64,000 nt of DNA from Actinoalloteichus hymeniacidonis. GTDB lineage: Bacteria; Actinomycetota; Actinomycetes; Mycobacteriales; Pseudonocardiaceae. Shown here one piece after another: positions 1 through 64,000 of this stretch. Under the pieces are notes generated by a model. The model did no database searches. It was not told the DNA's origin and saw nothing but the letters and a program-made list of their open reading frames with translations. Location: positions 4,030,001 through 4,094,000 of the forward strand of contig NZ_JACHIS010000001.1 in the NCBI RefSeq assembly GCF_014203365.1. The letters are read 5' to 3'. Every line of letters starts with the position of its first letter. The stretch's first letter is position 1. The position numbers were made by a program, and so were the translations under genes.

Positions 1-1
1 G

Positions 2-508
2 GAATTGATCGACGCCACGGTGCGCGTAGTGGCCACCCATGGCGTGGCGGGCGTCAGTCATCGGACCGTGTCCAAGGAGGCGGGCCAACCCGCGACAGCT
101 GCCGCCTATTACTTCCGCAGCATCGATGATCTCCTCACCGCCGCGTTGAGCAGCGTGATGGATGCGGACTCCACACGGTTGCGACAGGTCGTCACCCATG
201 GCCGCGATGGAGTGACCGGCCTTCGCGCGGTCGCCGAGCTGATGGCTTGGGCCGTCGGCGATCGCGCGCACCTGCTTGCGGAGTACGAGCTGTTCCTACT
301 CGCAGCTCGTGACTCCGCTCTGCGTCCCCCCACACATCGGTGGTTGGAGGCAGTCGCCGAACTCGGCAGACGGCACACCGACGATCCGGTGCGGGTCGCG
401 GGGTTGGTCGCCGCCTTCGATGGGCTACTGCTTCATGCACTGCTCTACGACGAGCCACCCAGCGCCGAGGAGTTCGAGGCGATTCTTCGCATGCTGTTGT
501 CCGGTTAG
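2..508 (+). CDS. TetR-family transcriptional regulator (5' end outside window)
   Basis: The frame is open to the left edge of the window, so the N-terminus is missing. The visible start matches the middle of a TetR helix-turn-helix: an alanine-rich helix ending in GVAGVSHRTVSKEAG, followed by the recognition-helix signature AAAYYFRSIDDLL. The remaining 130 or so residues are a helical ligand-binding domain without recognisable ligand residues. TetR proteins are usually repressors released by a small molecule. The gene converges on an LLM oxidoreductase and shares a terminator with it, so the target cannot be inferred from this side; a divergent target would lie outside the window. The family call is firm, the specific role unknown. 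Confidence 0.85.
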   Translation, partial: ELIDATVRVVATHGVAGVSHRTVSKEAGQPATAAAYYFRSIDDLLTAALSSVMDADSTRLRQVVTHGRDGVTGLRAVAELMAWAVGDRAHLLAEYELFLLAARDSALRPPTHRWLEAVAELGRRHTDDPVRVAGLVAAFDGLLLHALLYDEPPSAEEFEAILRMLLSG

Positions 509-565
509 ACAACTGAGAATGCAGAAAGTGACGCGCTTTCGAGACTGCGTAGGCGCAGACTGTCC

Positions 566-605
566 GGGTGCGGCGGGCCCGTTCCAGGGTTCACCCGCCG
601 CACCC
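566..605. terminator. Bidirectional terminator between TetR and LLM genes
   Basis: A perfect 12-bp inverted repeat (566-577 GGGTGCGGCGGG with 594-605) encloses a 16-nt loop. It lies 58 bp past the TetR stop and 25 bp past the stop of the convergent LLM gene. There is no long T tract, as is usual for high-GC actinobacterial hairpins. Confidence 0.65.
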
Positions 606-629
606 GCACCGGACGGGCTCAGATCTGAG

Positions 630-1505
630 CTAGCCGAGCTCGGCGAGCTTGGGCACGATGGGGGCGACCCCGTCGATCCAGGCGGCAGGCAGACCGCCGG
701 TGGGCATGACGATGACTCGATGGACACCCAGTCCGGCGTATCCCGCCATCTGCCGGACGAATTCGTCGTGGGTGCCCGGATCCGGCTGCAGTCCACCGGC
801 GAGGATGGTCTTCTGGATGGTCGTGTAGTCGCGCCCGAGGTCGTCACAATGCCGCCGCAGCACCGCAAGCTTGTGTTCGACCTCCTCGACCGAGCTGGCG
901 AAGAGGTTGCAGGCGTCGCCGTACTGCGCGACCAGCCGTAGCGTCTTGCGCTCGCCACCACCGCCGATGAGCACCTTCGGTCGGTTGATCGGCTGCGGCG
1001 AACAGAGCGTCTCGGCAAGTCGATAGTGCTTGCCATCGAAGGGTCCGTTGTTCGCCGGATCCCACATCTGTCCGCAGATGCGCAGCGTTTCCTCCAGCCG
1101 TTCGAACCGTTCGGCCACCGGAGGGAACGGCACGCCGAGCCCGTGGTGTTCCCGTTCGAACCAGGCTGCGCCGATGCCCAGGGTGGCACGGCCGCCCGAG
1201 AGCACGTCGAGCGTGGTGACGATCTTGGCGAGCAGGCCGGGGTGTCGATACGTCACCCCGGTGACGAGCAGGCCGAGATCGACGGTGGACGTGTGCGCGG
1301 CCAGGAAACCGAGGGTCGTGTAGCCCTCCAGCATGTTGGCCTCGGTGGGCAGCCCGGTCCCCTCGATCTGGAAGAAGTGGTCCATGAAGGAGAGCCAGCT
1401 CGCGCCGGAGGCCTCCGCCGAGGTACCCGCCCTGGCCAGTTCCCCGGCGATGGCGGTGGGGCCGCCATCGATATCGAAGACGGGGAGGTGAAATCCGAGC
1501 TCCAT
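630..1505 (-). CDS. LLM-class F420-dependent oxidoreductase
   Basis: The 291-residue product has the luciferase-like TIM-barrel pattern. It opens with MELGFHLPVFDIDGG, has a central SFMDHFFQ segment, the LGLLVTGVTYRHPGLLAK strand-helix and the GRATLGIGAAWFEREH motif typical of F420-dependent LLM enzymes. Such proteins transfer hydride between F420H2 (sometimes FMNH2) and diverse substrates in the cytoplasm; the substrate cannot be read from sequence. A longer frame reaches 1559, but AAGGGA sits 7 nt before the ATG at 1505 and family homology begins there. It is a single-gene unit ending at the hairpin shared with the TetR gene. Confidence 0.85.
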   Translation of the reverse strand: MELGFHLPVFDIDGGPTAIAGELARAGTSAEASGASWLSFMDHFFQIEGTGLPTEANMLEGYTTLGFLAAHTSTVDLGLLVTGVTYRHPGLLAKIVTTLDVLSGGRATLGIGAAWFEREHHGLGVPFPPVAERFERLEETLRICGQMWDPANNGPFDGKHYRLAETLCSPQPINRPKVLIGGGGERKTLRLVAQYGDACNLFASSVEEVEHKLAVLRRHCDDLGRDYTTIQKTILAGGLQPDPGTHDEFVRQMAGYAGLGVHRVIVMPTGGLPAAWIDGVAPIVPKLAELG

Positions 1506-2042
1506 CAAGCGATCCCTTCGGTAAACGAGAACTGCTTCGGTCCAGCCACCGACGCGCACGTCTCACTGCGACGAGAGGAGATAACGGGATGATGCCGCGA
1601 AACCGGCGACGCAGCGGCGGGCCGAGCCCGTGTTCGACCTCGCCGCCATGGCGACCACGCCGCAGCGCAGATGCCCTGACGTGTTCCGCCAGGCCAGACT
1701 ATCCCCGATCTCGGTCCGAGGCAGAGAGCAGCGTCGGCGCCCGCCGACCGGTCGATGGCACGCTCCCCTCGGATCCACGTTCCCGAGGACAGCACCGGGA
1801 ATCGTGGGAATACTGCACGGCATTCGTCCCATCGGCCTTCTCGAGGCCGACCGTTGCGGAGGAGCCTGCGCGCGATGGGGACGTCGGCGGGCGGATCCGT
1901 GTGAGAGAAGACGACACCGTCGGACTCGTGGAACCGCACGGCGAGGCTCGGCCGGGTTCGGAGGACGAGCGGTCGGCCAGGATGCGGGCAGTGCTTGCTT
2001 CGCCTCCGTCGCGACAGGGTGGTCAGCGCGGGTAGGCAGGCA
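1506..2042. other. Intergenic region upstream of LLM gene
   Basis: Apart from the protease fragment at 1766-1945, this stretch shows no convincing gene on either strand. It must contain the promoter of the LLM gene near 1505, but no clear -10/-35 pair could be singled out. Confidence 0.5.
1766..1945 (-). pseudogene. Decayed fragment of a third S8-protease C-terminal domain
   Basis: On the minus strand, three reading frames joined by two shifts reproduce the tail of the neighbouring proteases. Around 1933-1871, FHESDGVVFSHTDPPAD matches FHEDGDLVFGYGEVPAD of the adjacent gene. Then 1866-1798 in another frame gives GSSATVGLEKADGTNAVQYS, against GSSATIGLENADGTDALLFS. Then 1798-1766 back in the first frame gives PVLSSGTWIRG, against PVLSSGRSIRF. 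No catalytic domain, start or ribosome site remains. It lies just downstream of the 2145-4745 protease on the same strand, so it is probably the residue of a tandem copy. Confidence 0.75.
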
Positions 2043-2073
2043 GGGGGCGATACCTGTCGCAGGTATCGCCCCC
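2043..2073 (-). terminator. Terminator of the first S8 protease gene
   Basis: A perfect 13-bp stem (GGGGGCGATACCT, 2043-2055, with 2061-2073) and a 5-nt loop lie 72 bp beyond the stop codon of the protease at 2145. Confidence 0.7.
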
Positions 2074-2144
2074 GCTCTCGGCCACCCGTTCCGGGCTGTC
2101 AGGCCGGATAGAGCGGTCTCACCGCCCTGGCCAGAGCCGGTGGC

Positions 2145-4745
2145 TCAGCTCGTTCGCAGTCGAGTTCCGTCCGCACCCACCGGTGAGGTGAACCGAATCG
2201 ACCGGCCCGAGGACAGCACCGGCGTGTCGTAGGAGAACAAGAGGGCGTCCGTGCCATCGGCGTTCTCCAAGCCGATCGTCGCCGAGGAGCCCTGTGCTCG
2301 TTCCGAGTCGGCGGGCACCTCGCCGTAGCCGAAGACGAGATCACCGTCCTCGTGGAATCCGACCGAAACGGTGACCAGTTGGTCGCTTTCGATCATCCGC
2401 AGGCCACGCCACTCGATGACGAGAACGCGGTCGCCCGCCTCGCCGTGCAATCCGGTGTACACCCGGCCGCCGTCGGTCGGGGTCAGGTCATCCCAGAACG
2501 GATAGACCGCCGCGTTGGGGTGATCGGGATCCGGGATCGCGGTGTTGTCGTAGACCGACGTCGACGCGTCGAACGACAGGTAGCCGTTGGCGGAGACATG
2601 CGCCTGCTGATAGGTCTGTCCGTAGAAGCCCACGGGGAAGGGAAGGTCGATCGTGGTGACCCCGTCGTCCCCGGTCAGGCCCAGATCCGTGTTGCCGGAC
2701 AGGAACTCCTCGGAGCCGACCCGACAGGTGTGCCCATACTCGTCGGTGACATCGGGCAGCTCGAGGTCCAGGCGTGCAGCGCCGCCCTCGACAGACAACT
2801 CCCGATCGAGCGGCCCGAGACAACCGTCGGCCGTCGCGGTCACCCGGTAGGTCCCCTCGGGCACGGCCTCGACGCGATAGTCGCCGTGGGCGTCGGTGGA
2901 TACGGACGGCAGGACGCCGTCGCCGATGGTCACCGTGGCGCCGGGCAACCCGGCTCCCGCCGAGTCGACGACCCGGCCGGTCACCGAGTGGGTGGGAATC
3001 GCGCCGAGCGCGAGTTCGACGGTGGTGGACTCTCCGCTCGCCACCGACGTCTCGACCTCGGTCGGGTAGAAGCCGAAAGCCGAGGCGGCCACGGTGTAGT
3101 CGCCCACCACCAGCAACACCGAGAAGGTGCCATCGTCGCCCGCACCGATCTCCCGCTGCTGCGGCCCGGCAACGGTGATCTCGGCGCCGGCCACCGGCGC
3201 TCCCGAATCATCGACCACCGCTCCCGCGAGCACGCCGGTCTCGCCGCGCGGAGCCGCCGCGATGAGCGCGAGGACATCGAGTCTGCCCTCGCCCCACACG
3301 TTGTTGTCCTCGGCCGTACCGCCGCAGCTGGTGTCGTCGACGTCGATCGCGCTGCCGTCGAGTAGTGCCCTGGTGCCCGTGATGTCGCCGACCAGGTTCG
3401 GCACCGCCGACCACAGCAGCGCCACCGAGCCGGAGACATGCGGTGCGGCCATCGACGTGCCGCTGGACAGGCCGTAGGCATCACCGGGCCGCGCCGAGCG
3501 CACGTTCACGCCGGGCGCGGCGATGTGCGGTCGGATGTCGCCGTTCGCGCCGGGGCCTCGACTGGAGCTCGCGGCGATCTGATTGTCCGCGCCATAGGAC
3601 CCGACGCTGTAGGAGTGCACGGAGTCGCCGGGCGAGCCCGCCGAGTCGCAACCGGGACCGTAGTTGCCGTTGGAGAACACGGCGAAGATCCCCGAGGCGG
3701 TCCAGGCGCTGACGATATGGTCGTACCAGGGGTTGATCGCCGAGCCGTTGGCCATGCCCCAGGAGTTGTTCACGATGTGCGGACGCAGGTCCGGTCGCGG
3801 GTTCTCACCCGCCGTGTTCGTCGGCGCGAGCATGAACTGCCCGGCGGCCAGCAACGATGCGTCGGAGCAACCACCGCCCTCGCAGCCTCGGGCCGCGATC
3901 CATCGGGCCCCGGGTGCCACACCGATCCGATTACCGGGGCCGTCGTCGCCGACCATGGTGCCGGTGACGTGGGTGCCGTGCCCGGATCGGTCACAGGGCT
4001 CCACCGAGATCCCGTCGCAGTCGCCGGTGGGGTCGAACCAGTTGTAGTCGTGGTCGAAGCCGCCGTCGCCCAGGTTCCCGCGATAGGCCTCGACCAGCGC
4101 CGGGTGGTCGTACTGGACACCGGAGTCGACGCTGCCGACGACGATGTCCTCGCCGAGAACGTCGTACTCCGACCAGGCCTCGTCGGCCTTGATCGACGAC
4201 AAACCCCATTCCACGTCATCGCGGCCGGCCTGTTCAGCGGTCTCGAACGTCTGATCAGGCAGGTCCAGGTGGCCGGTCAGGGTGACCTCGTCGACGCCCT
4301 GCAGCACTGCCATCGCGTTCGTCAACGATGTCGAGGCGTCGCGGACGAGCACCCGATTGGAGATCCAATAGGGAGTGAAGTCGTCATGCCGCTCCTCGAG
4401 CAGCTCGACGATCTCGGCCTGACTGCGTTGCGCCTGATCCCGCAGGGCGTCGACGACGGCGGCGCCGCGATCGGCCCAGTCGTCGATCGCCGCAGCGGCA
4501 GTCAGATCCGGCTGTTCGTCGAAGACGACCCAGACATCGGTGGAGCCCTGATCCGCCAGCGCCGCGACGACGTCGGCGTCCACCCGGCCGGGGGCCGTGC
4601 TCGGCGAGTCGTCACCGGTCTGTGCGAGGGCAGGTCCAACGCCGCTCACGACCAGTGCACTCGACATTGCGATCGCCAGCCCTACCGCGCCCGATCTGGC
4701 CGACCGGCGCTCAGCCACCCACGCCGGTAAACGCTTTCTTCGCAC
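2145..4745 (-). CDS. Secreted S8 (subtilisin-like) serine protease
   Basis: The 866-residue preproprotein has a signal peptide with basic N-terminus, hydrophobic core and probable cleavage after GVGPALA. A propeptide-like region (about 65-160) precedes the S8 domain (about 175-500). The triad is visible: Asp207 in GSVDSGVQYDHPAL, His256 in SGHGTHVTGT and Ser431 in SGTSMAAPHVSG, with oxyanion Asn326 in VNNSWG. Two carboxypeptidase-regulatory-like beta repeats (about 500-655) follow, then a nidogen-like or GEVED-like beta domain (about 680-855). It should degrade proteins outside the cell. The GTG at 4745 was chosen because AAGGAG lies 5 nt upstream; an in-frame ATG at 4766 lies within that site's leader. 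It is a close paralogue of the next protease, which also lies on the minus strand. Confidence 0.9.
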   Translation of the reverse strand: MRRKRLPAWVAERRSARSGAVGLAIAMSSALVVSGVGPALAQTGDDSPSTAPGRVDADVVAALADQGSTDVWVVFDEQPDLTAAAAIDDWADRGAAVVDALRDQAQRSQAEIVELLEERHDDFTPYWISNRVLVRDASTSLTNAMAVLQGVDEVTLTGHLDLPDQTFETAEQAGRDDVEWGLSSIKADEAWSEYDVLGEDIVVGSVDSGVQYDHPALVEAYRGNLGDGGFDHDYNWFDPTGDCDGISVEPCDRSGHGTHVTGTMVGDDGPGNRIGVAPGARWIAARGCEGGGCSDASLLAAGQFMLAPTNTAGENPRPDLRPHIVNNSWGMANGSAINPWYDHIVSAWTASGIFAVFSNGNYGPGCDSAGSPGDSVHSYSVGSYGADNQIAASSSRGPGANGDIRPHIAAPGVNVRSARPGDAYGLSSGTSMAAPHVSGSVALLWSAVPNLVGDITGTRALLDGSAIDVDDTSCGGTAEDNNVWGEGRLDVLALIAAAPRGETGVLAGAVVDDSGAPVAGAEITVAGPQQREIGAGDDGTFSVLLVVGDYTVAASAFGFYPTEVETSVASGESTTVELALGAIPTHSVTGRVVDSAGAGLPGATVTIGDGVLPSVSTDAHGDYRVEAVPEGTYRVTATADGCLGPLDRELSVEGGAARLDLELPDVTDEYGHTCRVGSEEFLSGNTDLGLTGDDGVTTIDLPFPVGFYGQTYQQAHVSANGYLSFDASTSVYDNTAIPDPDHPNAAVYPFWDDLTPTDGGRVYTGLHGEAGDRVLVIEWRGLRMIESDQLVTVSVGFHEDGDLVFGYGEVPADSERAQGSSATIGLENADGTDALLFSYDTPVLSSGRSIRFTSPVGADGTRLRTS

Positions 4746-5189
4746 CGATTCTCCTTCTTGTCGCATTCAGCTCGAACGTCACCGCCACGTCGGATTGGTG
4801 CGCGATGACTGGTTTCGACCTAACCGCTGAATCGGTTCACTTGGCAATCGTCTGATCGGCGTAGCAGACCGAATATCGATGCCCCATTGATTGTTGCCGG
4901 CGTTGACCTCCGCGCGATCGCGCCGACACCGAATCTGCGGCAATAGCAACAGAAAGACCGGATTTCATCGCAGCGTCGCCCTTTCATGCAGATAAATCCG
5001 TGCCCTTCGAGCAGTAATAGCGACCCAAACGCACCACGCCGCGCTCAATCGAGCGAATCGGCAGGCGCGAGCGAACCAAGAAAGAGAACGGTCGGTGAAT
5101 TACCGACCGGACCGAATAGGCCATTCGTGGGTTATCGGTGAACAGCGACACACCTACCGATCAAGCGATTCGACCGCCAACGCGGCGAT
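4746..5189. other. Intergenic region upstream of first S8 protease
   Basis: This interval carries the promoter region of the protease starting at 4745 and is visibly richer in A and T than its flanks around 4850-5050. No gene, tRNA or clear operator was seen. Confidence 0.5.
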
Positions 5190-5228
5190 GGGTGGTCGCC
5201 GAGCGGATTCCCCGCTCGGCGACCACCC
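5190..5228 (-). terminator. Terminator of the large S8 protease gene
   Basis: A perfect 17-bp stem (5190-5206 with 5212-5228; left arm GGGTGGTCGCCGAGCGG) and a 5-nt loop lie 37 bp past the stop of the 1489-residue protease. It is one of the strongest hairpins in the window. Confidence 0.75.
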
Positions 5229-5264
5229 ACATCACCTGAGAATCGTGCGAACTATTGGTGCCGG

Positions 5265-8200
5265 TCACCAGTCCGGCCGGTGCACCACCTCGACGTTGTT
5301 GATCGCGGCGGGCTGGTAGCTACGCCGGTTGAGGAACTCGATGTCCAAGGACTCGCCCTCATCGATCGTCACGGTGTACACCCGCTGATCGGCCGCTCGC
5401 CCACCCACCGTCTGGGCGATGTCGTAACCGAGCAGCGCCACCTGGTCGTTGAGCGTGACGTCGAACTTCCGCCAGTCGACCTTCGGGGACCTCTTGAGCT
5501 CGGCGAAGCCGAGGGTCACCTCATAGGTTCCCGCAGGCAGATCATCGAACCGATACGCCTCCAGATCGCTGCGCTGACTTCGGTAGAGAGCGTCCTCCCT
5601 GGTGTTGACGATCTCCACGTTGTCGCCGACCGCATCGGTGACGGAATCCTCGCCGATCCAACCCCACGAACCCTCGGTGTACGCCTGGTCCGGCGCGAAC
5701 GCGATCTCGTCGGCCGCCACGTGCTCCTCCACGCCACCTGCGGAGACACCCTGCCAATAGCCGGAGACCACCACCTCGACCGGAACCTGCACGACGGGCT
5801 GCCTGCCCGCGTTGGTGTCGAACAGCAGTGTCGCCTGATACACGCCGGATTCCAGGCCCGAGGTGTCGATCTCGACCTCGACGTCGATCGAGTCTCCCGG
5901 CTCCAGCGAGCCGGTGGTGACCTTCTGCTTCAGCCACGGGACATCCGTCGACACGGGCACCCCGCTGTCGATGAGGTACGCCGTGTTGGACACCTGGGAG
6001 GTCACCCACAATGCGCCGTCGGCGTCCAACTCCGCGCCTGCTCCCGCGAACTGGACGGTCTCCGGGAAGGCCACCGTGGAGATGACCGCGCAGGTCGCGG
6101 GGTCGATCTGATAGATCGTGTCGGTCGGGCTGTTGGTGGTGACCCACAGTGTCCCGGCCACCGGGTGATAGGCGAGACCGGCCACGCCCGTCTCCGGCGC
6201 GGTGCAGCTCGCCAGGAGCGAGCCCGGCTCGGAGTGCGAGGAACCCGCGACGTGGTAGATGACGCCCTCGTTCCAGCCGCCGATGTAGAAGGAGTCGTCG
6301 TCGGCCCGGTAGGCGAGTCCGCGTTGCGAGGTGTCGCTCCACGGCGAACCCGTGATGCTATAGCCCACCGAGCCGTCGGCCTCGTCCCAACAATGGATTC
6401 CGTTGTCGCCCCCCACATTGACCTGGCAGAGCAATCCGTTGCGCGAGTCATAGGCGAGATCGGCGTTCCAGGTACCCGCCCAGTCCGCATCGAAGGTCCG
6501 GCCGGTCGCCGAGCCATCGGTGGCGAACTCGGTGTTGGTGATCGACACCGGGTCCGAGATCCACACGCTCTCGTTCACTCCGACGCCCCAGGCGGTGTCG
6601 ACCTCGTCGACGTCCCAGGAGGCCAACACCTCGCCCTCGGCCAACGGTGCGGCGCCTGCGAGGTCCGCGATCTCCTCCTCGGTGTAGTTCGCTCTGGTGT
6701 CCACTGCGGAGCGGTCGGCCTCCGAACGCACCTCGGCCAGCAGTTCGGCCTGCGCGGGGGTCTGATTGACGCGATCGCCGCCGCGTTCGGAGATCGCCCA
6801 GCTCAAGTCGTGATCCCCGGTGTTGCTCAGTGTCACCGAGGTACTGCGGGTCGCGTCCTGGGGAACGATCCAGGAGACATCACCGGGGCTGGCCTCGCCC
6901 CGAGCCGTGGTGAGCTCGGCATCGACGGTGACCGTCTCCCGGTTCTCCCCCAGGTATGCGGTGGTGGTGAACTCCGAGTAGTCCTCCTTCCCCACCGACA
7001 CCGTGTAGTAGCCGAGCAGCTGCTGGGCTACGAAGGTGCCGTCGTCGGCGGTGGTCACCGTGTTGAGCACCGAGCCACGTTGCGACACCGCCACGGAGGC
7101 GCCGCCGACGGGCAGGCCATCGTTGGCGTCGACCACGGTGCCGGTCAGGAAGCCCGCGTCGGGCTCGTCGAAGCGGATCGAGGTCCCCTCGGCGAGCACA
7201 GCGGAGTTGAAGGAGTACTGCAATGCGTCGGTCCCCGAGGCGTTCTCGATTCCGACGGTGGCCGAGGACCCCAGTGCAGCGGGCACGCCCGAGGGCAGCT
7301 CGGCGTAATTGAAGGTCAGCCCGCCTGCTTCCTGGAACGCCACCGAGAAGGTGATCCGAGCCTGCGAGGCCAGGATGCGGACGTTCCGCCATTCGATGAC
7401 GAACTCGCGCTCGCCCTCGTCACCGGACAGCCCGGTGAAGACGCCGCTCGACGAATCGACCGTCAGATCGTCCCAGAACGGATACACGGCCCCGTTCGGC
7501 GCCGCCGAGCTGGGCAGTGCGCCGTTGAGATACGAGGTGGCCGGTGCGGTGAAACTGAGGAAACCGTTGGTGGACACGTAGGCCTGGTCGTACTGCTGAC
7601 CGTAGAACCCGACCGGGAACGGCAGTGCCACGGTGGTCTGGGCGTCGTCACCGGTCAGCGACACGGGGGTGTCGCCTGCCACGAAGGCATCGCCCTCGGT
7701 GCGGCAGAAATTGCCGTGGGTGTCGGTGATGTCGGGAAGAGAGAAATTGGCGACGGTGTTGCCACCGGCCACCACGAGCTCCCTGCTCTGATCGCCGACA
7801 CAACCCGAACCGCCTGCGGAGAGCTCGTAGGTTCCCTCCGGTACGGCGTCGAACGTGAACCCGCCGTTGGCGTCGGTGGTCACCGGGGCGAGCACGCCGC
7901 CGTCGAAGGCGACGTCGATACCGGAGAGTCCGGTCCCCGCCGAGTCGGCGACCTGACCGAACACCGTGCGGGTCGGAACGGCGGTCAACGCGAGGTCGAC
8001 GGTGGCGGTCTCGCCGGCCAGCACGGCCGCCGATCCGTCGGCCGAGCCATAGCCGAATGCCGATCCGGTGACGGCGTAATCCCCGACCGCCAGGGTCAAC
8101 GAGAAGGTGCCGTCCTCGTCTGCGGTCGCCGCGCGCTCCTGCGGGCCGGACACGGCGATCTGAGCACCCGAGACCGGTTCGCCGGTGGCGGTATCGGTCA

Positions 8201-9734
8201 CGGTGCCAGCCAGGATTCCGGTGTCGCCCCGAGGCGCGGCGTCGACGGCGGCCGCGATATCGAGTCTGCCCTCGCCCCACACGTTGTTGTCCTCGGCGGT
8301 GCCGCCGCAGGTGGTGTCGTCGACGTCGATCGCCGTGGTGTCCAGTAGAGCCCTGGTTCCGTCGATGTCTCCCACCAGGCTCGGCGCCGCCGACCACAAC
8401 AGCGCGACCGCACCTGCCACGTGCGGGGCGGCCATCGAGGTGCCGTTGTAGGAGCTGTAGCCACCGCCGGGCACCGACGAGCGGACGTTGACGCCCGGCG
8501 CGGAGATACTCGGGCGGATGTCGCCATCGGCTCCCGGTCCCCGGCTGGAGAAGTAGGCGATGTCGTTGTTGACGTCGTAGGCGCCGACGCCGTAGGACAG
8601 CGCCGAGTCGGCGGGTGAACCGGTGGTGTTACAGCCTGGCCCGGAGTTGCCGTTGGAGAACAGACCGAAGATGCCCGAGGCGGTCCAGGCACCGACGATC
8701 TCGTCGTACCACGGGTCGATGATCGACCCGTTCGAGGATCCCCACGAGTTGTTGACCACGTGGGGTCGGAGGTCGGCTCGGGGGTTCTGTCCATCGGTGT
8801 CGGTCGGAGCCAGGATCCACTGACCGGAGGCGAGCAACGAGGAGTCGGAGCAACCGGTGCTCTCGCAGCCCTTCGCAGAGATCCACTGGGCGCCTGGAGC
8901 GACGCCGATCTGGTTTCCCGCTCCGTCATCGCCGGTCATGGTCCCGGTGACGTGGCTGCCGTGCCCGTTGTTGTCGCAGGGTGCGACCGACGGCGAACCG
9001 CAGGCGTTGGACGGGTCGAACCAGTTGTGGTCGTGGTCGAAGCCGCCGTTACCGAGATTGCCCCGGTAGGCATCGATCAACGCGGGGTGGTCGAACTCGG
9101 CACCGGTATCGATGCTGCCCACCACGATGCCCTCACCGGTGACGCCGTGATCGGCCCAGACGTCATCGGCGTTGATGGAACCGATGCCCCACTCGATCGC
9201 ATCGACGACCGCATCGGCCTCGGTCTTCTCCAGCGGTTCCGGTATCTCCAGGACGGACGGCAGGGCGACCCGCTCGACACCGGGAACCTGCGTGATCGAG
9301 TTCGCCAACGACTCCGAGGCCGACCGAACGAGGATGCGGTTGGAGATCCAGTAGGGCGTGAACTCCGCTGCCGATTCCGTCAGTAGCGCCACTGCCTCGG
9401 CTTGGCTCTGCTCGGCGTGCTCCTGCAACGTGTCGACGACGGCCTCGCCACGGTCCGCCCAATCCGATACCTCGGCGGCCGCCGAGAGATCAGCGCGGTC
9501 CTCGAGGACGATCCAGACGTCGGCGCTGCCCTTCTCCTCGAAGACCTCGAGGACCTCGGCGTCGATCGATGCCGTCTCGTCGCCGGTCTCCGTGGTCTGC
9601 TGAGCTATCGACGGTGCTGCGGTGGCCGCCGTCAATGCGGCCACCAAGGTGAAAACCAAACCGGGTGCGCCGGGTAAGCGGGTTCGGTCCGGGGTGCGTC
9701 TTCTCGACCGCATTGTGCCGATGGTTCTAGACAC
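5265..9734 (-). CDS. Large multidomain secreted S8 serine protease
   Basis: The 1489-residue protein begins with a signal peptide (arginine-rich start, hydrophobic 26-40, cleavage near PSIAQ). A propeptide-like region is followed by an S8 domain with Asp209 (GSIDTGAEFDHPAL), His258 (NNGHGSHVTGT), oxyanion Asn328 (VNNSWG) and Ser433 (NGTSMAAPHVAG). Next come two carboxypeptidase-regulatory-like repeats (about 505-660), a nidogen-like domain (about 665-850), a third regulatory-like repeat (about 855-935), a beta-propeller-like section (about 1040-1250), an Ig-like segment and a C-terminal malectin-like domain (about 1325-1485). The extra C-terminal half suggests binding to a glycan or surface. 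GTG at 9734 has AAGGAG 5 nt upstream. No sortase or transmembrane anchor is seen, so it is probably released. Confidence 0.88.
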   Translation of the reverse strand: MSRTIGTMRSRRRTPDRTRLPGAPGLVFTLVAALTAATAAPSIAQQTTETGDETASIDAEVLEVFEEKGSADVWIVLEDRADLSAAAEVSDWADRGEAVVDTLQEHAEQSQAEAVALLTESAAEFTPYWISNRILVRSASESLANSITQVPGVERVALPSVLEIPEPLEKTEADAVVDAIEWGIGSINADDVWADHGVTGEGIVVGSIDTGAEFDHPALIDAYRGNLGNGGFDHDHNWFDPSNACGSPSVAPCDNNGHGSHVTGTMTGDDGAGNQIGVAPGAQWISAKGCESTGCSDSSLLASGQWILAPTDTDGQNPRADLRPHVVNNSWGSSNGSIIDPWYDEIVGAWTASGIFGLFSNGNSGPGCNTTGSPADSALSYGVGAYDVNNDIAYFSSRGPGADGDIRPSISAPGVNVRSSVPGGGYSSYNGTSMAAPHVAGAVALLWSAAPSLVGDIDGTRALLDTTAIDVDDTTCGGTAEDNNVWGEGRLDIAAAVDAAPRGDTGILAGTVTDTATGEPVSGAQIAVSGPQERAATADEDGTFSLTLAVGDYAVTGSAFGYGSADGSAAVLAGETATVDLALTAVPTRTVFGQVADSAGTGLSGIDVAFDGGVLAPVTTDANGGFTFDAVPEGTYELSAGGSGCVGDQSRELVVAGGNTVANFSLPDITDTHGNFCRTEGDAFVAGDTPVSLTGDDAQTTVALPFPVGFYGQQYDQAYVSTNGFLSFTAPATSYLNGALPSSAAPNGAVYPFWDDLTVDSSSGVFTGLSGDEGEREFVIEWRNVRILASQARITFSVAFQEAGGLTFNYAELPSGVPAALGSSATVGIENASGTDALQYSFNSAVLAEGTSIRFDEPDAGFLTGTVVDANDGLPVGGASVAVSQRGSVLNTVTTADDGTFVAQQLLGYYTVSVGKEDYSEFTTTAYLGENRETVTVDAELTTARGEASPGDVSWIVPQDATRSTSVTLSNTGDHDLSWAISERGGDRVNQTPAQAELLAEVRSEADRSAVDTRANYTEEEIADLAGAAPLAEGEVLASWDVDEVDTAWGVGVNESVWISDPVSITNTEFATDGSATGRTFDADWAGTWNADLAYDSRNGLLCQVNVGGDNGIHCWDEADGSVGYSITGSPWSDTSQRGLAYRADDDSFYIGGWNEGVIYHVAGSSHSEPGSLLASCTAPETGVAGLAYHPVAGTLWVTTNSPTDTIYQIDPATCAVISTVAFPETVQFAGAGAELDADGALWVTSQVSNTAYLIDSGVPVSTDVPWLKQKVTTGSLEPGDSIDVEVEIDTSGLESGVYQATLLFDTNAGRQPVVQVPVEVVVSGYWQGVSAGGVEEHVAADEIAFAPDQAYTEGSWGWIGEDSVTDAVGDNVEIVNTREDALYRSQRSDLEAYRFDDLPAGTYEVTLGFAELKRSPKVDWRKFDVTLNDQVALLGYDIAQTVGGRAADQRVYTVTIDEGESLDIEFLNRRSYQPAAINNVEVVHRPDW

Positions 9735-10130
9735 CGAGCCTCCTTGTAGGTCCAGACACCAGGGCCGACGAATTCTCGGCTAAAGCCGAGTAAAACGGCG
9801 GCCGCATCCGACTTAACTTCGCGCTCTCGATTCCCACAAGAGACCAATCGGCGGATCGCGGGGCAGGACACATAACGTCGGCTGATCGATCGGCCGGTCC
9901 GGATAATCGGATACCCGATTTGTCTCGGTTCACATTATTAACGCGCCGGAAACCTGTGAATGCGGGCCTACGCCCTGGGCTGGGCGCCGCCAGCCCGTGG
10001 CCACGTTCCGAGAACGACGACGGAACGAGCCAGTCCACTATTCGCCATCCTGACACCGCATAGGAGATTGGGCGGTGAATAACCGACATGAAATCCCCTG
10101 CGTTACCTCCGTTTCAAGGACGCCTGATTT
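9735..10130. other. Intergenic region upstream of large S8 protease
   Basis: About 400 bp contain the protease promoter and the 3' flank of the ACT-GNAT gene. The part around 9900-9945 is AT-rich for this genome. No gene or strong hairpin was found. Confidence 0.5.
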
Positions 10131-11534
10131 CTAGTCGCCGGTATCGCCGTGTAGTCCGGCGCTGAGACGCAGTGCACCATCGCGCAGCCGGTGAGTCGGT
10201 CGATCGGCGACCCGGTTCATGATCCTGATCATGCGGAGATCGTCGGGCTGGGTACTGGCGTGCACCACACCGATCCCCCGGTCCTGAGCGGCCCGCATCA
10301 GGCGCCGAGTCAGTGTCGTGCCGAGACCCGAGCCCTGTCGATCGTCACGCACCAGCAGGCCCAGCTCGGCTTCATCCTCCCGCCAGACGAGGCAGCCCAT
10401 CGCGATCACATCGCCGGCTGCGTCGCGAACGAGCAGGGTATGGGATTTCTCCGGGGCCAACAGCAAGCGCAGTCCATCGCGATTCGGCCCGGCCGGGGTG
10501 CCATAACGCCTCGACCGGGATTCCGGTGTGCAGCGTCGATGCAGGTCTCGCACGGCGGCGAAATCCAACTGGTCTGCCTCGACGATCGTGATCGTCTCTG
10601 GTTCGGCCGCAGGACGATCCACCCCGTTCCGCGCTGCTGATCGCGCCGTGAGCGCCAGGTCGCGCAGCGCCCGCGCCCGCGCGAATTCCGCAGGAGTGAA
10701 CGGAAGTCCGCTACGAACGATCCGGACGATGCCTAGCTCCGGGTCCGAGAGGATCAGTACGGTCGCCGACATTCGATCGGGCTCGGTCGACGGCACGGGT
10801 GTTCGGTGGACGTCGACGGCGTCGAGCAGATCGATCAGCGCGGCTTCCAGATCGGTGGGGTCGGCCGCGACCCTCGCGGCCAGCCGCAGCGCCGAGGCGG
10901 GTGGGTCGGTCAACTCGTGTACGTCGGCTACGGTGACATGCGGTTCGGTGCCGCCTGCGCGCAACAACGCCTCCTGAAGCTCCGTCGCCGTCACGGCGGT
11001 GGGGGCGGACACCAACAGCTCGTCGATGATTCCGACGTCGGCTGGATGCACCTCCAAGGACCGGATGTCGACCGACAGACCTGCCAGCACACCCGCAAGG
11101 TAGGCCAGTCTCCCCGGTCGGTCCTCGAGGTTGACCCGCAGACGCCACAGTGTGGTGGCCAGGTCGGTGCCGGTGAGCGGTGCGGCGATCTCATGGCGCT
11201 GTGGGGAGCGCGCCGAAGCGGCGGACGGAGTCCCGATGTGGTGGGCGGGCGCGACGCTGGATCGCCTACGCGGCCGACGCGCGTGCCAGCTTCGAACGAG
11301 GATGGAGATCAGGATCAACGTTGCGCCGACCACCAGCAGGATCACCGATCCATCGTGCTGCGCGGCCACCCCCGAGGCGAAGACGTGCGCGATGGCGGCG
11401 GCGAAGCAGACACCGGCGAGTTCCAGCATCTCCCTGGTCCAGCCCGGTGCGGCCGGTCGCTGCACGTCGGTGGACGTCGGGGGCGTCGAATGATCGCGTG
11501 ACGGGTGCCTGCCCGCCGTCCTGTCGACTGTCAC
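10131..11534 (-). CDS. Membrane-anchored ACT domain - GNAT acetyltransferase fusion
   Basis: Up to 467 residues. Two hydrophobic segments (about 36-58 and 62-83) form a hairpin anchor, followed by an Arg/Ser-rich linker. An ACT-like domain (about 129-205) is recognised by LEDRPGRLAYLAGVLAGL and DIRSLEVHPADVG; ACT domains bind amino acids. A divergent middle section precedes a GNAT fold (about 315-455) with the acetyl-CoA loop RQGSGLGTTL. The likely role is acetylation of a small molecule or protein under amino acid control at the membrane; the substrate is unknown. The start is uncertain: the GTG at 11534 has only a weak GGAA before it, and shorter starts would shed the first transmembrane segment. 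It stands alone, with the lat gene upstream on the same strand. Confidence 0.75.
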   Translation of the reverse strand: MTVDRTAGRHPSRDHSTPPTSTDVQRPAAPGWTREMLELAGVCFAAAIAHVFASGVAAQHDGSVILLVVGATLILISILVRSWHARRPRRRSSVAPAHHIGTPSAASARSPQRHEIAAPLTGTDLATTLWRLRVNLEDRPGRLAYLAGVLAGLSVDIRSLEVHPADVGIIDELLVSAPTAVTATELQEALLRAGGTEPHVTVADVHELTDPPASALRLAARVAADPTDLEAALIDLLDAVDVHRTPVPSTEPDRMSATVLILSDPELGIVRIVRSGLPFTPAEFARARALRDLALTARSAARNGVDRPAAEPETITIVEADQLDFAAVRDLHRRCTPESRSRRYGTPAGPNRDGLRLLLAPEKSHTLLVRDAAGDVIAMGCLVWREDEAELGLLVRDDRQGSGLGTTLTRRLMRAAQDRGIGVVHASTQPDDLRMIRIMNRVADRPTHRLRDGALRLSAGLHGDTGD

Positions 11535-11673
11535 GGTTCCAGCATCGACACGGTGTGTTGCGTGAGCGGGACTTCACGTGACGTTTCCGTGAAGAGGGTC
11601 CACGCCGTGCCCAGCGTTACCGAACGGTCTCCCCCGATCGAAGGACGCAACCGCGCGAGCAGCGGAAATGGAA

Positions 11674-11711
11674 ACCCGTCGCACCCAACGTGAGCGGCGG
11701 GTGCGACGGGT
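11674..11711 (-). terminator. Terminator of the lysine aminotransferase gene
   Basis: A perfect 13-bp stem (11674-11686 ACCCGTCGCACCC with 11699-11711) and 12-nt loop lie 18 bp past the lat stop. On the minus strand it is followed by a T-containing tail (TTCCATTTCC), fitting intrinsic termination. Confidence 0.75.
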
Positions 11712-11729
11712 CGTCTCGGTGGAGTCGGG

Positions 11730-13085
11730 TCAGCCCAGTCGGCCCAGGACCCGATCCAATGCGTCGACAGCCACGGTGAGTTCCGCACGGGTGATCGTCA
11801 ACGCCGGACGGAACCGAATCGACCGCTCGCCGCTGGGCAGCGCCAGCACGCGCTCCTGGTCCAGCAGTGCGCTGAGCACCGCGCCTCGGGTGGCGGCGTC
11901 CGGCAGGTCGAGCGCGACCATCAGACCGCGGCCGCGCACGTTGTCGATCAGGCCCGGGTGACGTGCCGCCAGATCGGCCAGCTGCTCGGCCAACCAGGTG
12001 CCGTCCCCGGCGACCTTGTCGAACAGGCCGTCGCGCTCGATGATCTCCAGGTAGCGCCGCGACCGGACCATGTCGACCAGGCCACCGCCCCAGGTGGAGT
12101 TGATACGACCGCCCACGACGAAGACGTTGTCGGCGACCTCGTCGACGCGACGACCGGCCATCACGCCGCCGACCTGGGTCTTCTTGGAGAAGGCCACGAT
12201 GTCCGGGCTCAGACCCAGCTGCTGGTAGGCCCAGGCGGTCCCGGTCACGCCGACGCCGGTCTGCACCTCGTCGACGATGAACAACGCGTCGTTGGCGTGG
12301 CAGAGCCGCTGCATGGCCTGGAGGAACTCCGGGCGCAGGTGGTTGTCGCCGCCCTCACCCTGGATGGGTTCGACGATGAAGGCGGCGATGTCATGGGGAT
12401 TCGCGGCGAAGGCGGCCTCGGCCTCGGCGAGCGACTTCTGCTCGGCGGCGATGATGTCGTCCAGGTGCTCGGCCATCGGGAACCGCATCGCAGGCGAGGA
12501 GATCCTGGGCCAGTCGAAGGCCGGGTACCGCGCGGTCTTGCCGGGGTCGGTGTTGGTCAACGACATGGTGTAACCGCTGCGACCATGGAAGGCCCTGGTG
12601 AGGTGCATGATCTTAGTGCCGAGTTCGGCCGACCGGCCGTGCTGTTCGTTGTGCCTGCTCTTCCAGTCGAAGGCGCACTTGAGTGCGTTCTCCACCGCGA
12701 GCGCGCCGCCCTCGACGAAGAACAGGTGCGGCAGTTCCGGGTCGCCCAGCACGCGCGCGAAGGTCTCGACGAATTCCGCGTAGTGCGTCGTGTAGATGTC
12801 GGAGTTGGCGGGCTTGTTCGCCGCCACCTCCGAGAGCACCGCCATGAACTGCGGGTCCTCGACGATCCCCGCCGGGTTGAAGCCCAACGGCGCGGAGGCG
12901 AAGAAGGAGTACAGGTCCAGGTAGCGGTCGCCGTTGCGTGCGTCGACCAACCAGGAGCCGGAGCTGGCCGCCGTGTCCAGAACGAACGGGAATCCGTCCA
13001 CGAGCAGGTGCCTGCCCAGCAGCTGATGAACGTCCTTCGGTGCGATCGTCGCGTCGAGTTCCGCCGTCGTGCTGCCCTGAGTCAT
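11730..13085 (-). CDS. lat: L-lysine 6-transaminase (lysine epsilon-aminotransferase)
   Basis: The 451-residue class III PLP aminotransferase converts L-lysine and 2-oxoglutarate to 2-aminoadipate semialdehyde (cyclising to piperideine-6-carboxylate) and glutamate. Diagnostic features are VEGGALAVENALK, the cofactor-contact motif VDEVQTGVG (Asp272) and the PLP lysine in AFSKKTQVGG (Lys301), a motif specific to the LAT group. Length equals that of mycobacterial LAT. An ATG at 13112 is in frame, but GGAGGGAG precedes the ATG at 13085. In beta-lactam producers lat feeds aminoadipate into cephamycin; here no beta-lactam genes or piperideine dehydrogenase lie nearby, so lysine catabolism, osmolyte or pipecolate supply is more likely. 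Confidence 0.93.
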   Translation of the reverse strand: MTQGSTTAELDATIAPKDVHQLLGRHLLVDGFPFVLDTAASSGSWLVDARNGDRYLDLYSFFASAPLGFNPAGIVEDPQFMAVLSEVAANKPANSDIYTTHYAEFVETFARVLGDPELPHLFFVEGGALAVENALKCAFDWKSRHNEQHGRSAELGTKIMHLTRAFHGRSGYTMSLTNTDPGKTARYPAFDWPRISSPAMRFPMAEHLDDIIAAEQKSLAEAEAAFAANPHDIAAFIVEPIQGEGGDNHLRPEFLQAMQRLCHANDALFIVDEVQTGVGVTGTAWAYQQLGLSPDIVAFSKKTQVGGVMAGRRVDEVADNVFVVGGRINSTWGGGLVDMVRSRRYLEIIERDGLFDKVAGDGTWLAEQLADLAARHPGLIDNVRGRGLMVALDLPDAATRGAVLSALLDQERVLALPSGERSIRFRPALTITRAELTVAVDALDRVLGRLG

Positions 13086-13446
13086 ACCGACTCCCTCCAG
13101 GATTTTTTCCATTAGATCAGTCGAATGGCCGCAAAACCTACGTTAACCGGGTCGTCCGCCAGAAGCAATGCGCAGAGAACTCCGACCTCCCATGAACCTC
13201 GTGCACCGCCTCCCCCGATGACGCCGCGCGCACCCACCGTCGACTCGCGCGGCGCAGCACCACATCGGCCATGTCCAGATCTCGGTCCTCCCGTCCTCCC
13301 GATACCGAGCCGAGGCTGATCAGGGCGCTGACCTGCGGCGGGTCGGAACAGAGCGTGACGGGCCGGTAGAGTGGCTCGGCGCGAAGGTGCGCCTGCTATC
13401 GGGCCACCGCGACACCATCGATGGGCACCAGGACAGGGAGCGGACA
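13086..13446. other. Divergent intergenic region between lat and prfC
   Basis: Promoters for both flanking genes should lie here. An A/T-rich patch (13101-13150), including a run of six T, is close to the lat start. No gene or obvious operator was recognised. Confidence 0.5.
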
Positions 13447-15069
13447 GTGGCGGGCAACGATCCGGCCCTAGGGCGACAGACCAAGAACGACGAGTCGCAG
13501 GTGATACGGGAAGCCGCCCGCCGGAGGACCTTCGCCGTCATCAGCCACCCCGACGCGGGAAAATCCACGCTCACCGAAGCACTCGCCCTCCACGCCCAGG
13601 TCATCTCCGAAGCAGGCGCGGTACACGGCAAGGGCGGCCGCAAGGGTGTGGTCTCCGACTGGCTCGAGATGGAGAAGGCCAGGGGAATCTCGATCACCTC
13701 CGCCGCCCTGCAGTTCGCCTACGGCGACACGGTGATCAACCTGTTGGACACCCCCGGCCACTCCGACTTCTCCGAGGACACCTACCGGGTGCTCGCAGCT
13801 GTCGACTGCGCGGTGATGCTGCTCGACGCGGCCAAGGGCCTCGAGCCCCAGACGCTCAAGCTCTTCGACGTCTGTCGGCATCGCAATATCCCGGTGATCA
13901 CCTTCGTCAACAAGTGGGACCGGCCAGGCCGAGGCGCCCTGGAACTGTGTGACGAGATCTCCGAGCGGATCTCGCTGCGTCCGATGCCGCTGACCTGGCC
14001 GGTCGGCGAGGCGGGTGCCTTCAAGGGCGTGCTCGATCGGACCGATGGCGGCTTCATCGGCTTCACCCGCAATGCGGCGGGCGCCAGCCGCGCGACCATA
14101 CAGACCATGACGGCGGACGAGGCGGCCGAATCCGTCGGCGAGGAATGGGAGCAGGCGGGCGAGGAGTCGGAGCTGTTGTCGATCTCCGGTGCCGACATGG
14201 ACTACGACGAGTTCCTCGACGCGAAGGCGACCCCGGTGCTGTTCGGCTCGGCGGTGCTCAACTTCGGCGTCAAGCACCTCTTGGACCTCCTCGTGGAGCT
14301 GGCGCCTCGGCCCACTCCCCGCCCGGACGTCGACGGCGGCGCCCGATCGTTGGAGGCACCGTTCTCCGCTTTCGTCTTCAAGGTGCAGACCGGGATGGAC
14401 CGTGCCCATCGCGATCAGGTGGCCTTCGCCAGGGTCTGTTCCGGGCGTTTCGACCGAGGCATGGTCGTCACCCACGCCGCCTCGGGCAGGCCCTTCGCGA
14501 CGAAGTACGCCCAGCAGGTCTTCGGGCAGCAACGCAGCACCCTGGACGTCGCCTATCCCGGCGACGTGATCGGCCTGGTCAATGCCTCGAACCTTCGAGT
14601 CGGCGACACGCTGTACGCAGGCAAGCCGAAGGTCACCTTCCCCGGTCTGCCAAGCTTCGCCCCGCGTCACTTCGCGACCGTGGCGGCCAAGGACCCCGGA
14701 CGGGCCAAGCAGTTCCGGCGCGGCGTGGAACAGCTCGAACAGGAGGGCGTGGTACAGGTACTGCGCTCGGACCGTCGTGGCGAGGCGACGCCGATCTTCG
14801 CCGCAGTCGGCCCCATGCAGTTCGAGGTGGCCACGGACCGTCTACAGAACGAGTTCGGCGTGACGATCCTGTTGAACCACCTGCCCTACACCGTGGTCCG
14901 CAGGCTCGGCGATCCGAACGAACGCAAACTGATCGACGGACACTCCAGCGAGGTCCTGACCAGGGGCGATGGCGCGGAACTCGCACTATTCACCGATGAC
15001 ATCACGCTTCGGCTACTACTGCGCAAGCATCCCGACGTCAAGCTGGAGAGCCTCGCGGGCGGCGTCTGA
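13447..15069 (+). CDS. prfC: Peptide chain release factor 3 (RF3)
   Basis: The 540-residue translational GTPase recycles RF1/RF2 from the ribosome after peptide release. The GTPase signatures are present: HPDAGKST (G1, about 34-41), DTPGHSDF (G3) and NKWD (G4), followed by EF-G-like domains II and III with the RF3-typical AVGPMQFEV. The GTG at 13447 has AGGGAG 6 nt upstream; an ATG at 13387 would add 20 unrelated residues. It is transcribed toward an unusual L11 paralogue with which it shares a terminator; both proteins act at the GTPase-associated centre of the large subunit. Confidence 0.95.
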   Translation: MAGNDPALGRQTKNDESQVIREAARRRTFAVISHPDAGKSTLTEALALHAQVISEAGAVHGKGGRKGVVSDWLEMEKARGISITSAALQFAYGDTVINLLDTPGHSDFSEDTYRVLAAVDCAVMLLDAAKGLEPQTLKLFDVCRHRNIPVITFVNKWDRPGRGALELCDEISERISLRPMPLTWPVGEAGAFKGVLDRTDGGFIGFTRNAAGASRATIQTMTADEAAESVGEEWEQAGEESELLSISGADMDYDEFLDAKATPVLFGSAVLNFGVKHLLDLLVELAPRPTPRPDVDGGARSLEAPFSAFVFKVQTGMDRAHRDQVAFARVCSGRFDRGMVVTHAASGRPFATKYAQQVFGQQRSTLDVAYPGDVIGLVNASNLRVGDTLYAGKPKVTFPGLPSFAPRHFATVAAKDPGRAKQFRRGVEQLEQEGVVQVLRSDRRGEATPIFAAVGPMQFEVATDRLQNEFGVTILLNHLPYTVVRRLGDPNERKLIDGHSSEVLTRGDGAELALFTDDITLRLLLRKHPDVKLESLAGGV

Positions 15070-15160
15070 TCCGCGCCCTCGCACCCGTATTAGCCCGGTC
15101 GGGCAGCACGACCGCCCGGCTGGGCATGATGCGGCGCGGTCACAGCTGCCCTCCGACAAG

Positions 15161-15198
15161 ACTGAAGGGGGCTACCCGGCCGGGTAGCCCCCTTCAGT
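15161..15198. terminator. Bidirectional terminator between prfC and rplK-like gene
   Basis: A 38-bp perfect palindrome (arms 15161-15179 and 15180-15198, left arm starting ACTGAAGGGGGCTACC) lies between two convergent genes. The extruded form would have a GC-rich stem closing at CCGG. Confidence 0.8.
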
Positions 15199-15232
15199 GA
15201 ACAGCCTCGCTCAGCATCGAACCGCCGGGATA

Positions 15233-15664
15233 TCAGCCCTCGACGGTGACGCCCATGGACCGCGCGGAACCCGCGACGATCTTCATCGCTGCGTCCAAGT
15301 CGCCGCCTGCGTTCAGGTCGGGCATCTTGCGCTCGGCGATCGCCTGGACCTGCTCCTTGGTGAGCGTGCCGCCGGGAACGTGCCCGGGACGCTCGGAGCC
15401 GGACTTCGCGCCCATCGCCTGACGGATCAGGAAGCTGGTGGGCGGGGTCTTGTACCGGAGGGTGTAGGTCCGGTCCTCGAAGACCGAGACCACCACGGGA
15501 ACGATCTCGCCTCGGTGAGCGGAGGTGTTCTCGTCGTACTCGAGCTTGACGTTTCGGGTGTTGACACCCGTCGGGCCGAGCATCTTTCCGAGATCGACCA
15601 TGGCTGCATTGCCAGCCTCAAGTTCGAGTGTCGCCTCGAACGTCTTGCGCTGCTTGGGTGGCAC
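15233..15664 (-). CDS. Divergent ribosomal protein L11 paralogue
   Basis: The 143-residue product aligns with L11 along its length. The C-terminal RNA-binding half is well kept (VSVFEDRTYTLRYKTPP, AERKMPDLNA, GSARSMGV). The N-terminal domain is altered: the region that in normal L11 reads PSPPVGPALGQ, forming the proline helix at the 23S rRNA thiopeptide site, here reads MVDLGKMLGPT, without those prolines and without PALG. Normal rplK is followed by rplA in a nusG operon; this gene stands alone. It probably encodes an accessory or substitute L11 with changed thiopeptide or factor interactions. GTG start with GAGGGG 7 nt upstream. Whether a canonical rplK exists elsewhere cannot be seen, so no symbol is given. 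Confidence 0.85.
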   Translation of the reverse strand: MPPKQRKTFEATLELEAGNAAMVDLGKMLGPTGVNTRNVKLEYDENTSAHRGEIVPVVVSVFEDRTYTLRYKTPPTSFLIRQAMGAKSGSERPGHVPGGTLTKEQVQAIAERKMPDLNAGGDLDAAMKIVAGSARSMGVTVEG

Positions 15665-16127
15665 CTACGACCCCTCACCTTTCGAACACTTCGCCGACGA
15701 ATTCTACACCACGTCGATCGCTGGACACGGCATACCAGCCGTGCAGGCCCGAGCATCGGACTCGCACAGCACAACGCCATCGCCGGATGCGTGGTGTGAT
15801 GAGGTCGGTCCGCCGTCGACTCCGCCTGATCCGCCTCGACCGTCGGGCTCACGCCGCGAGTCCGAGATCTTCGACCGGCCTCTTGCCCACCACTGTGTCA
15901 CACACAAGGCCACCCAGGTCGCCCGGGGGTTGCCCAACCCCACGTCGCCGCAGCCGCAGGTACCGCAACCACGATGGGGCTACCGTCCGCTGGTGGCGGA
16001 CTCGCATATCGACCGAGTGGATTCACGGGCGAATCGCGGACAACACGCGATGTCTCGGGCACCGTCGAGACGGTGCCCGATCAAGCCTCGGACACTCCAG
16101 GTCACCCGTTCGCCGAAGGAGTCGACG
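15665..16127. other. Divergent intergenic region upstream of L11 paralogue and small gene pair
   Basis: Some 460 bp without a supported gene. It should hold promoters for the L11 paralogue (leftward) and for the pair starting at 16128. The only clear structure is the palindrome at 16055-16080. Confidence 0.45.
16055..16080. promoter_or_regulatory. Palindrome upstream of small coupled gene pair
   Basis: Two perfect 12-bp arms (TCGGGCACCGTC 16055-16066, complement 16069-16080) are separated by 2 bp, 47 bp before the ATG at 16128. No gene ends into it from the left, so an operator or a 5'-leader hairpin is more likely than a terminator. This is inferred from position only. Confidence 0.4.
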
Positions 16128-16220
16128 ATGACCAATTCAGTTGTCCCCTCACGCCAACCGCTGGTAGGCGACCATCCAGCCGTCGATCCCGGCGAGGAGG
16201 CGGTATCCGATGAGCGTTGA
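16128..16220 (+). CDS. Possible 30-residue peptide, coupled to next gene
   Basis: An ATG 6 nt after GAAGGAG opens a 30-codon frame (MTNSVVPSRQ... ending EEAVSDER). Its stop overlaps the start of the next gene in the sense of translational coupling. The peptide is acidic at its C-terminus, has no cysteines, hydrophobic stretch or double-glycine, and matches no family known to me. It could be a leader peptide or simply the ribosome-loading frame for the downstream gene. Confidence 0.4.
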   Translation: MTNSVVPSRQPLVGDHPAVDPGEEAVSDER

Positions 16221-16596
16221 CCAGTGGCCGCCGGTGGATCCGGCCCCGACACAGTCCTCGACGACGAACCGCTCCTACGAACTGCGCGTAGCGGGCCGGT
16301 CGGTGTACCGAATCGCGCAGGTCTTCCCCGAGATGAGCGTCGGTCGCAACACCCAGGAGGCGATCCTGCGCGGAACGATCCTCGATGACGCCGCGCTGCA
16401 CAGCCTGTTGGTCCGGGTCCAGACCCTCGGTCTGCGGCTGCTGTCCATCCACCAGGTTCCGTCGATCTCGGATCCGGAGTCCAGCACGGGCGACTCCGGA
16501 CCGCCCGCCACATCGGCGGCCGCGCCCGCCGTCACCCCGGAATCGCGGCGCAGGCCGAGTTCGTCCAAGCGGAGGTCGGCCAGCCGGACCGGCTGA
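16210..16596 (+). CDS. Small conserved-type hypothetical protein
   Basis: The 128-residue product has a compact central part (about 21-85) with alternating strands and helices (YELRVAGRSVYRIAQVFPEM, RGTILDDAALHSLLVRVQTLGLRLLSIHQVP). A Ser/Pro/Arg-rich tail is probably disordered. The pattern resembles small ACT-sized or ferredoxin-like alpha/beta proteins common in actinobacteria; I cannot assign a function. Its ATG overlaps the stop of the preceding 30-codon frame and has GAGGAGG 8 nt upstream. It converges on an FAD monooxygenase. Confidence 0.65.
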   Translation: MSVDQWPPVDPAPTQSSTTNRSYELRVAGRSVYRIAQVFPEMSVGRNTQEAILRGTILDDAALHSLLVRVQTLGLRLLSIHQVPSISDPESSTGDSGPPATSAAAPAVTPESRRRPSSSKRRSASRTG

Positions 16597-16610
16597 GCCG
16601 TCTCCCCCGA

Positions 16611-16639
16611 GGCGGGTGGTCGGTCGCCGACCGCCCGCC
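16611..16639. terminator. Bidirectional terminator
   Basis: Paired arms GGCGGG-t-GGTCGG and CCGACC-g-CCCGCC around a 3-nt loop lie between the convergent ends of the small hypothetical gene (16596) and the FAD monooxygenase (16680). Confidence 0.65.
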
Positions 16640-16679
16640 ACCGAGGGGTTCTGATCGCGGGCGCCTGCCCGAGCAGGGT

Positions 16680-18011
16680 TTACGACGAGGTGGACCGCAG
16701 CGCGGCACGCATGGTGCTCAGTAGGAACCGAGGACGAGCGAGTTCACGGGGATGGCTGCGCATGGCCGCGACGTCGAGATAGCGACGATGCACCCCCGCA
16801 TCGGTGATCGTCGCCTTGGCCAGCAGGTCGGTGAACACCCGGGAGAGCTGCAGGCCGAACGGCCCTTTGCCCTCGGGCTGCGACGGTCGGCTGTCCTGGG
16901 CCGCCGCGCTCGCCCATGCGGCGTCCACCACGACCCTACTGCGTTCGAAATAGGCGTCCGCGGGTTCGCTCAACACGGCGGGCCCACGCAGCCAGCTGTG
17001 CAGTGCGCTCGCCTGCAACGCCGCGAGGATCAGGCCCTGACCGTGCATCGGGTTGAGCGAGGCCACCGCATCGCCGAGTGCGATCAGGCCCCCTGGAAGG
17101 CGTCGGATCCGGTGGTAGTCCCGGCGTCGGCTGTCTCGATGCCGAGCGGCGGCGACATCCGAGACCGGTTCGCCCTCCTGAATCAGTGTTCCCAGCTCGC
17201 CGACCGGCTCGATCCGGCACCGTGCCTCGAAGTCCTCGATGTCCCTGGTCGGTCGGTTGTCGCCATAACCGATGACGGTGGCGCTCCATCGATCGCCCTC
17301 GACGGGCAGCAGGACCAGTCCGCCAGCCGGCCCGGAGCGGCCGGTGCGCAGCGAGTAGACGCTGTCCATTCCGTCGACCGTCTGGCCGGGGCTTCGCCGG
17401 TAGAGCCGGGTGGCGTAGCCGAGGTCGCCGCCGAGCCTGCGCATCGGCGGCGGGGGGTAATCCGCGCGCTCCAGCCAGTCGCCGAGCCTGCTGGATCGGC
17501 CCATCCCGTCAACGACCAGGTCGGCGCCGATCCGTTCACCCGGCCCTCGATGCCCCGGCTCGGCGACCAGCGCGCCGTCCACTCGGGTTCCCCGGTGTGT
17601 CAGGCCGGTGGCCTTGCCTCGTTGGAACCGCACCGCGCCGAGCCCGGCGACGTGTTCCCGCATCCGACGGTGCAGGAACGGCAGGGTGAGGCTGACCAGC
17701 GGCTCGCCCACCACGGGTGCCCGGCGGACCCCGTCCACGTGCCAATGCGATCCGGAGTCGACCGGTTGAGCACCATCGGCGACCAGTTCCTCGATCAACC
17801 CGGGCATCCAATGGTCCAGTTGTCGACGAGCCAGTTCGGGGATCGGATGGGAGTGCGGCGCGGTGGGTGTGCCCCGCCGTGGGCCCGAGTTGTCCGCCGG
17901 ATCGTCGCGGTCCACGACGATCACCTCGTCCGCATGTTCGGCGAGCACTCTGGCCGCCGTCAGTCCCGCGATGCCGCCGCCGAGTACCAGCGCACGTCGC
18001 ACGAAAGCCAC
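16680..18011 (-). CDS. FAD-dependent monooxygenase / hydroxylase
   Basis: The 443-residue cytoplasmic flavoprotein starts with the dinucleotide-binding fold VLGGGIAGLTAARVLAEH, has a second FAD contact DLVVDGMGRSS and the GD box LIALGDAVASLNPMHGQG, i.e. the PHBH/squalene-epoxidase-like class. Such enzymes hydroxylate or epoxidise aromatic or lipid substrates using NAD(P)H and O2. The GTG at 18011 has GGAGGAG just upstream and directly precedes the Rossmann strand; the frame extends further to 18143 without homology. It lies about 18 kb from the polyketide genes and no link to them is evident. Substrate unknown. Confidence 0.85.
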   Translation of the reverse strand: MAFVRRALVLGGGIAGLTAARVLAEHADEVIVVDRDDPADNSGPRRGTPTAPHSHPIPELARRQLDHWMPGLIEELVADGAQPVDSGSHWHVDGVRRAPVVGEPLVSLTLPFLHRRMREHVAGLGAVRFQRGKATGLTHRGTRVDGALVAEPGHRGPGERIGADLVVDGMGRSSRLGDWLERADYPPPPMRRLGGDLGYATRLYRRSPGQTVDGMDSVYSLRTGRSGPAGGLVLLPVEGDRWSATVIGYGDNRPTRDIEDFEARCRIEPVGELGTLIQEGEPVSDVAAARHRDSRRRDYHRIRRLPGGLIALGDAVASLNPMHGQGLILAALQASALHSWLRGPAVLSEPADAYFERSRVVVDAAWASAAAQDSRPSQPEGKGPFGLQLSRVFTDLLAKATITDAGVHRRYLDVAAMRSHPRELARPRFLLSTMRAALRSTSS

Positions 18012-18475
18012 CTCACTCCTCCGACGGAGAGCTCCGCCTTGATCACTCGAACCGGACGGTAAACCGATCACCGAAAGTGATCGAACCCGCCGTGCGACCC
18101 GCGCGACCTGCGGCGCCACCGATCGACTACCACCACCGCGCACCCGCCGGTCGCGGTACCCGGCCGGTGCGGGCGTCGTCGCGGGTCCGCAGGGCCATTC
18201 CCGGTATCGATGCAGCGTTGATCACCCTGTCACACCCGACGGCGGACAGTCCGCCAACACGCTCCCCCACCGTGACCGATCACAACCCGTGACCATGCTC
18301 ACGTCCTCCGCCGCCCACTGGACCTCGCAGCCAGGCCGGTCCAGCCGGGATTGTCACCGTCGAGGATGAGACTCGCCTGCACCGCCCGGCCATCGACGAA
18401 ATCCTGCAGCGTCGTAGCCGCCCACCATGGGAGGCTTCCCGGGTCCCGCTGCCCAGGAAGGACGTCCAACCCCAC
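18012..18475. other. Divergent intergenic region
   Basis: About 460 bp between the start of the FAD monooxygenase and the start of the TPR gene, expected to contain both promoters. No gene, repeat or hairpin of note was seen. Confidence 0.45.
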
Positions 18476-21400
18476 ATGAGTTTCCTCGACGACATCGCCG
18501 ACGATCTGGAAAGGGCGATCGACACCGAGCCGGAGCCGGTCATGGCGCTGTCGCTGCGTGCGAAGCTCCACCGCTCCCACGCCCGCGACGACGAGGCGCT
18601 GGCCGATCTGAACCGCGCGCTGAGCTTCGAGCCGGACTCCGCGGAGTTACTCAGTCAACGCGGCGAGACACACCGCCTGCTGCATGACAACGAGGCGGCC
18701 GTGGCCGACTTCGATCGTGCGCTGCGGATCGAACCGGACGAACCGTGGACACTGGCCAGCCGGGGACAGGCACATCGCGCGCTGGGCAATGCGGTGCAGG
18801 CCTTCACCGACATCGATCGCGCGTTGGATCTCGATCCAGAACTCGATTGGGCCCTGGTCGAACGGGGCGCGCTGCGGCAGGACGCCCGCGAGTTCGACGC
18901 GGCCATCGTCGATTTCAGCGCCGCCATCGAACAGAATCCCGAGTACACCGCCGCGTATACCCGGCGGGGCGAGTGCCATCGGATGTCCGGCCGGATCACC
19001 GCGGCGATCGCCGATCTCGACCACGCGGTCGCGCTCGACCCCGAATCCTTCTACGCGCGCATCGAGCGCGGTGAGACCCGCCGGTTACTCGGCGACGACG
19101 CCGGTGCGATCGACGACTTCGATCTCGTGCTCGCGCGGATGCCCGATCACGCGTTCACCCTGGCCTCGCGGGGACAATCGCACTTCACCCTGGGCAACCA
19201 TCGCCAGGCGCTCGCCGATCTGAGCCGGGCGCTGGACCTCGAACCGTTCCTGGCCTGGGCGCTGGACGACCGGGCACGGTTGCATCGTGTCCTGGGCGAC
19301 CTCGAGGCTGCCGCCGAGGACAGCGAGCAGGCCGTACTGCTGATGCCGGACAACCCCACGACGGTGGCCAACCGCGCGGAGACCCACCGAATGCTGGGCA
19401 ACCTGGGACGCGCGTTGGTCGACTTCGACCGCGCCATCGAACTCGCCCCGGACTATGCCTGGGCGCTGGGCGGCCGCGCCCAGGTCAACCACGCGCGGGG
19501 GAAGGCCGAGGAAGCACTGGCCGACCTCGACGCCGCGATCGAGCTCCGTCCGACCATGGAGTGGTTGATCGCCGAACGTGCCTTGGTCCACCGGTCGCTG
19601 GGCGACGTGGACGCGCAGCTCGCCGACCTCGACTGGCTGTTGGAGCTGGATCCAGCGGCGGACTGGACCTACCTGCAACGGGGGCGGCTGCATGCGATGC
19701 GCGACGACGTCGAGCAGGCGTTGGCCGATTTCGATCGCGCGTTGGAGATCGCCCCCGACAACGCCAACGCCCTACATGACCGAGGTGAGCTGTACCGCTT
19801 CATCGATCGCTTCGACGAAGCTCTGGTCGACCTCAACCGCGCGTTGAAGTGCGACCCTGGGCTCGCGCCCACCTATGCGAGCCGGGGAGAGGTATACCGG
19901 GTCACCGGACGACTGACGGCGGCGCTCGCCGATTTCGACCGAGCCGTGGAACTCGACGACGACTATCCCTGGGCGTTGGCGGGTCGGGGCCAGGTCCGCC
20001 GGGCGCTGGGCGACCTCACCGGTGCGCTCGCGGATCTCGACAACGCCCTGGAGCTGGATCCCGATCTCGGCTGGGCACGGTCCGAACGGGACTCGGTCCG
20101 CGAACGGCTGAGCGGCCTCTCGACCGGAGCAGACGACGGCGACCAGGACGCAACGCGGGGGCCCGGCGAGATCGCCGCTGCCGAGCCTTCCGACCGAGAC
20201 GTTCCGCTGCCGGCCTCCGACCGTGAGGCTCTCCGCGAACTCGATCGAGCGGTGGCCGACGAACCCGACGACGGGTCGGGTTATGCGGCCCGTGGCCGGG
20301 TGCACCGCAGACTCGACAATCACGCCGAGGCGCTGGCCGATTTCGACCGGGCGGTGGAGCTGGGTCTGGACCAGGCGTGGCTGCATGACGAACGCGGCAG
20401 GCTGCGTAAGGCGCTGGGCGACCTCGATGGCGCGCTCGTGGACTTCGAGCGGGCGCTGCTACTGGAGCCCGACCGCAGGCTGGTGCTGGTAGCCCGCGGA
20501 CACACCCATCGCCTACTCGGCCGGGAACGACAGGCACTCGCCGATCTCACCCGCGCCATCGAGTCGTCATCACGCTTCGTTGCGGCGATCGGCGCCCGAG
20601 GTCATCTCCACCGGGCCATGGGCAACCACGTCGAGGCGCTGGCCGATTTCACCCGTGCGCTCGAGATCGCCCCCGGGCTTCGCACAGCCATCGCCGGACG
20701 CGGCGAGGTGTACCGGTTGACCGGCGAACTCGCGCTGGCGCTCACCGACCTCGATCAGGCACTGGGTGGCGACCCCGACGACCACTGGGCGCTGGTCAGC
20801 CGGGGCCGGGTGCACCGTGCGCTGGGTGATCACGAGCGTGCCGCCGCAGACCTGGATCGGGCGGTCGAGCTGCTGACGGCCGCGGCGAGTCGCGAGAATT
20901 CCGCCGCAGCAGCCAGGGAGCACTACTCCGCCGGTGGCGGTTTCGATTGGACGGTGGGACTGGACCCCGAGATCCAACAGGCCCACCACCGCCAAGGCGA
21001 GCGACATCGGTTGGCGGGCCGATTCCGGGAGGCTCTGGCGGACTTCGATCTCGCCATCGCGATGGATCCCGACGACGCGAGTGTGCTGGCCAGTCGAGCG
21101 CAGACCCACGCGGACCTCGACAACCACGCGCGGGCCATCGCCGATTTCGACCATGCGCTGGAGATCGAACCCGACTACGTCTGGGCCTTGAAGCATCGGG
21201 GCGAGGCACATCGACTCGCCGGGGACACGGCGGCAGCCATCGAGGACTTCACCCGCGCGTTAGAACTGTCCCCACACGACGCATGGGCGCTGGCCAGCCG
21301 GGGTCAGGCTCTCGCGGCACAGTTCGACCTGTCGACCGCACTGATCGACTTCGATAACGCGCTGGCCATCGACCCCGGACTCGACTGGGCACTGGAGTCG

Positions 21401-22540
21401 CGGAGTGCCCTGCACCGACTCCTCGGCGATGACGACGCCGCGCTCGCCGACCTCGATCGGCTCATCGAGCAGGACGGCACCGATCTCGAGGCCCACCTCG
21501 ATCGAGGCCGACTCCATCACCGCCGCGGCGACCACGATCGGGCAGCCGCAGACTTCGACCGCGCGGTGGAGCTCCATCCCGAGGCGGTGTCGGCCTACAA
21601 CGCCCGTGGCGAGTTCCACCGAGCGACCGGCCGGTTCACCCACGCGATGGCGGATTTCGATGCAGCCATCACGCTCGCTCCCGACCGAGGCTGGTCGATC
21701 GGAAGCCGAGGGCAGGTCTACCTGGCGCTCGGCGACGAGACTCGGGCGCTCGCCGATCTCGACCGCGCCGTGGAGCTGGGTCATGATGCGGACTGGGTGC
21801 TTTCCGAGAGGGCAGGTCTGCTACGTGATCTCGGGCATAGCGAAGCCGCCATCGCCGACTACAGCAGGCTTATCGAGCGTGATCCCGATGATCGGGCGTC
21901 CTATCTGAACCGGGCGCTGTCTCTTCGGGAGACCGGGCGGCACCACGAAGCGCTCGCGGATATCGACACGGCGCTGCGGCTGGGGCCGGATGCCGCCTGG
22001 ATCGCGGCTGAGCGGGGACGCAATCTCCGATCGCTAGGCGAGCACGAACAAGCGATGGTCGCCTTCGATCGGGCCGTGGAGTTCGCCCCAGACCACAATC
22101 ATGCCTACACCCCGCGTGGCAGGCTGCACCTCGCGCTCGGGAGATACGACAGGGCGGTCGACGATTTCATCGCGGCGGACCGGATCGATGGCGACGAGGC
22201 CTTCGATACCTACCTCCTCGCCCTGGCGTACTTGGGGATGCACGACCTTCAAGAGGCGGCGCGGCTGCTCGCCGATGCCCTCGCCCAGGATCGCGCCAAG
22301 CTGGCCCAAGACGGGACGCAGCATCGAATCCGGTTGAGTATCGGCACCTACCTCGCTGCGGCAGGCCAGGACGAGGCGGCGACGCGCGCGATCCGGGAGG
22401 CATTGACCTACCCGGTCTCCTCGGTCCATGTCGTTGCGACCGTCGAGGACTTCCGAGAGTTGGAGGCCTGCACCGGGATTCCGACCGAGGACCAACGCGA
22501 GCTTCTGATCTCCTGGTTGGACGATCACGACGCCCGCTGA
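18476..22540 (+). CDS. Giant tetratricopeptide-repeat protein
   Basis: The 1354-residue protein consists almost wholly of 34-residue TPR units of the type ALADFDRALELDPD-(x)2-WAL-(x)2-RGQVHRALGD, roughly 36-38 copies. They are interrupted near 540-585 and 795-840 by short acidic or alanine-rich linkers. No signal peptide, membrane span or enzymatic domain is present, so it should be a long cytosolic solenoid scaffold. The last 120 residues lose the repeat pattern. The DNA repeats are similar enough that copy number could change by recombination. A GGAAGGA lies 13 nt before the ATG, a slightly long spacing. Partner and pathway are unknown; neighbours give no operon context. Confidence 0.85.
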   Translation: MSFLDDIADDLERAIDTEPEPVMALSLRAKLHRSHARDDEALADLNRALSFEPDSAELLSQRGETHRLLHDNEAAVADFDRALRIEPDEPWTLASRGQAHRALGNAVQAFTDIDRALDLDPELDWALVERGALRQDAREFDAAIVDFSAAIEQNPEYTAAYTRRGECHRMSGRITAAIADLDHAVALDPESFYARIERGETRRLLGDDAGAIDDFDLVLARMPDHAFTLASRGQSHFTLGNHRQALADLSRALDLEPFLAWALDDRARLHRVLGDLEAAAEDSEQAVLLMPDNPTTVANRAETHRMLGNLGRALVDFDRAIELAPDYAWALGGRAQVNHARGKAEEALADLDAAIELRPTMEWLIAERALVHRSLGDVDAQLADLDWLLELDPAADWTYLQRGRLHAMRDDVEQALADFDRALEIAPDNANALHDRGELYRFIDRFDEALVDLNRALKCDPGLAPTYASRGEVYRVTGRLTAALADFDRAVELDDDYPWALAGRGQVRRALGDLTGALADLDNALELDPDLGWARSERDSVRERLSGLSTGADDGDQDATRGPGEIAAAEPSDRDVPLPASDREALRELDRAVADEPDDGSGYAARGRVHRRLDNHAEALADFDRAVELGLDQAWLHDERGRLRKALGDLDGALVDFERALLLEPDRRLVLVARGHTHRLLGRERQALADLTRAIESSSRFVAAIGARGHLHRAMGNHVEALADFTRALEIAPGLRTAIAGRGEVYRLTGELALALTDLDQALGGDPDDHWALVSRGRVHRALGDHERAAADLDRAVELLTAAASRENSAAAAREHYSAGGGFDWTVGLDPEIQQAHHRQGERHRLAGRFREALADFDLAIAMDPDDASVLASRAQTHADLDNHARAIADFDHALEIEPDYVWALKHRGEAHRLAGDTAAAIEDFTRALELSPHDAWALASRGQALAAQFDLSTALIDFDNALAIDPGLDWALESRSALHRLLGDDDAALADLDRLIEQDGTDLEAHLDRGRLHHRRGDHDRAAADFDRAVELHPEAVSAYNARGEFHRATGRFTHAMADFDAAITLAPDRGWSIGSRGQVYLALGDETRALADLDRAVELGHDADWVLSERAGLLRDLGHSEAAIADYSRLIERDPDDRASYLNRALSLRETGRHHEALADIDTALRLGPDAAWIAAERGRNLRSLGEHEQAMVAFDRAVEFAPDHNHAYTPRGRLHLALGRYDRAVDDFIAADRIDGDEAFDTYLLALAYLGMHDLQEAARLLADALAQDRAKLAQDGTQHRIRLSIGTYLAAAGQDEAATRAIREALTYPVSSVHVVATVEDFRELEACTGIPTEDQRELLISWLDDHDAR

Positions 22541-22551
22541 GTAGGGATAGC

Positions 22552-22587
22552 CGAGGCCGAGAGACGACATCGCCTCTCCCGGCCTCG
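22552..22587. terminator. Terminator between TPR gene and convergent hypothetical gene
   Basis: CGAGGCCGAGAG and CTCTC-cc-GGCCTCG form an interrupted stem 12 bp past the TPR stop and shortly past the stop of the convergent gene at 22630. Confidence 0.55.
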
Positions 22588-22629
22588 TGCCGACCTCCCG
22601 ATGAAGGCCGCGCCTAGGTGTTCGAACGG

Positions 22630-23667
22630 TCAGCCGACGCGGGCGTCCCAGTCCGACCAGGCGCGGTATTCGGCGGGCCATTCGAAACCGGTCGACCGCG
22701 CTCCATCGGCGTGGGCCGGTGCCTCGACGGTACGTAGGGCAACGGTGAACCCATTCCGATGGGGCGCGCCCCGGTGGGTGGCAATCGCAGCGTCGTCCGG
22801 CGTTGAGATCTGGATGGCATCCGACAGGCCGAAGGCCGGATGCCGCAGCCGGTCCCGCACGGACCGTGGCGCAGGCCCTGCGGCCCATTCCCACCACCAC
22901 TGTCCATGCCGTCCCCATGACGTGGACCAGAGCGCCGAAGACAGCAGCCCGCTGCGGCGCAGCAGCTCACTACCCACGCCCGCTGGGTCCGATCCGGGCG
23001 ACTCCGTGAGGTGTTGCCGCTCTGCTGCGTCCAGCCGATCGGGCGACGCCTCCGCGATCGAGTGAGTCCCACGTTCGGTCTCCGTCGCCCAGCGGGAGGC
23101 GAAGGCGAGACCTGCCCGGAAGGTTCGGCCATTCACTCCCGCCAACACCACCCGACCCGGCAGATCGTCGCCGAGCAGCACCAGTTCGACGGATCGATGC
23201 CGCCGTCGATACCGCAGACCCGGCACTCCTTCGAAGTGGCCCGCGCCGGTCCTCGGAAGCAGTTCGAACAACAACGGCCCCAGAGCGTCCGGCCACAGGT
23301 GCACGATCAGCTCCGCTGTCGTCGGCCGTACGGCCCGGATCGGCTGCGCGGGACGAAGGAGATCCGCAGGCGGGCGTAGTTGCAGATGGCTGCCGACTCG
23401 GGTGAGTGCCAGCAGCAATGCCGAGTCCAACCGGCGTTGCCCCGGCGTCCCGGCAGGCGAGAGCAATGAATGCCGGACCGAGTCGGCAACGCGTATCCCA
23501 CCGATCTCATCGGGACCGGCACGAAGGACATCGACGAGAGTGCTTCGTTCGTCTCGGGCCAGGTGAGTCACCGCGGCGACGATTTCCGGGGTGGCCGCGC
23601 TGGCGTTCCCACCCGTGTACTGGCAGCGCAGCGCCACAAGCTGGTCGGTCAGCGAGGTTCGTGACAT
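22630..23667 (-). CDS. Hypothetical protein (unrecognised)
   Basis: The 345-residue protein is not recognised. It is predicted soluble and mixed alpha/beta. The N-terminal 100 residues look helical; a middle strand-rich part includes VELVLLGDDLPGRVVLAGVNGR; a tryptophan-rich stretch SALWSTSWGRHGQWWWEW lies near 255-272. No signal peptide or catalytic motif was seen. The ATG at 23667 is chosen for GAGGA 6 nt upstream, although the frame opens at 23700. It is a single-gene unit facing the TPR gene and diverging from the YibE/F gene. Codon usage looks like the neighbourhood, supporting a real gene. Confidence 0.65.
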   Translation of the reverse strand: MSRTSLTDQLVALRCQYTGGNASAATPEIVAAVTHLARDERSTLVDVLRAGPDEIGGIRVADSVRHSLLSPAGTPGQRRLDSALLLALTRVGSHLQLRPPADLLRPAQPIRAVRPTTAELIVHLWPDALGPLLFELLPRTGAGHFEGVPGLRYRRRHRSVELVLLGDDLPGRVVLAGVNGRTFRAGLAFASRWATETERGTHSIAEASPDRLDAAERQHLTESPGSDPAGVGSELLRRSGLLSSALWSTSWGRHGQWWWEWAAGPAPRSVRDRLRHPAFGLSDAIQISTPDDAAIATHRGAPHRNGFTVALRTVEAPAHADGARSTGFEWPAEYRAWSDWDARVG

Positions 23668-24003
23668 GACTGTCCTCGGTTCCGCCGCCCGGCTCGGCAT
23701 GGTGAGGACGCTCGGCTGGCGGGCGTCGAATGAACGGATCTTCGTCGATGAGCAGGGGATGCCTCAACCCTGCGGCGGAAGCGCCACTCGATGCACCGGG
23801 GAGTGGCTCCAGCCTCACGTCTGCTCGAACGCCTGACCGACATCATACGCGGGCTCGAGACCGACGTCGCAAAGCCGGTGGATGGCCCGTGGCGTGGGAC
23901 TCGCGGCAACCGGTGTGGGAGGGCTCCAGTTGCCCGCGCCATGTCCTCGCCGACCCCATAGGATGCGCGGAATGATCGAAGCGCCGCTTGCTGGCGAGGT
24001 CGT
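23668..24003. other. Divergent intergenic region
   Basis: The interval between two divergent starts presumably contains both promoters. No gene or palindromic site was recognised. Confidence 0.4.
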
Positions 24004-26400
24004 GTGAGCGACGAACGCCGAGGTGACGACTGGTTCGGCCATTCGCCCACGCCCGAAGGTTCCCCGTCGGATCCGGCTGCCGGCCCCGCATCCGACGTCG
24101 AACGACCACGTCGCCGCAGACAGCCCCCCGCCGCTGCGCCCCAGGACGGCCGCCGTCGGGCACGACCGGCCGAGGAGACCGGCGGAGAGCGACATCCCAA
24201 CGCTGGGCACGGCTCGGGCGACGCCTCGCCACCGCGACGTCGGCGACCGATGCCCGGAGCGGAACCGCCGGAACCGAACCGCCGCCGAGCGATGCCTGAC
24301 GACCGTGGCGAACGGCCTGCCGGACCGGGAGCACCCGACATCGGCTCCGGGACAGAGCGAAGCCGTCAGGCCGGCAGGCGGGATGCAACCGGTGTCCCTC
24401 GGGAACCCGGTCTTCGGGGCGAACGGCCGGACGAACCGAGAGCACCCGGAGCCGGCCGTCCACAACGACGCGATCCCGAACGACGTGCGAGCACGTCGGC
24501 CAAGCCGGTCCATCCTGCTGATTCCACCAACGCATCCGATGCGGTGCCGACCGATCCCGGTGACCGCACCGCAGGCAGGCGCACCGGACGCACTTCGGCG
24601 ACCACGGCGGGAAAACCCGCTCGCCGCGAGCGCAGGACCGCCGAAGCCGTCGGCCATGGCCATGGCCATGGACACGGACACGGGCCCGCAGGCCGCTCCT
24701 CGACCAAGGTGCGCATCCTGTTGGCCGCGCTGTTGGTCCCGGTCGCGCTGGCCACCGTGATCGGGGCCTTGCTGCTCCACCCGTTCGGGCAGGAGACGCA
24801 GAGCTCCAGTGAGCTCGGCTTCTTCCAGGAGCCGTTCAACGCCGAGGTCCTCTCGGCCGAGGTGGGCGGCTGTCAGAGTGGCGGAGCACAGCCTGTCCCC
24901 GGCGGTACGCAGCCCGATCCCGGCGGTGCAGACCCCGGCGGTGCGCAGCCCGATCCGAACACCGGTGCGCCGCAGGATGATTCGCAGTGCCAGGTACTCC
25001 AGGTGCGGCTGGACGACGGAGAGGCCGCCGGTCAGACGATCGAGCAGGTGCTCCCGTTGGAGCCGAGCACGCCGACCTTCGAACAGGGCGACCAGGTCGT
25101 ACTGTCGTACACCGGCGCACAACCGACCGAGCCCTCCTCTTATCGCATCGTCGACTTCCAGCGGGGCGGATCGCTGCTGTGGCTGGCCGTGCTGTTCTCG
25201 GCGGCCGTGCTGCTGCTGGCCCGCTGGAAGGGACTCACCGCGCTGGCGGGCCTCGCCGTCAGTTTCGCGATCATCACGATGTTCATCATCCCGGCGATCC
25301 TCGCAGGCGAGAACGCCGTGACCGTGGCCGTCATCGGCTCGGGACTGATCATGTTCGTGGTCCTCTACCTCACCCACGGTTTCTCGGCACGCACCTCGGC
25401 CGCCGTGTTGGGCACGTTGATCAGTCTGGCTCTGATCGCCGTCCTCGGGATCGTCTTCTCGGAACTGACCAAGCTCACCGGCTTGGACGAGGAGACCGTC
25501 AACCTCATCACCATTCTCGGCACCGACGTCGATGCACGCGGCCTGTTGCTCGCCGGCGTGATCATCGGCGCACTCGGTGTCCTCGACGACATGACCATCA
25601 GCCAGACCAGCGCGGTCTGGGAACTACGCAAGGCCAACCCGACGATGGGCTGGGGAGCCCTGTACACCGCGGGCGTGCGCATCGGACGAGACCACATCTC
25701 GGCTGCGGTGAACACCCTGGCCCTGGCGTATGCGGGTGCCGCCCTGCCGTTGTTGTTGTCCTACTCGCTGTCCGGTGTCGACCTCGGGACGCTCTTCGGC
25801 GCGCAGGTCGTCGCGCAGGAGATCGTCCGAACGCTCGTCGGCAGCATCGGTCTTGTCGCCGCCGTGCCGATCAGCACCGCGCTCGCGGCGTTGGTGGTCA
25901 CCAGAGGACCGACGGAACCGACCGACGACCATGATCCCGTGGACCCACCCGACCCGGTGTACCCGCCGGACATCGAGGACGAGCACGGCGACGACACGGC
26001 ACACACCCCTCGTCGGGAGGCGTCGGCAGGCACAGGGGGTCTGCAGGCACGCGCCGCCGAGGACGCCCCGCGTCGATCCGGCGGTACCCAGACCAGACCA
26101 CCCACAACCCGTACCCGCCGCGACGAAACCGAGGAGGACCCACGCCGCGCCGACCAGCGACGACGCGTCCGCCCGGCACAACAGCCGCCTGCCGAACCGG
26201 ATGCAGTCGGGGACCGCGTCGCACGCGACCCGGCTGGTCGGCCGCCGCACGATGGACAGCGGCGGGCGCCTCGACGCCCCACGCCGGAGGACAGGCCCGC
26301 CCGACGGGCTCCACACGGCGGGACACCGGGTCGGACCGACGGTCCGAGGTCCGCGGCGGAGGGCCGCAGGCGTCGACCGGAGGGCCACGAGCCGATCTAA
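24004..26400 (+). CDS. YibE/F-family multipass membrane protein with long disordered tails
   Basis: Of 798 residues, about 1-235 are Arg/Pro/Glu-rich and low-complexity. A His-Gly alternation (five HG pairs near 218-228) lies just before the first membrane span (about 237-260). An extracytoplasmic loop carries a GGAQP/DPGG-type repeat (about 290-325). The YibE/F core follows with about seven further spans and the signatures YLTHGFSARTSAAVLGT, ILGTDVDARGLLLAGVIIGALGVLDDMTISQ and AYAGAALPLLL. Residues 635-798 are again Arg/Pro-rich and cytoplasmic. YibE/F proteins are poorly characterised; transport has been proposed. GTG start with GAGG a short distance upstream. Confidence 0.82.
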   Translation: MSDERRGDDWFGHSPTPEGSPSDPAAGPASDVERPRRRRQPPAAAPQDGRRRARPAEETGGERHPNAGHGSGDASPPRRRRPMPGAEPPEPNRRRAMPDDRGERPAGPGAPDIGSGTERSRQAGRRDATGVPREPGLRGERPDEPRAPGAGRPQRRDPERRASTSAKPVHPADSTNASDAVPTDPGDRTAGRRTGRTSATTAGKPARRERRTAEAVGHGHGHGHGHGPAGRSSTKVRILLAALLVPVALATVIGALLLHPFGQETQSSSELGFFQEPFNAEVLSAEVGGCQSGGAQPVPGGTQPDPGGADPGGAQPDPNTGAPQDDSQCQVLQVRLDDGEAAGQTIEQVLPLEPSTPTFEQGDQVVLSYTGAQPTEPSSYRIVDFQRGGSLLWLAVLFSAAVLLLARWKGLTALAGLAVSFAIITMFIIPAILAGENAVTVAVIGSGLIMFVVLYLTHGFSARTSAAVLGTLISLALIAVLGIVFSELTKLTGLDEETVNLITILGTDVDARGLLLAGVIIGALGVLDDMTISQTSAVWELRKANPTMGWGALYTAGVRIGRDHISAAVNTLALAYAGAALPLLLSYSLSGVDLGTLFGAQVVAQEIVRTLVGSIGLVAAVPISTALAALVVTRGPTEPTDDHDPVDPPDPVYPPDIEDEHGDDTAHTPRREASAGTGGLQARAAEDAPRRSGGTQTRPPTTRTRRDETEEDPRRADQRRRVRPAQQPPAEPDAVGDRVARDPAGRPPHDGQRRAPRRPTPEDRPARRAPHGGTPGRTDGPRSAAEGRRRRPEGHEPI

Positions 26401-26407
26401 CCGGCCT

Positions 26408-26436
26408 CGGCCCCGGCAGCAGCGTCGCCGGGGCCG
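26408..26436. terminator. Bidirectional terminator
   Basis: A perfect 10-bp stem CGGCCCCGGC (26408-26417) with 26427-26436 and a 9-nt loop lie between two convergent stops (26400 and 26448). Confidence 0.7.
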
Positions 26437-26447
26437 GGATCCGCCGA

Positions 26448-27218
26448 TCAGTCCAGGGTGGAGACGAACCGGGCGACCGCCTCGGAACTCAATCGGGACG
26501 GCAGTCGACCTGCGGGAGCCACCGAGGCCAACTTGTACAGCGGACGATCTGCGGCAGCCTCGCCGCGTGCCTCGGCCCGAAGCTGTGCGACCAACAGCTG
26601 CGACAGGGTCAGCGTGCGCATGTCCCCTACGGCGGCCAGGGCGTCGGCGAGACGGCGAAGCTCCAGGATGCCGAGTTCGCGACCGCCTGCACCCGCGTAG
26701 AGCGCCAGAGACAGGTTCACCGTCTTGCCCTGCCCCTGCATCAACAGCCCCACGGTGCGCATTCCGCGCTGATCCAGGACCAGGACGTCGATCTCCCGCA
26801 ATTCGTTGAGATCCACTCTCCGGGTGCCGAAGGCCGACACGGAGACGACGCTGCCGGCGAGCCGGGTTCGTCGACGAGCCTCCGCCCAGGCCAGCAACAG
26901 CAATGGAACGGCGATCACTCCGCCGGCGACCAGGCCGGCCGTGCGCCCGCCGATCAGACCGAAGAGTCCCCCCAGCGCCGCGCCGACGATGAGCGCGCCT
27001 GCCGCGATCGACCACGCACGTCGCCGAACCAGTTGGGAAGGAAGTAGGTCGAGCGCGATGCCGGGCTGGGCGGGCTTGCCCTCGGATCGCGCTGCTCGGT
27101 CGGATTGCTCGCCGGTATCGGACCGCTCGGGAATACCGGGTCGGTCGAGCTCGCCGGGATCGTTCTCGGTCACCGGGTCGATGCCTCCTTCATCCGCGCC
27201 ACTGACACGATCGTCCAC
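26448..27218 (-). CDS. Two-span membrane protein, unrecognised
   Basis: Up to 256 residues. A hydrophilic acidic N-terminus (1-65) precedes two adjacent transmembrane helices (about 70-90 and 93-112), then a soluble domain of about 140 residues starting RRTRLAGSVVSVSAFGTRRVDL, which has the strand pattern of a PH-like domain. The start is ambiguous: GTG 27218 has only GGGA, whereas GTG 27173 lies 10 nt after GAAGGAGG. It follows the metallo-hydrolase on the same strand by 18 bp, so the two are probably one operon. No function can be assigned. Confidence 0.65.
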   Translation of the reverse strand: MDDRVSGADEGGIDPVTENDPGELDRPGIPERSDTGEQSDRAARSEGKPAQPGIALDLLPSQLVRRRAWSIAAGALIVGAALGGLFGLIGGRTAGLVAGGVIAVPLLLLAWAEARRRTRLAGSVVSVSAFGTRRVDLNELREIDVLVLDQRGMRTVGLLMQGQGKTVNLSLALYAGAGGRELGILELRRLADALAAVGDMRTLTLSQLLVAQLRAEARGEAAADRPLYKLASVAPAGRLPSRLSSEAVARFVSTLD

Positions 27219-27236
27219 GAGTCCCGGCCCGTCGGG

Positions 27237-27953
27237 TCAGGCGCCCGGAGTGCTCAGGCCCTGCAGGAACGGGTTGGTGGCCCGCTCCCGGCCGATGGTG
27301 CTGGTCGGGCCGTGCCCGGAGAGCAGCACCATGTCGTCGGACAACGGAAGGATGCGATCCCGCAGCGTCTCGATCATCACCCGTTGATCGCCGCCGGGGA
27401 GGTCTGTCCGCCCGATGGACCCGGCGAAGAGCGTGTCGCCCGCCAACAACAGGCTGGTCCGTTCGGTCGGCTCGGATCCGACCTCGGCTGCCGGGTCAGC
27501 GGGTGCGATCACCACGTGGAAACACACCGAGCCCTCGGTATGTCCCGGGGTGTGCAGCACGGTGATCCGCAAGCCCGCCAGGTCCAGGGCCTGGCCGTCG
27601 GTCAGATCACACAGCTGCTCCGGCTCGCGCATGGCCAGCTCCGGCCCCAACAACCGGGCGAGTTCGGAGCCGACACCACGAAGCGGTTCGGAGAGCAGGG
27701 GCCGGTCGCCGGGATGCGCCCAGACCGGGATGTCGTGGGTCTCGGCGACCTCGGTCGCCGAGTAGGCATGGTCGAAATGCCCGTGGGTGAGCAGCACGGC
27801 GGCAGGAGTCAGGCGGTGCTCCGCCAGCCGGGCCTCCAGCGGGGCCGCCACGTCCTGACCGGGATCGACGACCACACAGGGCCCATCGGGCCCGCCCGCG
27901 AGCAGATAGCAATTGGCCTGCAATGGGCCACTGGGGAACCCGACGACGAGCAC
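27237..27953 (-). CDS. Metallo-beta-lactamase-fold hydrolase, glyoxalase-II-like
   Basis: The 238-residue product has the zinc motif HGHFDH (His57, His59, Asp61, His62), a later TPGHTEG histidine, AGDTLFAGSIGR and the final LLSGHGP, as in the hydroxyacylglutathione hydrolase-like branch. It should hydrolyse a thioester in the cytoplasm. The GTG at 27953 has GGAGG 6 nt upstream and gives the usual N-terminus (VLVVGFPSG); the frame extends to 28052 without homology. Its position beside a cyclophilin gene and relA matches the M. tuberculosis order ppiB-glyoxalase II, which supports orthology. The usual hisS neighbour is replaced here by a membrane protein gene. Confidence 0.88.
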   Translation of the reverse strand: MLVVGFPSGPLQANCYLLAGGPDGPCVVVDPGQDVAAPLEARLAEHRLTPAAVLLTHGHFDHAYSATEVAETHDIPVWAHPGDRPLLSEPLRGVGSELARLLGPELAMREPEQLCDLTDGQALDLAGLRITVLHTPGHTEGSVCFHVVIAPADPAAEVGSEPTERTSLLLAGDTLFAGSIGRTDLPGGDQRVMIETLRDRILPLSDDMVLLSGHGPTSTIGRERATNPFLQGLSTPGA

Positions 27954-28110
27954 GAGGCGCCTCCGTGGAGAGCAGGGGTCGGGTTGGGCCGAAAGGCCGC
28001 ACCCGCAGACCGACCAGCCTAGCCGGCCCATACCGGTACACACAGACCACACCCGCTGGCTCTAGACTCCCGGCTGCCACCCCGTCTCCAGCATCCCTAG
28101 GAGGGAGCCG

Positions 28111-28908
28111 GTGCCCACCAACGAGCAACGTCGCGCAGCCGCCAAGCGGAAGCTCGAACGGCAGCTCCAACGCCGTGCCCAACGCGCCAAACGCCGCCGC
28201 ACGATCGCCATGAGCGCGACGGTGCTGGGGACGGTCCTGGTCGTCGGGCTGGTCTACTTCTTCGCCACCCAGGGTGGCGATGACGCCGAGGCCGCCGGGC
28301 AGAGCGACACGCCTGAGACGCCGTCCTCCGTCGAGACGACGGACGGCCCCTGCGGCTATGTCACCAGCGGCGAGCCCGCCAAGGAGGTCGACATCCCCGA
28401 GGACGTCGATCCCACGCCCGCCGAGGGCACCGTCGACGCGACGCTGGCCACGAACCAGGGCGAGATCGGTCTGACCCTGGACCGCGAGGCAGCGCCGTGC
28501 ACGGTGCAGAGCTTCGTGCACCTCGCGGAGAGCGGCTACTTCGACGAATCGCAGTGCCACCGGCTGGTCACCGCCGAGGGCTCGTTGGAGGTCCTGCAGT
28601 GCGGCGACCCGACCGGCACCGGCAGCGGCGGGCCCGGCTATGAGATCGCCGACGAGCTGACCGGCGAGGAGACCTACGGCCGAGGCACCCTGGCGATGGC
28701 CAATGCGGGCCCCAACACGGGTGGCTCGCAGTTCTTCATCGTCTACGGTGACTCGGAGCTCCCGCCGTCATACACGGTCTTCGGCACGATCGACGAAGGC
28801 GGCCTCGAGGTCGTCGACGGGATCGCCGAGGCGGGTGAGTCGACCGGTCAGGGCGACGGTCCGCCCAACACCGAGACCATCATCGAGAGCGCGTCCATCA
28901 CAGCCTGA
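28111..28908 (+). CDS. Membrane-anchored peptidyl-prolyl cis-trans isomerase (cyclophilin)
   Basis: The 265-residue protein has a very basic N-terminus (1-31), one transmembrane helix (about 33-52), an acidic linker and a cyclophilin domain (about 105-262). Visible motifs include ESGYFDESQCHRLV, GTLAMANAGPNTGGSQFFIVYGD and YTVFGTIDEGGLEVVD. It should catalyse proline isomerisation of exported proteins on the outer face of the membrane. The catalytic Arg of canonical cyclophilins (FHR) is kept as CHR. GTG start with AGGAGGGAG upstream. It is convergent with relA, as ppiB is in mycobacteria. Confidence 0.9.
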   Translation: MPTNEQRRAAAKRKLERQLQRRAQRAKRRRTIAMSATVLGTVLVVGLVYFFATQGGDDAEAAGQSDTPETPSSVETTDGPCGYVTSGEPAKEVDIPEDVDPTPAEGTVDATLATNQGEIGLTLDREAAPCTVQSFVHLAESGYFDESQCHRLVTAEGSLEVLQCGDPTGTGSGGPGYEIADELTGEETYGRGTLAMANAGPNTGGSQFFIVYGDSELPPSYTVFGTIDEGGLEVVDGIAEAGESTGQGDGPPNTETIIESASITA

Positions 28909-28926
28909 CGCCCTCTCGCCACGACA

Positions 28927-28969
28927 TTCGGCCCCGGTCACCGTCTCGCCGACGGTGACCGGGGCCGAA
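28927..28969. terminator. Strong bidirectional terminator
   Basis: A perfect 19-bp stem (28927-28945 with 28951-28969; core GGCCCCGGTCACCGTC) and a 5-nt loop lie 18 bp past the cyclophilin stop. It faces the end of relA further right. Confidence 0.8.
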
Positions 28970-29306
28970 CTGTCTCCCCCGCCGTCGGCTCGTGCTCCGT
29001 CCGGACCACATGGCCGACCTGAGCAGGGGGAAGGCGGCCCTTGGTGATCCACTCGATCGATACCTTGCCGGAATCGAACATCCGTTCGATCATCGAGTCA
29101 TGGTCATCACTGCAGGGTTTCAGGCGATCTGCCACTCCACAGCGGTCCGCTCCCTTCGGGGCCGAGGTGTCCCCGCGGGCGAGGAGTGCTCGAGATACGA
29201 GTGGTCGACGCATCACCGAGTAAGACGACGCCTGCGATGGGCTGTGCCCGCACCGCCGTGCTCCGGCTCCGCACCGCCACCGACGAGCGGGGCGGCCCCG
29301 GTGGGG
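28970..29306. other. 3' intergenic region between cyclophilin and relA
   Basis: About 340 bp between convergent genes. Short frames of 60-90 codons exist on both strands, but none has a ribosome site or recognisable family. A small inverted repeat (ATCGAAC/GTTCGAT near 29075-29095) is present. Confidence 0.4.
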
Positions 29307-31610
29307 CTATGCGGTCGAGGTGACCCGGTAGACGTCGTAGACGCCCTCGATGTTGCGCACCGCCTTCAACACGTGCCCGAGATGTTTCGGGTCGCCCATC
29401 TCGAAGGAGAACCTGCTGACCGCCACCCGATCCCGGCTGGTGTTGACCGAGGCGGACAGGATGTTGACGCGCTCGTCGGCCAGGATCTTGGTGACGTCGG
29501 AGAGCAACCGATGCCGGTCGAGTGCCTCCACCTGGATCGCCACCAGGAACACCGAGGACGACGATGGCGCCCATTCCACCGGCACCAGACGCTCCGGGCT
29601 GGCGCGCAGCTCGTCCGCATTGGTGCAGTCGGTCCGGTGCACGCTCACGCCGCCGCCCCGGGTGACGAAGCCGAGGATCTCGTCACCGGGCACCGGGGTG
29701 CAGCAGCGGGCGAGTTTCACCCAGACGTCACCCGCGTCCTTGACGACGACCCCGGCGTCCGAGGTGGCCCGCCTACGGTGGTGCATCGTGGAGGGCGTGG
29801 AGCGCTCGGCCAGCTCCTCCTCGGCATGCTCCTCGCCGCCGACCAGGGCCATCAGTCTGGTCACGACGTGCTTGGCCGAGGAATGGTGCTCGCCCACCGC
29901 CGCGTAGAGGGTGCTGATGTCGGTGTAGTGGAGTTCGCGCGCCACGGCGCCGAGCGAGTCCGCGGAGACGAGCCGCTGCAACGGCAGTCCGACACGGCGC
30001 AGTTCCCGCGCGATCGCCTCCTTGCCGCTCTCGATGGCTTCCTCGCGGCGTTCCTTCGCGAACCACTGTTTGATCTTTGCTCGAGCCCGAGGAGAGGCCG
30101 CGAACGACAACCAGTCGCGGCTGGGCCCCGCACCCTCGGCCTTCGAGGTGAAGATCTCGACGACCTCGCCGTTCTCCAGACCGCGTTCGAGCGCCACCAG
30201 CCTGCCGTTGACCCGGGCCCCGATACAGCGGTGACCGACCTCGGTATGCACGGCGTAGGCGAAGTCGACCGGTGTGGAGCCGGTCGGCAGCGTGATCACA
30301 TCCCCCTTGGGGGTGAAGACGAAGATCTCCCTGGTCGCCAGGTCGTAGCGCAGCGACTCCAGGAAGTCGCCGGGGTCGGCGGCCTCACGCTGCCAGTCGA
30401 GGAGTTGACGCATCCACGCCATCTCGTCGACCTCGACCGCGGAGGTTCCGCCGCTGCCGTTATTGCCCTTGGTCTCCTTGTACCGCCAGTGGGCGGCGAT
30501 GCCGTACTCGGCGGTGCGGTGCATCTCATGGGTGCGAATCTGCACCTCGAGCGGTTTCCCGTCCGGGCCGATGACGGTCGTGTGCAACGACTTGTAGACC
30601 CCGAACCGAGGCTGTGCGATGTAGTCCTTGAAGCGGCCCGGCATGGGCTGCCAGAGGGCGTGCACCACGCCCATCGCCGCATAGCAGTCCCGGACCTCGT
30701 CCACCAGGATGCGCACGCCGACCAGGTCGTGGATGTCGTCGAAATCGCGGCCTCGGACGATCATCTTCTGGTGGATCGAGTAGTAGTGCTTGGGCCTGCC
30801 CTCGACCCTGGCCACCAGCCGGGCACTGTTGAGGTTGTCGGTGAGCTGATTCACCACGCCGCGCAGGTAGGTGTCTCGAGAAGGCGCGCGGTTGGCCACC
30901 AGACGAACGATCTCGTCGTACTTCTTGGGCTGAAGAATGGCGAAGGCCAAATCCTCCAGCTCCCATTTGACCGTCGCCATCCCGAGTCGATGCGCGAGCG
31001 GAGCCAGCACCTCGAGCGTCTCGCGGGCCTTGCGGGCCTGCTTCTCCGGCGGGAGGAAACGCATGGTGCGCATGTTGTGCAGGCGGTCGGCGAGCTTGAT
31101 GACCAGTACGCGAGGGTCGCGGGCCATCGCGATGACCATCTTACGGATGGTCTCGGCCTCGGCGGCCGCACCGAGCTTGACCTTGTCGAGCTTCGTCACG
31201 CCGTCCACGAGGTGCGCGACCTCGTCGCTGAAATCGCTGCGCAGCCGCTCCAGCGAGTAGTCGGTGTCCTCCACCGTGTCGTGCAGGAGCGCGGCGACGA
31301 GCGTGATGGTGTCCATGCCCAGTTCCGCCAGGATGGTGGCCACCGCCAGCGGGTGGGTGATGTAGGGGTCACCCGACTTACGACGCTGGCTGCGGTGCTT
31401 CTCCTCCGCGACGTCATAGGCGCCCTGCAGCAGGGCCAGGTCGGCCTTGGGATGCAACTGGCGGTGCACGGCGGCCAAGGGCTCGAGCACCTGCTTGACC
31501 GACGAGGAGCGCTGGGCGGTGATCCGACGCGCCAGCCTGGCCCGGACGCGACGAGTGGCCGACGGCTGCCTCGGTGCACCCGGTTGGCCCTGTTCGACGT
31601 CCTGACTCAC
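29307..31610 (-). CDS. relA: Bifunctional (p)ppGpp synthetase/hydrolase
   Basis: The 767-residue long RelA/SpoT homologue makes and degrades the stringent-response alarmone. Domains in order: HD hydrolase (about 60-200) with intact His-Asp in [10 protein letters not shown] (His110-Asp111), synthetase (about 240-370) with [13 protein letters not shown] and [13 protein letters not shown] ([16 protein letters not shown], about 410-470), helical region, a conserved CC motif in [11 protein letters not shown] and a C-terminal ACT domain. With both catalytic domains intact it should be bifunctional, the only type in most actinobacteria. GTG 31610 is preferred over GTG 31616 because GGAG sits 7 nt before it. 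Upstream, yajC follows without the usual secD, secF and apt. Confidence 0.96.
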
Positions 31611-32002
31611 CGGCACGCTCCAGATTCATCGCGTTGCTCGTGGTCCCACGTCGGGCACACGACCCGAGTCCCTCTCCGGGCAGCCCGGATGACGAGGATA
31701 ACGCCGATCCGATCCCCGATGTTCAATCAGGGTGAACCAGCGGGAGTCCCACGCGGACGCACTCGGGGTCGCGACCGCGTAGACCGCCGTGACCAGATCG
31801 CATCGACAGTCGATCCCGCCCTTCGACCACGCCGACGCGCCTGCCGAGCATGGGCCGGGTTCGTCTCGATCGACGAGTGGTGGGCCTCTCGCCGGCGCCG
31901 AAGGAGGCCACCGGCCACCGATGGCGCGTTACCAGCGAAGACCCGGCCATCGGCTATTTCTTCCCCGAGGCGGGTGCGCTGACCTGATCTGGCCGATGAC
32001 GC
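31611..32002. other. Intergenic region between yajC and relA (site of missing secD-secF-apt)
   Basis: Some 390 bp without a supported gene. In most actinobacteria this position holds secD, secF and apt; no fragment resembling any of them was found on either strand. The promoter of relA must lie here because a terminator precedes it. Confidence 0.6.
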
Positions 32003-32058
32003 CGATCGCCCGCCTGCCACCCCTCTCCTTGCGGAGGGGATCGGCCTGCGGGCGATCG
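32003..32058 (-). terminator. Terminator of the ruv-yajC operon
   Basis: Outer arms CGATCGCCCGC (32003-32013) and its complement (32048-32058) enclose a second stem CCCCTC/GAGGGG. The structure begins 16 bp past the yajC stop. Confidence 0.65.
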
Positions 32059-32073
32059 AGGTAACAGAGACGG

Positions 32074-32517
32074 TCAGGACTTCTTGCCGGCGTCGGCGCC
32101 CACACTCGTGGTGGCCTTGTCGGCGTCAGACGTGACCTCGGACACCTCGTCGGCGTCGTCCGTCTTGGCGGTGGTCTCGTCGGCGTCGAAACCGGTCGAC
32201 TTCTCGATGCCCTCGGACTCGTCAAGGCTCTCGGGAAGCTCGACGTCGGTGTCCTCGGACTCCGGCGACACCCGCTCGCGGATGGCCGCACGCACCCACG
32301 TGGTGGTCACGCCGGGGGCGATCTCCACGTCGATGGTGTCTTCGCTGGAGTCGGTCACCGTGCCGTAGAGACCAGAGCTGGTCATCACGCGGTCACCGGG
32401 CGCAAGGGAGTTCTGCAGCTGCTGCATCTCCTGCATCGCGCGCTTCTGCTTGCGGCTGGCCAGGAACAGCGGCAGCACCAGCAGGAGCAGGAGCAGCGGA
32501 AAGATGAAGGATTCCAT
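32074..32517 (-). CDS. yajC: Preprotein translocase accessory subunit YajC
   Basis: The 147-residue single-span membrane protein begins MESFIFPLLLLLLVLPLFL, followed by a basic segment, then the YajC core (LAPGDRVMTSSGLYGTVTD, IDVEIAPGVTTTWVRAAI). It has an acidic, Asp/Thr-rich C-terminal tail of about 50 residues, longer than in enterobacterial YajC. YajC associates with SecDF and SecYEG in protein export. GGAG lies 4 nt before the ATG at 32517. It is the last gene of the ruvC-ruvA-ruvB-yajC unit; its usual downstream partners secD and secF are absent here. Confidence 0.92.
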   Translation of the reverse strand: MESFIFPLLLLLLVLPLFLASRKQKRAMQEMQQLQNSLAPGDRVMTSSGLYGTVTDSSEDTIDVEIAPGVTTTWVRAAIRERVSPESEDTDVELPESLDESEGIEKSTGFDADETTAKTDDADEVSEVTSDADKATTSVGADAGKKS

Positions 32518-32683
32518 CGTTCTCCGTTCAGCGGACGCCAAGCTCGACGCACGGTTCGTCCGTTATTTCGGGTATCGACTACCCAGTGTGCCAGGCCTGC
32601 TGAGCTGATGACCCACCACCCGTGCCTGCGGGACACTCCCCGACTCCGGTGAGCGCACTGAGACGTCAGGTCAAGTACCGAGT

Positions 32684-33781
32684 CTAGTCCTGATCGTCGG
32701 CGAACAACGATCTGGTGCCACCAACCGTCTCGGGAGGAGGCGTAAGCCCCAGGTGAAGCCACGCTGCGGCAGTCGCCACCCGACCCCGGGGAGTCCTGGC
32801 GAGCAGACCCGCACGCACCAGGAACGGTTCGCACACCTCCTCGACCGTGGTCGACTCCTCACCCACCGCGACAGCGAGGGTGGAGACACCTACCGGCCCC
32901 CCACCGAAGGAACGGACCAATGCCCCGAGCACCGCCAGATCCAGCCGATCCAACCCGATCTCGTCTACCTCGTAGACCTCCAGCGCGGATCGGGCCACCG
33001 ACCGGGTCACCGCGCCGTCCGCCCGCACCTCGGCGAAGTCCCGGACTCGGCGTAGCAGGCGGTTCGCAATTCGTGGGGTGCCCCGCGAACGTCCCGCGAT
33101 CTCCTCGGCGCCATCGGCGTGCAAGCGCAGGCCGAGGATGGCCGCCGAACGGTGCAGGACCTGCTCCAGCTCTGCAGGGCTGTAGAACTCCATGTGCGCG
33201 GTGAATCCGAAACGGTCCCGCAGGGGTCCGGTGAGGGCGCCGGCCCTCGTGGTGGCACCGACCAGAGTGAACGGCGCGATCTCCAGCGGGATGCTCGTCG
33301 CCCCGGGGCCCTTGCCCACCACCACGTCGACCCGCAGGTCCTCCATCGCCAGGTACAGCATCTCCTCGGCGGGGCGGGCGATCCGGTGGATCTCGTCGAT
33401 GAACAGCACGTCGCCTTCGACGAGGTTGGAGAGCATCGCGGCGAGATCACCGGCGCGTTCCATCGCAGGCCCCGACGTGACACGCAACGCCGAGCCGAGT
33501 TCCGCAGCGATGATCATCGAGAGACTCGTCTTGCCGAGCCCGGGTGGGCCGGAGAGCAGGACATGGTCCGGCGGGCGCCCTCGCCGCAGTGCTCCGGACA
33601 GCACCAGCTCGAGTTGTTCCCGAACGCGCGGCTGGCCGATGAACTCGCTCAGGTCGCGGGGGCGCAGCGAGGACTCCACGTCCTGCTCTGCGACCTCGGC
33701 ATGCGGGGAGAGGTCGACGGTGCCCGGCTGGTCGAAGCCGGCTTCCGTCATGTCCCCGACGGCGGGCCACTCCTCGGTCAC
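32684..33781 (-). CDS. ruvB: Holliday junction branch migration ATPase RuvB
   Basis: The 365-residue AAA+ motor works with RuvA to drive branch migration. It shows Walker [11 protein letters not shown], Walker [10 protein letters not shown], the sensor-1 region [20 protein letters not shown] and the arginine-finger region [17 protein letters not shown], then a winged-helix domain ending in [16 protein letters not shown]. Length is typical for actinobacteria. The GTG start has GGGAG 6 nt upstream. It follows ruvA in the same orientation, separated by about 130 bp. Confidence 0.97.
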
Positions 33782-33909
33782 CGCTCACTCCCCCGTTGTC
33801 CGTGCACTCATGTCGTCCAGTTTCCAGCCGCGCCGTTCCCAGCCGAGGCAGTGGCGGTCGCTCGCGGCCACCGTGGATCGGCTTGCGGCTCGCGGGCGTC
33901 GCCGAGGCG

Positions 33910-34506
33910 CTAGCTTTTACGTCCCAGTATCGCCAGCGACCTCCGCAGTACTCCGGCGGTGTCGGCAGGGCCGTCGGGGTCGGCGAGCACGGCGTCCACC
34001 GCCTGTTCGGTCTGCTTCGCGGTGAAGCCGAGACCGACCAAGGCCTCGATCACGCTGGTCCTGGTCTCCGAGGCCGCAGCGGTCCCGGGCGCGCCTGGCG
34101 AGGTCGTGGGACCGACCTTGTCACGAAGCTCGACGACGAGACGCTCCGCCCCCTTGCGGCCGATGCCCGGAACCTTGGTGAGTGCAGTGAGGTCACCCTC
34201 GGACACCGCGTGTCGGAGTTGATCCGGATCCAGGACCGCCAGCATCGCCAACGCGAGTCGCGGTCCGACACCGGAAACGGTCTGGACCAGTTCGAACAGG
34301 CCCCGAGCGTCGGCGTCGACGAATCCGTAGAGAGTCCAGGAGTCTTCTCGGATCACCAGGCTGGTCATGAGTTCCGCCTCGGCACCGCGTCGTAGCGTCG
34401 CCAGGGTGGCGGGCGTGGTGCGAACGGCCAATCCGATCCCGGAGACCTCCACCACCACATGATCGAGGGCGACCGACTGCACTCGCCCGCGGACCGAGGA
34501 GATCAT
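33910..34506 (-). CDS. ruvA: Holliday junction DNA-binding protein RuvA
   Basis: The 198-residue subunit binds four-way junctions and loads RuvB. Seen are the N-terminal OB fold ([23 protein letters not shown]), two helix-hairpin-helix motifs ([13 protein letters not shown] and [13 protein letters not shown]) and the flexible linker leading to a C-terminal RuvB-contact domain ([21 protein letters not shown]). Its ATG overlaps the ruvC stop by 4 bp, so the two are translationally coupled. Confidence 0.97.
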
Positions 34507-35420
34507 CCGCTTACCTCTTTCGTCGTCGTCTCGTCCCTAGTGGTGCTGCGGCGAGGTGTCGCCGACACCTGCCGATCAGCGCCGCCCTGCGGGCTTCTCG
34601 GCTGTGATGGCGTCGGCTGCTGCGGTGAGCTCGACTGCGAGGTGGACCCGGGTGTCGCTGTTCGTAGCCGAGCGGCCAGAGTCCGGCCCGTCTGCGGCAC
34701 CGGCCTACGCCGGGCCGACACCGGCGCCCCGGTGGGTAGACCTTGGGTCGGTCCGTTCTGCGGCGCGGCCGGTGCGGCCTGCGGTGCTGTGGCTCGGACA
34801 CCATGATCAGCGGGTGCGCTGCTGCCGTTCCGCTCGCTGCTCGATGGCGCCGACTGCGATCCCTTCCCTCGCGCCCCGGACAGCCTGTTCCGGTGCGCTG
34901 CGGCGAGTCGGTCGGATTCGGCCTTAACACCGGCGAGCCGGTCGGCGGCAGGGGCCCGCCATAGATGACAGATGGCCAGGGCCAGTGCATCGGCGGCATC
35001 GGCGGGTTTCGGGGGCGCATCCAGCCGAAGTAGCCGGGTGACCATCGCGGTCACCTGCGCCTTGTCGGCCCGGCCCGAACCGGTGACCGCGGCCTTGACC
35101 TCGCTGGGTGTGTGGAATCGCACCGGGAGTCCACGCCGTCCCGCCAGCAGGGCGACCACACCGCCTGCCTGCGCGGTACCCATCGCGGAACGGACGTTGT
35201 GCTGGCTGAAGACCCGTTCGATGGCGACCACGTCGGGTCGGTACTCGTCGAGCCACTGCTCGACGCCGTCGGCGATCTGACCCAGTCGATCCGGGAGTTC
35301 GTCCTCGGGTGGGGATCGAACGACACCCACGGCCACGCAGGAGATCGTGCGGCCGACGCCCCCGTTCACCACGCCGAGGCCGCATCGGGTCAACCCCGGG
35401 TCCACGCCGAGCACCCGCAC
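34503..35420 (-). CDS. ruvC: Holliday junction resolvase RuvC with long C-terminal extension
   Basis: The nuclease occupies about 1-165 with the acidic site Asp7 ([10 protein letters not shown]), Glu68 (VAIERVF) and the [10 protein letters not shown] pair. It cleaves Holliday junctions symmetrically. After residue 175 comes an unusual 130-residue tail rich in Ser, Pro, Gln and Thr, probably disordered; typical RuvC is 165-190 residues. GGAGG lies 7 nt before the GTG at 35420. In related genomes yebC precedes ruvC; here a 21-kb accessory island starts directly upstream. Confidence 0.94.
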
Positions 35421-35711
35421 TCCGGCCTCCGATCACGAACATCAGTTCGAGTGACGAGGTTACCGGTTCGCGATCTACCTCCGTGACACCACGCGCCAGT
35501 CGGCCGGCCGATCTGACGGTGATGTCGCGCGAGGGCAGATTCGGATCCGGCCGTGACGGGAGGAGCAGGCCATCTCCATCCGGTGTCGCGATCAGACGGA
35601 CGTTGCTCTATCCGGCCCTGGATCAGCCGCAGCCCCGACCTCGGCAAGGCCCTCCGGCCGTCCGATATGGATCTCCGTTATGGACCTCCGGGGTGGATCG
35701 ACGAATCGCCG
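35421..35711. other. Junction region between ruvC and the polyketide island
   Basis: About 290 bp upstream of ruvC with no supported gene. It should contain the ruv operon promoter, since yebC no longer precedes it. No direct repeat or integrase target was recognised. Confidence 0.4.
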
Positions 35712-35732
35712 GGTCCGGCGGTCGCCGGGACC
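35712..35732 (-). terminator. Possible terminator of the methyltransferase gene
   Basis: GGTCCGGCG (35712-35720) faces CGCCGGGACC (35723-35732) with one bulged G, 9 bp past the methyltransferase stop. Confidence 0.4.
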
Positions 35733-35740
35733 GAGTTCGC

Positions 35741-36598
35741 TCAATGGATCGGGTCCCACTCCGCACGAACCGAGTACACGGCGGGAAGCGGGAATCCCTC
35801 TCGTTCCCAATGCCACCAGCCACTATGCCCCTCCAACGCCTGCTGCTCCGGCCAGCGCTGCCACGGGCTCAGTGCGTGCTCGGTCAGCGTGCGAATCCTG
35901 AATCCCGCCGCTGCCAGTGCACTGACCACCTCACCCAGGTCGTGCGACCACTCGAAGCTGACCGCCGAGGCCGGATCGACGATGCGTCGCCCCTCCCCCT
36001 CGTAGGTTCCACCGTCATCGAAGCGGAAGGCGGTTCCCGTGCTCAGGTAGGGGAAATCCGTCGACAACCCTGCGCCGGGCTGGGCGTCGGCTGCGGCGAT
36101 GAACAGCGGGTGGAACTCGACGAGATACAGGAACCCGCCCGGCCGTAGAAGGCCTGCGGCGGCTTGGGCCCATTGCGCCAGATCCGGTAGCCAGCACAGG
36201 GATCCCTTGCCGGTATAGACGATGTCCGTGCTCCCCGCACCGAGGAGTTCGACGGAGTCGTACACGTCACCGTGGACGTACTCGATGTCGACAGCGCAGT
36301 CGACTGCGAGCTCACGGGCGGCATGAACGGCGGCCTCCGAGAAGTCGAGGGCTCGGACGACCGCATCGCGTCGAGCCAGGTCGATCGTGTCGGTGCCGAG
36401 GTGACACTGCAGATGCGCGATGCGGCGGCCCGCGATCGGTCCCATCTCGGCGAGTTCGAACGGCGCCAGCCGGGCGCCACCGGAACGCAGCGAGGCCAGG
36501 TCGTAGCCGGTCAGATGGATGGGAACTCGCGCGTCCCAATTTGCTCGGTTCGCTGCCAGCATGGCCGGTTGATCGGGTGCTTGCGAATCCTTCGCCAT
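35741..36598 (-). CDS. SAM-dependent methyltransferase (class I)
   Basis: The 285-residue protein has a Rossmann methyltransferase fold: motif I GRRIAHLQCHLGTDTIDLA, an acidic residue in VRALDFSEAAV, motif II/III VHGDVYDSVELL and LLRPGGFLYLVEFHP. The C-terminal third (WSHDLGEVVSALAAAGF, HWEREGFPLPAVYSVRA) resembles the broad Methyltransf_11/25-type enzymes. Substrate unknown. As the leftmost gene of the island it might O- or N-methylate the polyketide, but it lies outside the PKS operon and has its own hairpin. No good ribosome site precedes the ATG at 36598, so the start is less certain. Confidence 0.8.
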   Translation of the reverse strand: MAKDSQAPDQPAMLAANRANWDARVPIHLTGYDLASLRSGGARLAPFELAEMGPIAGRRIAHLQCHLGTDTIDLARRDAVVRALDFSEAAVHAARELAVDCAVDIEYVHGDVYDSVELLGAGSTDIVYTGKGSLCWLPDLAQWAQAAAGLLRPGGFLYLVEFHPLFIAAADAQPGAGLSTDFPYLSTGTAFRFDDGGTYEGEGRRIVDPASAVSFEWSHDLGEVVSALAAAGFRIRTLTEHALSPWQRWPEQQALEGHSGWWHWEREGFPLPAVYSVRAEWDPIH

Positions 36599-37126
36599 AC
36601 CGCACAGTAAATCGACGATCTGGTCCGGTGCTTACGATTTATTCGTTTCTTCGTGCACCGGCAGGGTTTCGCAGACAGCACGGCGAACACTCATGGACTG
36701 CATTCAACCGTGGGAACGTCGTACGGCCGACCGCCGTCAGGGCGAGCAGCGAACAGGCCGGTTCGGCGGGCCGTCGATGTCGTGGAATCCGAAGTCGATC
36801 GATGCGCTTTCGCAGGGAGATCTGCGCGGTAGTAGGCGGGTAGCGGAGGCCGGTGGCGATCACCGACCCGTCCGATGATCGGCGCCCACGAGTCTGTTTC
36901 CGACGCCTGGACCACGCGCCGACAGAAACTAACTAAGATCGTGCCCAGTTCGCCAAGATCCACCATTCAGCGGTCGCCGGCGTCGATCGCAGACGGGCGC
37001 GAGTCGTACGGCACCCGACCACTGGAGGTCGTGAACATTTCGGCCCGGTTCTTGCGCACTCAACCATTCCCAGAAGTTTTTCCAGAAAATATTTCAAATA
37101 GACCACCATGAAAGACTCATTCGAAA
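36599..37126. other. Long intergenic region with AT-rich segment
   Basis: Around 530 bp without a convincing gene. The right part (about 37060-37125) is distinctly AT-rich compared with the rest of the window, fitting a promoter or transfer-associated DNA. Frames on either strand lack ribosome sites and families. Confidence 0.45.
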
Positions 37127-37157
37127 TGACGTCACCAGAGACGGTACGGTGGCGTCA
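37127..37157. promoter_or_regulatory. Inverted repeat upstream of padR-like gene, candidate operator
   Basis: TGACGTCACC (37127-37136) and GGTGGCGTCA (37148-37157) are complementary at 9 of 10 positions with an 11-bp spacer. The site follows an AT-rich segment and lies 115 bp before the PadR start. PadR repressors often bind such dyads in their own promoters. This is inference from position and symmetry. Confidence 0.4.
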
Positions 37158-37272
37158 ATCCAGCACCATCGCACGCCAGGACCATGTTCGCCAGCCCGGC
37201 AAACCATGCCCTAAGGTGTGCCGCATCGCGGCCCCTGGCCAACATATTCTTTCTCGAGTAATCGGAGGAACC

Positions 37273-37893
37273 ATGGCGAAGCGGCGGGCATCCAGCCCGT
37301 TGACGCTGGCGGTGTTGGCCTGTCTCGCCCAGCGGCCGATGCATCCCTACGAGATGGCCACCACGATGCGCGATCAGCACCACGATTCCGCAGTGAAGAT
37401 CAACTTTGGTTCGCTGTACAACGCGGTCGAGACCTTGCGCAAATCCGAGCTCATCGATGTGCAGGGCACCGGCAGGCAGGGCAACCGACCGGAGCGCACG
37501 ACCTACGAGATCACCGAGAGCGGCCGTGATGAACTCGCTCAGCGGCTACGGGAACTCCTGAGCACTCCTGCCAAGGAGTACACGCTGCTCGCCGCCGGGT
37601 TGACGTTCATGACAGCGCTCGCACCGGATGATGTCGCCGCACAGCTCGCCCTGCGTGCCCATCGATTGGAGAAGGAACTCGAGATCGGCCACGAGGAACT
37701 CCGCGCACATCACGAGGGAGCCGATGGAGCACCCCCGCTCGCGCGGATCTTCCTGGTGGAGGACGAGTATCAGCTCGCCCTCAAGGAGACCGAGCTGAAG
37801 TGGGTCCGAAGATTGCTCCAGGACATCAACAGCGAGGTCCTCGATGGAGTGGCGGACTGGCGAGAACGGTCTTCGTCCCGTCGCCCGAGATGA
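37273..37893 (+). CDS. PadR-family transcriptional regulator
   Basis: The 206-residue protein has the PadR winged helix at its N-terminus (LTLAVLACLAQRPMHPYEMATTMRD, then the wing INFGSLYNAVETLRKSELID and YEITESGRDEL). A helical C-terminal dimerisation domain of about 110 residues (Vir_C-like subtype) follows. PadR proteins are usually repressors released by phenolic compounds or antibiotics. The ATG at 37273 has GGAGG 4 nt upstream; the frame opens earlier (37108) but has no support there. It converges on the PKS operon, so it is a plausible local sensor of the product. Confidence 0.9.
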   Translation: MAKRRASSPLTLAVLACLAQRPMHPYEMATTMRDQHHDSAVKINFGSLYNAVETLRKSELIDVQGTGRQGNRPERTTYEITESGRDELAQRLRELLSTPAKEYTLLAAGLTFMTALAPDDVAAQLALRAHRLEKELEIGHEELRAHHEGADGAPPLARIFLVEDEYQLALKETELKWVRRLLQDINSEVLDGVADWRERSSSRRPR

Positions 37894-37941
37894 GTCGGGC
37901 GACACGGGACGAGCACTCCGGGTCGACCTGTCTCCGGGACA

Positions 37942-37966
37942 GGGCGGCGCCCGACCGGCGCCGCCC
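37942..37966 (+). terminator. Terminator of padR-like gene
   Basis: A perfect 10-bp stem GGGCGGCGCC (37942-37951) with 37957-37966 and a 5-nt loop lie 49 bp past the stop. Confidence 0.65.
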
Positions 37967-38260
37967 GCGCAATACTCGGGAGAGGTCCCGTCGTGATGTC
38001 GGCGTCGACGGAGGCCCCGGAAGCAGCCGGTGTCGCTCATGCCCTTGCCGCCCGTTACCCCCGCATGGCCGTGAATCCGGGACGCCCCCGCGCTGTGCTG
38101 ACGAGACGGCGCCCTGTTCTCAGCCGAGCCCTCGACGTGCCCGATGACGCCGCGCGGCGTGACCCGAGACCGTCGGTTCCTGCTCACCGCCCGTCCCGAC
38201 GGCCGGTTGTCCGCACAATGCGAGGCGCCGGTCGCCGGGATCGCAGCCGATGACGGGCGT
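37967..38260. other. 3' intergenic region between padR and PKS operon
   Basis: About 290 bp between convergent units. Only short frames without ribosome sites are found; no feature could be supported. Confidence 0.4.
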
Positions 38261-38563
38261 TCAGTACGCGGCTGCCACCTGGTAAATCCCGAAAGGAGTT
38301 CGCAGCCGAGGATCACGGAACGGCCGCAATGGCGCCGTGCTGTCGCGGTGGGTCGCGCTCCGCTCCCATGCGTGGAAGGCCGCGAGGTCCTGCCATGCAC
38401 TGGCGACGACGAATCCACTGTGGTCGTGCACCGACCGCAATAGCTCGTTGCCGTTCAGACCCGGCACGCCGCGCAGACTGACGCTCGCCTGGTGGTAGGC
38501 CTCTTCGATGGCCTTCGCATCCGGTGTCGCGTGGTAGACGAGGACTCGGACTTCACCGGTCAT
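38261..38563 (-). CDS. Antibiotic biosynthesis monooxygenase (ABM) domain protein
   Basis: The 100-residue single-domain ABM protein has a ferredoxin-like fold with the pattern VRVLVYHATPD, GVPGLNGNELLRSV and GFVVASAWQDLAAFHAWERSATH. Such small cofactor-free oxygenases oxidise anthrone-type aromatic intermediates to quinones. Start ATG 38563 has GGAGG 7 nt upstream and overlaps the stop of the preceding ABM gene (ATGA), so it is translationally coupled. It is the last gene of the PKS operon. Confidence 0.85.
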   Translation of the reverse strand: MTGEVRVLVYHATPDAKAIEEAYHQASVSLRGVPGLNGNELLRSVHDHSGFVVASAWQDLAAFHAWERSATHRDSTAPLRPFRDPRLRTPFGIYQVAAAY

Positions 38564-38895
38564 CGAGCGGCCTCCCACTCGTGATGGCTGACGTCCTGGG
38601 CTTGGCCGCGTAGATACGCCACGACGTGCATCGTCGTGATGGATCCTTCCGACCGATATGGATGCAGTTGTTGACGGTGTTGGAGATGTCGATCGCTGTG
38701 TTCGAACTCGCGGAAGCGCGGCTCGTCGACCCAGTCGCTGACGATGAAGTAGACGCCGTCCTGCGCGCGGGCCAACCACTGGCCGAGGTTCGCCGGATGA
38801 GAGGTGACGGAATCGCCGACCTCCAGCCACACACGTTCGAACTCCCGCTCCATTCCAGTCTTGATCTGCATGCGGAGCATCACGCGGAAGGCCAT
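38560..38895 (-). CDS. ABM-family monooxygenase (TcmH/ActVA-Orf6-like)
   Basis: The 111-residue protein has the ABM fold: [41 protein letters not shown] and FREFEHSDRHLQHRQQL. It should oxidise a polyketide ring (anthrone to quinone) without a metal or flavin. Two adjacent ABM genes next to a ketoreductase resemble the PdmH/PdmI arrangement of pradimicin pathways. The ATG overlaps the ketoreductase stop (TGATG) and the stop overlaps the next start, so three genes are coupled. Confidence 0.87.
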   Translation of the reverse strand: MAFRVMLRMQIKTGMEREFERVWLEVGDSVTSHPANLGQWLARAQDGVYFIVSDWVDEPRFREFEHSDRHLQHRQQLHPYRSEGSITTMHVVAYLRGQAQDVSHHEWEAAR

Positions 38896-39647
38896 CAGGA
38901 GATCCCTCCGTCGACGTGGATCGTCGCTCCGGTGACGTAACGCGAGAGGTCGCTGGCCAGCCAGAGCACCGCTCCGGCCACCTCCTGCGGAGTGCCGAGC
39001 CTGCCGAGCGCCGTCTTCTCGCTGTAGCGCCGGATCATCGATTCTCGTTGTTCGGCGGGCATCGCCTGCATCGCCTCGGTCTCGATGACCCCGAGGGCCA
39101 GGACGTTGAACCGCAGGCCCGCCTTGCCGTACTCCTTGGCCAACGAGCGGCTCAGACCACGCAGTGCGGCCTTGGTCGCCGTGTAGTGGGCCCGCTGCGG
39201 AATACCGACCTCGGACGAGGTGGAGCCGATACCGATCACCGACGAGCCGTCGCCCATGAGGGGGATCGCCTGCTGGACGATCAGGTACGCCGCGGTGAGG
39301 TTGGTGTCGATGATCCGTCGCCACTCGACCAGCTCCAGCTCGCCGTAGGGCACGTGGCTGATGGCGCCCGCGTTGTTCACCACCACATCGAGTCGTCCGT
39401 GATGCCTGCCCGCCGTGTTGACGAACTCGATGGCCTGGGCGGGGTCGGCGAGATCCGCCAGCAGGACCCGGTGGTTGCCGCCGATCTCCTTGAGCTCACG
39501 TTCCAGCGAGGCGACCGCCTCGCTCTGCCGCCGATAACAGGTGACCACGTCGACGCCCGCCTTGGCCAGAGCGAGCACCACACCGCGCCCGATGCCCCGG
39601 GTCCCCCCGGTCACCAGTGCCTTCTTACCCGTGAGATTGAGGTCCAT
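38895..39647 (-). CDS. SDR ketoreductase of type II PKS
   Basis: The 250-residue short-chain dehydrogenase binds NADP(H) through TGGTRGIG (13-20), with NNAG, catalytic Ser142 (GIGSTSS), Tyr155 and Lys159 (YTATK). It ends in DVDGG-like HVDGGIS. Within a PKS operon it should reduce one keto group of the nascent poly-beta-ketone before or during cyclisation. AAAGGA lies 5 nt before the ATG. It is clearly paralogous to the SDR at 48431-49168. Spore-pigment PKS loci normally lack a ketoreductase, so its presence argues for a different product type. Confidence 0.9.
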
Positions 39648-39836
39648 CGTGTTCCTTTCGCGAGTCCTACGCCGAAGTCGGCGCCGAACGGGCCACCCAT
39701 CGATGCGATTCGTTCCCCGAGGGGCGAGGGGCGGTCAGCGGTGCGCGAGCAGATGCGGGCACGGCTGCTCGGCGGAGCAGCGGATCGCCCGCGCACGACG
39801 ATGCGGCAGCCGCACCGTCCGCCGTGGTGCGGTCGA

Positions 39837-40569
<733 letters not shown>

Positions 40570-40657
40570 CGAGGTCTCCCCTCTCCTGCTTGTTGGAGTG
40601 CCGCGCCGAAACCGGCACGGCGAGGTCGTTGCTCGCCCGAGGTGGTCGATGGGCGTG

Positions 40658-41914
40658 TCAGCGCTGCCGGTCCGACGCGAACCCGGCCCGACCGAGGACG
40701 AGCGCGGCGGTGAATCCGCCATGTCCCCTGGCCAGTACCAGCGCCCGCCGCAGCGGCAGACTGCGCGGCTGTCCCAGCACGAGATCGAGCTCGATTCCGG
40801 GGGCGAGGCGGGTGGTTCCCGTGGTGGCGGGAACCACCTGGTCGCGCAGGGCGAGCAGCGCGGTCGCCACGTCCAGCGACGCGCCGCCGCCGTAGAGCCG
40901 TCCGGTCAGGGTCTTGGGGGCCGTCACCGGGACCGCACCCGCACCGAACACCGAGGAGATCGCACTCGCCTCGACGAGATCGGCCGACCGCTGCCCTGCG
41001 GCGTCCGCGAAGACCACGTCCACATCGGTTGGAGCGCACCGGGCATCGGCCAACGCCCGTTCGATGGTGCGTCGAAGTACCGGCGGTCGCGCCGATCCCT
41101 CGGGCGGATCGAAGCCCGCCGCATAACCCAGCACCGAGCCATAGCCTGCACCGATGCCCCGTTGTCTGGCTCCGTCGAGGGTCTCCATGATCATGATTGC
41201 GCCGCCCTCGCCCGGCACGTACCCGGTGGCATCGACGTCGAAGGGCAAATAGGCGCGATCCGGGTGCTCGGCGACCGACAGCAGTCCGGTGGCGAGTTGG
41301 GCCACCAGGCCGTAGGGGCAGAGCGAGGCATCGGTTCCGCCGCTGACGACCAGCCGGGCATCGGCGCGCAGCAGCCGACGACCCTGCCCGACCGCATCGA
41401 TACCACCCGCCTGCTCGTTGCAGACCACCCCGCAGGAGCCGCGCATGCCGTGTCGGATCGAGACCTGGCCCGTGGTCGCCGCGTAGAACCAGGCGATGGA
41501 CTGGTACGCCCCCACCCAGGACGGACCGTTCTGATAGAGCCGTTCCATCTCGTGTTGGCCGAACTCGGTGCCACCGGAGGAACTCGCCGTGACCACGGCC
41601 ATCTCGTACTCGGGCAGCGTCGCGGGCACCACCTGGGCGTCGTCGAGCGCCGCCTGCGCGGCGGCCAGACCCAGGTGTGTCCAGTGGTCGGTCTGCGGTA
41701 TCAGCCTGCCGGGAACCCGCTCGCCTGCGGCGAATCCCGAGACCTGGCCCGCTAGCTTGACCGGATACGGCGAGGGGTCGAAACGGTTGATCCGGCCGAT
41801 GCCGGACTTCCCGGCCAACACGGACTCCCAGTGCGCCTCGACGCCGAGGCCCGTCGGCGCGACCACCCCGATCCCGGTGATCACGGTTTCCGTCGTGTGA
41901 GCGGATGCAGTCAT
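40658..41914 (-). CDS. Type II PKS chain length factor (KS-beta)
   Basis: The 418-residue ketosynthase fold lacks the catalytic cysteine: the motif reads VCNEQAGGIDAVG, with Gln168 in place of Cys, the signature of chain length factors that decarboxylate malonyl-ACP to prime synthesis. It forms a heterodimer with KS-alpha and sets chain length by its cavity. The ATG at 41914 follows AGGAGGAAG; the open frame extends to 42040. It starts 52 bp after KS-alpha, so the genes are not overlapping, unlike many KS pairs. Confidence 0.95.
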   Translation of the reverse strand: MTASAHTTETVITGIGVVAPTGLGVEAHWESVLAGKSGIGRINRFDPSPYPVKLAGQVSGFAAGERVPGRLIPQTDHWTHLGLAAAQAALDDAQVVPATLPEYEMAVVTASSSGGTEFGQHEMERLYQNGPSWVGAYQSIAWFYAATTGQVSIRHGMRGSCGVVCNEQAGGIDAVGQGRRLLRADARLVVSGGTDASLCPYGLVAQLATGLLSVAEHPDRAYLPFDVDATGYVPGEGGAIMIMETLDGARQRGIGAGYGSVLGYAAGFDPPEGSARPPVLRRTIERALADARCAPTDVDVVFADAAGQRSADLVEASAISSVFGAGAVPVTAPKTLTGRLYGGGASLDVATALLALRDQVVPATTGTTRLAPGIELDLVLGQPRSLPLRRALVLARGHGGFTAALVLGRAGFASDRQR

Positions 41915-41966
41915 CGCTGGGTCTTCCTCCTGCGGAGTTCCGGCGGCGCACTGATCGGCGCCGCGT

Positions 41967-43235
41967 TCACGGCGGGGCCACCACTCCGGGGCGGGCCAGC
42001 AGCATGGCGCTCTGGAAACCACCGAAACCGCTACCGACACTCAGCACGACGTCCATCTCGTGCTCCCTGGCCACCTTCGGCACGTAGTCCAGGTCGCACT
42101 CCGGGTCCGCGTTCTCCAGGTTCGCCGTGGGCGGGACGACCTGGCGGTCCAGGGCCAGGGCACACGCGGCGACCTCGATCGAACCGATCGCCCCCAGCGA
42201 GTGCCCGACCATCGATTTGATGGAACTGACCGGCACCTCGTAGGCGCGGGATCCGAGGCTGCGTTTGAAGGCGGCCGTCTCATGCCGGTCGTTCTGCTTG
42301 GTGCCCGAACCGTGGGCGTTGATGTAGTCGACATCGGAGGCGTCGACTCGGGCCTGATTCATCGCGACCCGGATCGCCTCGGCCATCTCGCGGCCGTCGG
42401 GTTTGAGCCCGGTCATGTGAAAGGCGTTGCTGCGCCCGGCGAATCCCACGAGTTCGGCGTAGATGTGCGCGCCCCTGCGGCGGGCCGACTCCGCGTCCTC
42501 GAGGACCAGCACGGCGCTGCCCTCGCCGAGGACGAAGCCGTTCCGGGTGGCGTCGAAGGGCCGCGAGGCGTGTTCGGCGTCGTCGTTGCGTGGCGAGGTG
42601 GCCTTGATGGCGTCGAAGCAGGCCGAGGTGATCGGGGAGAGCGGGGCGTCCGTCGCGCCCGCGATCATGATGTCGACGCTGCCCTCGGTGATCAGCGCGG
42701 CGCCGTGGCCGACCGCGTCCAGTCCCGAGGTGCAGCCCGTGGAGATGAGGCTGACCGGGCCCTCTGCGGCGTTGTCCCTGGCGACCTCGACCGCCAGCGT
42801 GCTCGGCACCATGTAGCCGTAGAGGTGCGGGACGCCGTGGTGGTGGTCGACCAGCCAGTTCCGCCCGTTGTCCGACAGGACCGCATACTCCTCTTCGAGG
42901 CCCATCGTGCACCCGACGGCGCTGCCGATGCTCACGCCGACCCGGCTCGGATCGGCGGTCAGGTCCACGCCGCTGTCGGCGATGGCCTCTCGTGCGCTGA
43001 CGACGGCGAACTGTGCCGCCCGGTCCATCCGGCGGATCTCCCGTGCGGTGAGCCCCGAGGCGACGGGATCGAAGTCGGCCTCGGCGGCGATCTGCGAGCG
43101 GAAGGCCGAGGCGTCGAACATGCTGATCCGGCGGGTGGCAGTCCGACCCGCCGTCAACAGTTCCCAGAAGTTCTCTCGTCCGACACCGCCGGGGGCGACC
43201 ACTCCGACACCGGTGACGACCACCTGTCGGCTCAC
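41967..43235 (-). CDS. Type II PKS beta-ketoacyl synthase (KS-alpha)
   Basis: The 422-residue condensing enzyme has a full active site: Cys168 in [12 protein letters not shown], His308 in [11 protein letters not shown], Lys340 and His345 in [13 protein letters not shown]. It catalyses all chain-extension condensations with malonyl-ACP. The HGSGTKQND loop is a hallmark of aromatic polyketide KS-alpha. The GTG start overlaps the cupin stop by 4 bp (GTGA), so translation is coupled. With KS-beta and ACP it forms a complete minimal PKS; the malonyl transferase is presumably borrowed from fatty acid synthesis. Confidence 0.96.
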
Positions 43236-43660
43236 CGAGCTCCCCCGACGTCCGGGTTCGGCGCCTCCGGTGAGGTGGGCGTCTCGGTGTCGACGTGGCC
43301 GAGTTCCGGGCGGGGGGCCAACGGGGAGAGGTGGAAGACCGCGTGCGCCTGGGTGGTCCCGGTGTTGACCAACCGGTGTCGAACCCCGATCGGCACGAGC
43401 AGCGAGTCACCCGCGGCGAGTGCGATGGGCACGCCGTCGAGACTCATCTCGAGGTTGCCCGCCACCACATGCAGGAACTCCTCCGAGTACGGGTGATAGT
43501 GCTCCGTGACCGCCTCACCCGCCTCCAACCACATCACCCCACCGAAACCGGAGGTCGACCCCACCGTCTTCGGGCTGAGGGTGACCCGCAGATCGCCGCC
43601 GCGCTTGCGGTTCGGCACGGCCTCGGAGAAGTTGACCTTTCCTGGTTGCGTCGCGGTCAC
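43232..43660 (-). CDS. PKS-associated cupin (putative cyclase)
   Basis: The 142-residue single cupin has metal-ligand histidines in [17 protein letters not shown] and a second motif [18 protein letters not shown]. It belongs to the small cupins found in spore-pigment loci (WhiE-ORFII/CurC-like) and in pentangular polyphenol loci, where they assist late-ring cyclisation. Its C-terminal 25 residues are Pro-rich. GGGAGG lies a short distance before the GTG at 43660, and the gene overlaps both neighbours by 4 bp. Confidence 0.88.
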
Positions 43661-43992
43661 GCGATCCTCCCGTGCTCAGATGTCCAGACATAGAACGGCG
43701 ATGCCATCGCATCCCTCGGCTCCCGCCAGCCCGGGTCGTAAGGCGAGACCAATTCGGAGAGCCGATCGTTGATATCGCGATAGAGAGGATGCGACCTCGC
43801 TTTGTAAAGGTCTGGTTGGATGTCGTGGGCCGCTTCGACGAGGTGGAAGTACAGATCGTGGAAATTGAAGAGGGTGCGTCTGGCCACCCCGACCATTCGG
43901 GGTAGGTCCGTCGCATCCGATTCGGCGAACACCTGGGCGATGGCAGCAGGATCGTCGGTCTTGAGCTTGGCGACGATCAGAGTGCGGTGCAC
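43657..43992 (-). CDS. TcmI-family polyketide cyclase
   Basis: The 111-residue protein matches the TcmI family: HRTLIVAKLKTDDPAAIAQVFAESD, FNFHDLYFHLVE and SPFYVWTSEHG. It closes a late ring of the aromatic scaffold. The GTG at 43992 has GGAGG 8 nt upstream; the frame begins at 44034 without support. It is the first gene of the nine-gene leftward operon and diverges from the SchA/CurD gene at 44192, so the 200-bp gap must contain the operon promoter. Confidence 0.92.
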   Translation of the reverse strand: MHRTLIVAKLKTDDPAAIAQVFAESDATDLPRMVGVARRTLFNFHDLYFHLVEAAHDIQPDLYKARSHPLYRDINDRLSELVSPYDPGWREPRDAMASPFYVWTSEHGRIA

Positions 43993-44052
43993 GGTCTCGG
44001 CCTCCTGTGGTCGCGCGATCGAGCGGGACGACACGAGCGTGCCAACCGGCTC

Positions 44053-44069
44053 TCGACACCACCTCGAAC
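44053..44069. promoter_or_regulatory. Paired CTCGA repeats, 11 bp apart, in the PKS operon promoter region
   Basis: CTCGAC (44053-44058) and CTCGAA (44064-44069) are direct repeats with an 11-bp period between the divergent TcmI and SchA/CurD genes. SARP activators recognise heptamers at this spacing, often containing TCGAG. Only two copies are present, so this is a weak candidate. Confidence 0.3.
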
Positions 44070-44191
44070 CGAACTAAAGGCGGAATCGAGAAACGAGCCG
44101 ATAAGCCCTGATCGAGAGGAGAATTCTTCGCAGGGGCGCGCGAAGTCGATAGCGGATGCGCCGTTTATTCGAGACGAAGGAGCGATTCCCG

Positions 44192-44581
44192 ATGCCGTTC
44201 GCCGCGATCACCTATGACATCAGGGCAGGCCACGAGGATGAGGTCGTCGAGGCTTTCGGCGGATTCCAGCGGGTGCCCTCGGCCGAGGTGGTCGACGGCG
44301 AGGGCCGGGCGGCGGCCCGGATTCTGGCGACGGCGGTATTCATCCGCGACGACCTGCTGGTCCGGTTCATCGAGTACGAGGGAGACCTGGACGCGGTCGC
44401 GCGGTTCATGGCCGCTCAGCCGGGGGTGCGCGAGGTGGAGCGCAGGCTGGCGCCGTACCTGAAGAGTCCTCGCAACACCGGCACCGTCGAGGGGTTCGTC
44501 AAGACCTTCGCCGACAGCATGCTGCGGTCGGTCACCCAGATCTCGGTGCCTCGCGGGCCCGCCACCGAGACATCCGCCTGA
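44192..44581 (+). CDS. SchA/CurD-like domain protein (copy 1)
   Basis: The 129-residue protein begins MPFAAITYDIRAGHEDEVVEAF and contains ATAVFIRDDLLVRFIEYEGDLDAVARFM and a VERRLAPYL motif. This is the SchA/CurD family first seen in spore-pigment PKS loci; the biochemical role is unproven, and a hydroxylase or cyclase-accessory role has been suggested. AAGGAG lies 9 nt before the ATG. It is about half identical in its core to the second copy at 48051-48431. It diverges from the PKS operon. Confidence 0.85.
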   Translation: MPFAAITYDIRAGHEDEVVEAFGGFQRVPSAEVVDGEGRAAARILATAVFIRDDLLVRFIEYEGDLDAVARFMAAQPGVREVERRLAPYLKSPRNTGTVEGFVKTFADSMLRSVTQISVPRGPATETSA

Positions 44582-44602
44582 CCGTCCGCGGGTCGCAGGC
44601 GG
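44574..44602 (+). terminator. Possible terminator of SchA/CurD copy 1
   Basis: CCGCCT-GACC faces GGTC-gc-AGGCGG around a 7-nt loop, overlapping the stop codon. If it functions, the antiporter gene has its own promoter. Confidence 0.4.
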
Positions 44603-44947
44603 GTTCGGCCGGCCCGTCGAGGCCCGCACAGGGTCGAGCGGGCGCCCGGGCCTGCGAGTCAACGACGATGTCGCCGACGCTCCACGATGGTGGCTCTCGA
44701 CGACAGTCGAGTACACCCGGCGGAACCTCGGTCCACGCTGCGCAGCCGCTTCCTGGATTCCGACGAATCCCTCCGCATCGCCCGATTTCGACGTTAGGAT
44801 TTCCGCGGCCACAAAACGGTTTGACGGCCGCCCGCACCGAGCTCGCGGGTCCGGCCGTGCCGTCACCATGGATCAGTGAGCTGCGGGGTCTTCGACGAAG
44901 CAATCCGCCCGGTTCGGCGGAGAGCGTTCACGATCAGGGGATCCGTC
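44603..44947. promoter_or_regulatory. Region upstream of antiporter with two 16-bp dyads
   Basis: Two dyads of identical geometry (6-bp arms, 4-bp centre) occur: CTCGAC-gaca-GTCGAG (44696-44711) and GGATTC-cgac-GAATCC (44755-44770). They are upstream of the antiporter start at 44948 and could be operator sites for a dimeric repressor. A TAGGAT hexamer near 44795 might be a -10 element. No gene was found here. Confidence 0.3.
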
Positions 44948-46429
44948 ATGGTGACAACATCAACACAGGAGGAAAGACCGAACGCCGTAGGAACCAATCG
45001 ATGGCGCCGACCATTGATCTACTTCCTCTTCGTGGTACCCGCCGCCGCGATCGCGCTGTTCCTGGTGCAGGCACGCACGTCCTGGGTCGGCGACGAACCG
45101 GCGCAGGCGGGCATGGCGGGCCAGCTGGTGGCACCGCTGCACGACGTACTCGGCCTGGTGCTCGTCGCCTGCGCCATCGTCGTGGTCGCCACTCAACTCG
45201 CCGGCGCTCTGGCCGCCCGATTCCAGCAGCCGAGGGTCGTCGGGGAGATCACCGCCGGTCTCCTGTTGGGCCCGACCGTGCTGGGTTTACTGGCCCCATC
45301 GGTCTCCGAACTCCTCTTCCCAGGCGACGTCCGGTTCTTCCTCACCACGATCGGCCAACTCGGCGTCATCTTCTTCATGTTCGAGGTCGGTCGGGAACTG
45401 CCCTTCTCACTGCTCAAGAAGAACACCTCGGCCGCGGTGATCGTCGGCCACGCCGGAATCGCGATCCCCTTCGTACTCGGGGTCTGCCTCGCGGTGTGGC
45501 CGTTGGCGGATCTGCGACCGGAGGGCGTCGGAAGCGGTCCGTTCGCGATCTTCATCGGGGTGGCGTTGAGTGTCACCGCGTTCCCGGTCCTGGCCAAGAT
45601 CCTGCACGACCGCAAGATCAAGGACACCAGGATCGGCGCACTCGGCATGGCGACCGCGGGAATCGACGACGTCACCGCATGGTGTCTGCTCGCGCTGGTG
45701 GTGGCCGGGGTCAACGGGGACTCACTCGGCAGCGTCCTCGGGATCGTGCTGCTCTCGGTCACCTACGCGGCGATGATGTGGTGGGTGGTCCGCCCATTGC
45801 TGGCCAGGCTCGCCGCCTATACCGATGCCGATCCGAGCAGATCGCCGATTCTGATGATCGCCATCCTGATGCTCATCATGCTGTCCTCCGGGGCCACGGC
45901 GATGATCGGCATCGAGGCCATCTTCGGCGCATTCCTGGCAGGCATCGTCACACCGAGGTCTTCCCGAGGGGCGACGGAGTTCGCTTTCCGACTGTCGGGG
46001 CCGACACACTGGCTGATGTTGCCGGTGTTCTTCGCAGGCATCGGCTTGAGCACCGACCTCTGGGATGCGGCATCCGGAGCCGGCGGCCTCGTCATGGGAC
46101 TGGTGCTCCTGGTCGCCGTCGGCGGGAAGTTCCTGGGAGTCGTCCTGCCCGCGCTCGCGGTCGGCACCGGCGCGCGAACGGCGCTGGCGCTCGGCTCGAT
46201 GATGAACTGCCGAGGACTCACCGAGATCGTGGTCCTGAATCTTGGGCTGTCACTGGGAGTGATCTCGGCGGACCTGTTCGCGGCGTTCCTGATCATGACG
46301 CTGTTGACCACTGCGGTCACCGGTCCGCTGTTGGAGCTGCTACGCCCCCGCAGCGGTCCGGACGTCGTCATGTGGCAGATGGAGCCGGAGGCGGTGCAGG
46401 AACCGGTGTCGAGCTCGACGCGTTCCTGA
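44948..46429 (+). CDS. CPA2-type cation/proton antiporter
   Basis: The 493-residue protein has about 13 predicted membrane helices and the Na+/H+ exchanger fold: QPRVVGEITAGLLLGPTVLG, GVALSVTAFPVLAKILHDRK and the GIDDVTAWCLLA double-Asp helix expected for cation binding. A cytosolic C-terminal tail is short and lacks KTN/TrkA domains. Antiporters of this class accompany several aromatic polyketide and polyether loci, perhaps for ion homeostasis or resistance; that link is inferred. The ATG at 44948 is preceded by AGGGG. Confidence 0.88.
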   Translation: MVTTSTQEERPNAVGTNRWRRPLIYFLFVVPAAAIALFLVQARTSWVGDEPAQAGMAGQLVAPLHDVLGLVLVACAIVVVATQLAGALAARFQQPRVVGEITAGLLLGPTVLGLLAPSVSELLFPGDVRFFLTTIGQLGVIFFMFEVGRELPFSLLKKNTSAAVIVGHAGIAIPFVLGVCLAVWPLADLRPEGVGSGPFAIFIGVALSVTAFPVLAKILHDRKIKDTRIGALGMATAGIDDVTAWCLLALVVAGVNGDSLGSVLGIVLLSVTYAAMMWWVVRPLLARLAAYTDADPSRSPILMIAILMLIMLSSGATAMIGIEAIFGAFLAGIVTPRSSRGATEFAFRLSGPTHWLMLPVFFAGIGLSTDLWDAASGAGGLVMGLVLLVAVGGKFLGVVLPALAVGTGARTALALGSMMNCRGLTEIVVLNLGLSLGVISADLFAAFLIMTLLTTAVTGPLLELLRPRSGPDVVMWQMEPEAVQEPVSSSTRS

Positions 46430-46441
46430 TCCATGCAGGAT

Positions 46442-46479
46442 GACGGGGTGGACATCGCACGGCGGATGTCCGCCCCGTC
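46442..46479. terminator. Bidirectional terminator
   Basis: A 15-bp stem with one G-T wobble (GACGGGGTGGACATC 46442-46456 with 46465-46479), 8-nt loop, lies between the convergent stops of the antiporter and the DUF1772 gene. Confidence 0.75.
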
Positions 46480-46491
46480 GTATCGTCCCGC

Positions 46492-46947
46492 TCAGCCCAG
46501 GCCGAGAGACACGGTCGTGCTCAGTGCCGCCAACAGCGACAGCACCGTCCGCGCCGCGTGCCATCGACGCCAGAGCGGCCGGGGGTCCGACCAATCGGCG
46601 GGCATGGACTCGGGATCCAACACCTTGACCCGCCGATTGATCGGCACATTGCAGAAGTGGGACACCACCGAGACCGCGGCCAACAGCGCTGCGGCGAGGA
46701 GATACAGCAACCGTCGAGAACCCTCGGGAACGAGGAACGCGAGGACGAGACAGACCGTCGTCGAGGACAACACCAGGATCGGCATCGTGGGGTCCCAGTT
46801 CCGACCGATCAACCTGTGGGTATAGACGTACCGATCCGGTGGCATCGCGATCATCGCAGGCAGCACGCTCAGTGCCACGGCGAACAGCACCCCGGCCACC
46901 ACCGAACTGCCGAGCACGGCGGCGGTCCCGAGGACGAGGACCGTCAT
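46492..46947 (-). CDS. DUF1772 / anthrone-oxygenase-like membrane protein
   Basis: The 151-residue protein has four predicted helices (about 4-25, 50-70, 78-98, 130-150) and the DUF1772 pattern: an N-terminal span followed by MPPDRYVYTHRLIGRNWDP and, after the third span, CNVPINRRVKVLDPESMPADW. Some family members are called anthrone oxygenases in fungal and bacterial aromatic pathways. Its place at the end of the POT-SDR-SchA-dehydrogenase operon fits a tailoring oxidation step. The ATG has no strong ribosome site, only GGGGCGG; a gap of 115 bp separates it from the gene before. Confidence 0.75.
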   Translation of the reverse strand: MTVLVLGTAAVLGSSVVAGVLFAVALSVLPAMIAMPPDRYVYTHRLIGRNWDPTMPILVLSSTTVCLVLAFLVPEGSRRLLYLLAAALLAAVSVVSHFCNVPINRRVKVLDPESMPADWSDPRPLWRRWHAARTVLSLLAALSTTVSLGLG

Positions 46948-47062
46948 GTCGGGACCGCCCCGATGCTTGCCTTCACCTGATTCGCTCCTTCCCCGTGGCA
47001 CGGCGGGCTCGACCGTGCGCCTGCTGATTCCGGCGCACCCCACGGCCCGTGTCCAGGACGGC

Positions 47063-48046
47063 TCAGCTCGTGCCGGTCGATGTGGCGCTGGGGACGGACA
47101 CCGCGGCGACGTCGACCACGGCGGCCGCGTCATCGTCGCCCCGCCCCCGCTCGATCAGGGTGTCGAACCGGCGGGCCGTCTGATCGACCACCGGAAGCGC
47201 GAAGCCGTGATCGGCGGCGGCCTCCTGCACCAGGCGGAGGTCCTTGCGCATCAGCTCGGTGCGGAACCCGGCGGGGGTGAAGGTCCCCCTCCGCATGAAG
47301 TCCGCACGGAAACCGAGGACCGGGGAACGCCAACCACTGTTGTCCAGCGCGTCGAGCACCAGCTCCCGGTCCAGTCCCGCCGATTCCGCGAAGGCCAGCG
47401 CCTCCGCCAGACCGGCGGTCTGCACCCCGAGGATCAGGTTGAAGGCGAGCTTCAACGAGCTGGCCCGTCCCCATGTCCCGAGGTAGCGCACCTCCTGGCT
47501 CACGGCGCTCAGGACGTCCGAGACGGAGTCCACGGCCTCCTGCTCTCCCGAGGCGAAAACCCGCAGCATGCCGAGCGTGGCCATCTGCGGGTTGCCGATC
47601 ACGCATCCCTCCACCCGGTCGACCCCGAGGACGGCGAGCCGATCGGCGGCGGCCCTGGCGAAGTGTGGGGCGACCGTGGACGCGTCGATCACCGTGCTGC
47701 CCGGTACGAGACGAGCCGCGGCCTCACCGAAGAGGATCTTCTCGACGGCGGCCTCGTCGGCCAGGCTCAGCAGGATGACCGGGGACGCTCCCGCAGCGTC
47801 GGCAGCCGACTCCGCGAGTGTCGCCCCCGCCGCCACCAACGGCGCGGCCTTGGCGGGGGTCCGGTTGTAGACGGTGACAGGGAAGTTCGCGGCCAACAGG
47901 GCATGAGCCATTCCCGCGCCCATCCCGCCGAGCCCGATGACCGACACCGGACGCGGGGTGCGGGCTCTCTCGTTCTCGGCGACCTGCAGACCCGATTTCG
48001 GGCGGGCCCCGGGGTGCTCGGAGTTCGACACAGTCGACATCGCCAT
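47063..48046 (-). CDS. NAD(P)-dependent 6PGDH/beta-hydroxyacid-dehydrogenase-like protein
   Basis: The 327-residue protein has an N-terminal Rossmann domain (SVIGLGGMGAGMAHALL, VYNRTPAKAAPLVAAGA) and an all-helical C-terminal domain as in 3-hydroxyisobutyrate dehydrogenase and imine reductases. The family catalytic Lys is in SLKLAFNLI. The first 30 residues are a hydrophilic extension. Reductases of this class are rare in type II PKS loci; reduction of a carbonyl or imine on a tailoring group is a guess. The ATG at 48046 has GGGAG 8 nt upstream and sits 4 bp after the SchA/CurD stop, so it is in the same operon. Confidence 0.83.
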   Translation of the reverse strand: MAMSTVSNSEHPGARPKSGLQVAENERARTPRPVSVIGLGGMGAGMAHALLAANFPVTVYNRTPAKAAPLVAAGATLAESAADAAGASPVILLSLADEAAVEKILFGEAAARLVPGSTVIDASTVAPHFARAAADRLAVLGVDRVEGCVIGNPQMATLGMLRVFASGEQEAVDSVSDVLSAVSQEVRYLGTWGRASSLKLAFNLILGVQTAGLAEALAFAESAGLDRELVLDALDNSGWRSPVLGFRADFMRRGTFTPAGFRTELMRKDLRLVQEAAADHGFALPVVDQTARRFDTLIERGRGDDDAAAVVDVAAVSVPSATSTGTS

Positions 48047-48050
48047 GGCA

Positions 48051-48431
48051 CTAGCTCCCGACTCGATGTGTGTCGACCGACAGCTGGGAGATGCAGCGCA
48101 TGGTCGCATCCCGGAAGTAGGCATCGAAGCCCTCCTGCGTATCGGTCTCCCGCTGTTGCTGCAGGTAGGGCGCCAATTCGTCCTCGACCACGTGCACCCC
48201 GCGTTGGGTCGCCATATGCCCGGCGATCGCGCTGAAGTCCCCCTCGTAGTGGATGACCCGAACCATGAACTCGTCCTTGATGAAGACGGCGGTGCCCAGC
48301 AGGCGTCCGGCCGGAGTGCCGTCCGGCGAGCGGAACTCGGGAGTGTCCACCCGCTGGTAACGGCCGAAGATCTCGGCGATCGCATCCTCGTTGCCGGGCT
48401 GCACCCGGTAGGTGATCGCGGCGTACGGCAT
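48051..48431 (-). CDS. SchA/CurD-like domain protein (copy 2)
   Basis: The 126-residue protein shares with copy 1 the start MPYAAITYRVQPGNEDAIAEIF and the segment GTAVFIKDEFMVRVIHYEGDF, then VVEDELAPYL. It continues to a C-terminal part also present in copy 1 (GFDAYFRDATMRCISQLSV against GFVKTFADSMLRSVTQISV), so the similarity is end to end. The ATG overlaps the SDR stop (TGATG), giving translational coupling. Function uncertain, as for copy 1. Confidence 0.85.
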   Translation of the reverse strand: MPYAAITYRVQPGNEDAIAEIFGRYQRVDTPEFRSPDGTPAGRLLGTAVFIKDEFMVRVIHYEGDFSAIAGHMATQRGVHVVEDELAPYLQQQRETDTQEGFDAYFRDATMRCISQLSVDTHRVGS

Positions 48432-49168
48432 CAGATTCCTCCATCCACGTTCAGGATTGCTCCGGTGATGTAGGCAGACGTGTCCCCTGCCAGGAACAGC
48501 ACGGCGCCCGCGACGTCCTCGGGTCGGCAGATCCGCCCGAGCGCCGTCATCGCGACGATCCGGTCGTGAACCTGCGGTGGTAGGTCGTCGGCATCCTCCG
48601 ACGCCACGACGCCGGGGGCGACGAGGTTGACCCGGATGCCGCGCGGACCGAGTTCCTTGCACAGGGCGCGGGTGAAACCGATCAGCGCGGCCTTGGCAGC
48701 CGTGTAGTGCACGCCCGCAGGCCTGCCCCGCAACGCGACCGAGGACCCGATCCCGACCACGGAGGCGCCGGGCGCGAGTAGATCGTCCAAGGCGTGGGTG
48801 ACCAGGTACGAGGCGGTGATGTTGTGATCGAGGACCCGCCGCCACTCCTGCTCGCCGAGCGCGCTGAACGGGACGGCCCCGTCGACCCCGACGTTGTTGA
48901 CCAGCACGTCGACCGACCCGAGGCCCTCGCGTACCGACTCGGCGAGCCGCTCGACGTCGTGCGCGACGGTCACGTCCGCTTGGACGAGTCGCGGTTGCAG
49001 GCCCCGTTCCGCCAGCTCCTTGGCGAGGTCGTCCGCCGCATCCCCCGGCGAGCGGTGGACTACGAGCAGCTCGGCGCCCTCTCGCGCGAACGCCTCGACG
49101 ATCACTCGACCGATCCCTCGGGTCCCGCCGGTCACGACAACCTTCTTCCCGGCCAGAGCTTGGTCCAC
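48431..49168 (-). CDS. SDR ketoreductase (second copy in the island)
   Basis: The 245-residue SDR shows TGGTRGIG (13-20), NNVG instead of NNAG at 91-94, Ser142 (GIGSSVALRG), Tyr155 and Lys159 (YTAAK), and a final NVDGGI. It has the same length plan as the PKS-operon ketoreductase at 38895 and is evidently a paralogue, so it may reduce a second keto position or a later intermediate. The GTG at 49168 has GGAGAGGAG upstream. It follows the POT transporter by 134 bp on the same strand. Confidence 0.88.
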   Translation of the reverse strand: MDQALAGKKVVVTGGTRGIGRVIVEAFAREGAELLVVHRSPGDAADDLAKELAERGLQPRLVQADVTVAHDVERLAESVREGLGSVDVLVNNVGVDGAVPFSALGEQEWRRVLDHNITASYLVTHALDDLLAPGASVVGIGSSVALRGRPAGVHYTAAKAALIGFTRALCKELGPRGIRVNLVAPGVVASEDADDLPPQVHDRIVAMTALGRICRPEDVAGAVLFLAGDTSAYITGAILNVDGGI

Positions 49169-49302
49169 CGGTACTCCTCTCCTCGACGAAACAGGTGCCC
49201 GAACGAACCCGCGAGCGCACTTGGGCGCTGGCTGAGCGAGAAGCATGGGCAGTGCAGGCGGCCCACCACGGACACGAACCGGACCGGCGCGATGGATCGC
49301 CC

Positions 49303-50847
49303 TCAGCCCGAGCCGATGGGCGTCGGCGGTGGCCCGACCGGCCGATTCGGGACCGTCGAGCCCGCGCTCCCCTCGCCGCGCCCCCGGCTCAGCGATCGGG
49401 TCAGTCGTCGCCGACCCAGCACGAAGCACAGACCGACACCGGTCGTGATCGAACCGAGGAGCAGGTAGTAGAGGGGCTCCGGAATGAGTTGGGCCAGTTG
49501 CACGACGCCACTGCCCAGGCCGCCGCCGAGGCCGGCGAAGAGCCACAACAGACCGAGGAGCCGCGAGGTGAACTGCGTGGGCAGCACCTCCGCGGCGGCG
49601 GCGATGCTCACCGAGGCGATGACGATCTCGCCCCCGGCATGTGCCAGGTACACCACCAGCAGCCAGCCCGGCGAGACCAGCGCGCCCATCGAGGCGAGCG
49701 AGGTGGCCACCGACATCAACAGGAAGCTGCCACCCATCAGCACCAAGCCGATGGCGAACTTCACCGCGACGTTGTTGCGCCGTCCGATCCTGGGCAACGC
49801 GGCGGCGATCACCGGCGCGAGCATCAGGATGAACAGCGGGGTCGCGGACTGCAACCAGCTGGCGGGAACCTCCCAGCCCAGCACCATCCGATCGGTGTGG
49901 TCCCTGGCGAAGAGATTCAGCAGCGAGGACGCGTGCGCATTCATCATCCAGAACAGCGCCGCGCCGAGGAACACCACCAGGAACGCCCGAAGCCTACGTC
50001 GGTCGCCGCTGCCGAGCCCCGGATCACGGTGCAGAGCGGCGAATCCGAGGAACGGCGCGATCACGGTGGCGATCCCGATGAGTGCGACCACCACCAGCAG
50101 GTGAAGCGCACCGAACCACCAGAGCACCAGTGTCGCGGCCAGGACGACGCCCAAGCCGATGGTGGCTCTGCGTCGCGCGACGGCTCGTTCCCGGATGTCC
50201 AATGGACGAGCCGGTGCCGCGCCGACCACGCCGAAGCGGCTCCCGCTGTTCGCCAGCCGCAGACCGCACAGCAGCATCATGAGGGCGGCTACGAGGAAAC
50301 CGAGCCGCCAGTGCACCCGCTCACCGAGATAACCGGTGATCAAGGGGGCTAGCAGCGCGCTGATCTGAACACCGACGTACATCAGCGAGATACCGGCCTC
50401 GCGTTGACGTGCATCGGAGAACATCAGGTTGATCATGGCCTGGTGGTTGGGTTTGAAGAGGCCTCCCGCGACCGCCAGTACGATGAGGCCGAGCACCGTC
50501 TGGATACCGACGGGCAAGGCCATCAGCAGGTAGCCGACCATCCCGAGGAACGCGGCCGAGGTGAGTGCACGGCGTTGGCCCAGGACTCGGTCCCCACACC
50601 AGCCACCGAAGTGCGAGAGCATGAACATCAGGCCGATCCAGGCGCCGAACAGGGGCGCCGCCTGGCCTATCGGCAGACCCAGGCCGCCCTCCGTCCGAGG
50701 CGCCGATGCATAGAGCACCAGGACCGCCTGCATACCGAAGAATCCGAACCGTTCCAAAGCGTCGGTGGAGAACAGCGTCGCGTACCACCGAGGCATGGCT
50801 CGGAGCCGAACGGGTTCGGCCGAGGGATGTGGTGTTGCGGAGTTCAT
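49303..50847 (-). CDS. POT/PTR2-family proton-coupled transporter
   Basis: The 514-residue MFS protein has about 12-14 membrane helices and the POT signature near the N-terminus (ERFGFFGMQAVLVLY), with GGLFKPNHQAMINLMF and ISLMYVGVQISALLAP, matching the PTR2 motif regions. Family members import di- and tripeptides with protons; in this island it may instead move the polyketide or a conjugate, which is inference. A Ser/Pro-rich tail of about 30 residues is cytoplasmic. GGGAGG lies 6 nt before the ATG. It appears to head the five-gene operon running to 46492. Confidence 0.87.
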   Translation of the reverse strand: MNSATPHPSAEPVRLRAMPRWYATLFSTDALERFGFFGMQAVLVLYASAPRTEGGLGLPIGQAAPLFGAWIGLMFMLSHFGGWCGDRVLGQRRALTSAAFLGMVGYLLMALPVGIQTVLGLIVLAVAGGLFKPNHQAMINLMFSDARQREAGISLMYVGVQISALLAPLITGYLGERVHWRLGFLVAALMMLLCGLRLANSGSRFGVVGAAPARPLDIRERAVARRRATIGLGVVLAATLVLWWFGALHLLVVVALIGIATVIAPFLGFAALHRDPGLGSGDRRRLRAFLVVFLGAALFWMMNAHASSLLNLFARDHTDRMVLGWEVPASWLQSATPLFILMLAPVIAAALPRIGRRNNVAVKFAIGLVLMGGSFLLMSVATSLASMGALVSPGWLLVVYLAHAGGEIVIASVSIAAAAEVLPTQFTSRLLGLLWLFAGLGGGLGSGVVQLAQLIPEPLYYLLLGSITTGVGLCFVLGRRRLTRSLSRGRGEGSAGSTVPNRPVGPPPTPIGSG

Positions 50848-51759
50848 CGGACGCCTCCCGCCGATAGCGCGCGGTCGATCGGTCAGGACCGCAGAACCGG
50901 CGGCGAAGCGACCGTGATGCGACTCCGGCGGAGCCGGGGCAGCGAATGAGGCGAGCTCTCGTCGGCAGTGCTCGCGCTCGGGCCACGCCGGTGATCACGC
51001 CGCAGCATCGCAACCCTGCCTGCGGCGCGGATCGACGTGGCGTGTGCCTGCGGCGAACACCCGTCGACGTCCAGGTGCGATGCCCGGCTCACAGAACCTG
51101 TCATGGCGCCAGACTGACGATCCGCCATCGAGAACCGCTCAAGTCGATCTCGGAGGCGCGGTCGTCCGGTCGAGGGCGCCGATGCCCTCGCACGCGCGGA
51201 CACGGTGCACGTGGAGCGCTCGTGACGGGTTCCGCCATCGCGGAATCAGGATTCGACGGAATCGGAAAGCTTCATCCGGTCGGTTCCACACTCGAAGACA
51301 GGCCGAGAACGGGTGACACCCGAGGGTCACTCAATCGGGCGGAGTCCTATTTCGCGGAAACATAACGACGATGCGCCACGACAAGCATATGACCACCGAA
51401 ACCAGGCGCAGCAGTGTATTGGTCACCGAAGCGACACCGGTCCACCACAGGTGACACAAGCTGTTCTATCCAGTCGATTTCCAGCCTTACTCCAGTCAGA
51501 CTCCAGCCAGCCTCCAGTTCGAGCGACGAACGTCGCGCTTGGTGCAGGCGACCGGATAAGACGAGAACCGTCTACATGAGCCGGGATCGACTGATATCGA
51601 AGCAGTGAGGGGAAAGAGTCGAGACAGTAGCGACCCTGCGGGGGCCGTTGGGGGCCGATATCGCCGCCGATCGCGGGTACACGACCTGGTGACTATCCGC
51701 CATCGACACGTGAGATCGGCATTCCGGGAGCTCACTGGATCAGGTCGACCGGAAGGAGA
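50848..51759. other. Long divergent regulatory region between POT operon and SARP gene
   Basis: About 910 bp without a supported gene. The right half is less GC-rich than its surroundings and contains the 11-bp-spaced heptamer array at 51467-51517. Promoters of the POT operon and of the SARP gene must both lie here. Short frames exist on both strands but lack ribosome sites. Confidence 0.55.
51467..51517 (+). promoter_or_regulatory. SARP-type operator: five heptamers with 11-bp period
   Basis: TATCCAG, TTTCCAG, ACTCCAG, ACTCCAG and CCTCCAG start at 51467, 51478, 51489, 51500 and 51511, exactly 11 bp apart, sharing TCCAG and leaving 4-bp spacers. SARP/AfsR-type activators bind direct heptamers on one face of the helix at this spacing. 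It is 243 bp before the SARP start at 51760 and 620 bp before the POT gene; a GGATAAGAC about 35 bp downstream could be a -10 region. Confidence 0.65.
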
Positions 51760-53670
51760 GTGTCAGTAGTGCAGGTCAATGTACTGGGGCCATTCGAAGT
51801 ACTACGGGAGGGGAGATATGCCACACCCTCCGCGCCGAAACTCCGTCAGGTACTCGCATTGTTGGTGACTCACGCCAACAACATCGTCCGCACCGACCAG
51901 TTGATCGAGGAGTTGTGGGAGGACCATCCACCCAAGAGCGTCACGACGACACTGCAGACCTATGTGTATCAATTGCGCAAGCTGCTGCACCTCAGCGGTT
52001 CGGGAACCCCCGTACTGCACCGGACCGATCAGTTACTCGAGGCGATGCTGTCGACATCGCCCAGCGGTTACCTGCTCGGGCTACCGCCGGATGCCATGGA
52101 CTCGCACCGTTTCGAGCAACTCGCCGAACGGGGCCGGGTCGAATTCGAGGCTGGGTCGCTCGCGGAGGCCACCGAGACGCTCGGTACGGCGCTGAAGCTG
52201 TGGCGCGGCCCCGCGCTGGTGGACGTCACGCCGGGTCCGGTCCTGCAGGCCGAGGTCGTCCGGCTCGACGAGATCCGCAAGAACGCCTTGGAACGACGGA
52301 TCGACAGCGCACTCTCGCTGAGCAGGCATCGCGAGATGCTCGGTGAGCTGACCACCGCCGTGACCAGGGAGCCGACTCACGAGGGCTTCCAGGCCCGATT
52401 GATGCTGGCGCTCTATCGATCGGGTCGACGCTCGGACGCGTTGCAGGCCTACCAACGGGCTCGGAAGGTACTCGCCGACGAGCTCGGGCTGGACCCGTCA
52501 TCGGAACTGCAGCGATTGCACAGCGCCGTGCTCTCCGCCGATCCCACGCTGGAGGCGCCCCGGATCCGGGAGTCGGTCCGGGTGTCGCAGTCGGTCGACC
52601 CTCCTGCGGAGCTGCCCTCGGATCTGGCCACGATCATCGGCCGGGAGGCACAGCTGACCACGGCACTGCAGGCGTTGACGAAGCCGGATCGCAAGGCCCC
52701 TCCCGTCGTCGTCGGTGTCGGGTCGCCCGGCACCGGGAAGTCGGCCTTCTGCATTCACACCGCGCACCGCATTCGCGGTGACTATCCGGACGGGCAGCTC
52801 TACGCCCAGCTGCTCGACGCGCACGGTGAACCGGTGGATCTCAACGAGGTGCTCGGTCACTTCCTGCGCGCGCTCGGTGTCGCTCCTGCGGCGCTGCCGA
52901 GGTCGTTGGACGAACGCTGTCAGATGTTCCGGGGCCGAACGGACGGGCGGCGCGTGCTGGTGGTACTCGACGATGTGGTCAGCACCGAGCAGGTCCTACG
53001 GCTCAAGCCGACCGGCAGCGGATGCGCCGTGCTCGTGGCCAGCCGAAGACGTCTCTCGGATCCGACGATCACCACGACGGTCGAGATGACGCCGTTGAAC
53101 ATCGGCGACTCGCTCGCGTTGCTCGGGGCCACCTTGGGCGCACATCGCGTCAACGGCGAGGTCGACGCCGTGCACGCGCTGGCGGACCTGTGCGGTGGTA
53201 TGCCGCTTGCGCTGCATGCCGCCGCCGGCAGGTTGCGATTGCGGCCGCACTGGTCGATCGCGCGGTTGGTCGACTGGGTCCGTCGGGAACAACGGCGCGG
53301 CCCGGAGCTGGCGGTCAAGGCGTTGGATCTCTCCGCGAGCATCGAGCAGACCTATCGACTGGCCTCGCCTGCGGTCCGGACGGCGTTCCGTCTGGTCTCG
53401 ATCCTGCATGAGCAGCCGGTCTCACTCCAGGCAGCCGCAGCCGTTCTGCGCTGCACCGAGTTCTCCGCCGAGTCCCTGCTCGAGGAACTCGTCGAGTTCC
53501 GGCTGTGCGATGCCGAGCCCGCCGCCGAGGAACCCGGGGGCTTCCGTTATCGATTCCCGAGTCATCTGCGGGCCGCCGCGGGCCTGTTGGAGGTAGTGCC
53601 CGACCACGACGAGATCTTCCTTCCCTCGGTCAGCGCGACACCGACCCAACGGACACCGAGTCCGCGCTGA
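51760..53670 (+). CDS. SARP-family regulator with NB-ARC ATPase domain (1)
   Basis: The 636-residue activator begins with an OmpR-like winged helix (about 5-100; VQVNVLGPFEVL, LTTLQTYVYQLRKLL-type), then the bacterial transcriptional activation domain (about 110-260). An NB-ARC-type ATPase follows (about 290-500) with P-loop GSPGTGKSAF (321-330) and VLVVLDDVVSTEQ as Walker B. Unlike AfsR it has no TPR tail; the C-terminus is a short helical part. It should activate the PKS genes through 11-bp-spaced repeats. GTG 51760 is very close to GGAAGGAG; GTG 51769 is 10 nt away and may be the true start. Confidence 0.9.
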   Translation: MSVVQVNVLGPFEVLREGRYATPSAPKLRQVLALLVTHANNIVRTDQLIEELWEDHPPKSVTTTLQTYVYQLRKLLHLSGSGTPVLHRTDQLLEAMLSTSPSGYLLGLPPDAMDSHRFEQLAERGRVEFEAGSLAEATETLGTALKLWRGPALVDVTPGPVLQAEVVRLDEIRKNALERRIDSALSLSRHREMLGELTTAVTREPTHEGFQARLMLALYRSGRRSDALQAYQRARKVLADELGLDPSSELQRLHSAVLSADPTLEAPRIRESVRVSQSVDPPAELPSDLATIIGREAQLTTALQALTKPDRKAPPVVVGVGSPGTGKSAFCIHTAHRIRGDYPDGQLYAQLLDAHGEPVDLNEVLGHFLRALGVAPAALPRSLDERCQMFRGRTDGRRVLVVLDDVVSTEQVLRLKPTGSGCAVLVASRRRLSDPTITTTVEMTPLNIGDSLALLGATLGAHRVNGEVDAVHALADLCGGMPLALHAAAGRLRLRPHWSIARLVDWVRREQRRGPELAVKALDLSASIEQTYRLASPAVRTAFRLVSILHEQPVSLQAAAAVLRCTEFSAESLLEELVEFRLCDAEPAAEEPGGFRYRFPSHLRAAAGLLEVVPDHDEIFLPSVSATPTQRTPSPR

Positions 53671-55645
53671 GCGCGGCAGCAGTCGGTCCGTGGTGTGCCC
53701 GGCTTGCGGCGTCCTGTCCTCGTTGTCGCGGACAGGGCGCCGCATTGTCGGGGCTCCACCCGCCGAGACAGCCTGCGAGCTGCGTCGCCTCGCCATCCAG
53801 ACCCGTCGATTCCCGCTGTTCCCGGGCGAACCACCGCGCCAGTGGGTGGAAGCCGAAGCGGAGCTCCTCGGTCGGGGCCCGCGCGACGATGCGCAGCAGG
53901 CCGCGTCCGACCAGTTGAACGAGCATCGCCTCGACCTTGGTCGGGTCGGCGTCGATCCGCTGCGCGGCGTCGGCCACGGTGAAGGAGGCGGGCAGTGTGG
54001 TCAGCTCACGCAACACCCACCACGCGACGCTGGTGAGGCCGCGAATCCCGGTGGCGAGACTTCGTCGTACGTCCAGGCCGTCGAAACGCAGCAGATCCAG
54101 TGGGCGCCCACTGCTCTCCAGGTGACCGGCCATCCGCGAGATCGGCCAGCCCGCCGCCGCGCTCAGGCGTGCACCGACACACCGCACCGCCAGCGGGAGG
54201 TGGCCGCACAGCTCTGCGATCCGAGCGGCCTGTTCACGTTCCGAGTCGACGCGATCGGCCCCGATCATCAGGCCCAGCAACGCCAGGCTCTCGGCGCTGG
54301 TGAGCGATTCCAGGGCATGGACCCGAGCGCCGGGCAGGCCGTGCACCCCGGCTCGCGCGGTGACCAGCACACCGCACCGTTCGCCTGCGGGGAGCAGTGG
54401 TCGGACCTGCTCGACGCTCGCGACGTCGTCGAGCACCACCAGCAGGCGACGTCCCGCACTCCAGGTGCGAAACAGCGTCGACAATTCGACCAGTCCACCG
54501 GTGAGCTGCTGCGGCGTGAAACCGGCCGCACGTAGGAAGTCCCGGAGCACCTCGACCGGCGATCGTGGTGTGGCGGAGCCCCCGAGGTCGCAGAACAGCT
54601 GGCCCCCATCGAAACAGCCCCGCAGCCGATGTCCCACCCGCACCGCCAGCGAGGTCTTGCCGACACCGGGCATCCCGCTGAGTGCCAGCACCCGAAGACC
54701 GGCTCCGGCGGCCGCGCCGGGGGTCAACCAGTCGGCCGCGTCGTTCAGCAGGCCGGCTCGGCCGACGAAGTCCGCGATGTCATGCGGGAGCTGGGCGGGC
54801 GGCTGTTCGAGACCGACGCAGGCAACGCCGCCGGGACCCGACGGCCCGATGCTGCCGATCGTGGGGCTCTCGGCGCCCTCGGTGGTTGTCACCTCGCCGC
54901 TGAGCAGCGCGTTGTGCCGGTTCTGGAGTTCGGCGGAGGGTTCGAGTCCGAGCTGGTCGATCAGGTTCCGCCGAAACCGTCGATAGACGTCCAACGCCTC
55001 GCTGCGGCGGCCTGCGAGGTTCAACGCGCTCATGAGCTGGCCGTGGAAGCCCTCGTCGAGTGAGCGGGCGACGGTCAGCTCCTTCAGCTCGCTGATCAGT
55101 TCACGGTGCCTGCCCAACGAGAGGTCCGCCTCGATGCGGTTCTGCAGGACGCGAAGCCTGCTCTCCTCCAGCCGGGTGAGGTACCCGGTCAGTAGGCTGC
55201 CGACCTCGATGCCTCCGAGTCCGGGGCCCCGCCAGAGGGACAGGGCGGACCGAAGTCGTTCGGCCGCGGACCGCACGGAACCGGACTCCAGCTCGGCCCG
55301 CCCCTGCCGGGCGAGTTCCTCGAATCGGTATTGGTCTATGTTCTCGGCGGGAGTGATGATCAGGTAGCCGGAGTACCGCGTCCGCAACGAGACTCGTTCC
55401 TCGATGGGCAACAGCGCGAAGAGTAGTTTCCGCAGTTTGTATATGTAGGTCTGCAACGTGACCAAAGCGCTCGCGGGCGGTCGCTCTCCCCATAATTCAT
55501 CCACGATCTCGCTTGTGTGCACCAGCGTATTGTGTCGCGAGATCAATAATGCGAGAACCTGTCGGATTTTCGGGGCGGTCGGAGTCAGATCGCGATCACC
55601 GACGACGACCTCCATCGGACCCAGCACGTTGAACCGAACAGCCAT
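53630..55645 (-). CDS. SARP-family regulator with NB-ARC ATPase domain (2)
   Basis: The 671-residue protein has the same layout as its neighbour: winged helix (1-95; VRFNVLGPMEVVVGD, LVTLQTYIYKLRKLLF), activation domain (about 100-250), linker, NB-ARC ATPase with P-loop SGMPGVGKTS (323-332) and LLVVLDDVASVEQV, then a winged helical segment and a low-complexity end. The ATG at 55645 has GGAGG 4 nt upstream; the frame opens at 55714. Its 3' end overlaps the end of the other SARP gene by 41 bp on the opposite strand. The pair probably controls the island. Confidence 0.9.
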   Translation of the reverse strand: MAVRFNVLGPMEVVVGDRDLTPTAPKIRQVLALLISRHNTLVHTSEIVDELWGERPPASALVTLQTYIYKLRKLLFALLPIEERVSLRTRYSGYLIITPAENIDQYRFEELARQGRAELESGSVRSAAERLRSALSLWRGPGLGGIEVGSLLTGYLTRLEESRLRVLQNRIEADLSLGRHRELISELKELTVARSLDEGFHGQLMSALNLAGRRSEALDVYRRFRRNLIDQLGLEPSAELQNRHNALLSGEVTTTEGAESPTIGSIGPSGPGGVACVGLEQPPAQLPHDIADFVGRAGLLNDAADWLTPGAAAGAGLRVLALSGMPGVGKTSLAVRVGHRLRGCFDGGQLFCDLGGSATPRSPVEVLRDFLRAAGFTPQQLTGGLVELSTLFRTWSAGRRLLVVLDDVASVEQVRPLLPAGERCGVLVTARAGVHGLPGARVHALESLTSAESLALLGLMIGADRVDSEREQAARIAELCGHLPLAVRCVGARLSAAAGWPISRMAGHLESSGRPLDLLRFDGLDVRRSLATGIRGLTSVAWWVLRELTTLPASFTVADAAQRIDADPTKVEAMLVQLVGRGLLRIVARAPTEELRFGFHPLARWFAREQRESTGLDGEATQLAGCLGGWSPDNAAPCPRQRGQDAASRAHHGPTAAALSADSVSVGSVSR

Positions 55646-55873
55646 TCTGCCTCCGGGATTCGCACGCTGGCGGGCGAAGCCGACCCGAGCCGATCGGCTT
55701 TCCTCGATCCGCATTCGAAGACGACCAGACTACTCTCCCGCCAACGCCGCCCCATTACCCGGAAAATGTAGGGCTAATACCCGGAAGAGTCACCAACAAC
55801 GCGCTGGGTGAGATTCGAAAACGAAGAAGGCAGAAACCCAATACACGTTGGGCTTAATTCATCGCGCCGCCGA

Positions 55874-55922
55874 CGGGAGTTCCCGGCGGGCCCGACCGTG
55901 GTCGGTGGGCCCGCCGCTCCCG
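55874..55922 (-). terminator. Terminator of the yebC-DUF4262 unit
   Basis: A long bulged hairpin (CGGGAG at 55874, CGGCGGGCCC at 55884-55893, with partners ending at 55922) begins 2 bp past the DUF4262 stop. It separates the housekeeping unit from the SARP gene downstream on the same strand. Confidence 0.6.
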
Positions 55923-55924
55923 TG

Positions 55925-56422
55925 TCACGGCCCGGTTCGGCCCGGAACCCAGCTCACCGGACGGCCGGTGTCGGTGAGAATCCGCTGCCAGCGGACCAAA
56001 CCCTCCGGGGCATCCGGAGACCACGGCCAGGCCCCCTGCGGAGTGGACCCGATGAGCTGCACCGCCGGGAACTCGGCCTTGCGGTACAGCAGCAGTGCAT
56101 GCCCGAGGTACTCGGCGTAGTAGCCCTTGTCCACCCGTTCGAAGGTGACCGGGCAGTCCTGGAGGAAATCGTCGTACTCCCGGCCGATCACGAAGGCCTC
56201 GCCCGCGACGGTCCGCCGGATGTACTCGTTGAGCACGGTGTGCGCCACCTTCGGCGGCATCCCCACGGCCACGACCTCCGGACTGCCACACCGTCGCCAC
56301 AACCCGACGGAGAAGGCGAACGGCGGCCCGGTGCGATCACCCGCGATATGCACGACGGCGGCGCCGTGCTCCTCCGCATCGGCGAGCAGTCTTCGACGGG
56401 CCTCGGCGTCTCCGGGAAGCAT
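55925..56422 (-). CDS. DUF4262 domain protein
   Basis: The 165-residue cytosolic protein matches the DUF4262 pattern: an N-terminal AVVHIAGDRTGPPFAFSVGLW, PEVVAVGMPPKVAHTVLN, and a C-terminal FPAVQLIGSTPQGAWPWSPDAPEG. No catalytic residues can be argued and the family has no known activity. The ATG is preceded by AGGAGG at 10 nt. It lies 38 bp after yebC on the same strand and is likely co-transcribed; it marks the right border of the accessory island or its last gene. Confidence 0.8.
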   Translation of the reverse strand: MLPGDAEARRRLLADAEEHGAAVVHIAGDRTGPPFAFSVGLWRRCGSPEVVAVGMPPKVAHTVLNEYIRRTVAGEAFVIGREYDDFLQDCPVTFERVDKGYYAEYLGHALLLYRKAEFPAVQLIGSTPQGAWPWSPDAPEGLVRWQRILTDTGRPVSWVPGRTGP

Positions 56423-56460
56423 TCGGACGGTTCCTCCTATCCGGGTCGCCGACCGAGCGA

Positions 56461-57213
56461 TCAGGCCTCGACGGCCTGCATGACCTCGTCGGACACATCG
56501 ATGTTGGAGAAGACGTTCTGCACGTCGTCGCAGTCTTCCAGAGCATCGATCAACTTGAACACCTTGCGCGCGGTGTCCACGTCCAACTCCACGGTTCCCG
56601 ACGGAACGAAGTCGGCCTCGGCCGAGTCGTACTCGATCTTCGCCTCGCGCAGTGCGTTGCGCACGCCCACCAGGTCGGCCGCCTCGGAGACGATCTCGAA
56701 GTTCTCCCCGAGGTCGTTGACCTCCTCGGCACCGGACTCCAGCACGGCACCCAGCACGTCGTCCTCGCCGAGTCCGTTCTTCGGCAGCACCACGACACCC
56801 TTGCGGGAGAAGAGGTAGGCGACCGAGCCCGGGTCGGCCATCGAGCCGCCGTTGCGGGTCATCGCCGTGCGGACCTCGGAGGCGGCCCGGTTGCGGTTGT
56901 CGGTCAGGCACTCCACGAGGACCGCGACGCCGTTGGGCCCGTAGCCCTCGTACATGATCGTCTGCCAGTCGGCGCCGCCCGCCTCCTCGCCACCGCCGCG
57001 CTTGCGCGCACGCTCGATGTTGTCGAGCGGGACCGAGTTCTTCCTGGCCTTCTGCATCGCGTCGTACAGGGTCGGGTTGCCGTCCGGGTCACCACCACCG
57101 GTACGCGCCGCGACCTCGATGTTCTTGATCAGCTTGGCGAAGAGTTTGCCCCGCTTGGCATCGACGACGGCCTTCTTGTGCTTGGTCGTGGCCCACTTGG
57201 AATGGCCGCTCAT
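56461..57213 (-). CDS. yebC: YebC/PmpR-family protein
   Basis: The 250-residue TACO1/YebC family protein opens [22 protein letters not shown] and has [38 protein letters not shown] and [13 protein letters not shown]. Family members are DNA-binding regulators or, as shown more recently, ribosome-associated factors easing proline-rich translation. GGAGG lies just before the ATG. In related actinobacteria it directly precedes ruvC; here 21 kb intervene. pdxT is upstream on the same strand. Confidence 0.95.
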
Positions 57214-57312
57214 GTCTCCTCCATCGTCGAGGTCCTCGTCATTTCGCCCCGCCGGGCGGGCGGTCGCCGACCGCACACGACACCGACACCACAGCGAATC
57301 CAGCAGCCCGGT

Positions 57313-57933
57313 TCATCGCTCGCGCACGACGCGGACGAACTCCTCGTGCACCCGCCGATCGCCTTCCACCAGCTCGGGATGGAATGCGGTCGCGATCACT
57401 GCACCCTGCCGAACCGCGACGATCCTACCGGCGGCGGATCCGGCCTCGGGCACCTCGGGCACGGTTGCCAACACCTCGACGTCCGCACCGACCGATTCGA
57501 CCCAGGGCGCCCGAATGAAGACCGCCCGCATCGGACCGTCGGACAGACCCGCGACATCGAGCGTCGCCTCGAAGGAGTCGACCTGCCTGCCGAAGGCATT
57601 GCGTCGCACCACGATGTCGAGCGCGTCGAGCGAGCGCTGGTCCTCCCGGCCGTCGAGCACCTCGCGGGCGAGCAGGATCATGCCTGCGCAGGAGCCCAAC
57701 ACCGGAAGTCCGTCGGCGATCCGCTCACGCAGCGGCTCGAAGAGGTCGAACACGGTCAACAGCCTGCTCATCGTGGTCGACTCCCCGCCGGGGAGCACCA
57801 ACCCATCGACCTCGGCCAGCTCCGACGCCCGGCGAACGGGCCGGGCCAGCACGTCGAGCTCGGCGAGGGCGACCAGATGTTCACGAACGTCGCCCTGCAG
57901 GGCGAGCACACCGATGACGGGCGCGGCGGACAC
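57313..57933 (-). CDS. pdxT: Pyridoxal 5'-phosphate synthase glutaminase subunit
   Basis: The 206-residue class I glutaminase frees ammonia from glutamine for PdxS. Cys nucleophile in [10 protein letters not shown], the His-Glu pair in [12 protein letters not shown], and [11 protein letters not shown] and [11 protein letters not shown] are all present. The GTG at 57933 has AGGAGG 6 nt upstream and gives the usual VIGVLALQG start. Its partner pdxS is 2 kb away, separated by azlCD and a regulator, so the two subunits are not in one simple operon here. Confidence 0.95.
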
Positions 57934-58021
57934 GAAACTGCCTCCTGGATGCGGTGAGATCACGTTGCGCTGATCTGCGCTGTGGGGTCTGCGCGGGTTG
58001 CGCTGCGCCGACCAGCCTAGT

Positions 58022-58062
58022 CAGGGCGCGGCGCGGCCGATGTCGCCGGTGAACCCGCCCTG
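58022..58062 (-). terminator. Possible terminator of azlCD
   Basis: CAGGGCG-CGGCG (58022-58033) pairs with CGCCG and CGCCCTG (to 58062) with an internal loop, 14 bp past the azlD stop. Confidence 0.45.
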
Positions 58063-58075
58063 TGCTCGACCAGGC

Positions 58076-58384
58076 TCAGGGCACGCCGATCAGTCGTAAC
58101 AGCGCGGCGGTGGCGGCGGCGGCGAGCACGACCAGGACGAAGGGGACCCGACGCCAGGCCAGGACCGCACCGACGGCGACCCCGGCCGGCCGCGCCCAAC
58201 CGGCGAAGCCGCCCGCCTCGGTCAACGCCGAGGTCAGCAGCAATGCGGCCAACAACGTGGTGGCGGCGGTGGCCAGCAGTCGTTTCGCCTCGTCCGACAC
58301 CTCGACCCGCCCGCGCAGCAGCGGGCCTGCGACGCGCAGCAGATAGGTGCCCGCGGCCAGCACGAGCACCGTCGTCATCGACAT
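58076..58384 (-). CDS. azlD: Branched-chain amino acid exporter small subunit (AzlD-like)
   Basis: The 102-residue protein has three to four membrane helices and the AzlD pattern (TYLLRVAGPLLRGR, AALLLTSALTE). With AzlC it forms a two-component exporter for leucine-type amino acids or analogues. GGGGAGG lies 8 nt before the ATG at 58384; a second ATG at 58378 overlaps the azlC stop (ATGA). Either start couples it to azlC. Confidence 0.87.
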   Translation of the reverse strand: MSMTTVLVLAAGTYLLRVAGPLLRGRVEVSDEAKRLLATAATTLLAALLLTSALTEAGGFAGWARPAGVAVGAVLAWRRVPFVLVVLAAAATAALLRLIGVP

Positions 58385-59235
58385 GGCGTCTGCCTCCCCT
58401 CGGGTCGGCTCTCGCTCGCGGTGTCGGGCTCGGCCTGCTGCACGGGCTCGGCCTCGATCGCGGACATGCTCGCCGTTGCGATCGGATCGGACATGGTCGC
58501 CGCGGTGTCGGGCTCGTCGGTCGGATCGGCGGGCGGGGTCGGGCGCCCTCGCCTGGTCGCCCAGGCAGGCAGCGGCAGCGCGAACACGATGCCGATCAGC
58601 GCCAGCAGCACCGGCATCCCGGCGGGCAGCACGGGTGTCGCGACGACCGCGATGAGTGCGCCGACGATCGCCGAACGACGGGTTCGGGCCTCGGATCGCA
58701 GCGCGGGCAGCACCAGTGCGACCAATGCGGCGGGGAAGGCGGCATCGACGCCGTAGGCGCTGGTGTCGCCGAGCGCCTCGCCCGCCATCGCGCCCAGCAC
58801 GACCGCCGGATTCCAGGCCAGGAAGGCGGCGATGCCGGACAGCCAGAAGGCCGCCCTCGCCCGCGCCGGGTCGCGTTGGGACATCGCGAACGCGACCGAC
58901 TCGTCGATCAGGATGTGGCTGCCCACCAGCTTGGCGAGCAGGCCTCGCCCGATGGTGTCGCCGAGGGCGAGTCCGAAGGGCAGATGTCGCAGGTTGAGCA
59001 GCAGTCCCGCGGCCACGGCCGCCACCGCGCCGCCACCCGCCGCGAGCACTCCGACGACCATGAACTGGGAACCGCCCGCGAAGACGATCAGCGACATGAA
59101 CAGGGCGTCCCAGGTCGAGAGGCCCGCGGCCACCGCCACGGCGCCGAAGGACGCACCGACCACGCCGACGGCTGAGGCCAACGCGCCGACGTCGCGGAGC
59201 AGCGCCCTGTCTATCGTTCGCCATATCGAACCCAT
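58375..59235 (-). CDS. azlC: Branched-chain amino acid exporter large subunit (AzlC-like)
   Basis: The 286-residue membrane protein has the AzlC/YgaZ layout with about six spans: SFGAVAVAAGLSTWDALFMSLIVFAGGSQF, LNLRHLPFGLALG and SHILIDESVAFAMSQRDPARAR. Its C-terminal 60 residues are a hydrophilic extension not usual for the family. Together with AzlD it should export branched-chain amino acids. It is divergent from an XRE-cupin regulator 65 bp away, the usual arrangement for a locally controlled azl operon. Confidence 0.9.
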   Translation of the reverse strand: MGSIWRTIDRALLRDVGALASAVGVVGASFGAVAVAAGLSTWDALFMSLIVFAGGSQFMVVGVLAAGGGAVAAVAAGLLLNLRHLPFGLALGDTIGRGLLAKLVGSHILIDESVAFAMSQRDPARARAAFWLSGIAAFLAWNPAVVLGAMAGEALGDTSAYGVDAAFPAALVALVLPALRSEARTRRSAIVGALIAVVATPVLPAGMPVLLALIGIVFALPLPAWATRRGRPTPPADPTDEPDTAATMSDPIATASMSAIEAEPVQQAEPDTASESRPEGRQTPCR

Positions 59236-59247
59236 CGACTCACATCC

Positions 59248-59288
59248 TGAACACCACGGCCGCGTTCGTCAAGGAGAACGACTGTTCA
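59248..59288. promoter_or_regulatory. Candidate operator between azlC and XRE regulator
   Basis: TGAACA (59248-59253) mirrors TGTTCA (59283-59288), and between them CGTTC (59263-59267) mirrors GAACG (59276-59280). The nested dyads fill the 65-bp divergent promoter gap, which fits a dimeric HTH regulator that controls both genes. Confidence 0.4.
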
Positions 59289-59300
59289 CCGGAGGAAACA

Positions 59301-59867
59301 TTGACTGAGAACGAGCAGCCCGGAGCCCCGTTGGACATCATCGCCGCAGCATTGCGGCGCGAACGGGGGCGGGCGGGACTGACGCTGAGCGAGGTCGCCC
59401 GACGCGCGGGCGTCGCGAAATCAACCCTGTCGCAGCTCGAGGCGGGCAATGGAAACCCGAGTGTGGAGACGCTGTGGGCATTGGGGGTCGCGCTCGACGT
59501 GCCCTTCAGCAGGCTGGTCGACCCGCCGAATCGGCCGATCCAGGTGATCCGGGCCGATGAAGGGCTACGCGTTCGCTCCGAGCAGGCCGACTTCGATGCC
59601 CGCCTGCTCTCGTCCTGCCCGCCGGGCGCTCGACGGGATGTCTACACCGTCACACTGCAACCCGACGGGGTCCGGATGGCCGAGGGACACCTGCCCGGCA
59701 CCGTCGAGCACCTCGTCGTCGCAGCGGGGGCGCTCCGGGCCGGCCCCGTCGATCAGGTCGTCGAGCTCGGCCGGGGCGACTATCTGAGTTTTCCCGGCGA
59801 TGTCCCCCACCTGTACGAGGCCACCGCCATCGACACCAGCATCGTGCTGGTGATGGAACACGTCTGA
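59301..59867 (+). CDS. XRE-family regulator with C-terminal cupin domain
   Basis: The 188-residue protein has a Cro/C1-type helix-turn-helix (about 13-70; GLTLSEVARRAGVAKSTLSQLEAG) and a cupin sensor domain (about 110-185; GTVEHLVVAAGALRAG, DYLSFPGDVPHLYEA). This class commonly controls amino acid transport or catabolism and binds a small effector in the cupin. The TTG start at 59301 is decided by GGAGG 5 nt upstream. It is divergent from azlCD, making that operon the likely target. Confidence 0.9.
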   Translation: MTENEQPGAPLDIIAAALRRERGRAGLTLSEVARRAGVAKSTLSQLEAGNGNPSVETLWALGVALDVPFSRLVDPPNRPIQVIRADEGLRVRSEQADFDARLLSSCPPGARRDVYTVTLQPDGVRMAEGHLPGTVEHLVVAAGALRAGPVDQVVELGRGDYLSFPGDVPHLYEATAIDTSIVLVMEHV

Positions 59868-59890
59868 CACCGCCCGGATCACCGCGGCAG

Positions 59891-59925
59891 AGGCCCGCTG
59901 CCCCGATCTCCGAGGCAGCGGGCCT
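59891..59925. terminator. Bidirectional terminator between XRE gene and pdxS
   Basis: A perfect 12-bp stem AGGCCCGCTGCC (59891-59902) with 59914-59925 and an 11-nt loop lie between convergent stops. Confidence 0.75.
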
Positions 59926-59952
59926 GCCCATGACTCGATGGGCTGCGGTGCA

Positions 59953-60885
59953 TCACCAACCGCGGTCGGCGTACCGCTGGCTCTCGGGCAGGTCCGTGAC
60001 GTTGAGGCCCACCATCGCCTCGCCCAGGCCCCGGGAGACCTTGACGATCACGTCCGGGTCGTCGTAGAAGGTGGTCGCCTTGACGATCGCCTCGGCCCGC
60101 TTGGACGGGTCGCCCGACTTGAAGATGCCCGATCCCACGAACACGCCCTCGGCGCCGAGCTGCATCATCATCGCCGCGTCGGCGGGCGTCGCGATGCCGC
60201 CTGCGGTGAACAGCACGACGGGAAGCTTGCCCGCCTCGGCGATCTCCCGAACCAGCTCGTACGGGGCACGCAGCTCCTTCGCGGCGACGAAGAGCTCCTC
60301 GTCGTCCAGCACGGCCAGCCTGCGCAGGTCCGCACGGATCTGCCGCATGTGCCGGGTGGCCTCGACCACGTTGCCGGTGCCCGCCTCGCCCTTGGAGCGG
60401 ATCATGGCCGCGCCCTCGGAGATCCGGCGCAGCGCCTCGCCCAGGTTCGTGGCACCGCACACGAACGGCACGGTGAAGTTCCACTTGTCGATGTGGTGCG
60501 CCTCGTCCGCCGGGGTCAGGACCTCGGACTCGTCGACGTAGTCCACGCCGATGGCCTGCAGGACCTGCGCCTCCGCGAAGTGACCGATCCGGGCCTTGGC
60601 CATGACCGGGATGGACACGGCCTCGATGATGCCGTCGATCATGTCCGGGTCGGACATCCTGGCGACGCCGCCCTGCACGCGAATGTCGGCGGGCACCCGC
60701 TCCAGTGCCATCACCGCGACGGCACCGGCGTCCTCGGCGATCTTGGCCTGCTCCGGTGTGACGACGTCCATGATGACGCCGCCCTTGAGCATCTCCGCCA
60801 TTCCGCGCTTCACTCGCGCGGTTCCGGTGACCGGAGTCACGGCGGCCTGGTCGGAATCGGGGCTGGTGATGTCGGACGAGGTCAC
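59953..60885 (-). CDS. pdxS: Pyridoxal 5'-phosphate synthase lyase subunit
   Basis: The 310-residue TIM-barrel enzyme builds PLP from ribose 5-phosphate, glyceraldehyde 3-phosphate and ammonia supplied by PdxT. Conserved are [24 protein letters not shown], the Schiff-base lysine regions [10 protein letters not shown] and [11 protein letters not shown], and [26 protein letters not shown]. Length is typical. The GTG at 60885 has AAAGG about 9 nt upstream. It is convergent with the XRE gene and no longer next to pdxT. Confidence 0.96.
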
Positions 60886-61078
60886 AGCATGAACCTTTCG
60901 CGGAACTCGAGTAGGGGTTCACCCGTTCGTACGAGTGCGGTCTCCCAGTCTACGACCCTGGTGGACCGGTCTCCCAGGCCAATCGACCTCTATCTGACCA
61001 GTCCACTACGTGGCCACCCGTGCGTGATCACGACCGCTCATAAGTCGCATATCGTGCGTTCACGACAACGGAGGTCCG

Positions 61079-61843
61079 ATGCGCATCCTGGTCGACGGGC
61101 TCGACATGACCGGCAAGTCCACCCTCACCGAACTCGTGGTGAGAACGCTCGAGGCCCGAGGCGTCCCCGCGAGACGACACCGCGGACTGATCAGCATCGG
61201 CGCCCTGCTGGAGCCGCTGCGCAGCCCCCTCCGGCCGTTCCGGCTGCCCAGACGCACCCTGGCCAGCACGACCTTCCTGCTCGCCGGATACGCGTTGGAC
61301 GCGTTACTCACCAGGGTGCTGCCCTACCGCCACCCCCGGCTGGTACTGGTCCAGGACGGCTATGTGGACCGCTGTGTCGCCTCGGGGATCGCGGCTGGCC
61401 CCTACGCGCCCGCCCGGTGGGCACTGCGCCTCGCAGATTGGTTCGTTCCCTTCGACCTGGCCGTGTACCTGCACGCTCCCCCGGATGAGCGGGCCGCCCG
61501 GCTGGCGGAACGCGCGGATGCCGATACCAACGATCGACACTCGGTCGCCGATCCCGCCTTCGCGGCCGAGTTCACCCAGGTCCTGATCGACGGCATGGGT
61601 CCCCGACACGATCGGCTGCTGGTGTTCGACACCACGACGCACAGCGTGGAGGAGACGGCGCGGATCATCGTCGACACCCTGCTGTCCGATCCCAGGCGCG
61701 CCCGCGACAGACGGCGATCGATCATCGGCGACGGTGCTCGACGGACGTCCGGTGCACACCTGGCGACCGGCAGACGAACGGCAGCCGATCGAATCGCGCC
61801 GCCGCCGGTGGCCACCGAGCCGCCTGCAACAGCACCGGAGTAA
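61079..61843 (+). CDS. Thymidylate-kinase-like P-loop nucleotide kinase
   Basis: The 254-residue protein starts with a P-loop (VDGLDMTGKSTL) as in dTMP kinases and has LVQDGYVDRCVAS in the place of the DRY/DRF motif. A lid-like stretch ADADTNDRHSVAD follows; the last 50 residues are a disordered Arg/Pro tail. It transfers phosphate to a nucleoside monophosphate or a related small molecule. It is too divergent to call the housekeeping tmk. ATG 61079 with GGAGG 4 nt upstream. No operon partner is obvious. Confidence 0.75.
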   Translation: MRILVDGLDMTGKSTLTELVVRTLEARGVPARRHRGLISIGALLEPLRSPLRPFRLPRRTLASTTFLLAGYALDALLTRVLPYRHPRLVLVQDGYVDRCVASGIAAGPYAPARWALRLADWFVPFDLAVYLHAPPDERAARLAERADADTNDRHSVADPAFAAEFTQVLIDGMGPRHDRLLVFDTTTHSVEETARIIVDTLLSDPRRARDRRRSIIGDGARRTSGAHLATGRRTAADRIAPPPVATEPPATAPE

Positions 61844-61986
61844 CGGCCTCCGGTTCACCTGGCTGAGCTGTCTCGCCCAGTTCGCTGGTCCGGACGCCGA
61901 GCCCAGAAGGCGCCAGCGGGCGGATGTGCACCCACCCGACCGTTAATTACCGTCGACAGTTGGGAGCATCACGTAAGGAGATAACC

Positions 61987-62625
61987 GTGACGAGACGGCG
62001 CAAAGGCGCGTTGATCGGTGCGCTGGCGGGGATCGCGGGGCTGCTCGCGGTCCTGATGCCCGGCAGTAGCGCCCTCGCCCATGGCGGGATGTCCTCACCC
62101 GGAACCCGGACCTACTTCTGTTTCGAGGAGGGACCGGAGAACCCGCAGTCGCAGGCGTGCACCGATGCGATCGCCGAAGGGGGCACCCAGCCGCTGTACG
62201 ACTGGTTCGCCATTCTCATCAGCGATGCCGCGGGCAGGCATCAGGAACTGATCCCCGACGGTCGACTGTGTGGGGCGGGTACCGACAAGTACGCTGCCTA
62301 CGACGTGCCTCGGGACTGGCAGACCACCACCGTTCCCTCGGGTAGCGAGTGGACCTTCGAGTACGTGGCCTGGGCTCCGCACCCCGGCGACTTCGACCTG
62401 TATGTCACCAAGGACGGTTTCGACCCCGATCAGCCGTTGACCTGGGACGACCTCGAACCCGAGCCGTTCTCCACCGTCACCGATCCGCCGATCGTGGACG
62501 GCTCGTACCAGTGGACCGCCGAACTGCCCTCGGGCAAGACCGGCCAGCACATCATCTACTCGATCTGGCAGCGTTCCGACAGCCCCGAGGCGTTCTACAA
62601 CTGCTCGGACGTCGTCTTCAACTGA
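61987..62625 (+). CDS. Secreted AA10 lytic polysaccharide monooxygenase
   Basis: The 212-residue precursor has a signal peptide (RRRKG, hydrophobic 8-24) cleaved after SSALA to expose His32 (HGGMSSPGTRTYFC) as the mature N-terminus, first ligand of the copper histidine brace. The second is His132 in YVAWAPHPGDFDLYV, and the axial Phe is probably in the final CSDVVFN. AA10 enzymes cleave chitin or cellulose oxidatively outside the cell. There is no carbohydrate-binding module. GTG start decided by AAGGAG 6 nt upstream. It is monocistronic, with its own terminator. Confidence 0.9.
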   Translation: MTRRRKGALIGALAGIAGLLAVLMPGSSALAHGGMSSPGTRTYFCFEEGPENPQSQACTDAIAEGGTQPLYDWFAILISDAAGRHQELIPDGRLCGAGTDKYAAYDVPRDWQTTTVPSGSEWTFEYVAWAPHPGDFDLYVTKDGFDPDQPLTWDDLEPEPFSTVTDPPIVDGSYQWTAELPSGKTGQHIIYSIWQRSDSPEAFYNCSDVVFN

Positions 62626-62685
62626 CTTTCGGCGGCCCCGGGCGGCAGGCGGCCGCGATCGCCCTCGCGCTGCAAGTGCTCGAGT

Positions 62686-62720
62686 GGGCCCAGGTCCTCG
62701 CCCGTCGTGGACCTGGGCCC
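62686..62720 (+). terminator. Terminator of the LPMO gene
   Basis: A perfect 12-bp stem GGGCCCAGGTCC (62686-62697) with 62709-62720 and an 11-nt loop lie 60 bp past the LPMO stop. It may also serve the convergent Nudix gene, which ends at 62895. Confidence 0.7.
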
Positions 62721-62894
62721 GACCGACGTCCGGCCGGTGGTCACGCTCACAGCCGAGCCCGCACCACGACTCTGCTCCGGCGGCACGTCGGCCGGCGTGA
62801 TCCGGCGGGACGCACCAGACGATCCGCCCCTGGCTACGGGCCGGCCGGCGAATCAGGACGTCGGGTCTCGTCCCACGAGGACGCGGGCGCCTGC

Positions 62895-63968
62895 TCAGCG
62901 GATGGTGCGCACCTGGCCGTCCCATTCGGCCGCCAGCAACTGCGGCAGGAACTCGGCCAGCTGCACCGGATAGACGGTGTCCTCGCTGGCGGCCAACTCG
63001 GCCGCCGTCCACCAACGGTGGCCACGCACCGTGCGCCGTTCCAGCTCGGTGAAACCGGAGACGTCCACGACCGGTGCGCTCGATCCGGCTGCCCGGACCA
63101 GGAAGAACCACTCCTCGCTGTCGAAGACATCACCCTCGAAGCCGAACACGGCCCGCCGTCGCCACACCGGTCCGATCAGCTCGGATTCCGTCAGTAGCAG
63201 CCCGGTCTCCTCCCGGACCTCCCGAATCGCCGCCGCCCGCAACTCCTCGTCGGCCTCGACGCCACCGCCCGCAGTGCACCAGAAGGTCTCCTGCGGCCGG
63301 TCCGGATCACTCGATTCGAAGAGCAGCAGACGATCTCGGTCGTCCAACAACAGGACCCGCGCCGACGGCCGGTAGGTCGCCGCAGCGACCGGCTCCGACT
63401 CGCCGGCCCGCTCGATGATCTCGAAGTACTCCGGGGGCGGGGCGCCGCCTGCCAGCCGCAGCCAACGCACCGGACGACGGGCCCGGAGGGCCAGTGTGTC
63501 GCGCACGGCGTCGTTGTAGACCCGCCTGGCCAGCATCACCCGTTCCTCGGCCTCCACGAGTTCGGCGGCCAAGGGCGAGGACAACCTCGTGCGATCCAGT
63601 TCGCCGAGCAATCTGCCGAGGAGGTTCTCGCTGTGCTCCCGGCCCGATCGCGAGGTGCGCTCGGCCTCCCAGGCGGCATCCCGCAGGCGATCCGGGTCCA
63701 CCCCGAGCGGGTTCGTCCCGGGTTCCGCCGCCGTCACGGGCGCCGGGCTGCGATCCTCACCCGTGCCTGCGCCCAGCGGCGCCACCGCCGCCACGGCGCG
63801 CGCCACCACGGCCCGTCTGCCCAGCGAGGCCTCCAGGGCGGCCCACCCCGCGTCCGTGCGGATGTGCAGGCGGTTGAGTCGATTGGCGATGAGCAGCGAC
63901 CACCCCCCGACCAACAGCAGGACGACCAGAACGGCCAGCACCACGGCCAAGAAGGTGGTCAGGGTCAC
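62895..63968 (-). CDS. LemA-like membrane domain fused to a Nudix hydrolase
   Basis: The 357-residue protein has one N-terminal transmembrane helix (about 5-27), then a LemA-like start (ANRLNRLHIRTDAGWAALEASLGRR) and a helical region with VMLARRVYNDAVRDTLA, characteristic of LemA proteins. After residue 195 comes a Nudix domain with a complete Nudix box (GGGVEADEELRAAAIREVREETG, GX5EX7REUXEEXGU form; about 235-257). It should hydrolyse a nucleoside diphosphate-linked compound at the membrane. GTG 63968 has GGGGAG 7 nt upstream. The fusion of the two domains is the notable feature. Confidence 0.83.
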   Translation of the reverse strand: MTLTTFLAVVLAVLVVLLLVGGWSLLIANRLNRLHIRTDAGWAALEASLGRRAVVARAVAAVAPLGAGTGEDRSPAPVTAAEPGTNPLGVDPDRLRDAAWEAERTSRSGREHSENLLGRLLGELDRTRLSSPLAAELVEAEERVMLARRVYNDAVRDTLALRARRPVRWLRLAGGAPPPEYFEIIERAGESEPVAAATYRPSARVLLLDDRDRLLLFESSDPDRPQETFWCTAGGGVEADEELRAAAIREVREETGLLLTESELIGPVWRRRAVFGFEGDVFDSEEWFFLVRAAGSSAPVVDVSGFTELERRTVRGHRWWTAAELAASEDTVYPVQLAEFLPQLLAAEWDGQVRTIR

Positions 63969-64000
63969 TCGGGATCTCCCCAGCTCCGCCCGTCGACGGG

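Follow-up and report, generated by a model that had tools for sequence, protein, structure and literature searches.

Related clusters and the present locus

The closest described system is the cluster for the xanthone antibiotic MBL-AB01 of Actinoalloteichus fjordicus. According to excerpts of its description, it comprises 43 genes, for 37 of which xantholipin has functional counterparts (PMC12838262). In an engineered strain, the minimal polyketide synthase (PKS) and cyclases of lysolipin alone gave a pentangular quinone, lysoquinone-TH1 (excerpt of PMC6164072). For A. hymeniacidonis, a table excerpted from PMC5676828 scores a "xanthone" cluster as present, and for A. cyanogriseus and A. spitiensis as absent.

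The window studied here is a stretch of 64,000 nucleotides of the A. hymeniacidonis genome. In it, yebC and ruvC lie 21,043 bp apart, and polyketide genes fill about 21 kb. An orthologous cluster occupies the same place, in the same order, in both other genus genomes compared (G001 and G002), where the yebC-ruvC gaps measure 56.2 and 56.7 kb. On this comparison, the window segment and the relatives' 56-kb locus are read as a short and a long form of one cluster. Matched by gene order and functions, the relatives' long form corresponds to the MBL-AB01 cluster as far as excerpts of PMC12838262 describe it, the published locus tags being paired with G001 genes in the same way.

The yebC-ruvC junction

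To the left of the island lie ruvC, ruvA and ruvB, and to the right yebC, pdxT and pdxS. Among 127 Pseudonocardiaceae genomes in which yebC and ruvC are linked (the genus included), the median gap is 1,565 bp and the gap is below 2 kb in 83, so the length seen in the window is not due to chance. An interrupted junction, as the sequence-only reading had it, is thus confirmed against the family background (median 1.6 kb). The same reading saw a PKS cluster with its own regulators and transporters in the gap. Pfam on the window ORFs agrees, with a type II PKS, tailoring genes, SARP and PadR regulators, an MFS/POT transporter and a Na+/H+ antiporter (Table 1). The span given to the island, 35421..56460, holds for the polyketide block but not for its right-hand part, which contains the DUF4262 gene. 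Of 29 other loci examined, 26 likewise have this gene in the yebC-ruvC gap, a distribution that marks it as an ancestral neighbour of yebC. The acquired segment therefore covers roughly 35.5-55.9 kb, with its right end at about 55.7-55.9 kb and not at 56.4 kb. Upstream of ruvC, about 105 bp still align with G001 and about 60 bp with G002.

Table 1 Features of the yebC-ruvC region in the window; percentages are identities to the orthologues in the G001 and G002 islands unless stated otherwise
Feature	Position	Strand	Evidence
ruvC, left conserved flank	34503..35420	-	translation; RuvC homology family-wide
SAM methyltransferase	35741..36598	-	Pfam Methyltransf_12/25/11
PadR-family regulator	37273..37893 (ORF opens at 37108)	+	Pfam PadR; 84-86%
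ABM monooxygenase 2	38261..38563	-	Pfam ABM; 78-79%
ABM monooxygenase 1	38560..38895	-	Pfam ABM; 82%
SDR ketoreductase 1	38895..39647	-	Pfam adh_short_C2; 82%
Aromatase/cyclase	39837..40304	-	Pfam Polyketide_cyc; 86-87%
Acyl carrier protein (approximate start)	40309..40590	-	Pfam PP-binding; 85-86%
Chain-length factor, KS-beta (approximate start)	40658..41959	-	Pfam ketoacyl-synt; 82%
Ketosynthase KS-alpha	41967..43235	-	Pfam; 90-92%; best PDB match actinorhodin KS, 3e-180
Cupin-type cyclase	43232..43660	-	Pfam Cupin_2; 81%
Polyketide cyclase	43657..44034	-	Pfam Cyclase_polyket; 83-84%
SchA/CurD-like protein 1	44156..44581	+	Pfam SchA_CurD 3e-45; 79-82%
Na+/H+ antiporter	44876..46429	+	Pfam Na_H_Exchanger; 70-73%
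Anthrone oxygenase-like protein (approximate start)	46492..46989	-	Pfam Anthrone_oxy; 72-74%
3-Hydroxyisobutyrate dehydrogenase-like reductase (approximate start, several candidates)	47063..47947	-	Pfam NAD_binding_2/11; 79-81%
SchA/CurD-like protein 2	48051..48431	-	49% to SchA/CurD-like protein 1; frame read
SDR ketoreductase 2 (approximate start)	48431..49180	-	Pfam adh_short_C2; 71-76%
POT/MFS transporter	49303..50847	-	Pfam PTR2, MFS_1; 72%
Junction between POT/MFS transporter and SARP 1	50848..51759		blastn vs relatives
SARP/AfsR-type activator 1	51760..53670	+	Pfam BTAD, Trans_reg_C, NB-ARC; 86%
SARP/AfsR-type activator 2	53630..55714	-	Pfam BTAD, NB-ARC; 66-68%
DUF4262 gene, outside acquired cluster	55925..56422	-	Pfam DUF4262 on longer ORF
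yebC, right conserved flank	56461..57276	-	Pfam; found family-wide

Gene content of the short and long forms

The components of a pentangular-type PKS are all present in the window island, namely KS-alpha, CLF and ACP together with three cyclases and ketoreductases. KS-alpha is the only close type II ketosynthase (KS) in the A. hymeniacidonis genome, the next match reaching 38%. Rfam gave nothing at gathering scores, and none of the cluster proteins tested received a precise name from NCBIfam. All island genes except the methyltransferase, which finds no match in the G001 and G002 islands, have colinear orthologues in the G001 island at 66-92% identity. Conversely, the G001 island has 24 called genes that are absent from the window; a few of them may fall outside the published 43, and they include every enzyme that can be mapped to a post-scaffold step. 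Like the window, the xantholipin (xan) and lysolipin (llp) clusters have a minimal PKS, two ketoreductases, three cyclases and small oxygenases, as judged from homologue descriptions in excerpts of PMC12838262 and PMC9327801 and not from the xan/llp sequences; unlike them, the window has no counterpart of XanO4, XanH, XanA, XanO2, XanO5 or XanM2/M3. Colinearity with the G001 island and the KS and CLF trees point to descent of the window cluster from the xantholipin/lysolipin-type lineage. In these trees, built with 16 of the 80 loci listed by a scan of genome contigs, the three genus members group together (100/99), with A. hymeniacidonis outside the other two. Many of the 80 listed loci are distant, and no genus member is among them.

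An order-based mapping to MBL-AB01 places 13 genes in the early pentangular scaffold and seven in later tailoring, of which the window retains 12 and none, respectively; the Fisher value of 1e-4 for this contrast is overstated because the seven late genes sit in only three intervals. A genome-wide search of A. hymeniacidonis found no close copies of five of the seven late enzymes. The best match to the XanO4-like xanthone-forming monooxygenase was 41%, whereas G002 has one of 94% and five outgroup genomes have matches of 69-75%. For the XanO2-like P450 the best match was 38%, against 92% in G002. The XanH-like halogenase, the O-methyltransferase of the late pathway and the XanA-like amide synthetase reached 25%, 34% and 34%, respectively. 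The carboxylase genes of the long form are also absent from the window cluster. The best PDB matches of the late monooxygenase are RubL and GrhO5, names from the rubromycin and griseorhodin pathways.

At the junction between the transporter and SARP 1, blastn aligns 51284-51637 with DNA upstream of the relatives' SARP1 (E 1e-29 and 1e-22). A second match, 51109-51178 for G001 or 51109-51229 for G002, aligns upstream of the relatives' halogenase (E 2e-5 and 8e-7). The two matching sequences are about 7.3 kb apart in G001. By themselves, the junction sequences fit gain as well as loss. A search of 11 stretches of intergenic DNA from the window island detected no remnants of the 24 missing proteins at E 0.1.

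Age and origin of the cluster

The reading that we consider likely is that a cluster of the xantholipin/lysolipin/MBL-AB01 lineage entered before the genus split, descended vertically and lost late genes in the window lineage. The type II cluster would have come to lie between ruvC and the DUF4262 gene before the lines of the three compared genus members separated, with homologous exchange as one candidate route of entry. The window line would then have shed late tailoring genes in as many as seven separate intervals, so that 21 of about 56 kb remain, with the scaffold genes intact.

That A. hymeniacidonis alone recently received the complete 21-kb cluster horizontally, e.g. by homologous exchange between the conserved flanks, is highly improbable. 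Such an insertion would suit the short family median gap (1.6 kb) and the position of related family clusters, which lie elsewhere than yebC-ruvC where this is measurable. It would also suit the lack of an integrase, tRNA or flanking repeat noted in the sequence-only reading, with which our searches agree. No integrase or transposase was found among the window island ORFs scanned or in 33 proteins scanned from the relatives' islands (47 ORF calls each), no tRNA in the 64-kb window, and no exact 10-mer common to the two border zones in the window or G001. The border zones of G002 share one chance-like 10-mer. The sequence-only reading suggested looking for a sharp change of GC or codon use at both borders. 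At 35.4 kb, GC does fall modestly, from 0.690 to 0.651 over 3 kb, a step that is matched or surpassed at 4.7% of positions, but the steps at 55.7 and 56.5 kb are matched or surpassed at 78% and 47%. The GC content is 68.0% left of the island, 67.2% within it and 69.5% to the right. Codon distance (p = 0.44) and GC3 (p = 0.50) do not distinguish the island from the window's own flanks (20 flank and 11 island genes, each over 200 codons). Median dS values for island and flank are likewise similar, at 0.745 and 0.69 for G001 (p = 0.39) and 0.695 and 0.69 for G002 (p = 0.72), although dS is so high (0.4-1.5) that a modest age difference would go unseen. In this summary the flank set includes the DUF4262 gene and leaves aside gene w18476 (47-50% identity; dS 1.00 and 1.14). 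Four more distant left-flank genes have no match in the relatives' stretches compared and so lie outside the dS set. The likeness of dS, codon use and GC3 between island and flanks argues for entry before the genus split. Recent insertion is rejected on the genus comparison and dS, and the island cannot be called peculiar to this genome. Relatives with the same genes at the junction, which the sequence-only reading would have taken as a sign of an old arrangement, exist at genus level (2/2), and none of the listed ketosynthase matches outside the genus lies there.

It is just as improbable that the junction is a family-wide integration hotspot for biosynthetic clusters. Gaps above 5 kb do occur in 28 of the 127 linked genomes and above 20 kb in seven, three of these seven in Actinoalloteichus. 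A search that scored 11 candidates per genome listed 107 ketosynthase matches with 480 bits or more, in 74 genomes. None of those outside the genus falls in the yebC-ruvC gap, and among the matches listed the nearest on a shared contig, where alone distances were measured, is 95 kb from ruvC. Neither these positions nor the ORF calls made in eight further long gaps support a hotspot for clusters.

That the short cluster is older, with the late tailoring genes acquired on the common line of G001 and G002 once it had split off, is unlikely. The junction matches are symmetrical, G063 and G025 among the seven outgroup clusters are without most tailoring genes, and the halogenase and the multicopper oxidase each occur in one of seven (in a query set without the P450). 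However, genes for the xanthone-type monooxygenase, glycosyltransferase, luciferase-like protein and SDR3 are carried by five of the seven. Xantholipin functionally matches 37 of the 43 MBL-AB01 genes (excerpts of PMC12838262), and late gain would require several insertions of co-functional genes. Because outgroup clusters carry several late genes, we infer loss as the better reading. For the halogenase and P450, its direction is suggested by published xantholipin homologies, and for the multicopper oxidase by one outgroup cluster, G020.

A decaying, non-functional remnant is about equally unlikely. Many genes are lost, and lineage-specific residues in the island are in excess in the window lineage (192 vs 120 for G001; 193 vs 114 for G002). 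Nevertheless, four flank genes are similarly biased (24 vs 11, p = 0.04; 25 vs 14, p = 0.11) and KS is not (11 vs 11), so an island-specific rate acceleration was not found. All 19 retained island frames tested are open, dN is below dS in all 18 genes compared with the relatives, and the retained set forms a coherent early pathway.

Predicted product and significance

With enzyme roles taken from published homologues, KS-alpha, CLF and ACP would assemble a single long poly-beta-ketone chain, which two SDR reductases and three cyclases would reduce and fold. Oxidation of the folded chain by the ABM, anthrone oxygenase-like and SchA/CurD-like proteins may then give a pentangular quinone. The retained transporter would export it, with SARP and PadR regulators in control. 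As the carboxylase genes would have been lost, precursor supply is assumed to come from elsewhere. The pathway would stop before the xanthone, being without the xanthone-forming monooxygenase, halogenase, O-methyltransferases and amide synthetase. The predicted product is a non-xanthone pentangular polyphenol, probably simpler than the relatives' antibiotic since the late-stage genes are absent. Among products known from experiment, lysoquinone-TH1 comes closest to what the window gene set could make; the window product should differ from it, as the window also has reductases and oxygenases. Tentatively, the truncation may even have been directed by function. Separate deletions would then have removed every assigned post-scaffold step towards a potent xanthone antibiotic and kept the scaffold pathway, regulators and exporter, giving a simpler pentangular quinone with another role.

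The absence of the xanthone-forming gene would correct the prediction for A. hymeniacidonis in the table excerpted from PMC5676828. The short form can be regarded as a naturally occurring parallel to the strain engineered for lysoquinone. Moreover, a long and a short form at one locus in three close species provide a direct test of how an antibiotic pathway shrinks and its product changes. A. hymeniacidonis is reported to form a black pigment, to which the quinone of the truncated pathway is possibly related.

Gene content and borders of the island

The window covers positions 4,030,001-4,094,000 of a single-contig genome of 6,306,207 bp. According to Pfam and translation, the polyketide island is flanked by ruvB, ruvA and ruvC on the left and by yebC, pdxT and pdxS on the right. 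By Pfam, it encodes a polyketide synthase core (KS-alpha, CLF, ACP), an aromatase, a cupin-type cyclase, a Cyclase_polyket cyclase, two SDR reductases, two ABM monooxygenases, an anthrone-oxygenase-like protein, a 3-hydroxyisobutyrate dehydrogenase-like (HIBDH) reductase, a SchA/CurD-like protein, and a methyltransferase. Transport and regulation are represented by a POT/MFS transporter, a Na+/H+ antiporter, two SARP-type activators, and one PadR regulator. A second SchA/CurD-like gene was recognised by homology. The SARP genes are convergent, their 3' ends overlapping by 41 bp (53630-53670); in G001 and G002, two other genomes of the genus, the overlap between the called ORFs is 71 bp. In the whole genome, the island KS is the sole close type II KS-alpha, the next matches having 38-39% identity; this does not agree with the two PKSII clusters listed for A. 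hymeniacidonis in PMC5168871. As for the flanks, the C terminus of RuvC is extended by about 135 residues of low complexity (34503-34910), and its open frames are also long in G001 and G002 (301 and 339 aa). An LPMO_10 gene (Pfam; lytic polysaccharide monooxygenase) lies near pdxS (61924-62625).

The gap was surveyed with YebC and a 170-residue RuvC core in 150 family genomes, evenly drawn from a larger group and including the genus. YebC was found in 149/150 and the RuvC core in 148/150, and in 127 genomes the two genes share a contig and keep the expected order. In these, the median gap is 1,565 bp (<2 kb in 83, >5 kb in 28, >20 kb in 7). In the remaining genomes, the genes are on different contigs (15), unlinked on one contig (6), or one or both matches are missing (2). 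Linkage is therefore broken in some lineages, as yebC lies far from ruvC on a single contig in G023, G060, G088, G109 (genus g22), G024, and G044. The genus gaps measure 21,043 bp in the window, 56,227 bp in G001, and 56,682 bp in G002. The sequence-only reading, in which polyketide genes fill the junction, is borne out by the Pfam content and by this excess over the family median.

For the KS comparison, 11 candidates were scored per genome, and the matches listed reach down to about 241 bits; fragmented genomes limit the comparison. Among the matches listed, at least 107 reach 480 bits, spread over 74 genomes; apart from those of the genus, none of these is close to yebC or ruvC, and the nearest non-genus KS sharing a contig with them lies at a distance of 95 kb. 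The non-genus genomes G147, G067, G114, and G121 (L007-L015) have 20-51 kb gaps without a type II KS among the matches listed, judging from ORF calls only.

The right border at 56.4 kb did not hold. A DUF4262 gene is ancestral to the junction, since it adjoins yebC in each of the three genus genomes and 26 of 29 other loci examined carry it between yebC and ruvC. No copy was seen in G006 or, over the first 20 kb, in the long gaps of G147 and G121. On the left, the match to G001 continues for about 105 bp upstream of ruvC. The acquired segment spans about 35.5-55.9 kb.

Inheritance of the cluster

With the exception of the methyltransferase, every island gene has a colinear orthologue in both G001 and G002, the proteins being 66-92% identical (SchA/CurD gene 2 assigned by position). 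Median dS against G001 is 0.745 for the island (18 genes) and 0.69 for the flanks (16 genes; p = 0.39), and against G002 0.695 and 0.69 (p = 0.72). In both the KS and CLF trees, the three genus members group together (support 100/99), with the window genome outside G001 and G002 (91/62 for KS, 97/94 for CLF). The sequence-only reading had inferred insertion into an ancestral locus and suggested looking for a sharp change in GC or codon use at 35.4 and 56.4 kb. Close relatives carry the orthologous cluster at this junction, and no difference in codon use or GC3 was found between island and flank genes. From these comparisons, the cluster appears to be inherited, not recent.

Short and long forms of the locus

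Anchor genes follow one order in the window and G001, and the extra genes of G001 sit in seven intervals between them.

Length differences between anchor genes, G001 relative to the window
Interval	Extra in G001
SARP1-MFS	+8.3 kb
HIBDH-anthrone oxygenase	+1.0 kb
antiporter-SchA/CurD 1	+14.0 kb
SchA/CurD 1-cyclase	+6.3 kb
aromatase-SDR1	+0.3 kb
ABM2-PadR	+3.4 kb
PadR-ruvC	+1.6 kb

An additional 0.4 kb before the antiporter in G001 holds no called orthologue-bearing gene. Among the products of the genes found only in the long form are a P450, FAD monooxygenases, a multicopper oxidase, a luciferase-like enzyme, a GMC oxidoreductase, a tryptophan-halogenase-type enzyme, two O-methyltransferases, an NmrA-like protein, an MFS transporter, a glycosyltransferase, an asparagine-synthase-type enzyme (so called after a homologue in G058), a carboxyltransferase, and a biotin carboxylase.

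The long form has a published counterpart. MBL-AB01 is a xanthone antibiotic whose producer is nearly identical to A. fjordicus ADI127-7, with 43 genes assigned in that genome (PMC12838262). Its locus tags were assigned to G001 genes by order and function, not from a sequence record. On this mapping, the window has 12 of the 13 early genes: three for the minimal PKS, two for ketoreductases, three for cyclases, and those for four of the five proteins proposed to convert compound 4 to 5. It has none of the seven later enzymes described there. Genome-wide, no close copy was found of the Baeyer-Villiger (xanthone-type) monooxygenase (best 41%), the halogenase (25%), one O-methyltransferase (34%), the amide synthetase (34%), or the XanO2-like P450 (38%); the second O-methyltransferase and the XanO5-like enzyme are missing from the island.

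The short form could reflect loss in the window lineage or gain in the other. The MFS-SARP1 spacer of the window unites two stretches about 7.3 kb apart in G001, and taken alone this junction would fit either. Seven related clusters from other loci in the family served as outgroups, each read out to about 20 kb from its KS (G066 ends early at a contig edge). The xanthone-type monooxygenase, glycosyltransferase, luciferase-like gene, and SDR3 each occur in 5/7, the carboxyltransferase in 5/7, the amide synthetase in 4/7, and the halogenase and multicopper oxidase in 1/7 each; the G063 and G025 clusters are without most late tailoring genes. Moreover, PMC12838262 reports similar functions in xantholipin (xan) for 37 of the 43 MBL-AB01 genes and names xan homologues of the halogenase and P450. 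Because outgroups carry late genes and xantholipin has counterparts, loss of tailoring genes seems the better reading. The case for loss is firm for the first-named group of genes, weaker for the halogenase and P450, and weakest for the multicopper oxidase.

Predicted product

In the xantholipin pathway, XanO4 converts an anthraquinone to a xanthone, XanA forms the amide bond, and XanH halogenates (PMC9327801, PMC13200232). When only the lysolipin minimal PKS and cyclases are combined, the product is lysoquinone-TH1, a weakly antibacterial pentangular quinone (PMC6164072). Given these roles and this precedent, the window gene set is predicted to stop at a pentangular quinone.

Reading frames are open in all 19 island genes tested. 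Lineage-specific changes in the island number 192 in the window against 120 in G001, and 193 against 114 in G002. The excess is not specific to the island, as the lean is shared by four flank genes (24 against 11 and 25 against 14). The open frames and this shared lean would favour a working simplified pathway rather than a decaying one.

Table 5 of PMC5676828 credits A. hymeniacidonis and A. hoggarensis with cluster 9 ("T2pks, xanthone") and marks it as absent from A. spitiensis and A. cyanogriseus. No description of the cluster reduction or of the yebC-ruvC locus was found in the titles and abstract openings of the open-licence papers that the literature searches listed. In the introduction of PMC12838262, xanthobaccin A, a compound of A. 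hymeniacidonis, is classed as a macrolactam xanthone; the source cited there has a title on polycyclic tetramate macrolactams, and a compound of that type would not be a product of the window cluster. A. hymeniacidonis forms a black soluble pigment (PMC5168871), and a link between this pigment and the island product is a guess.
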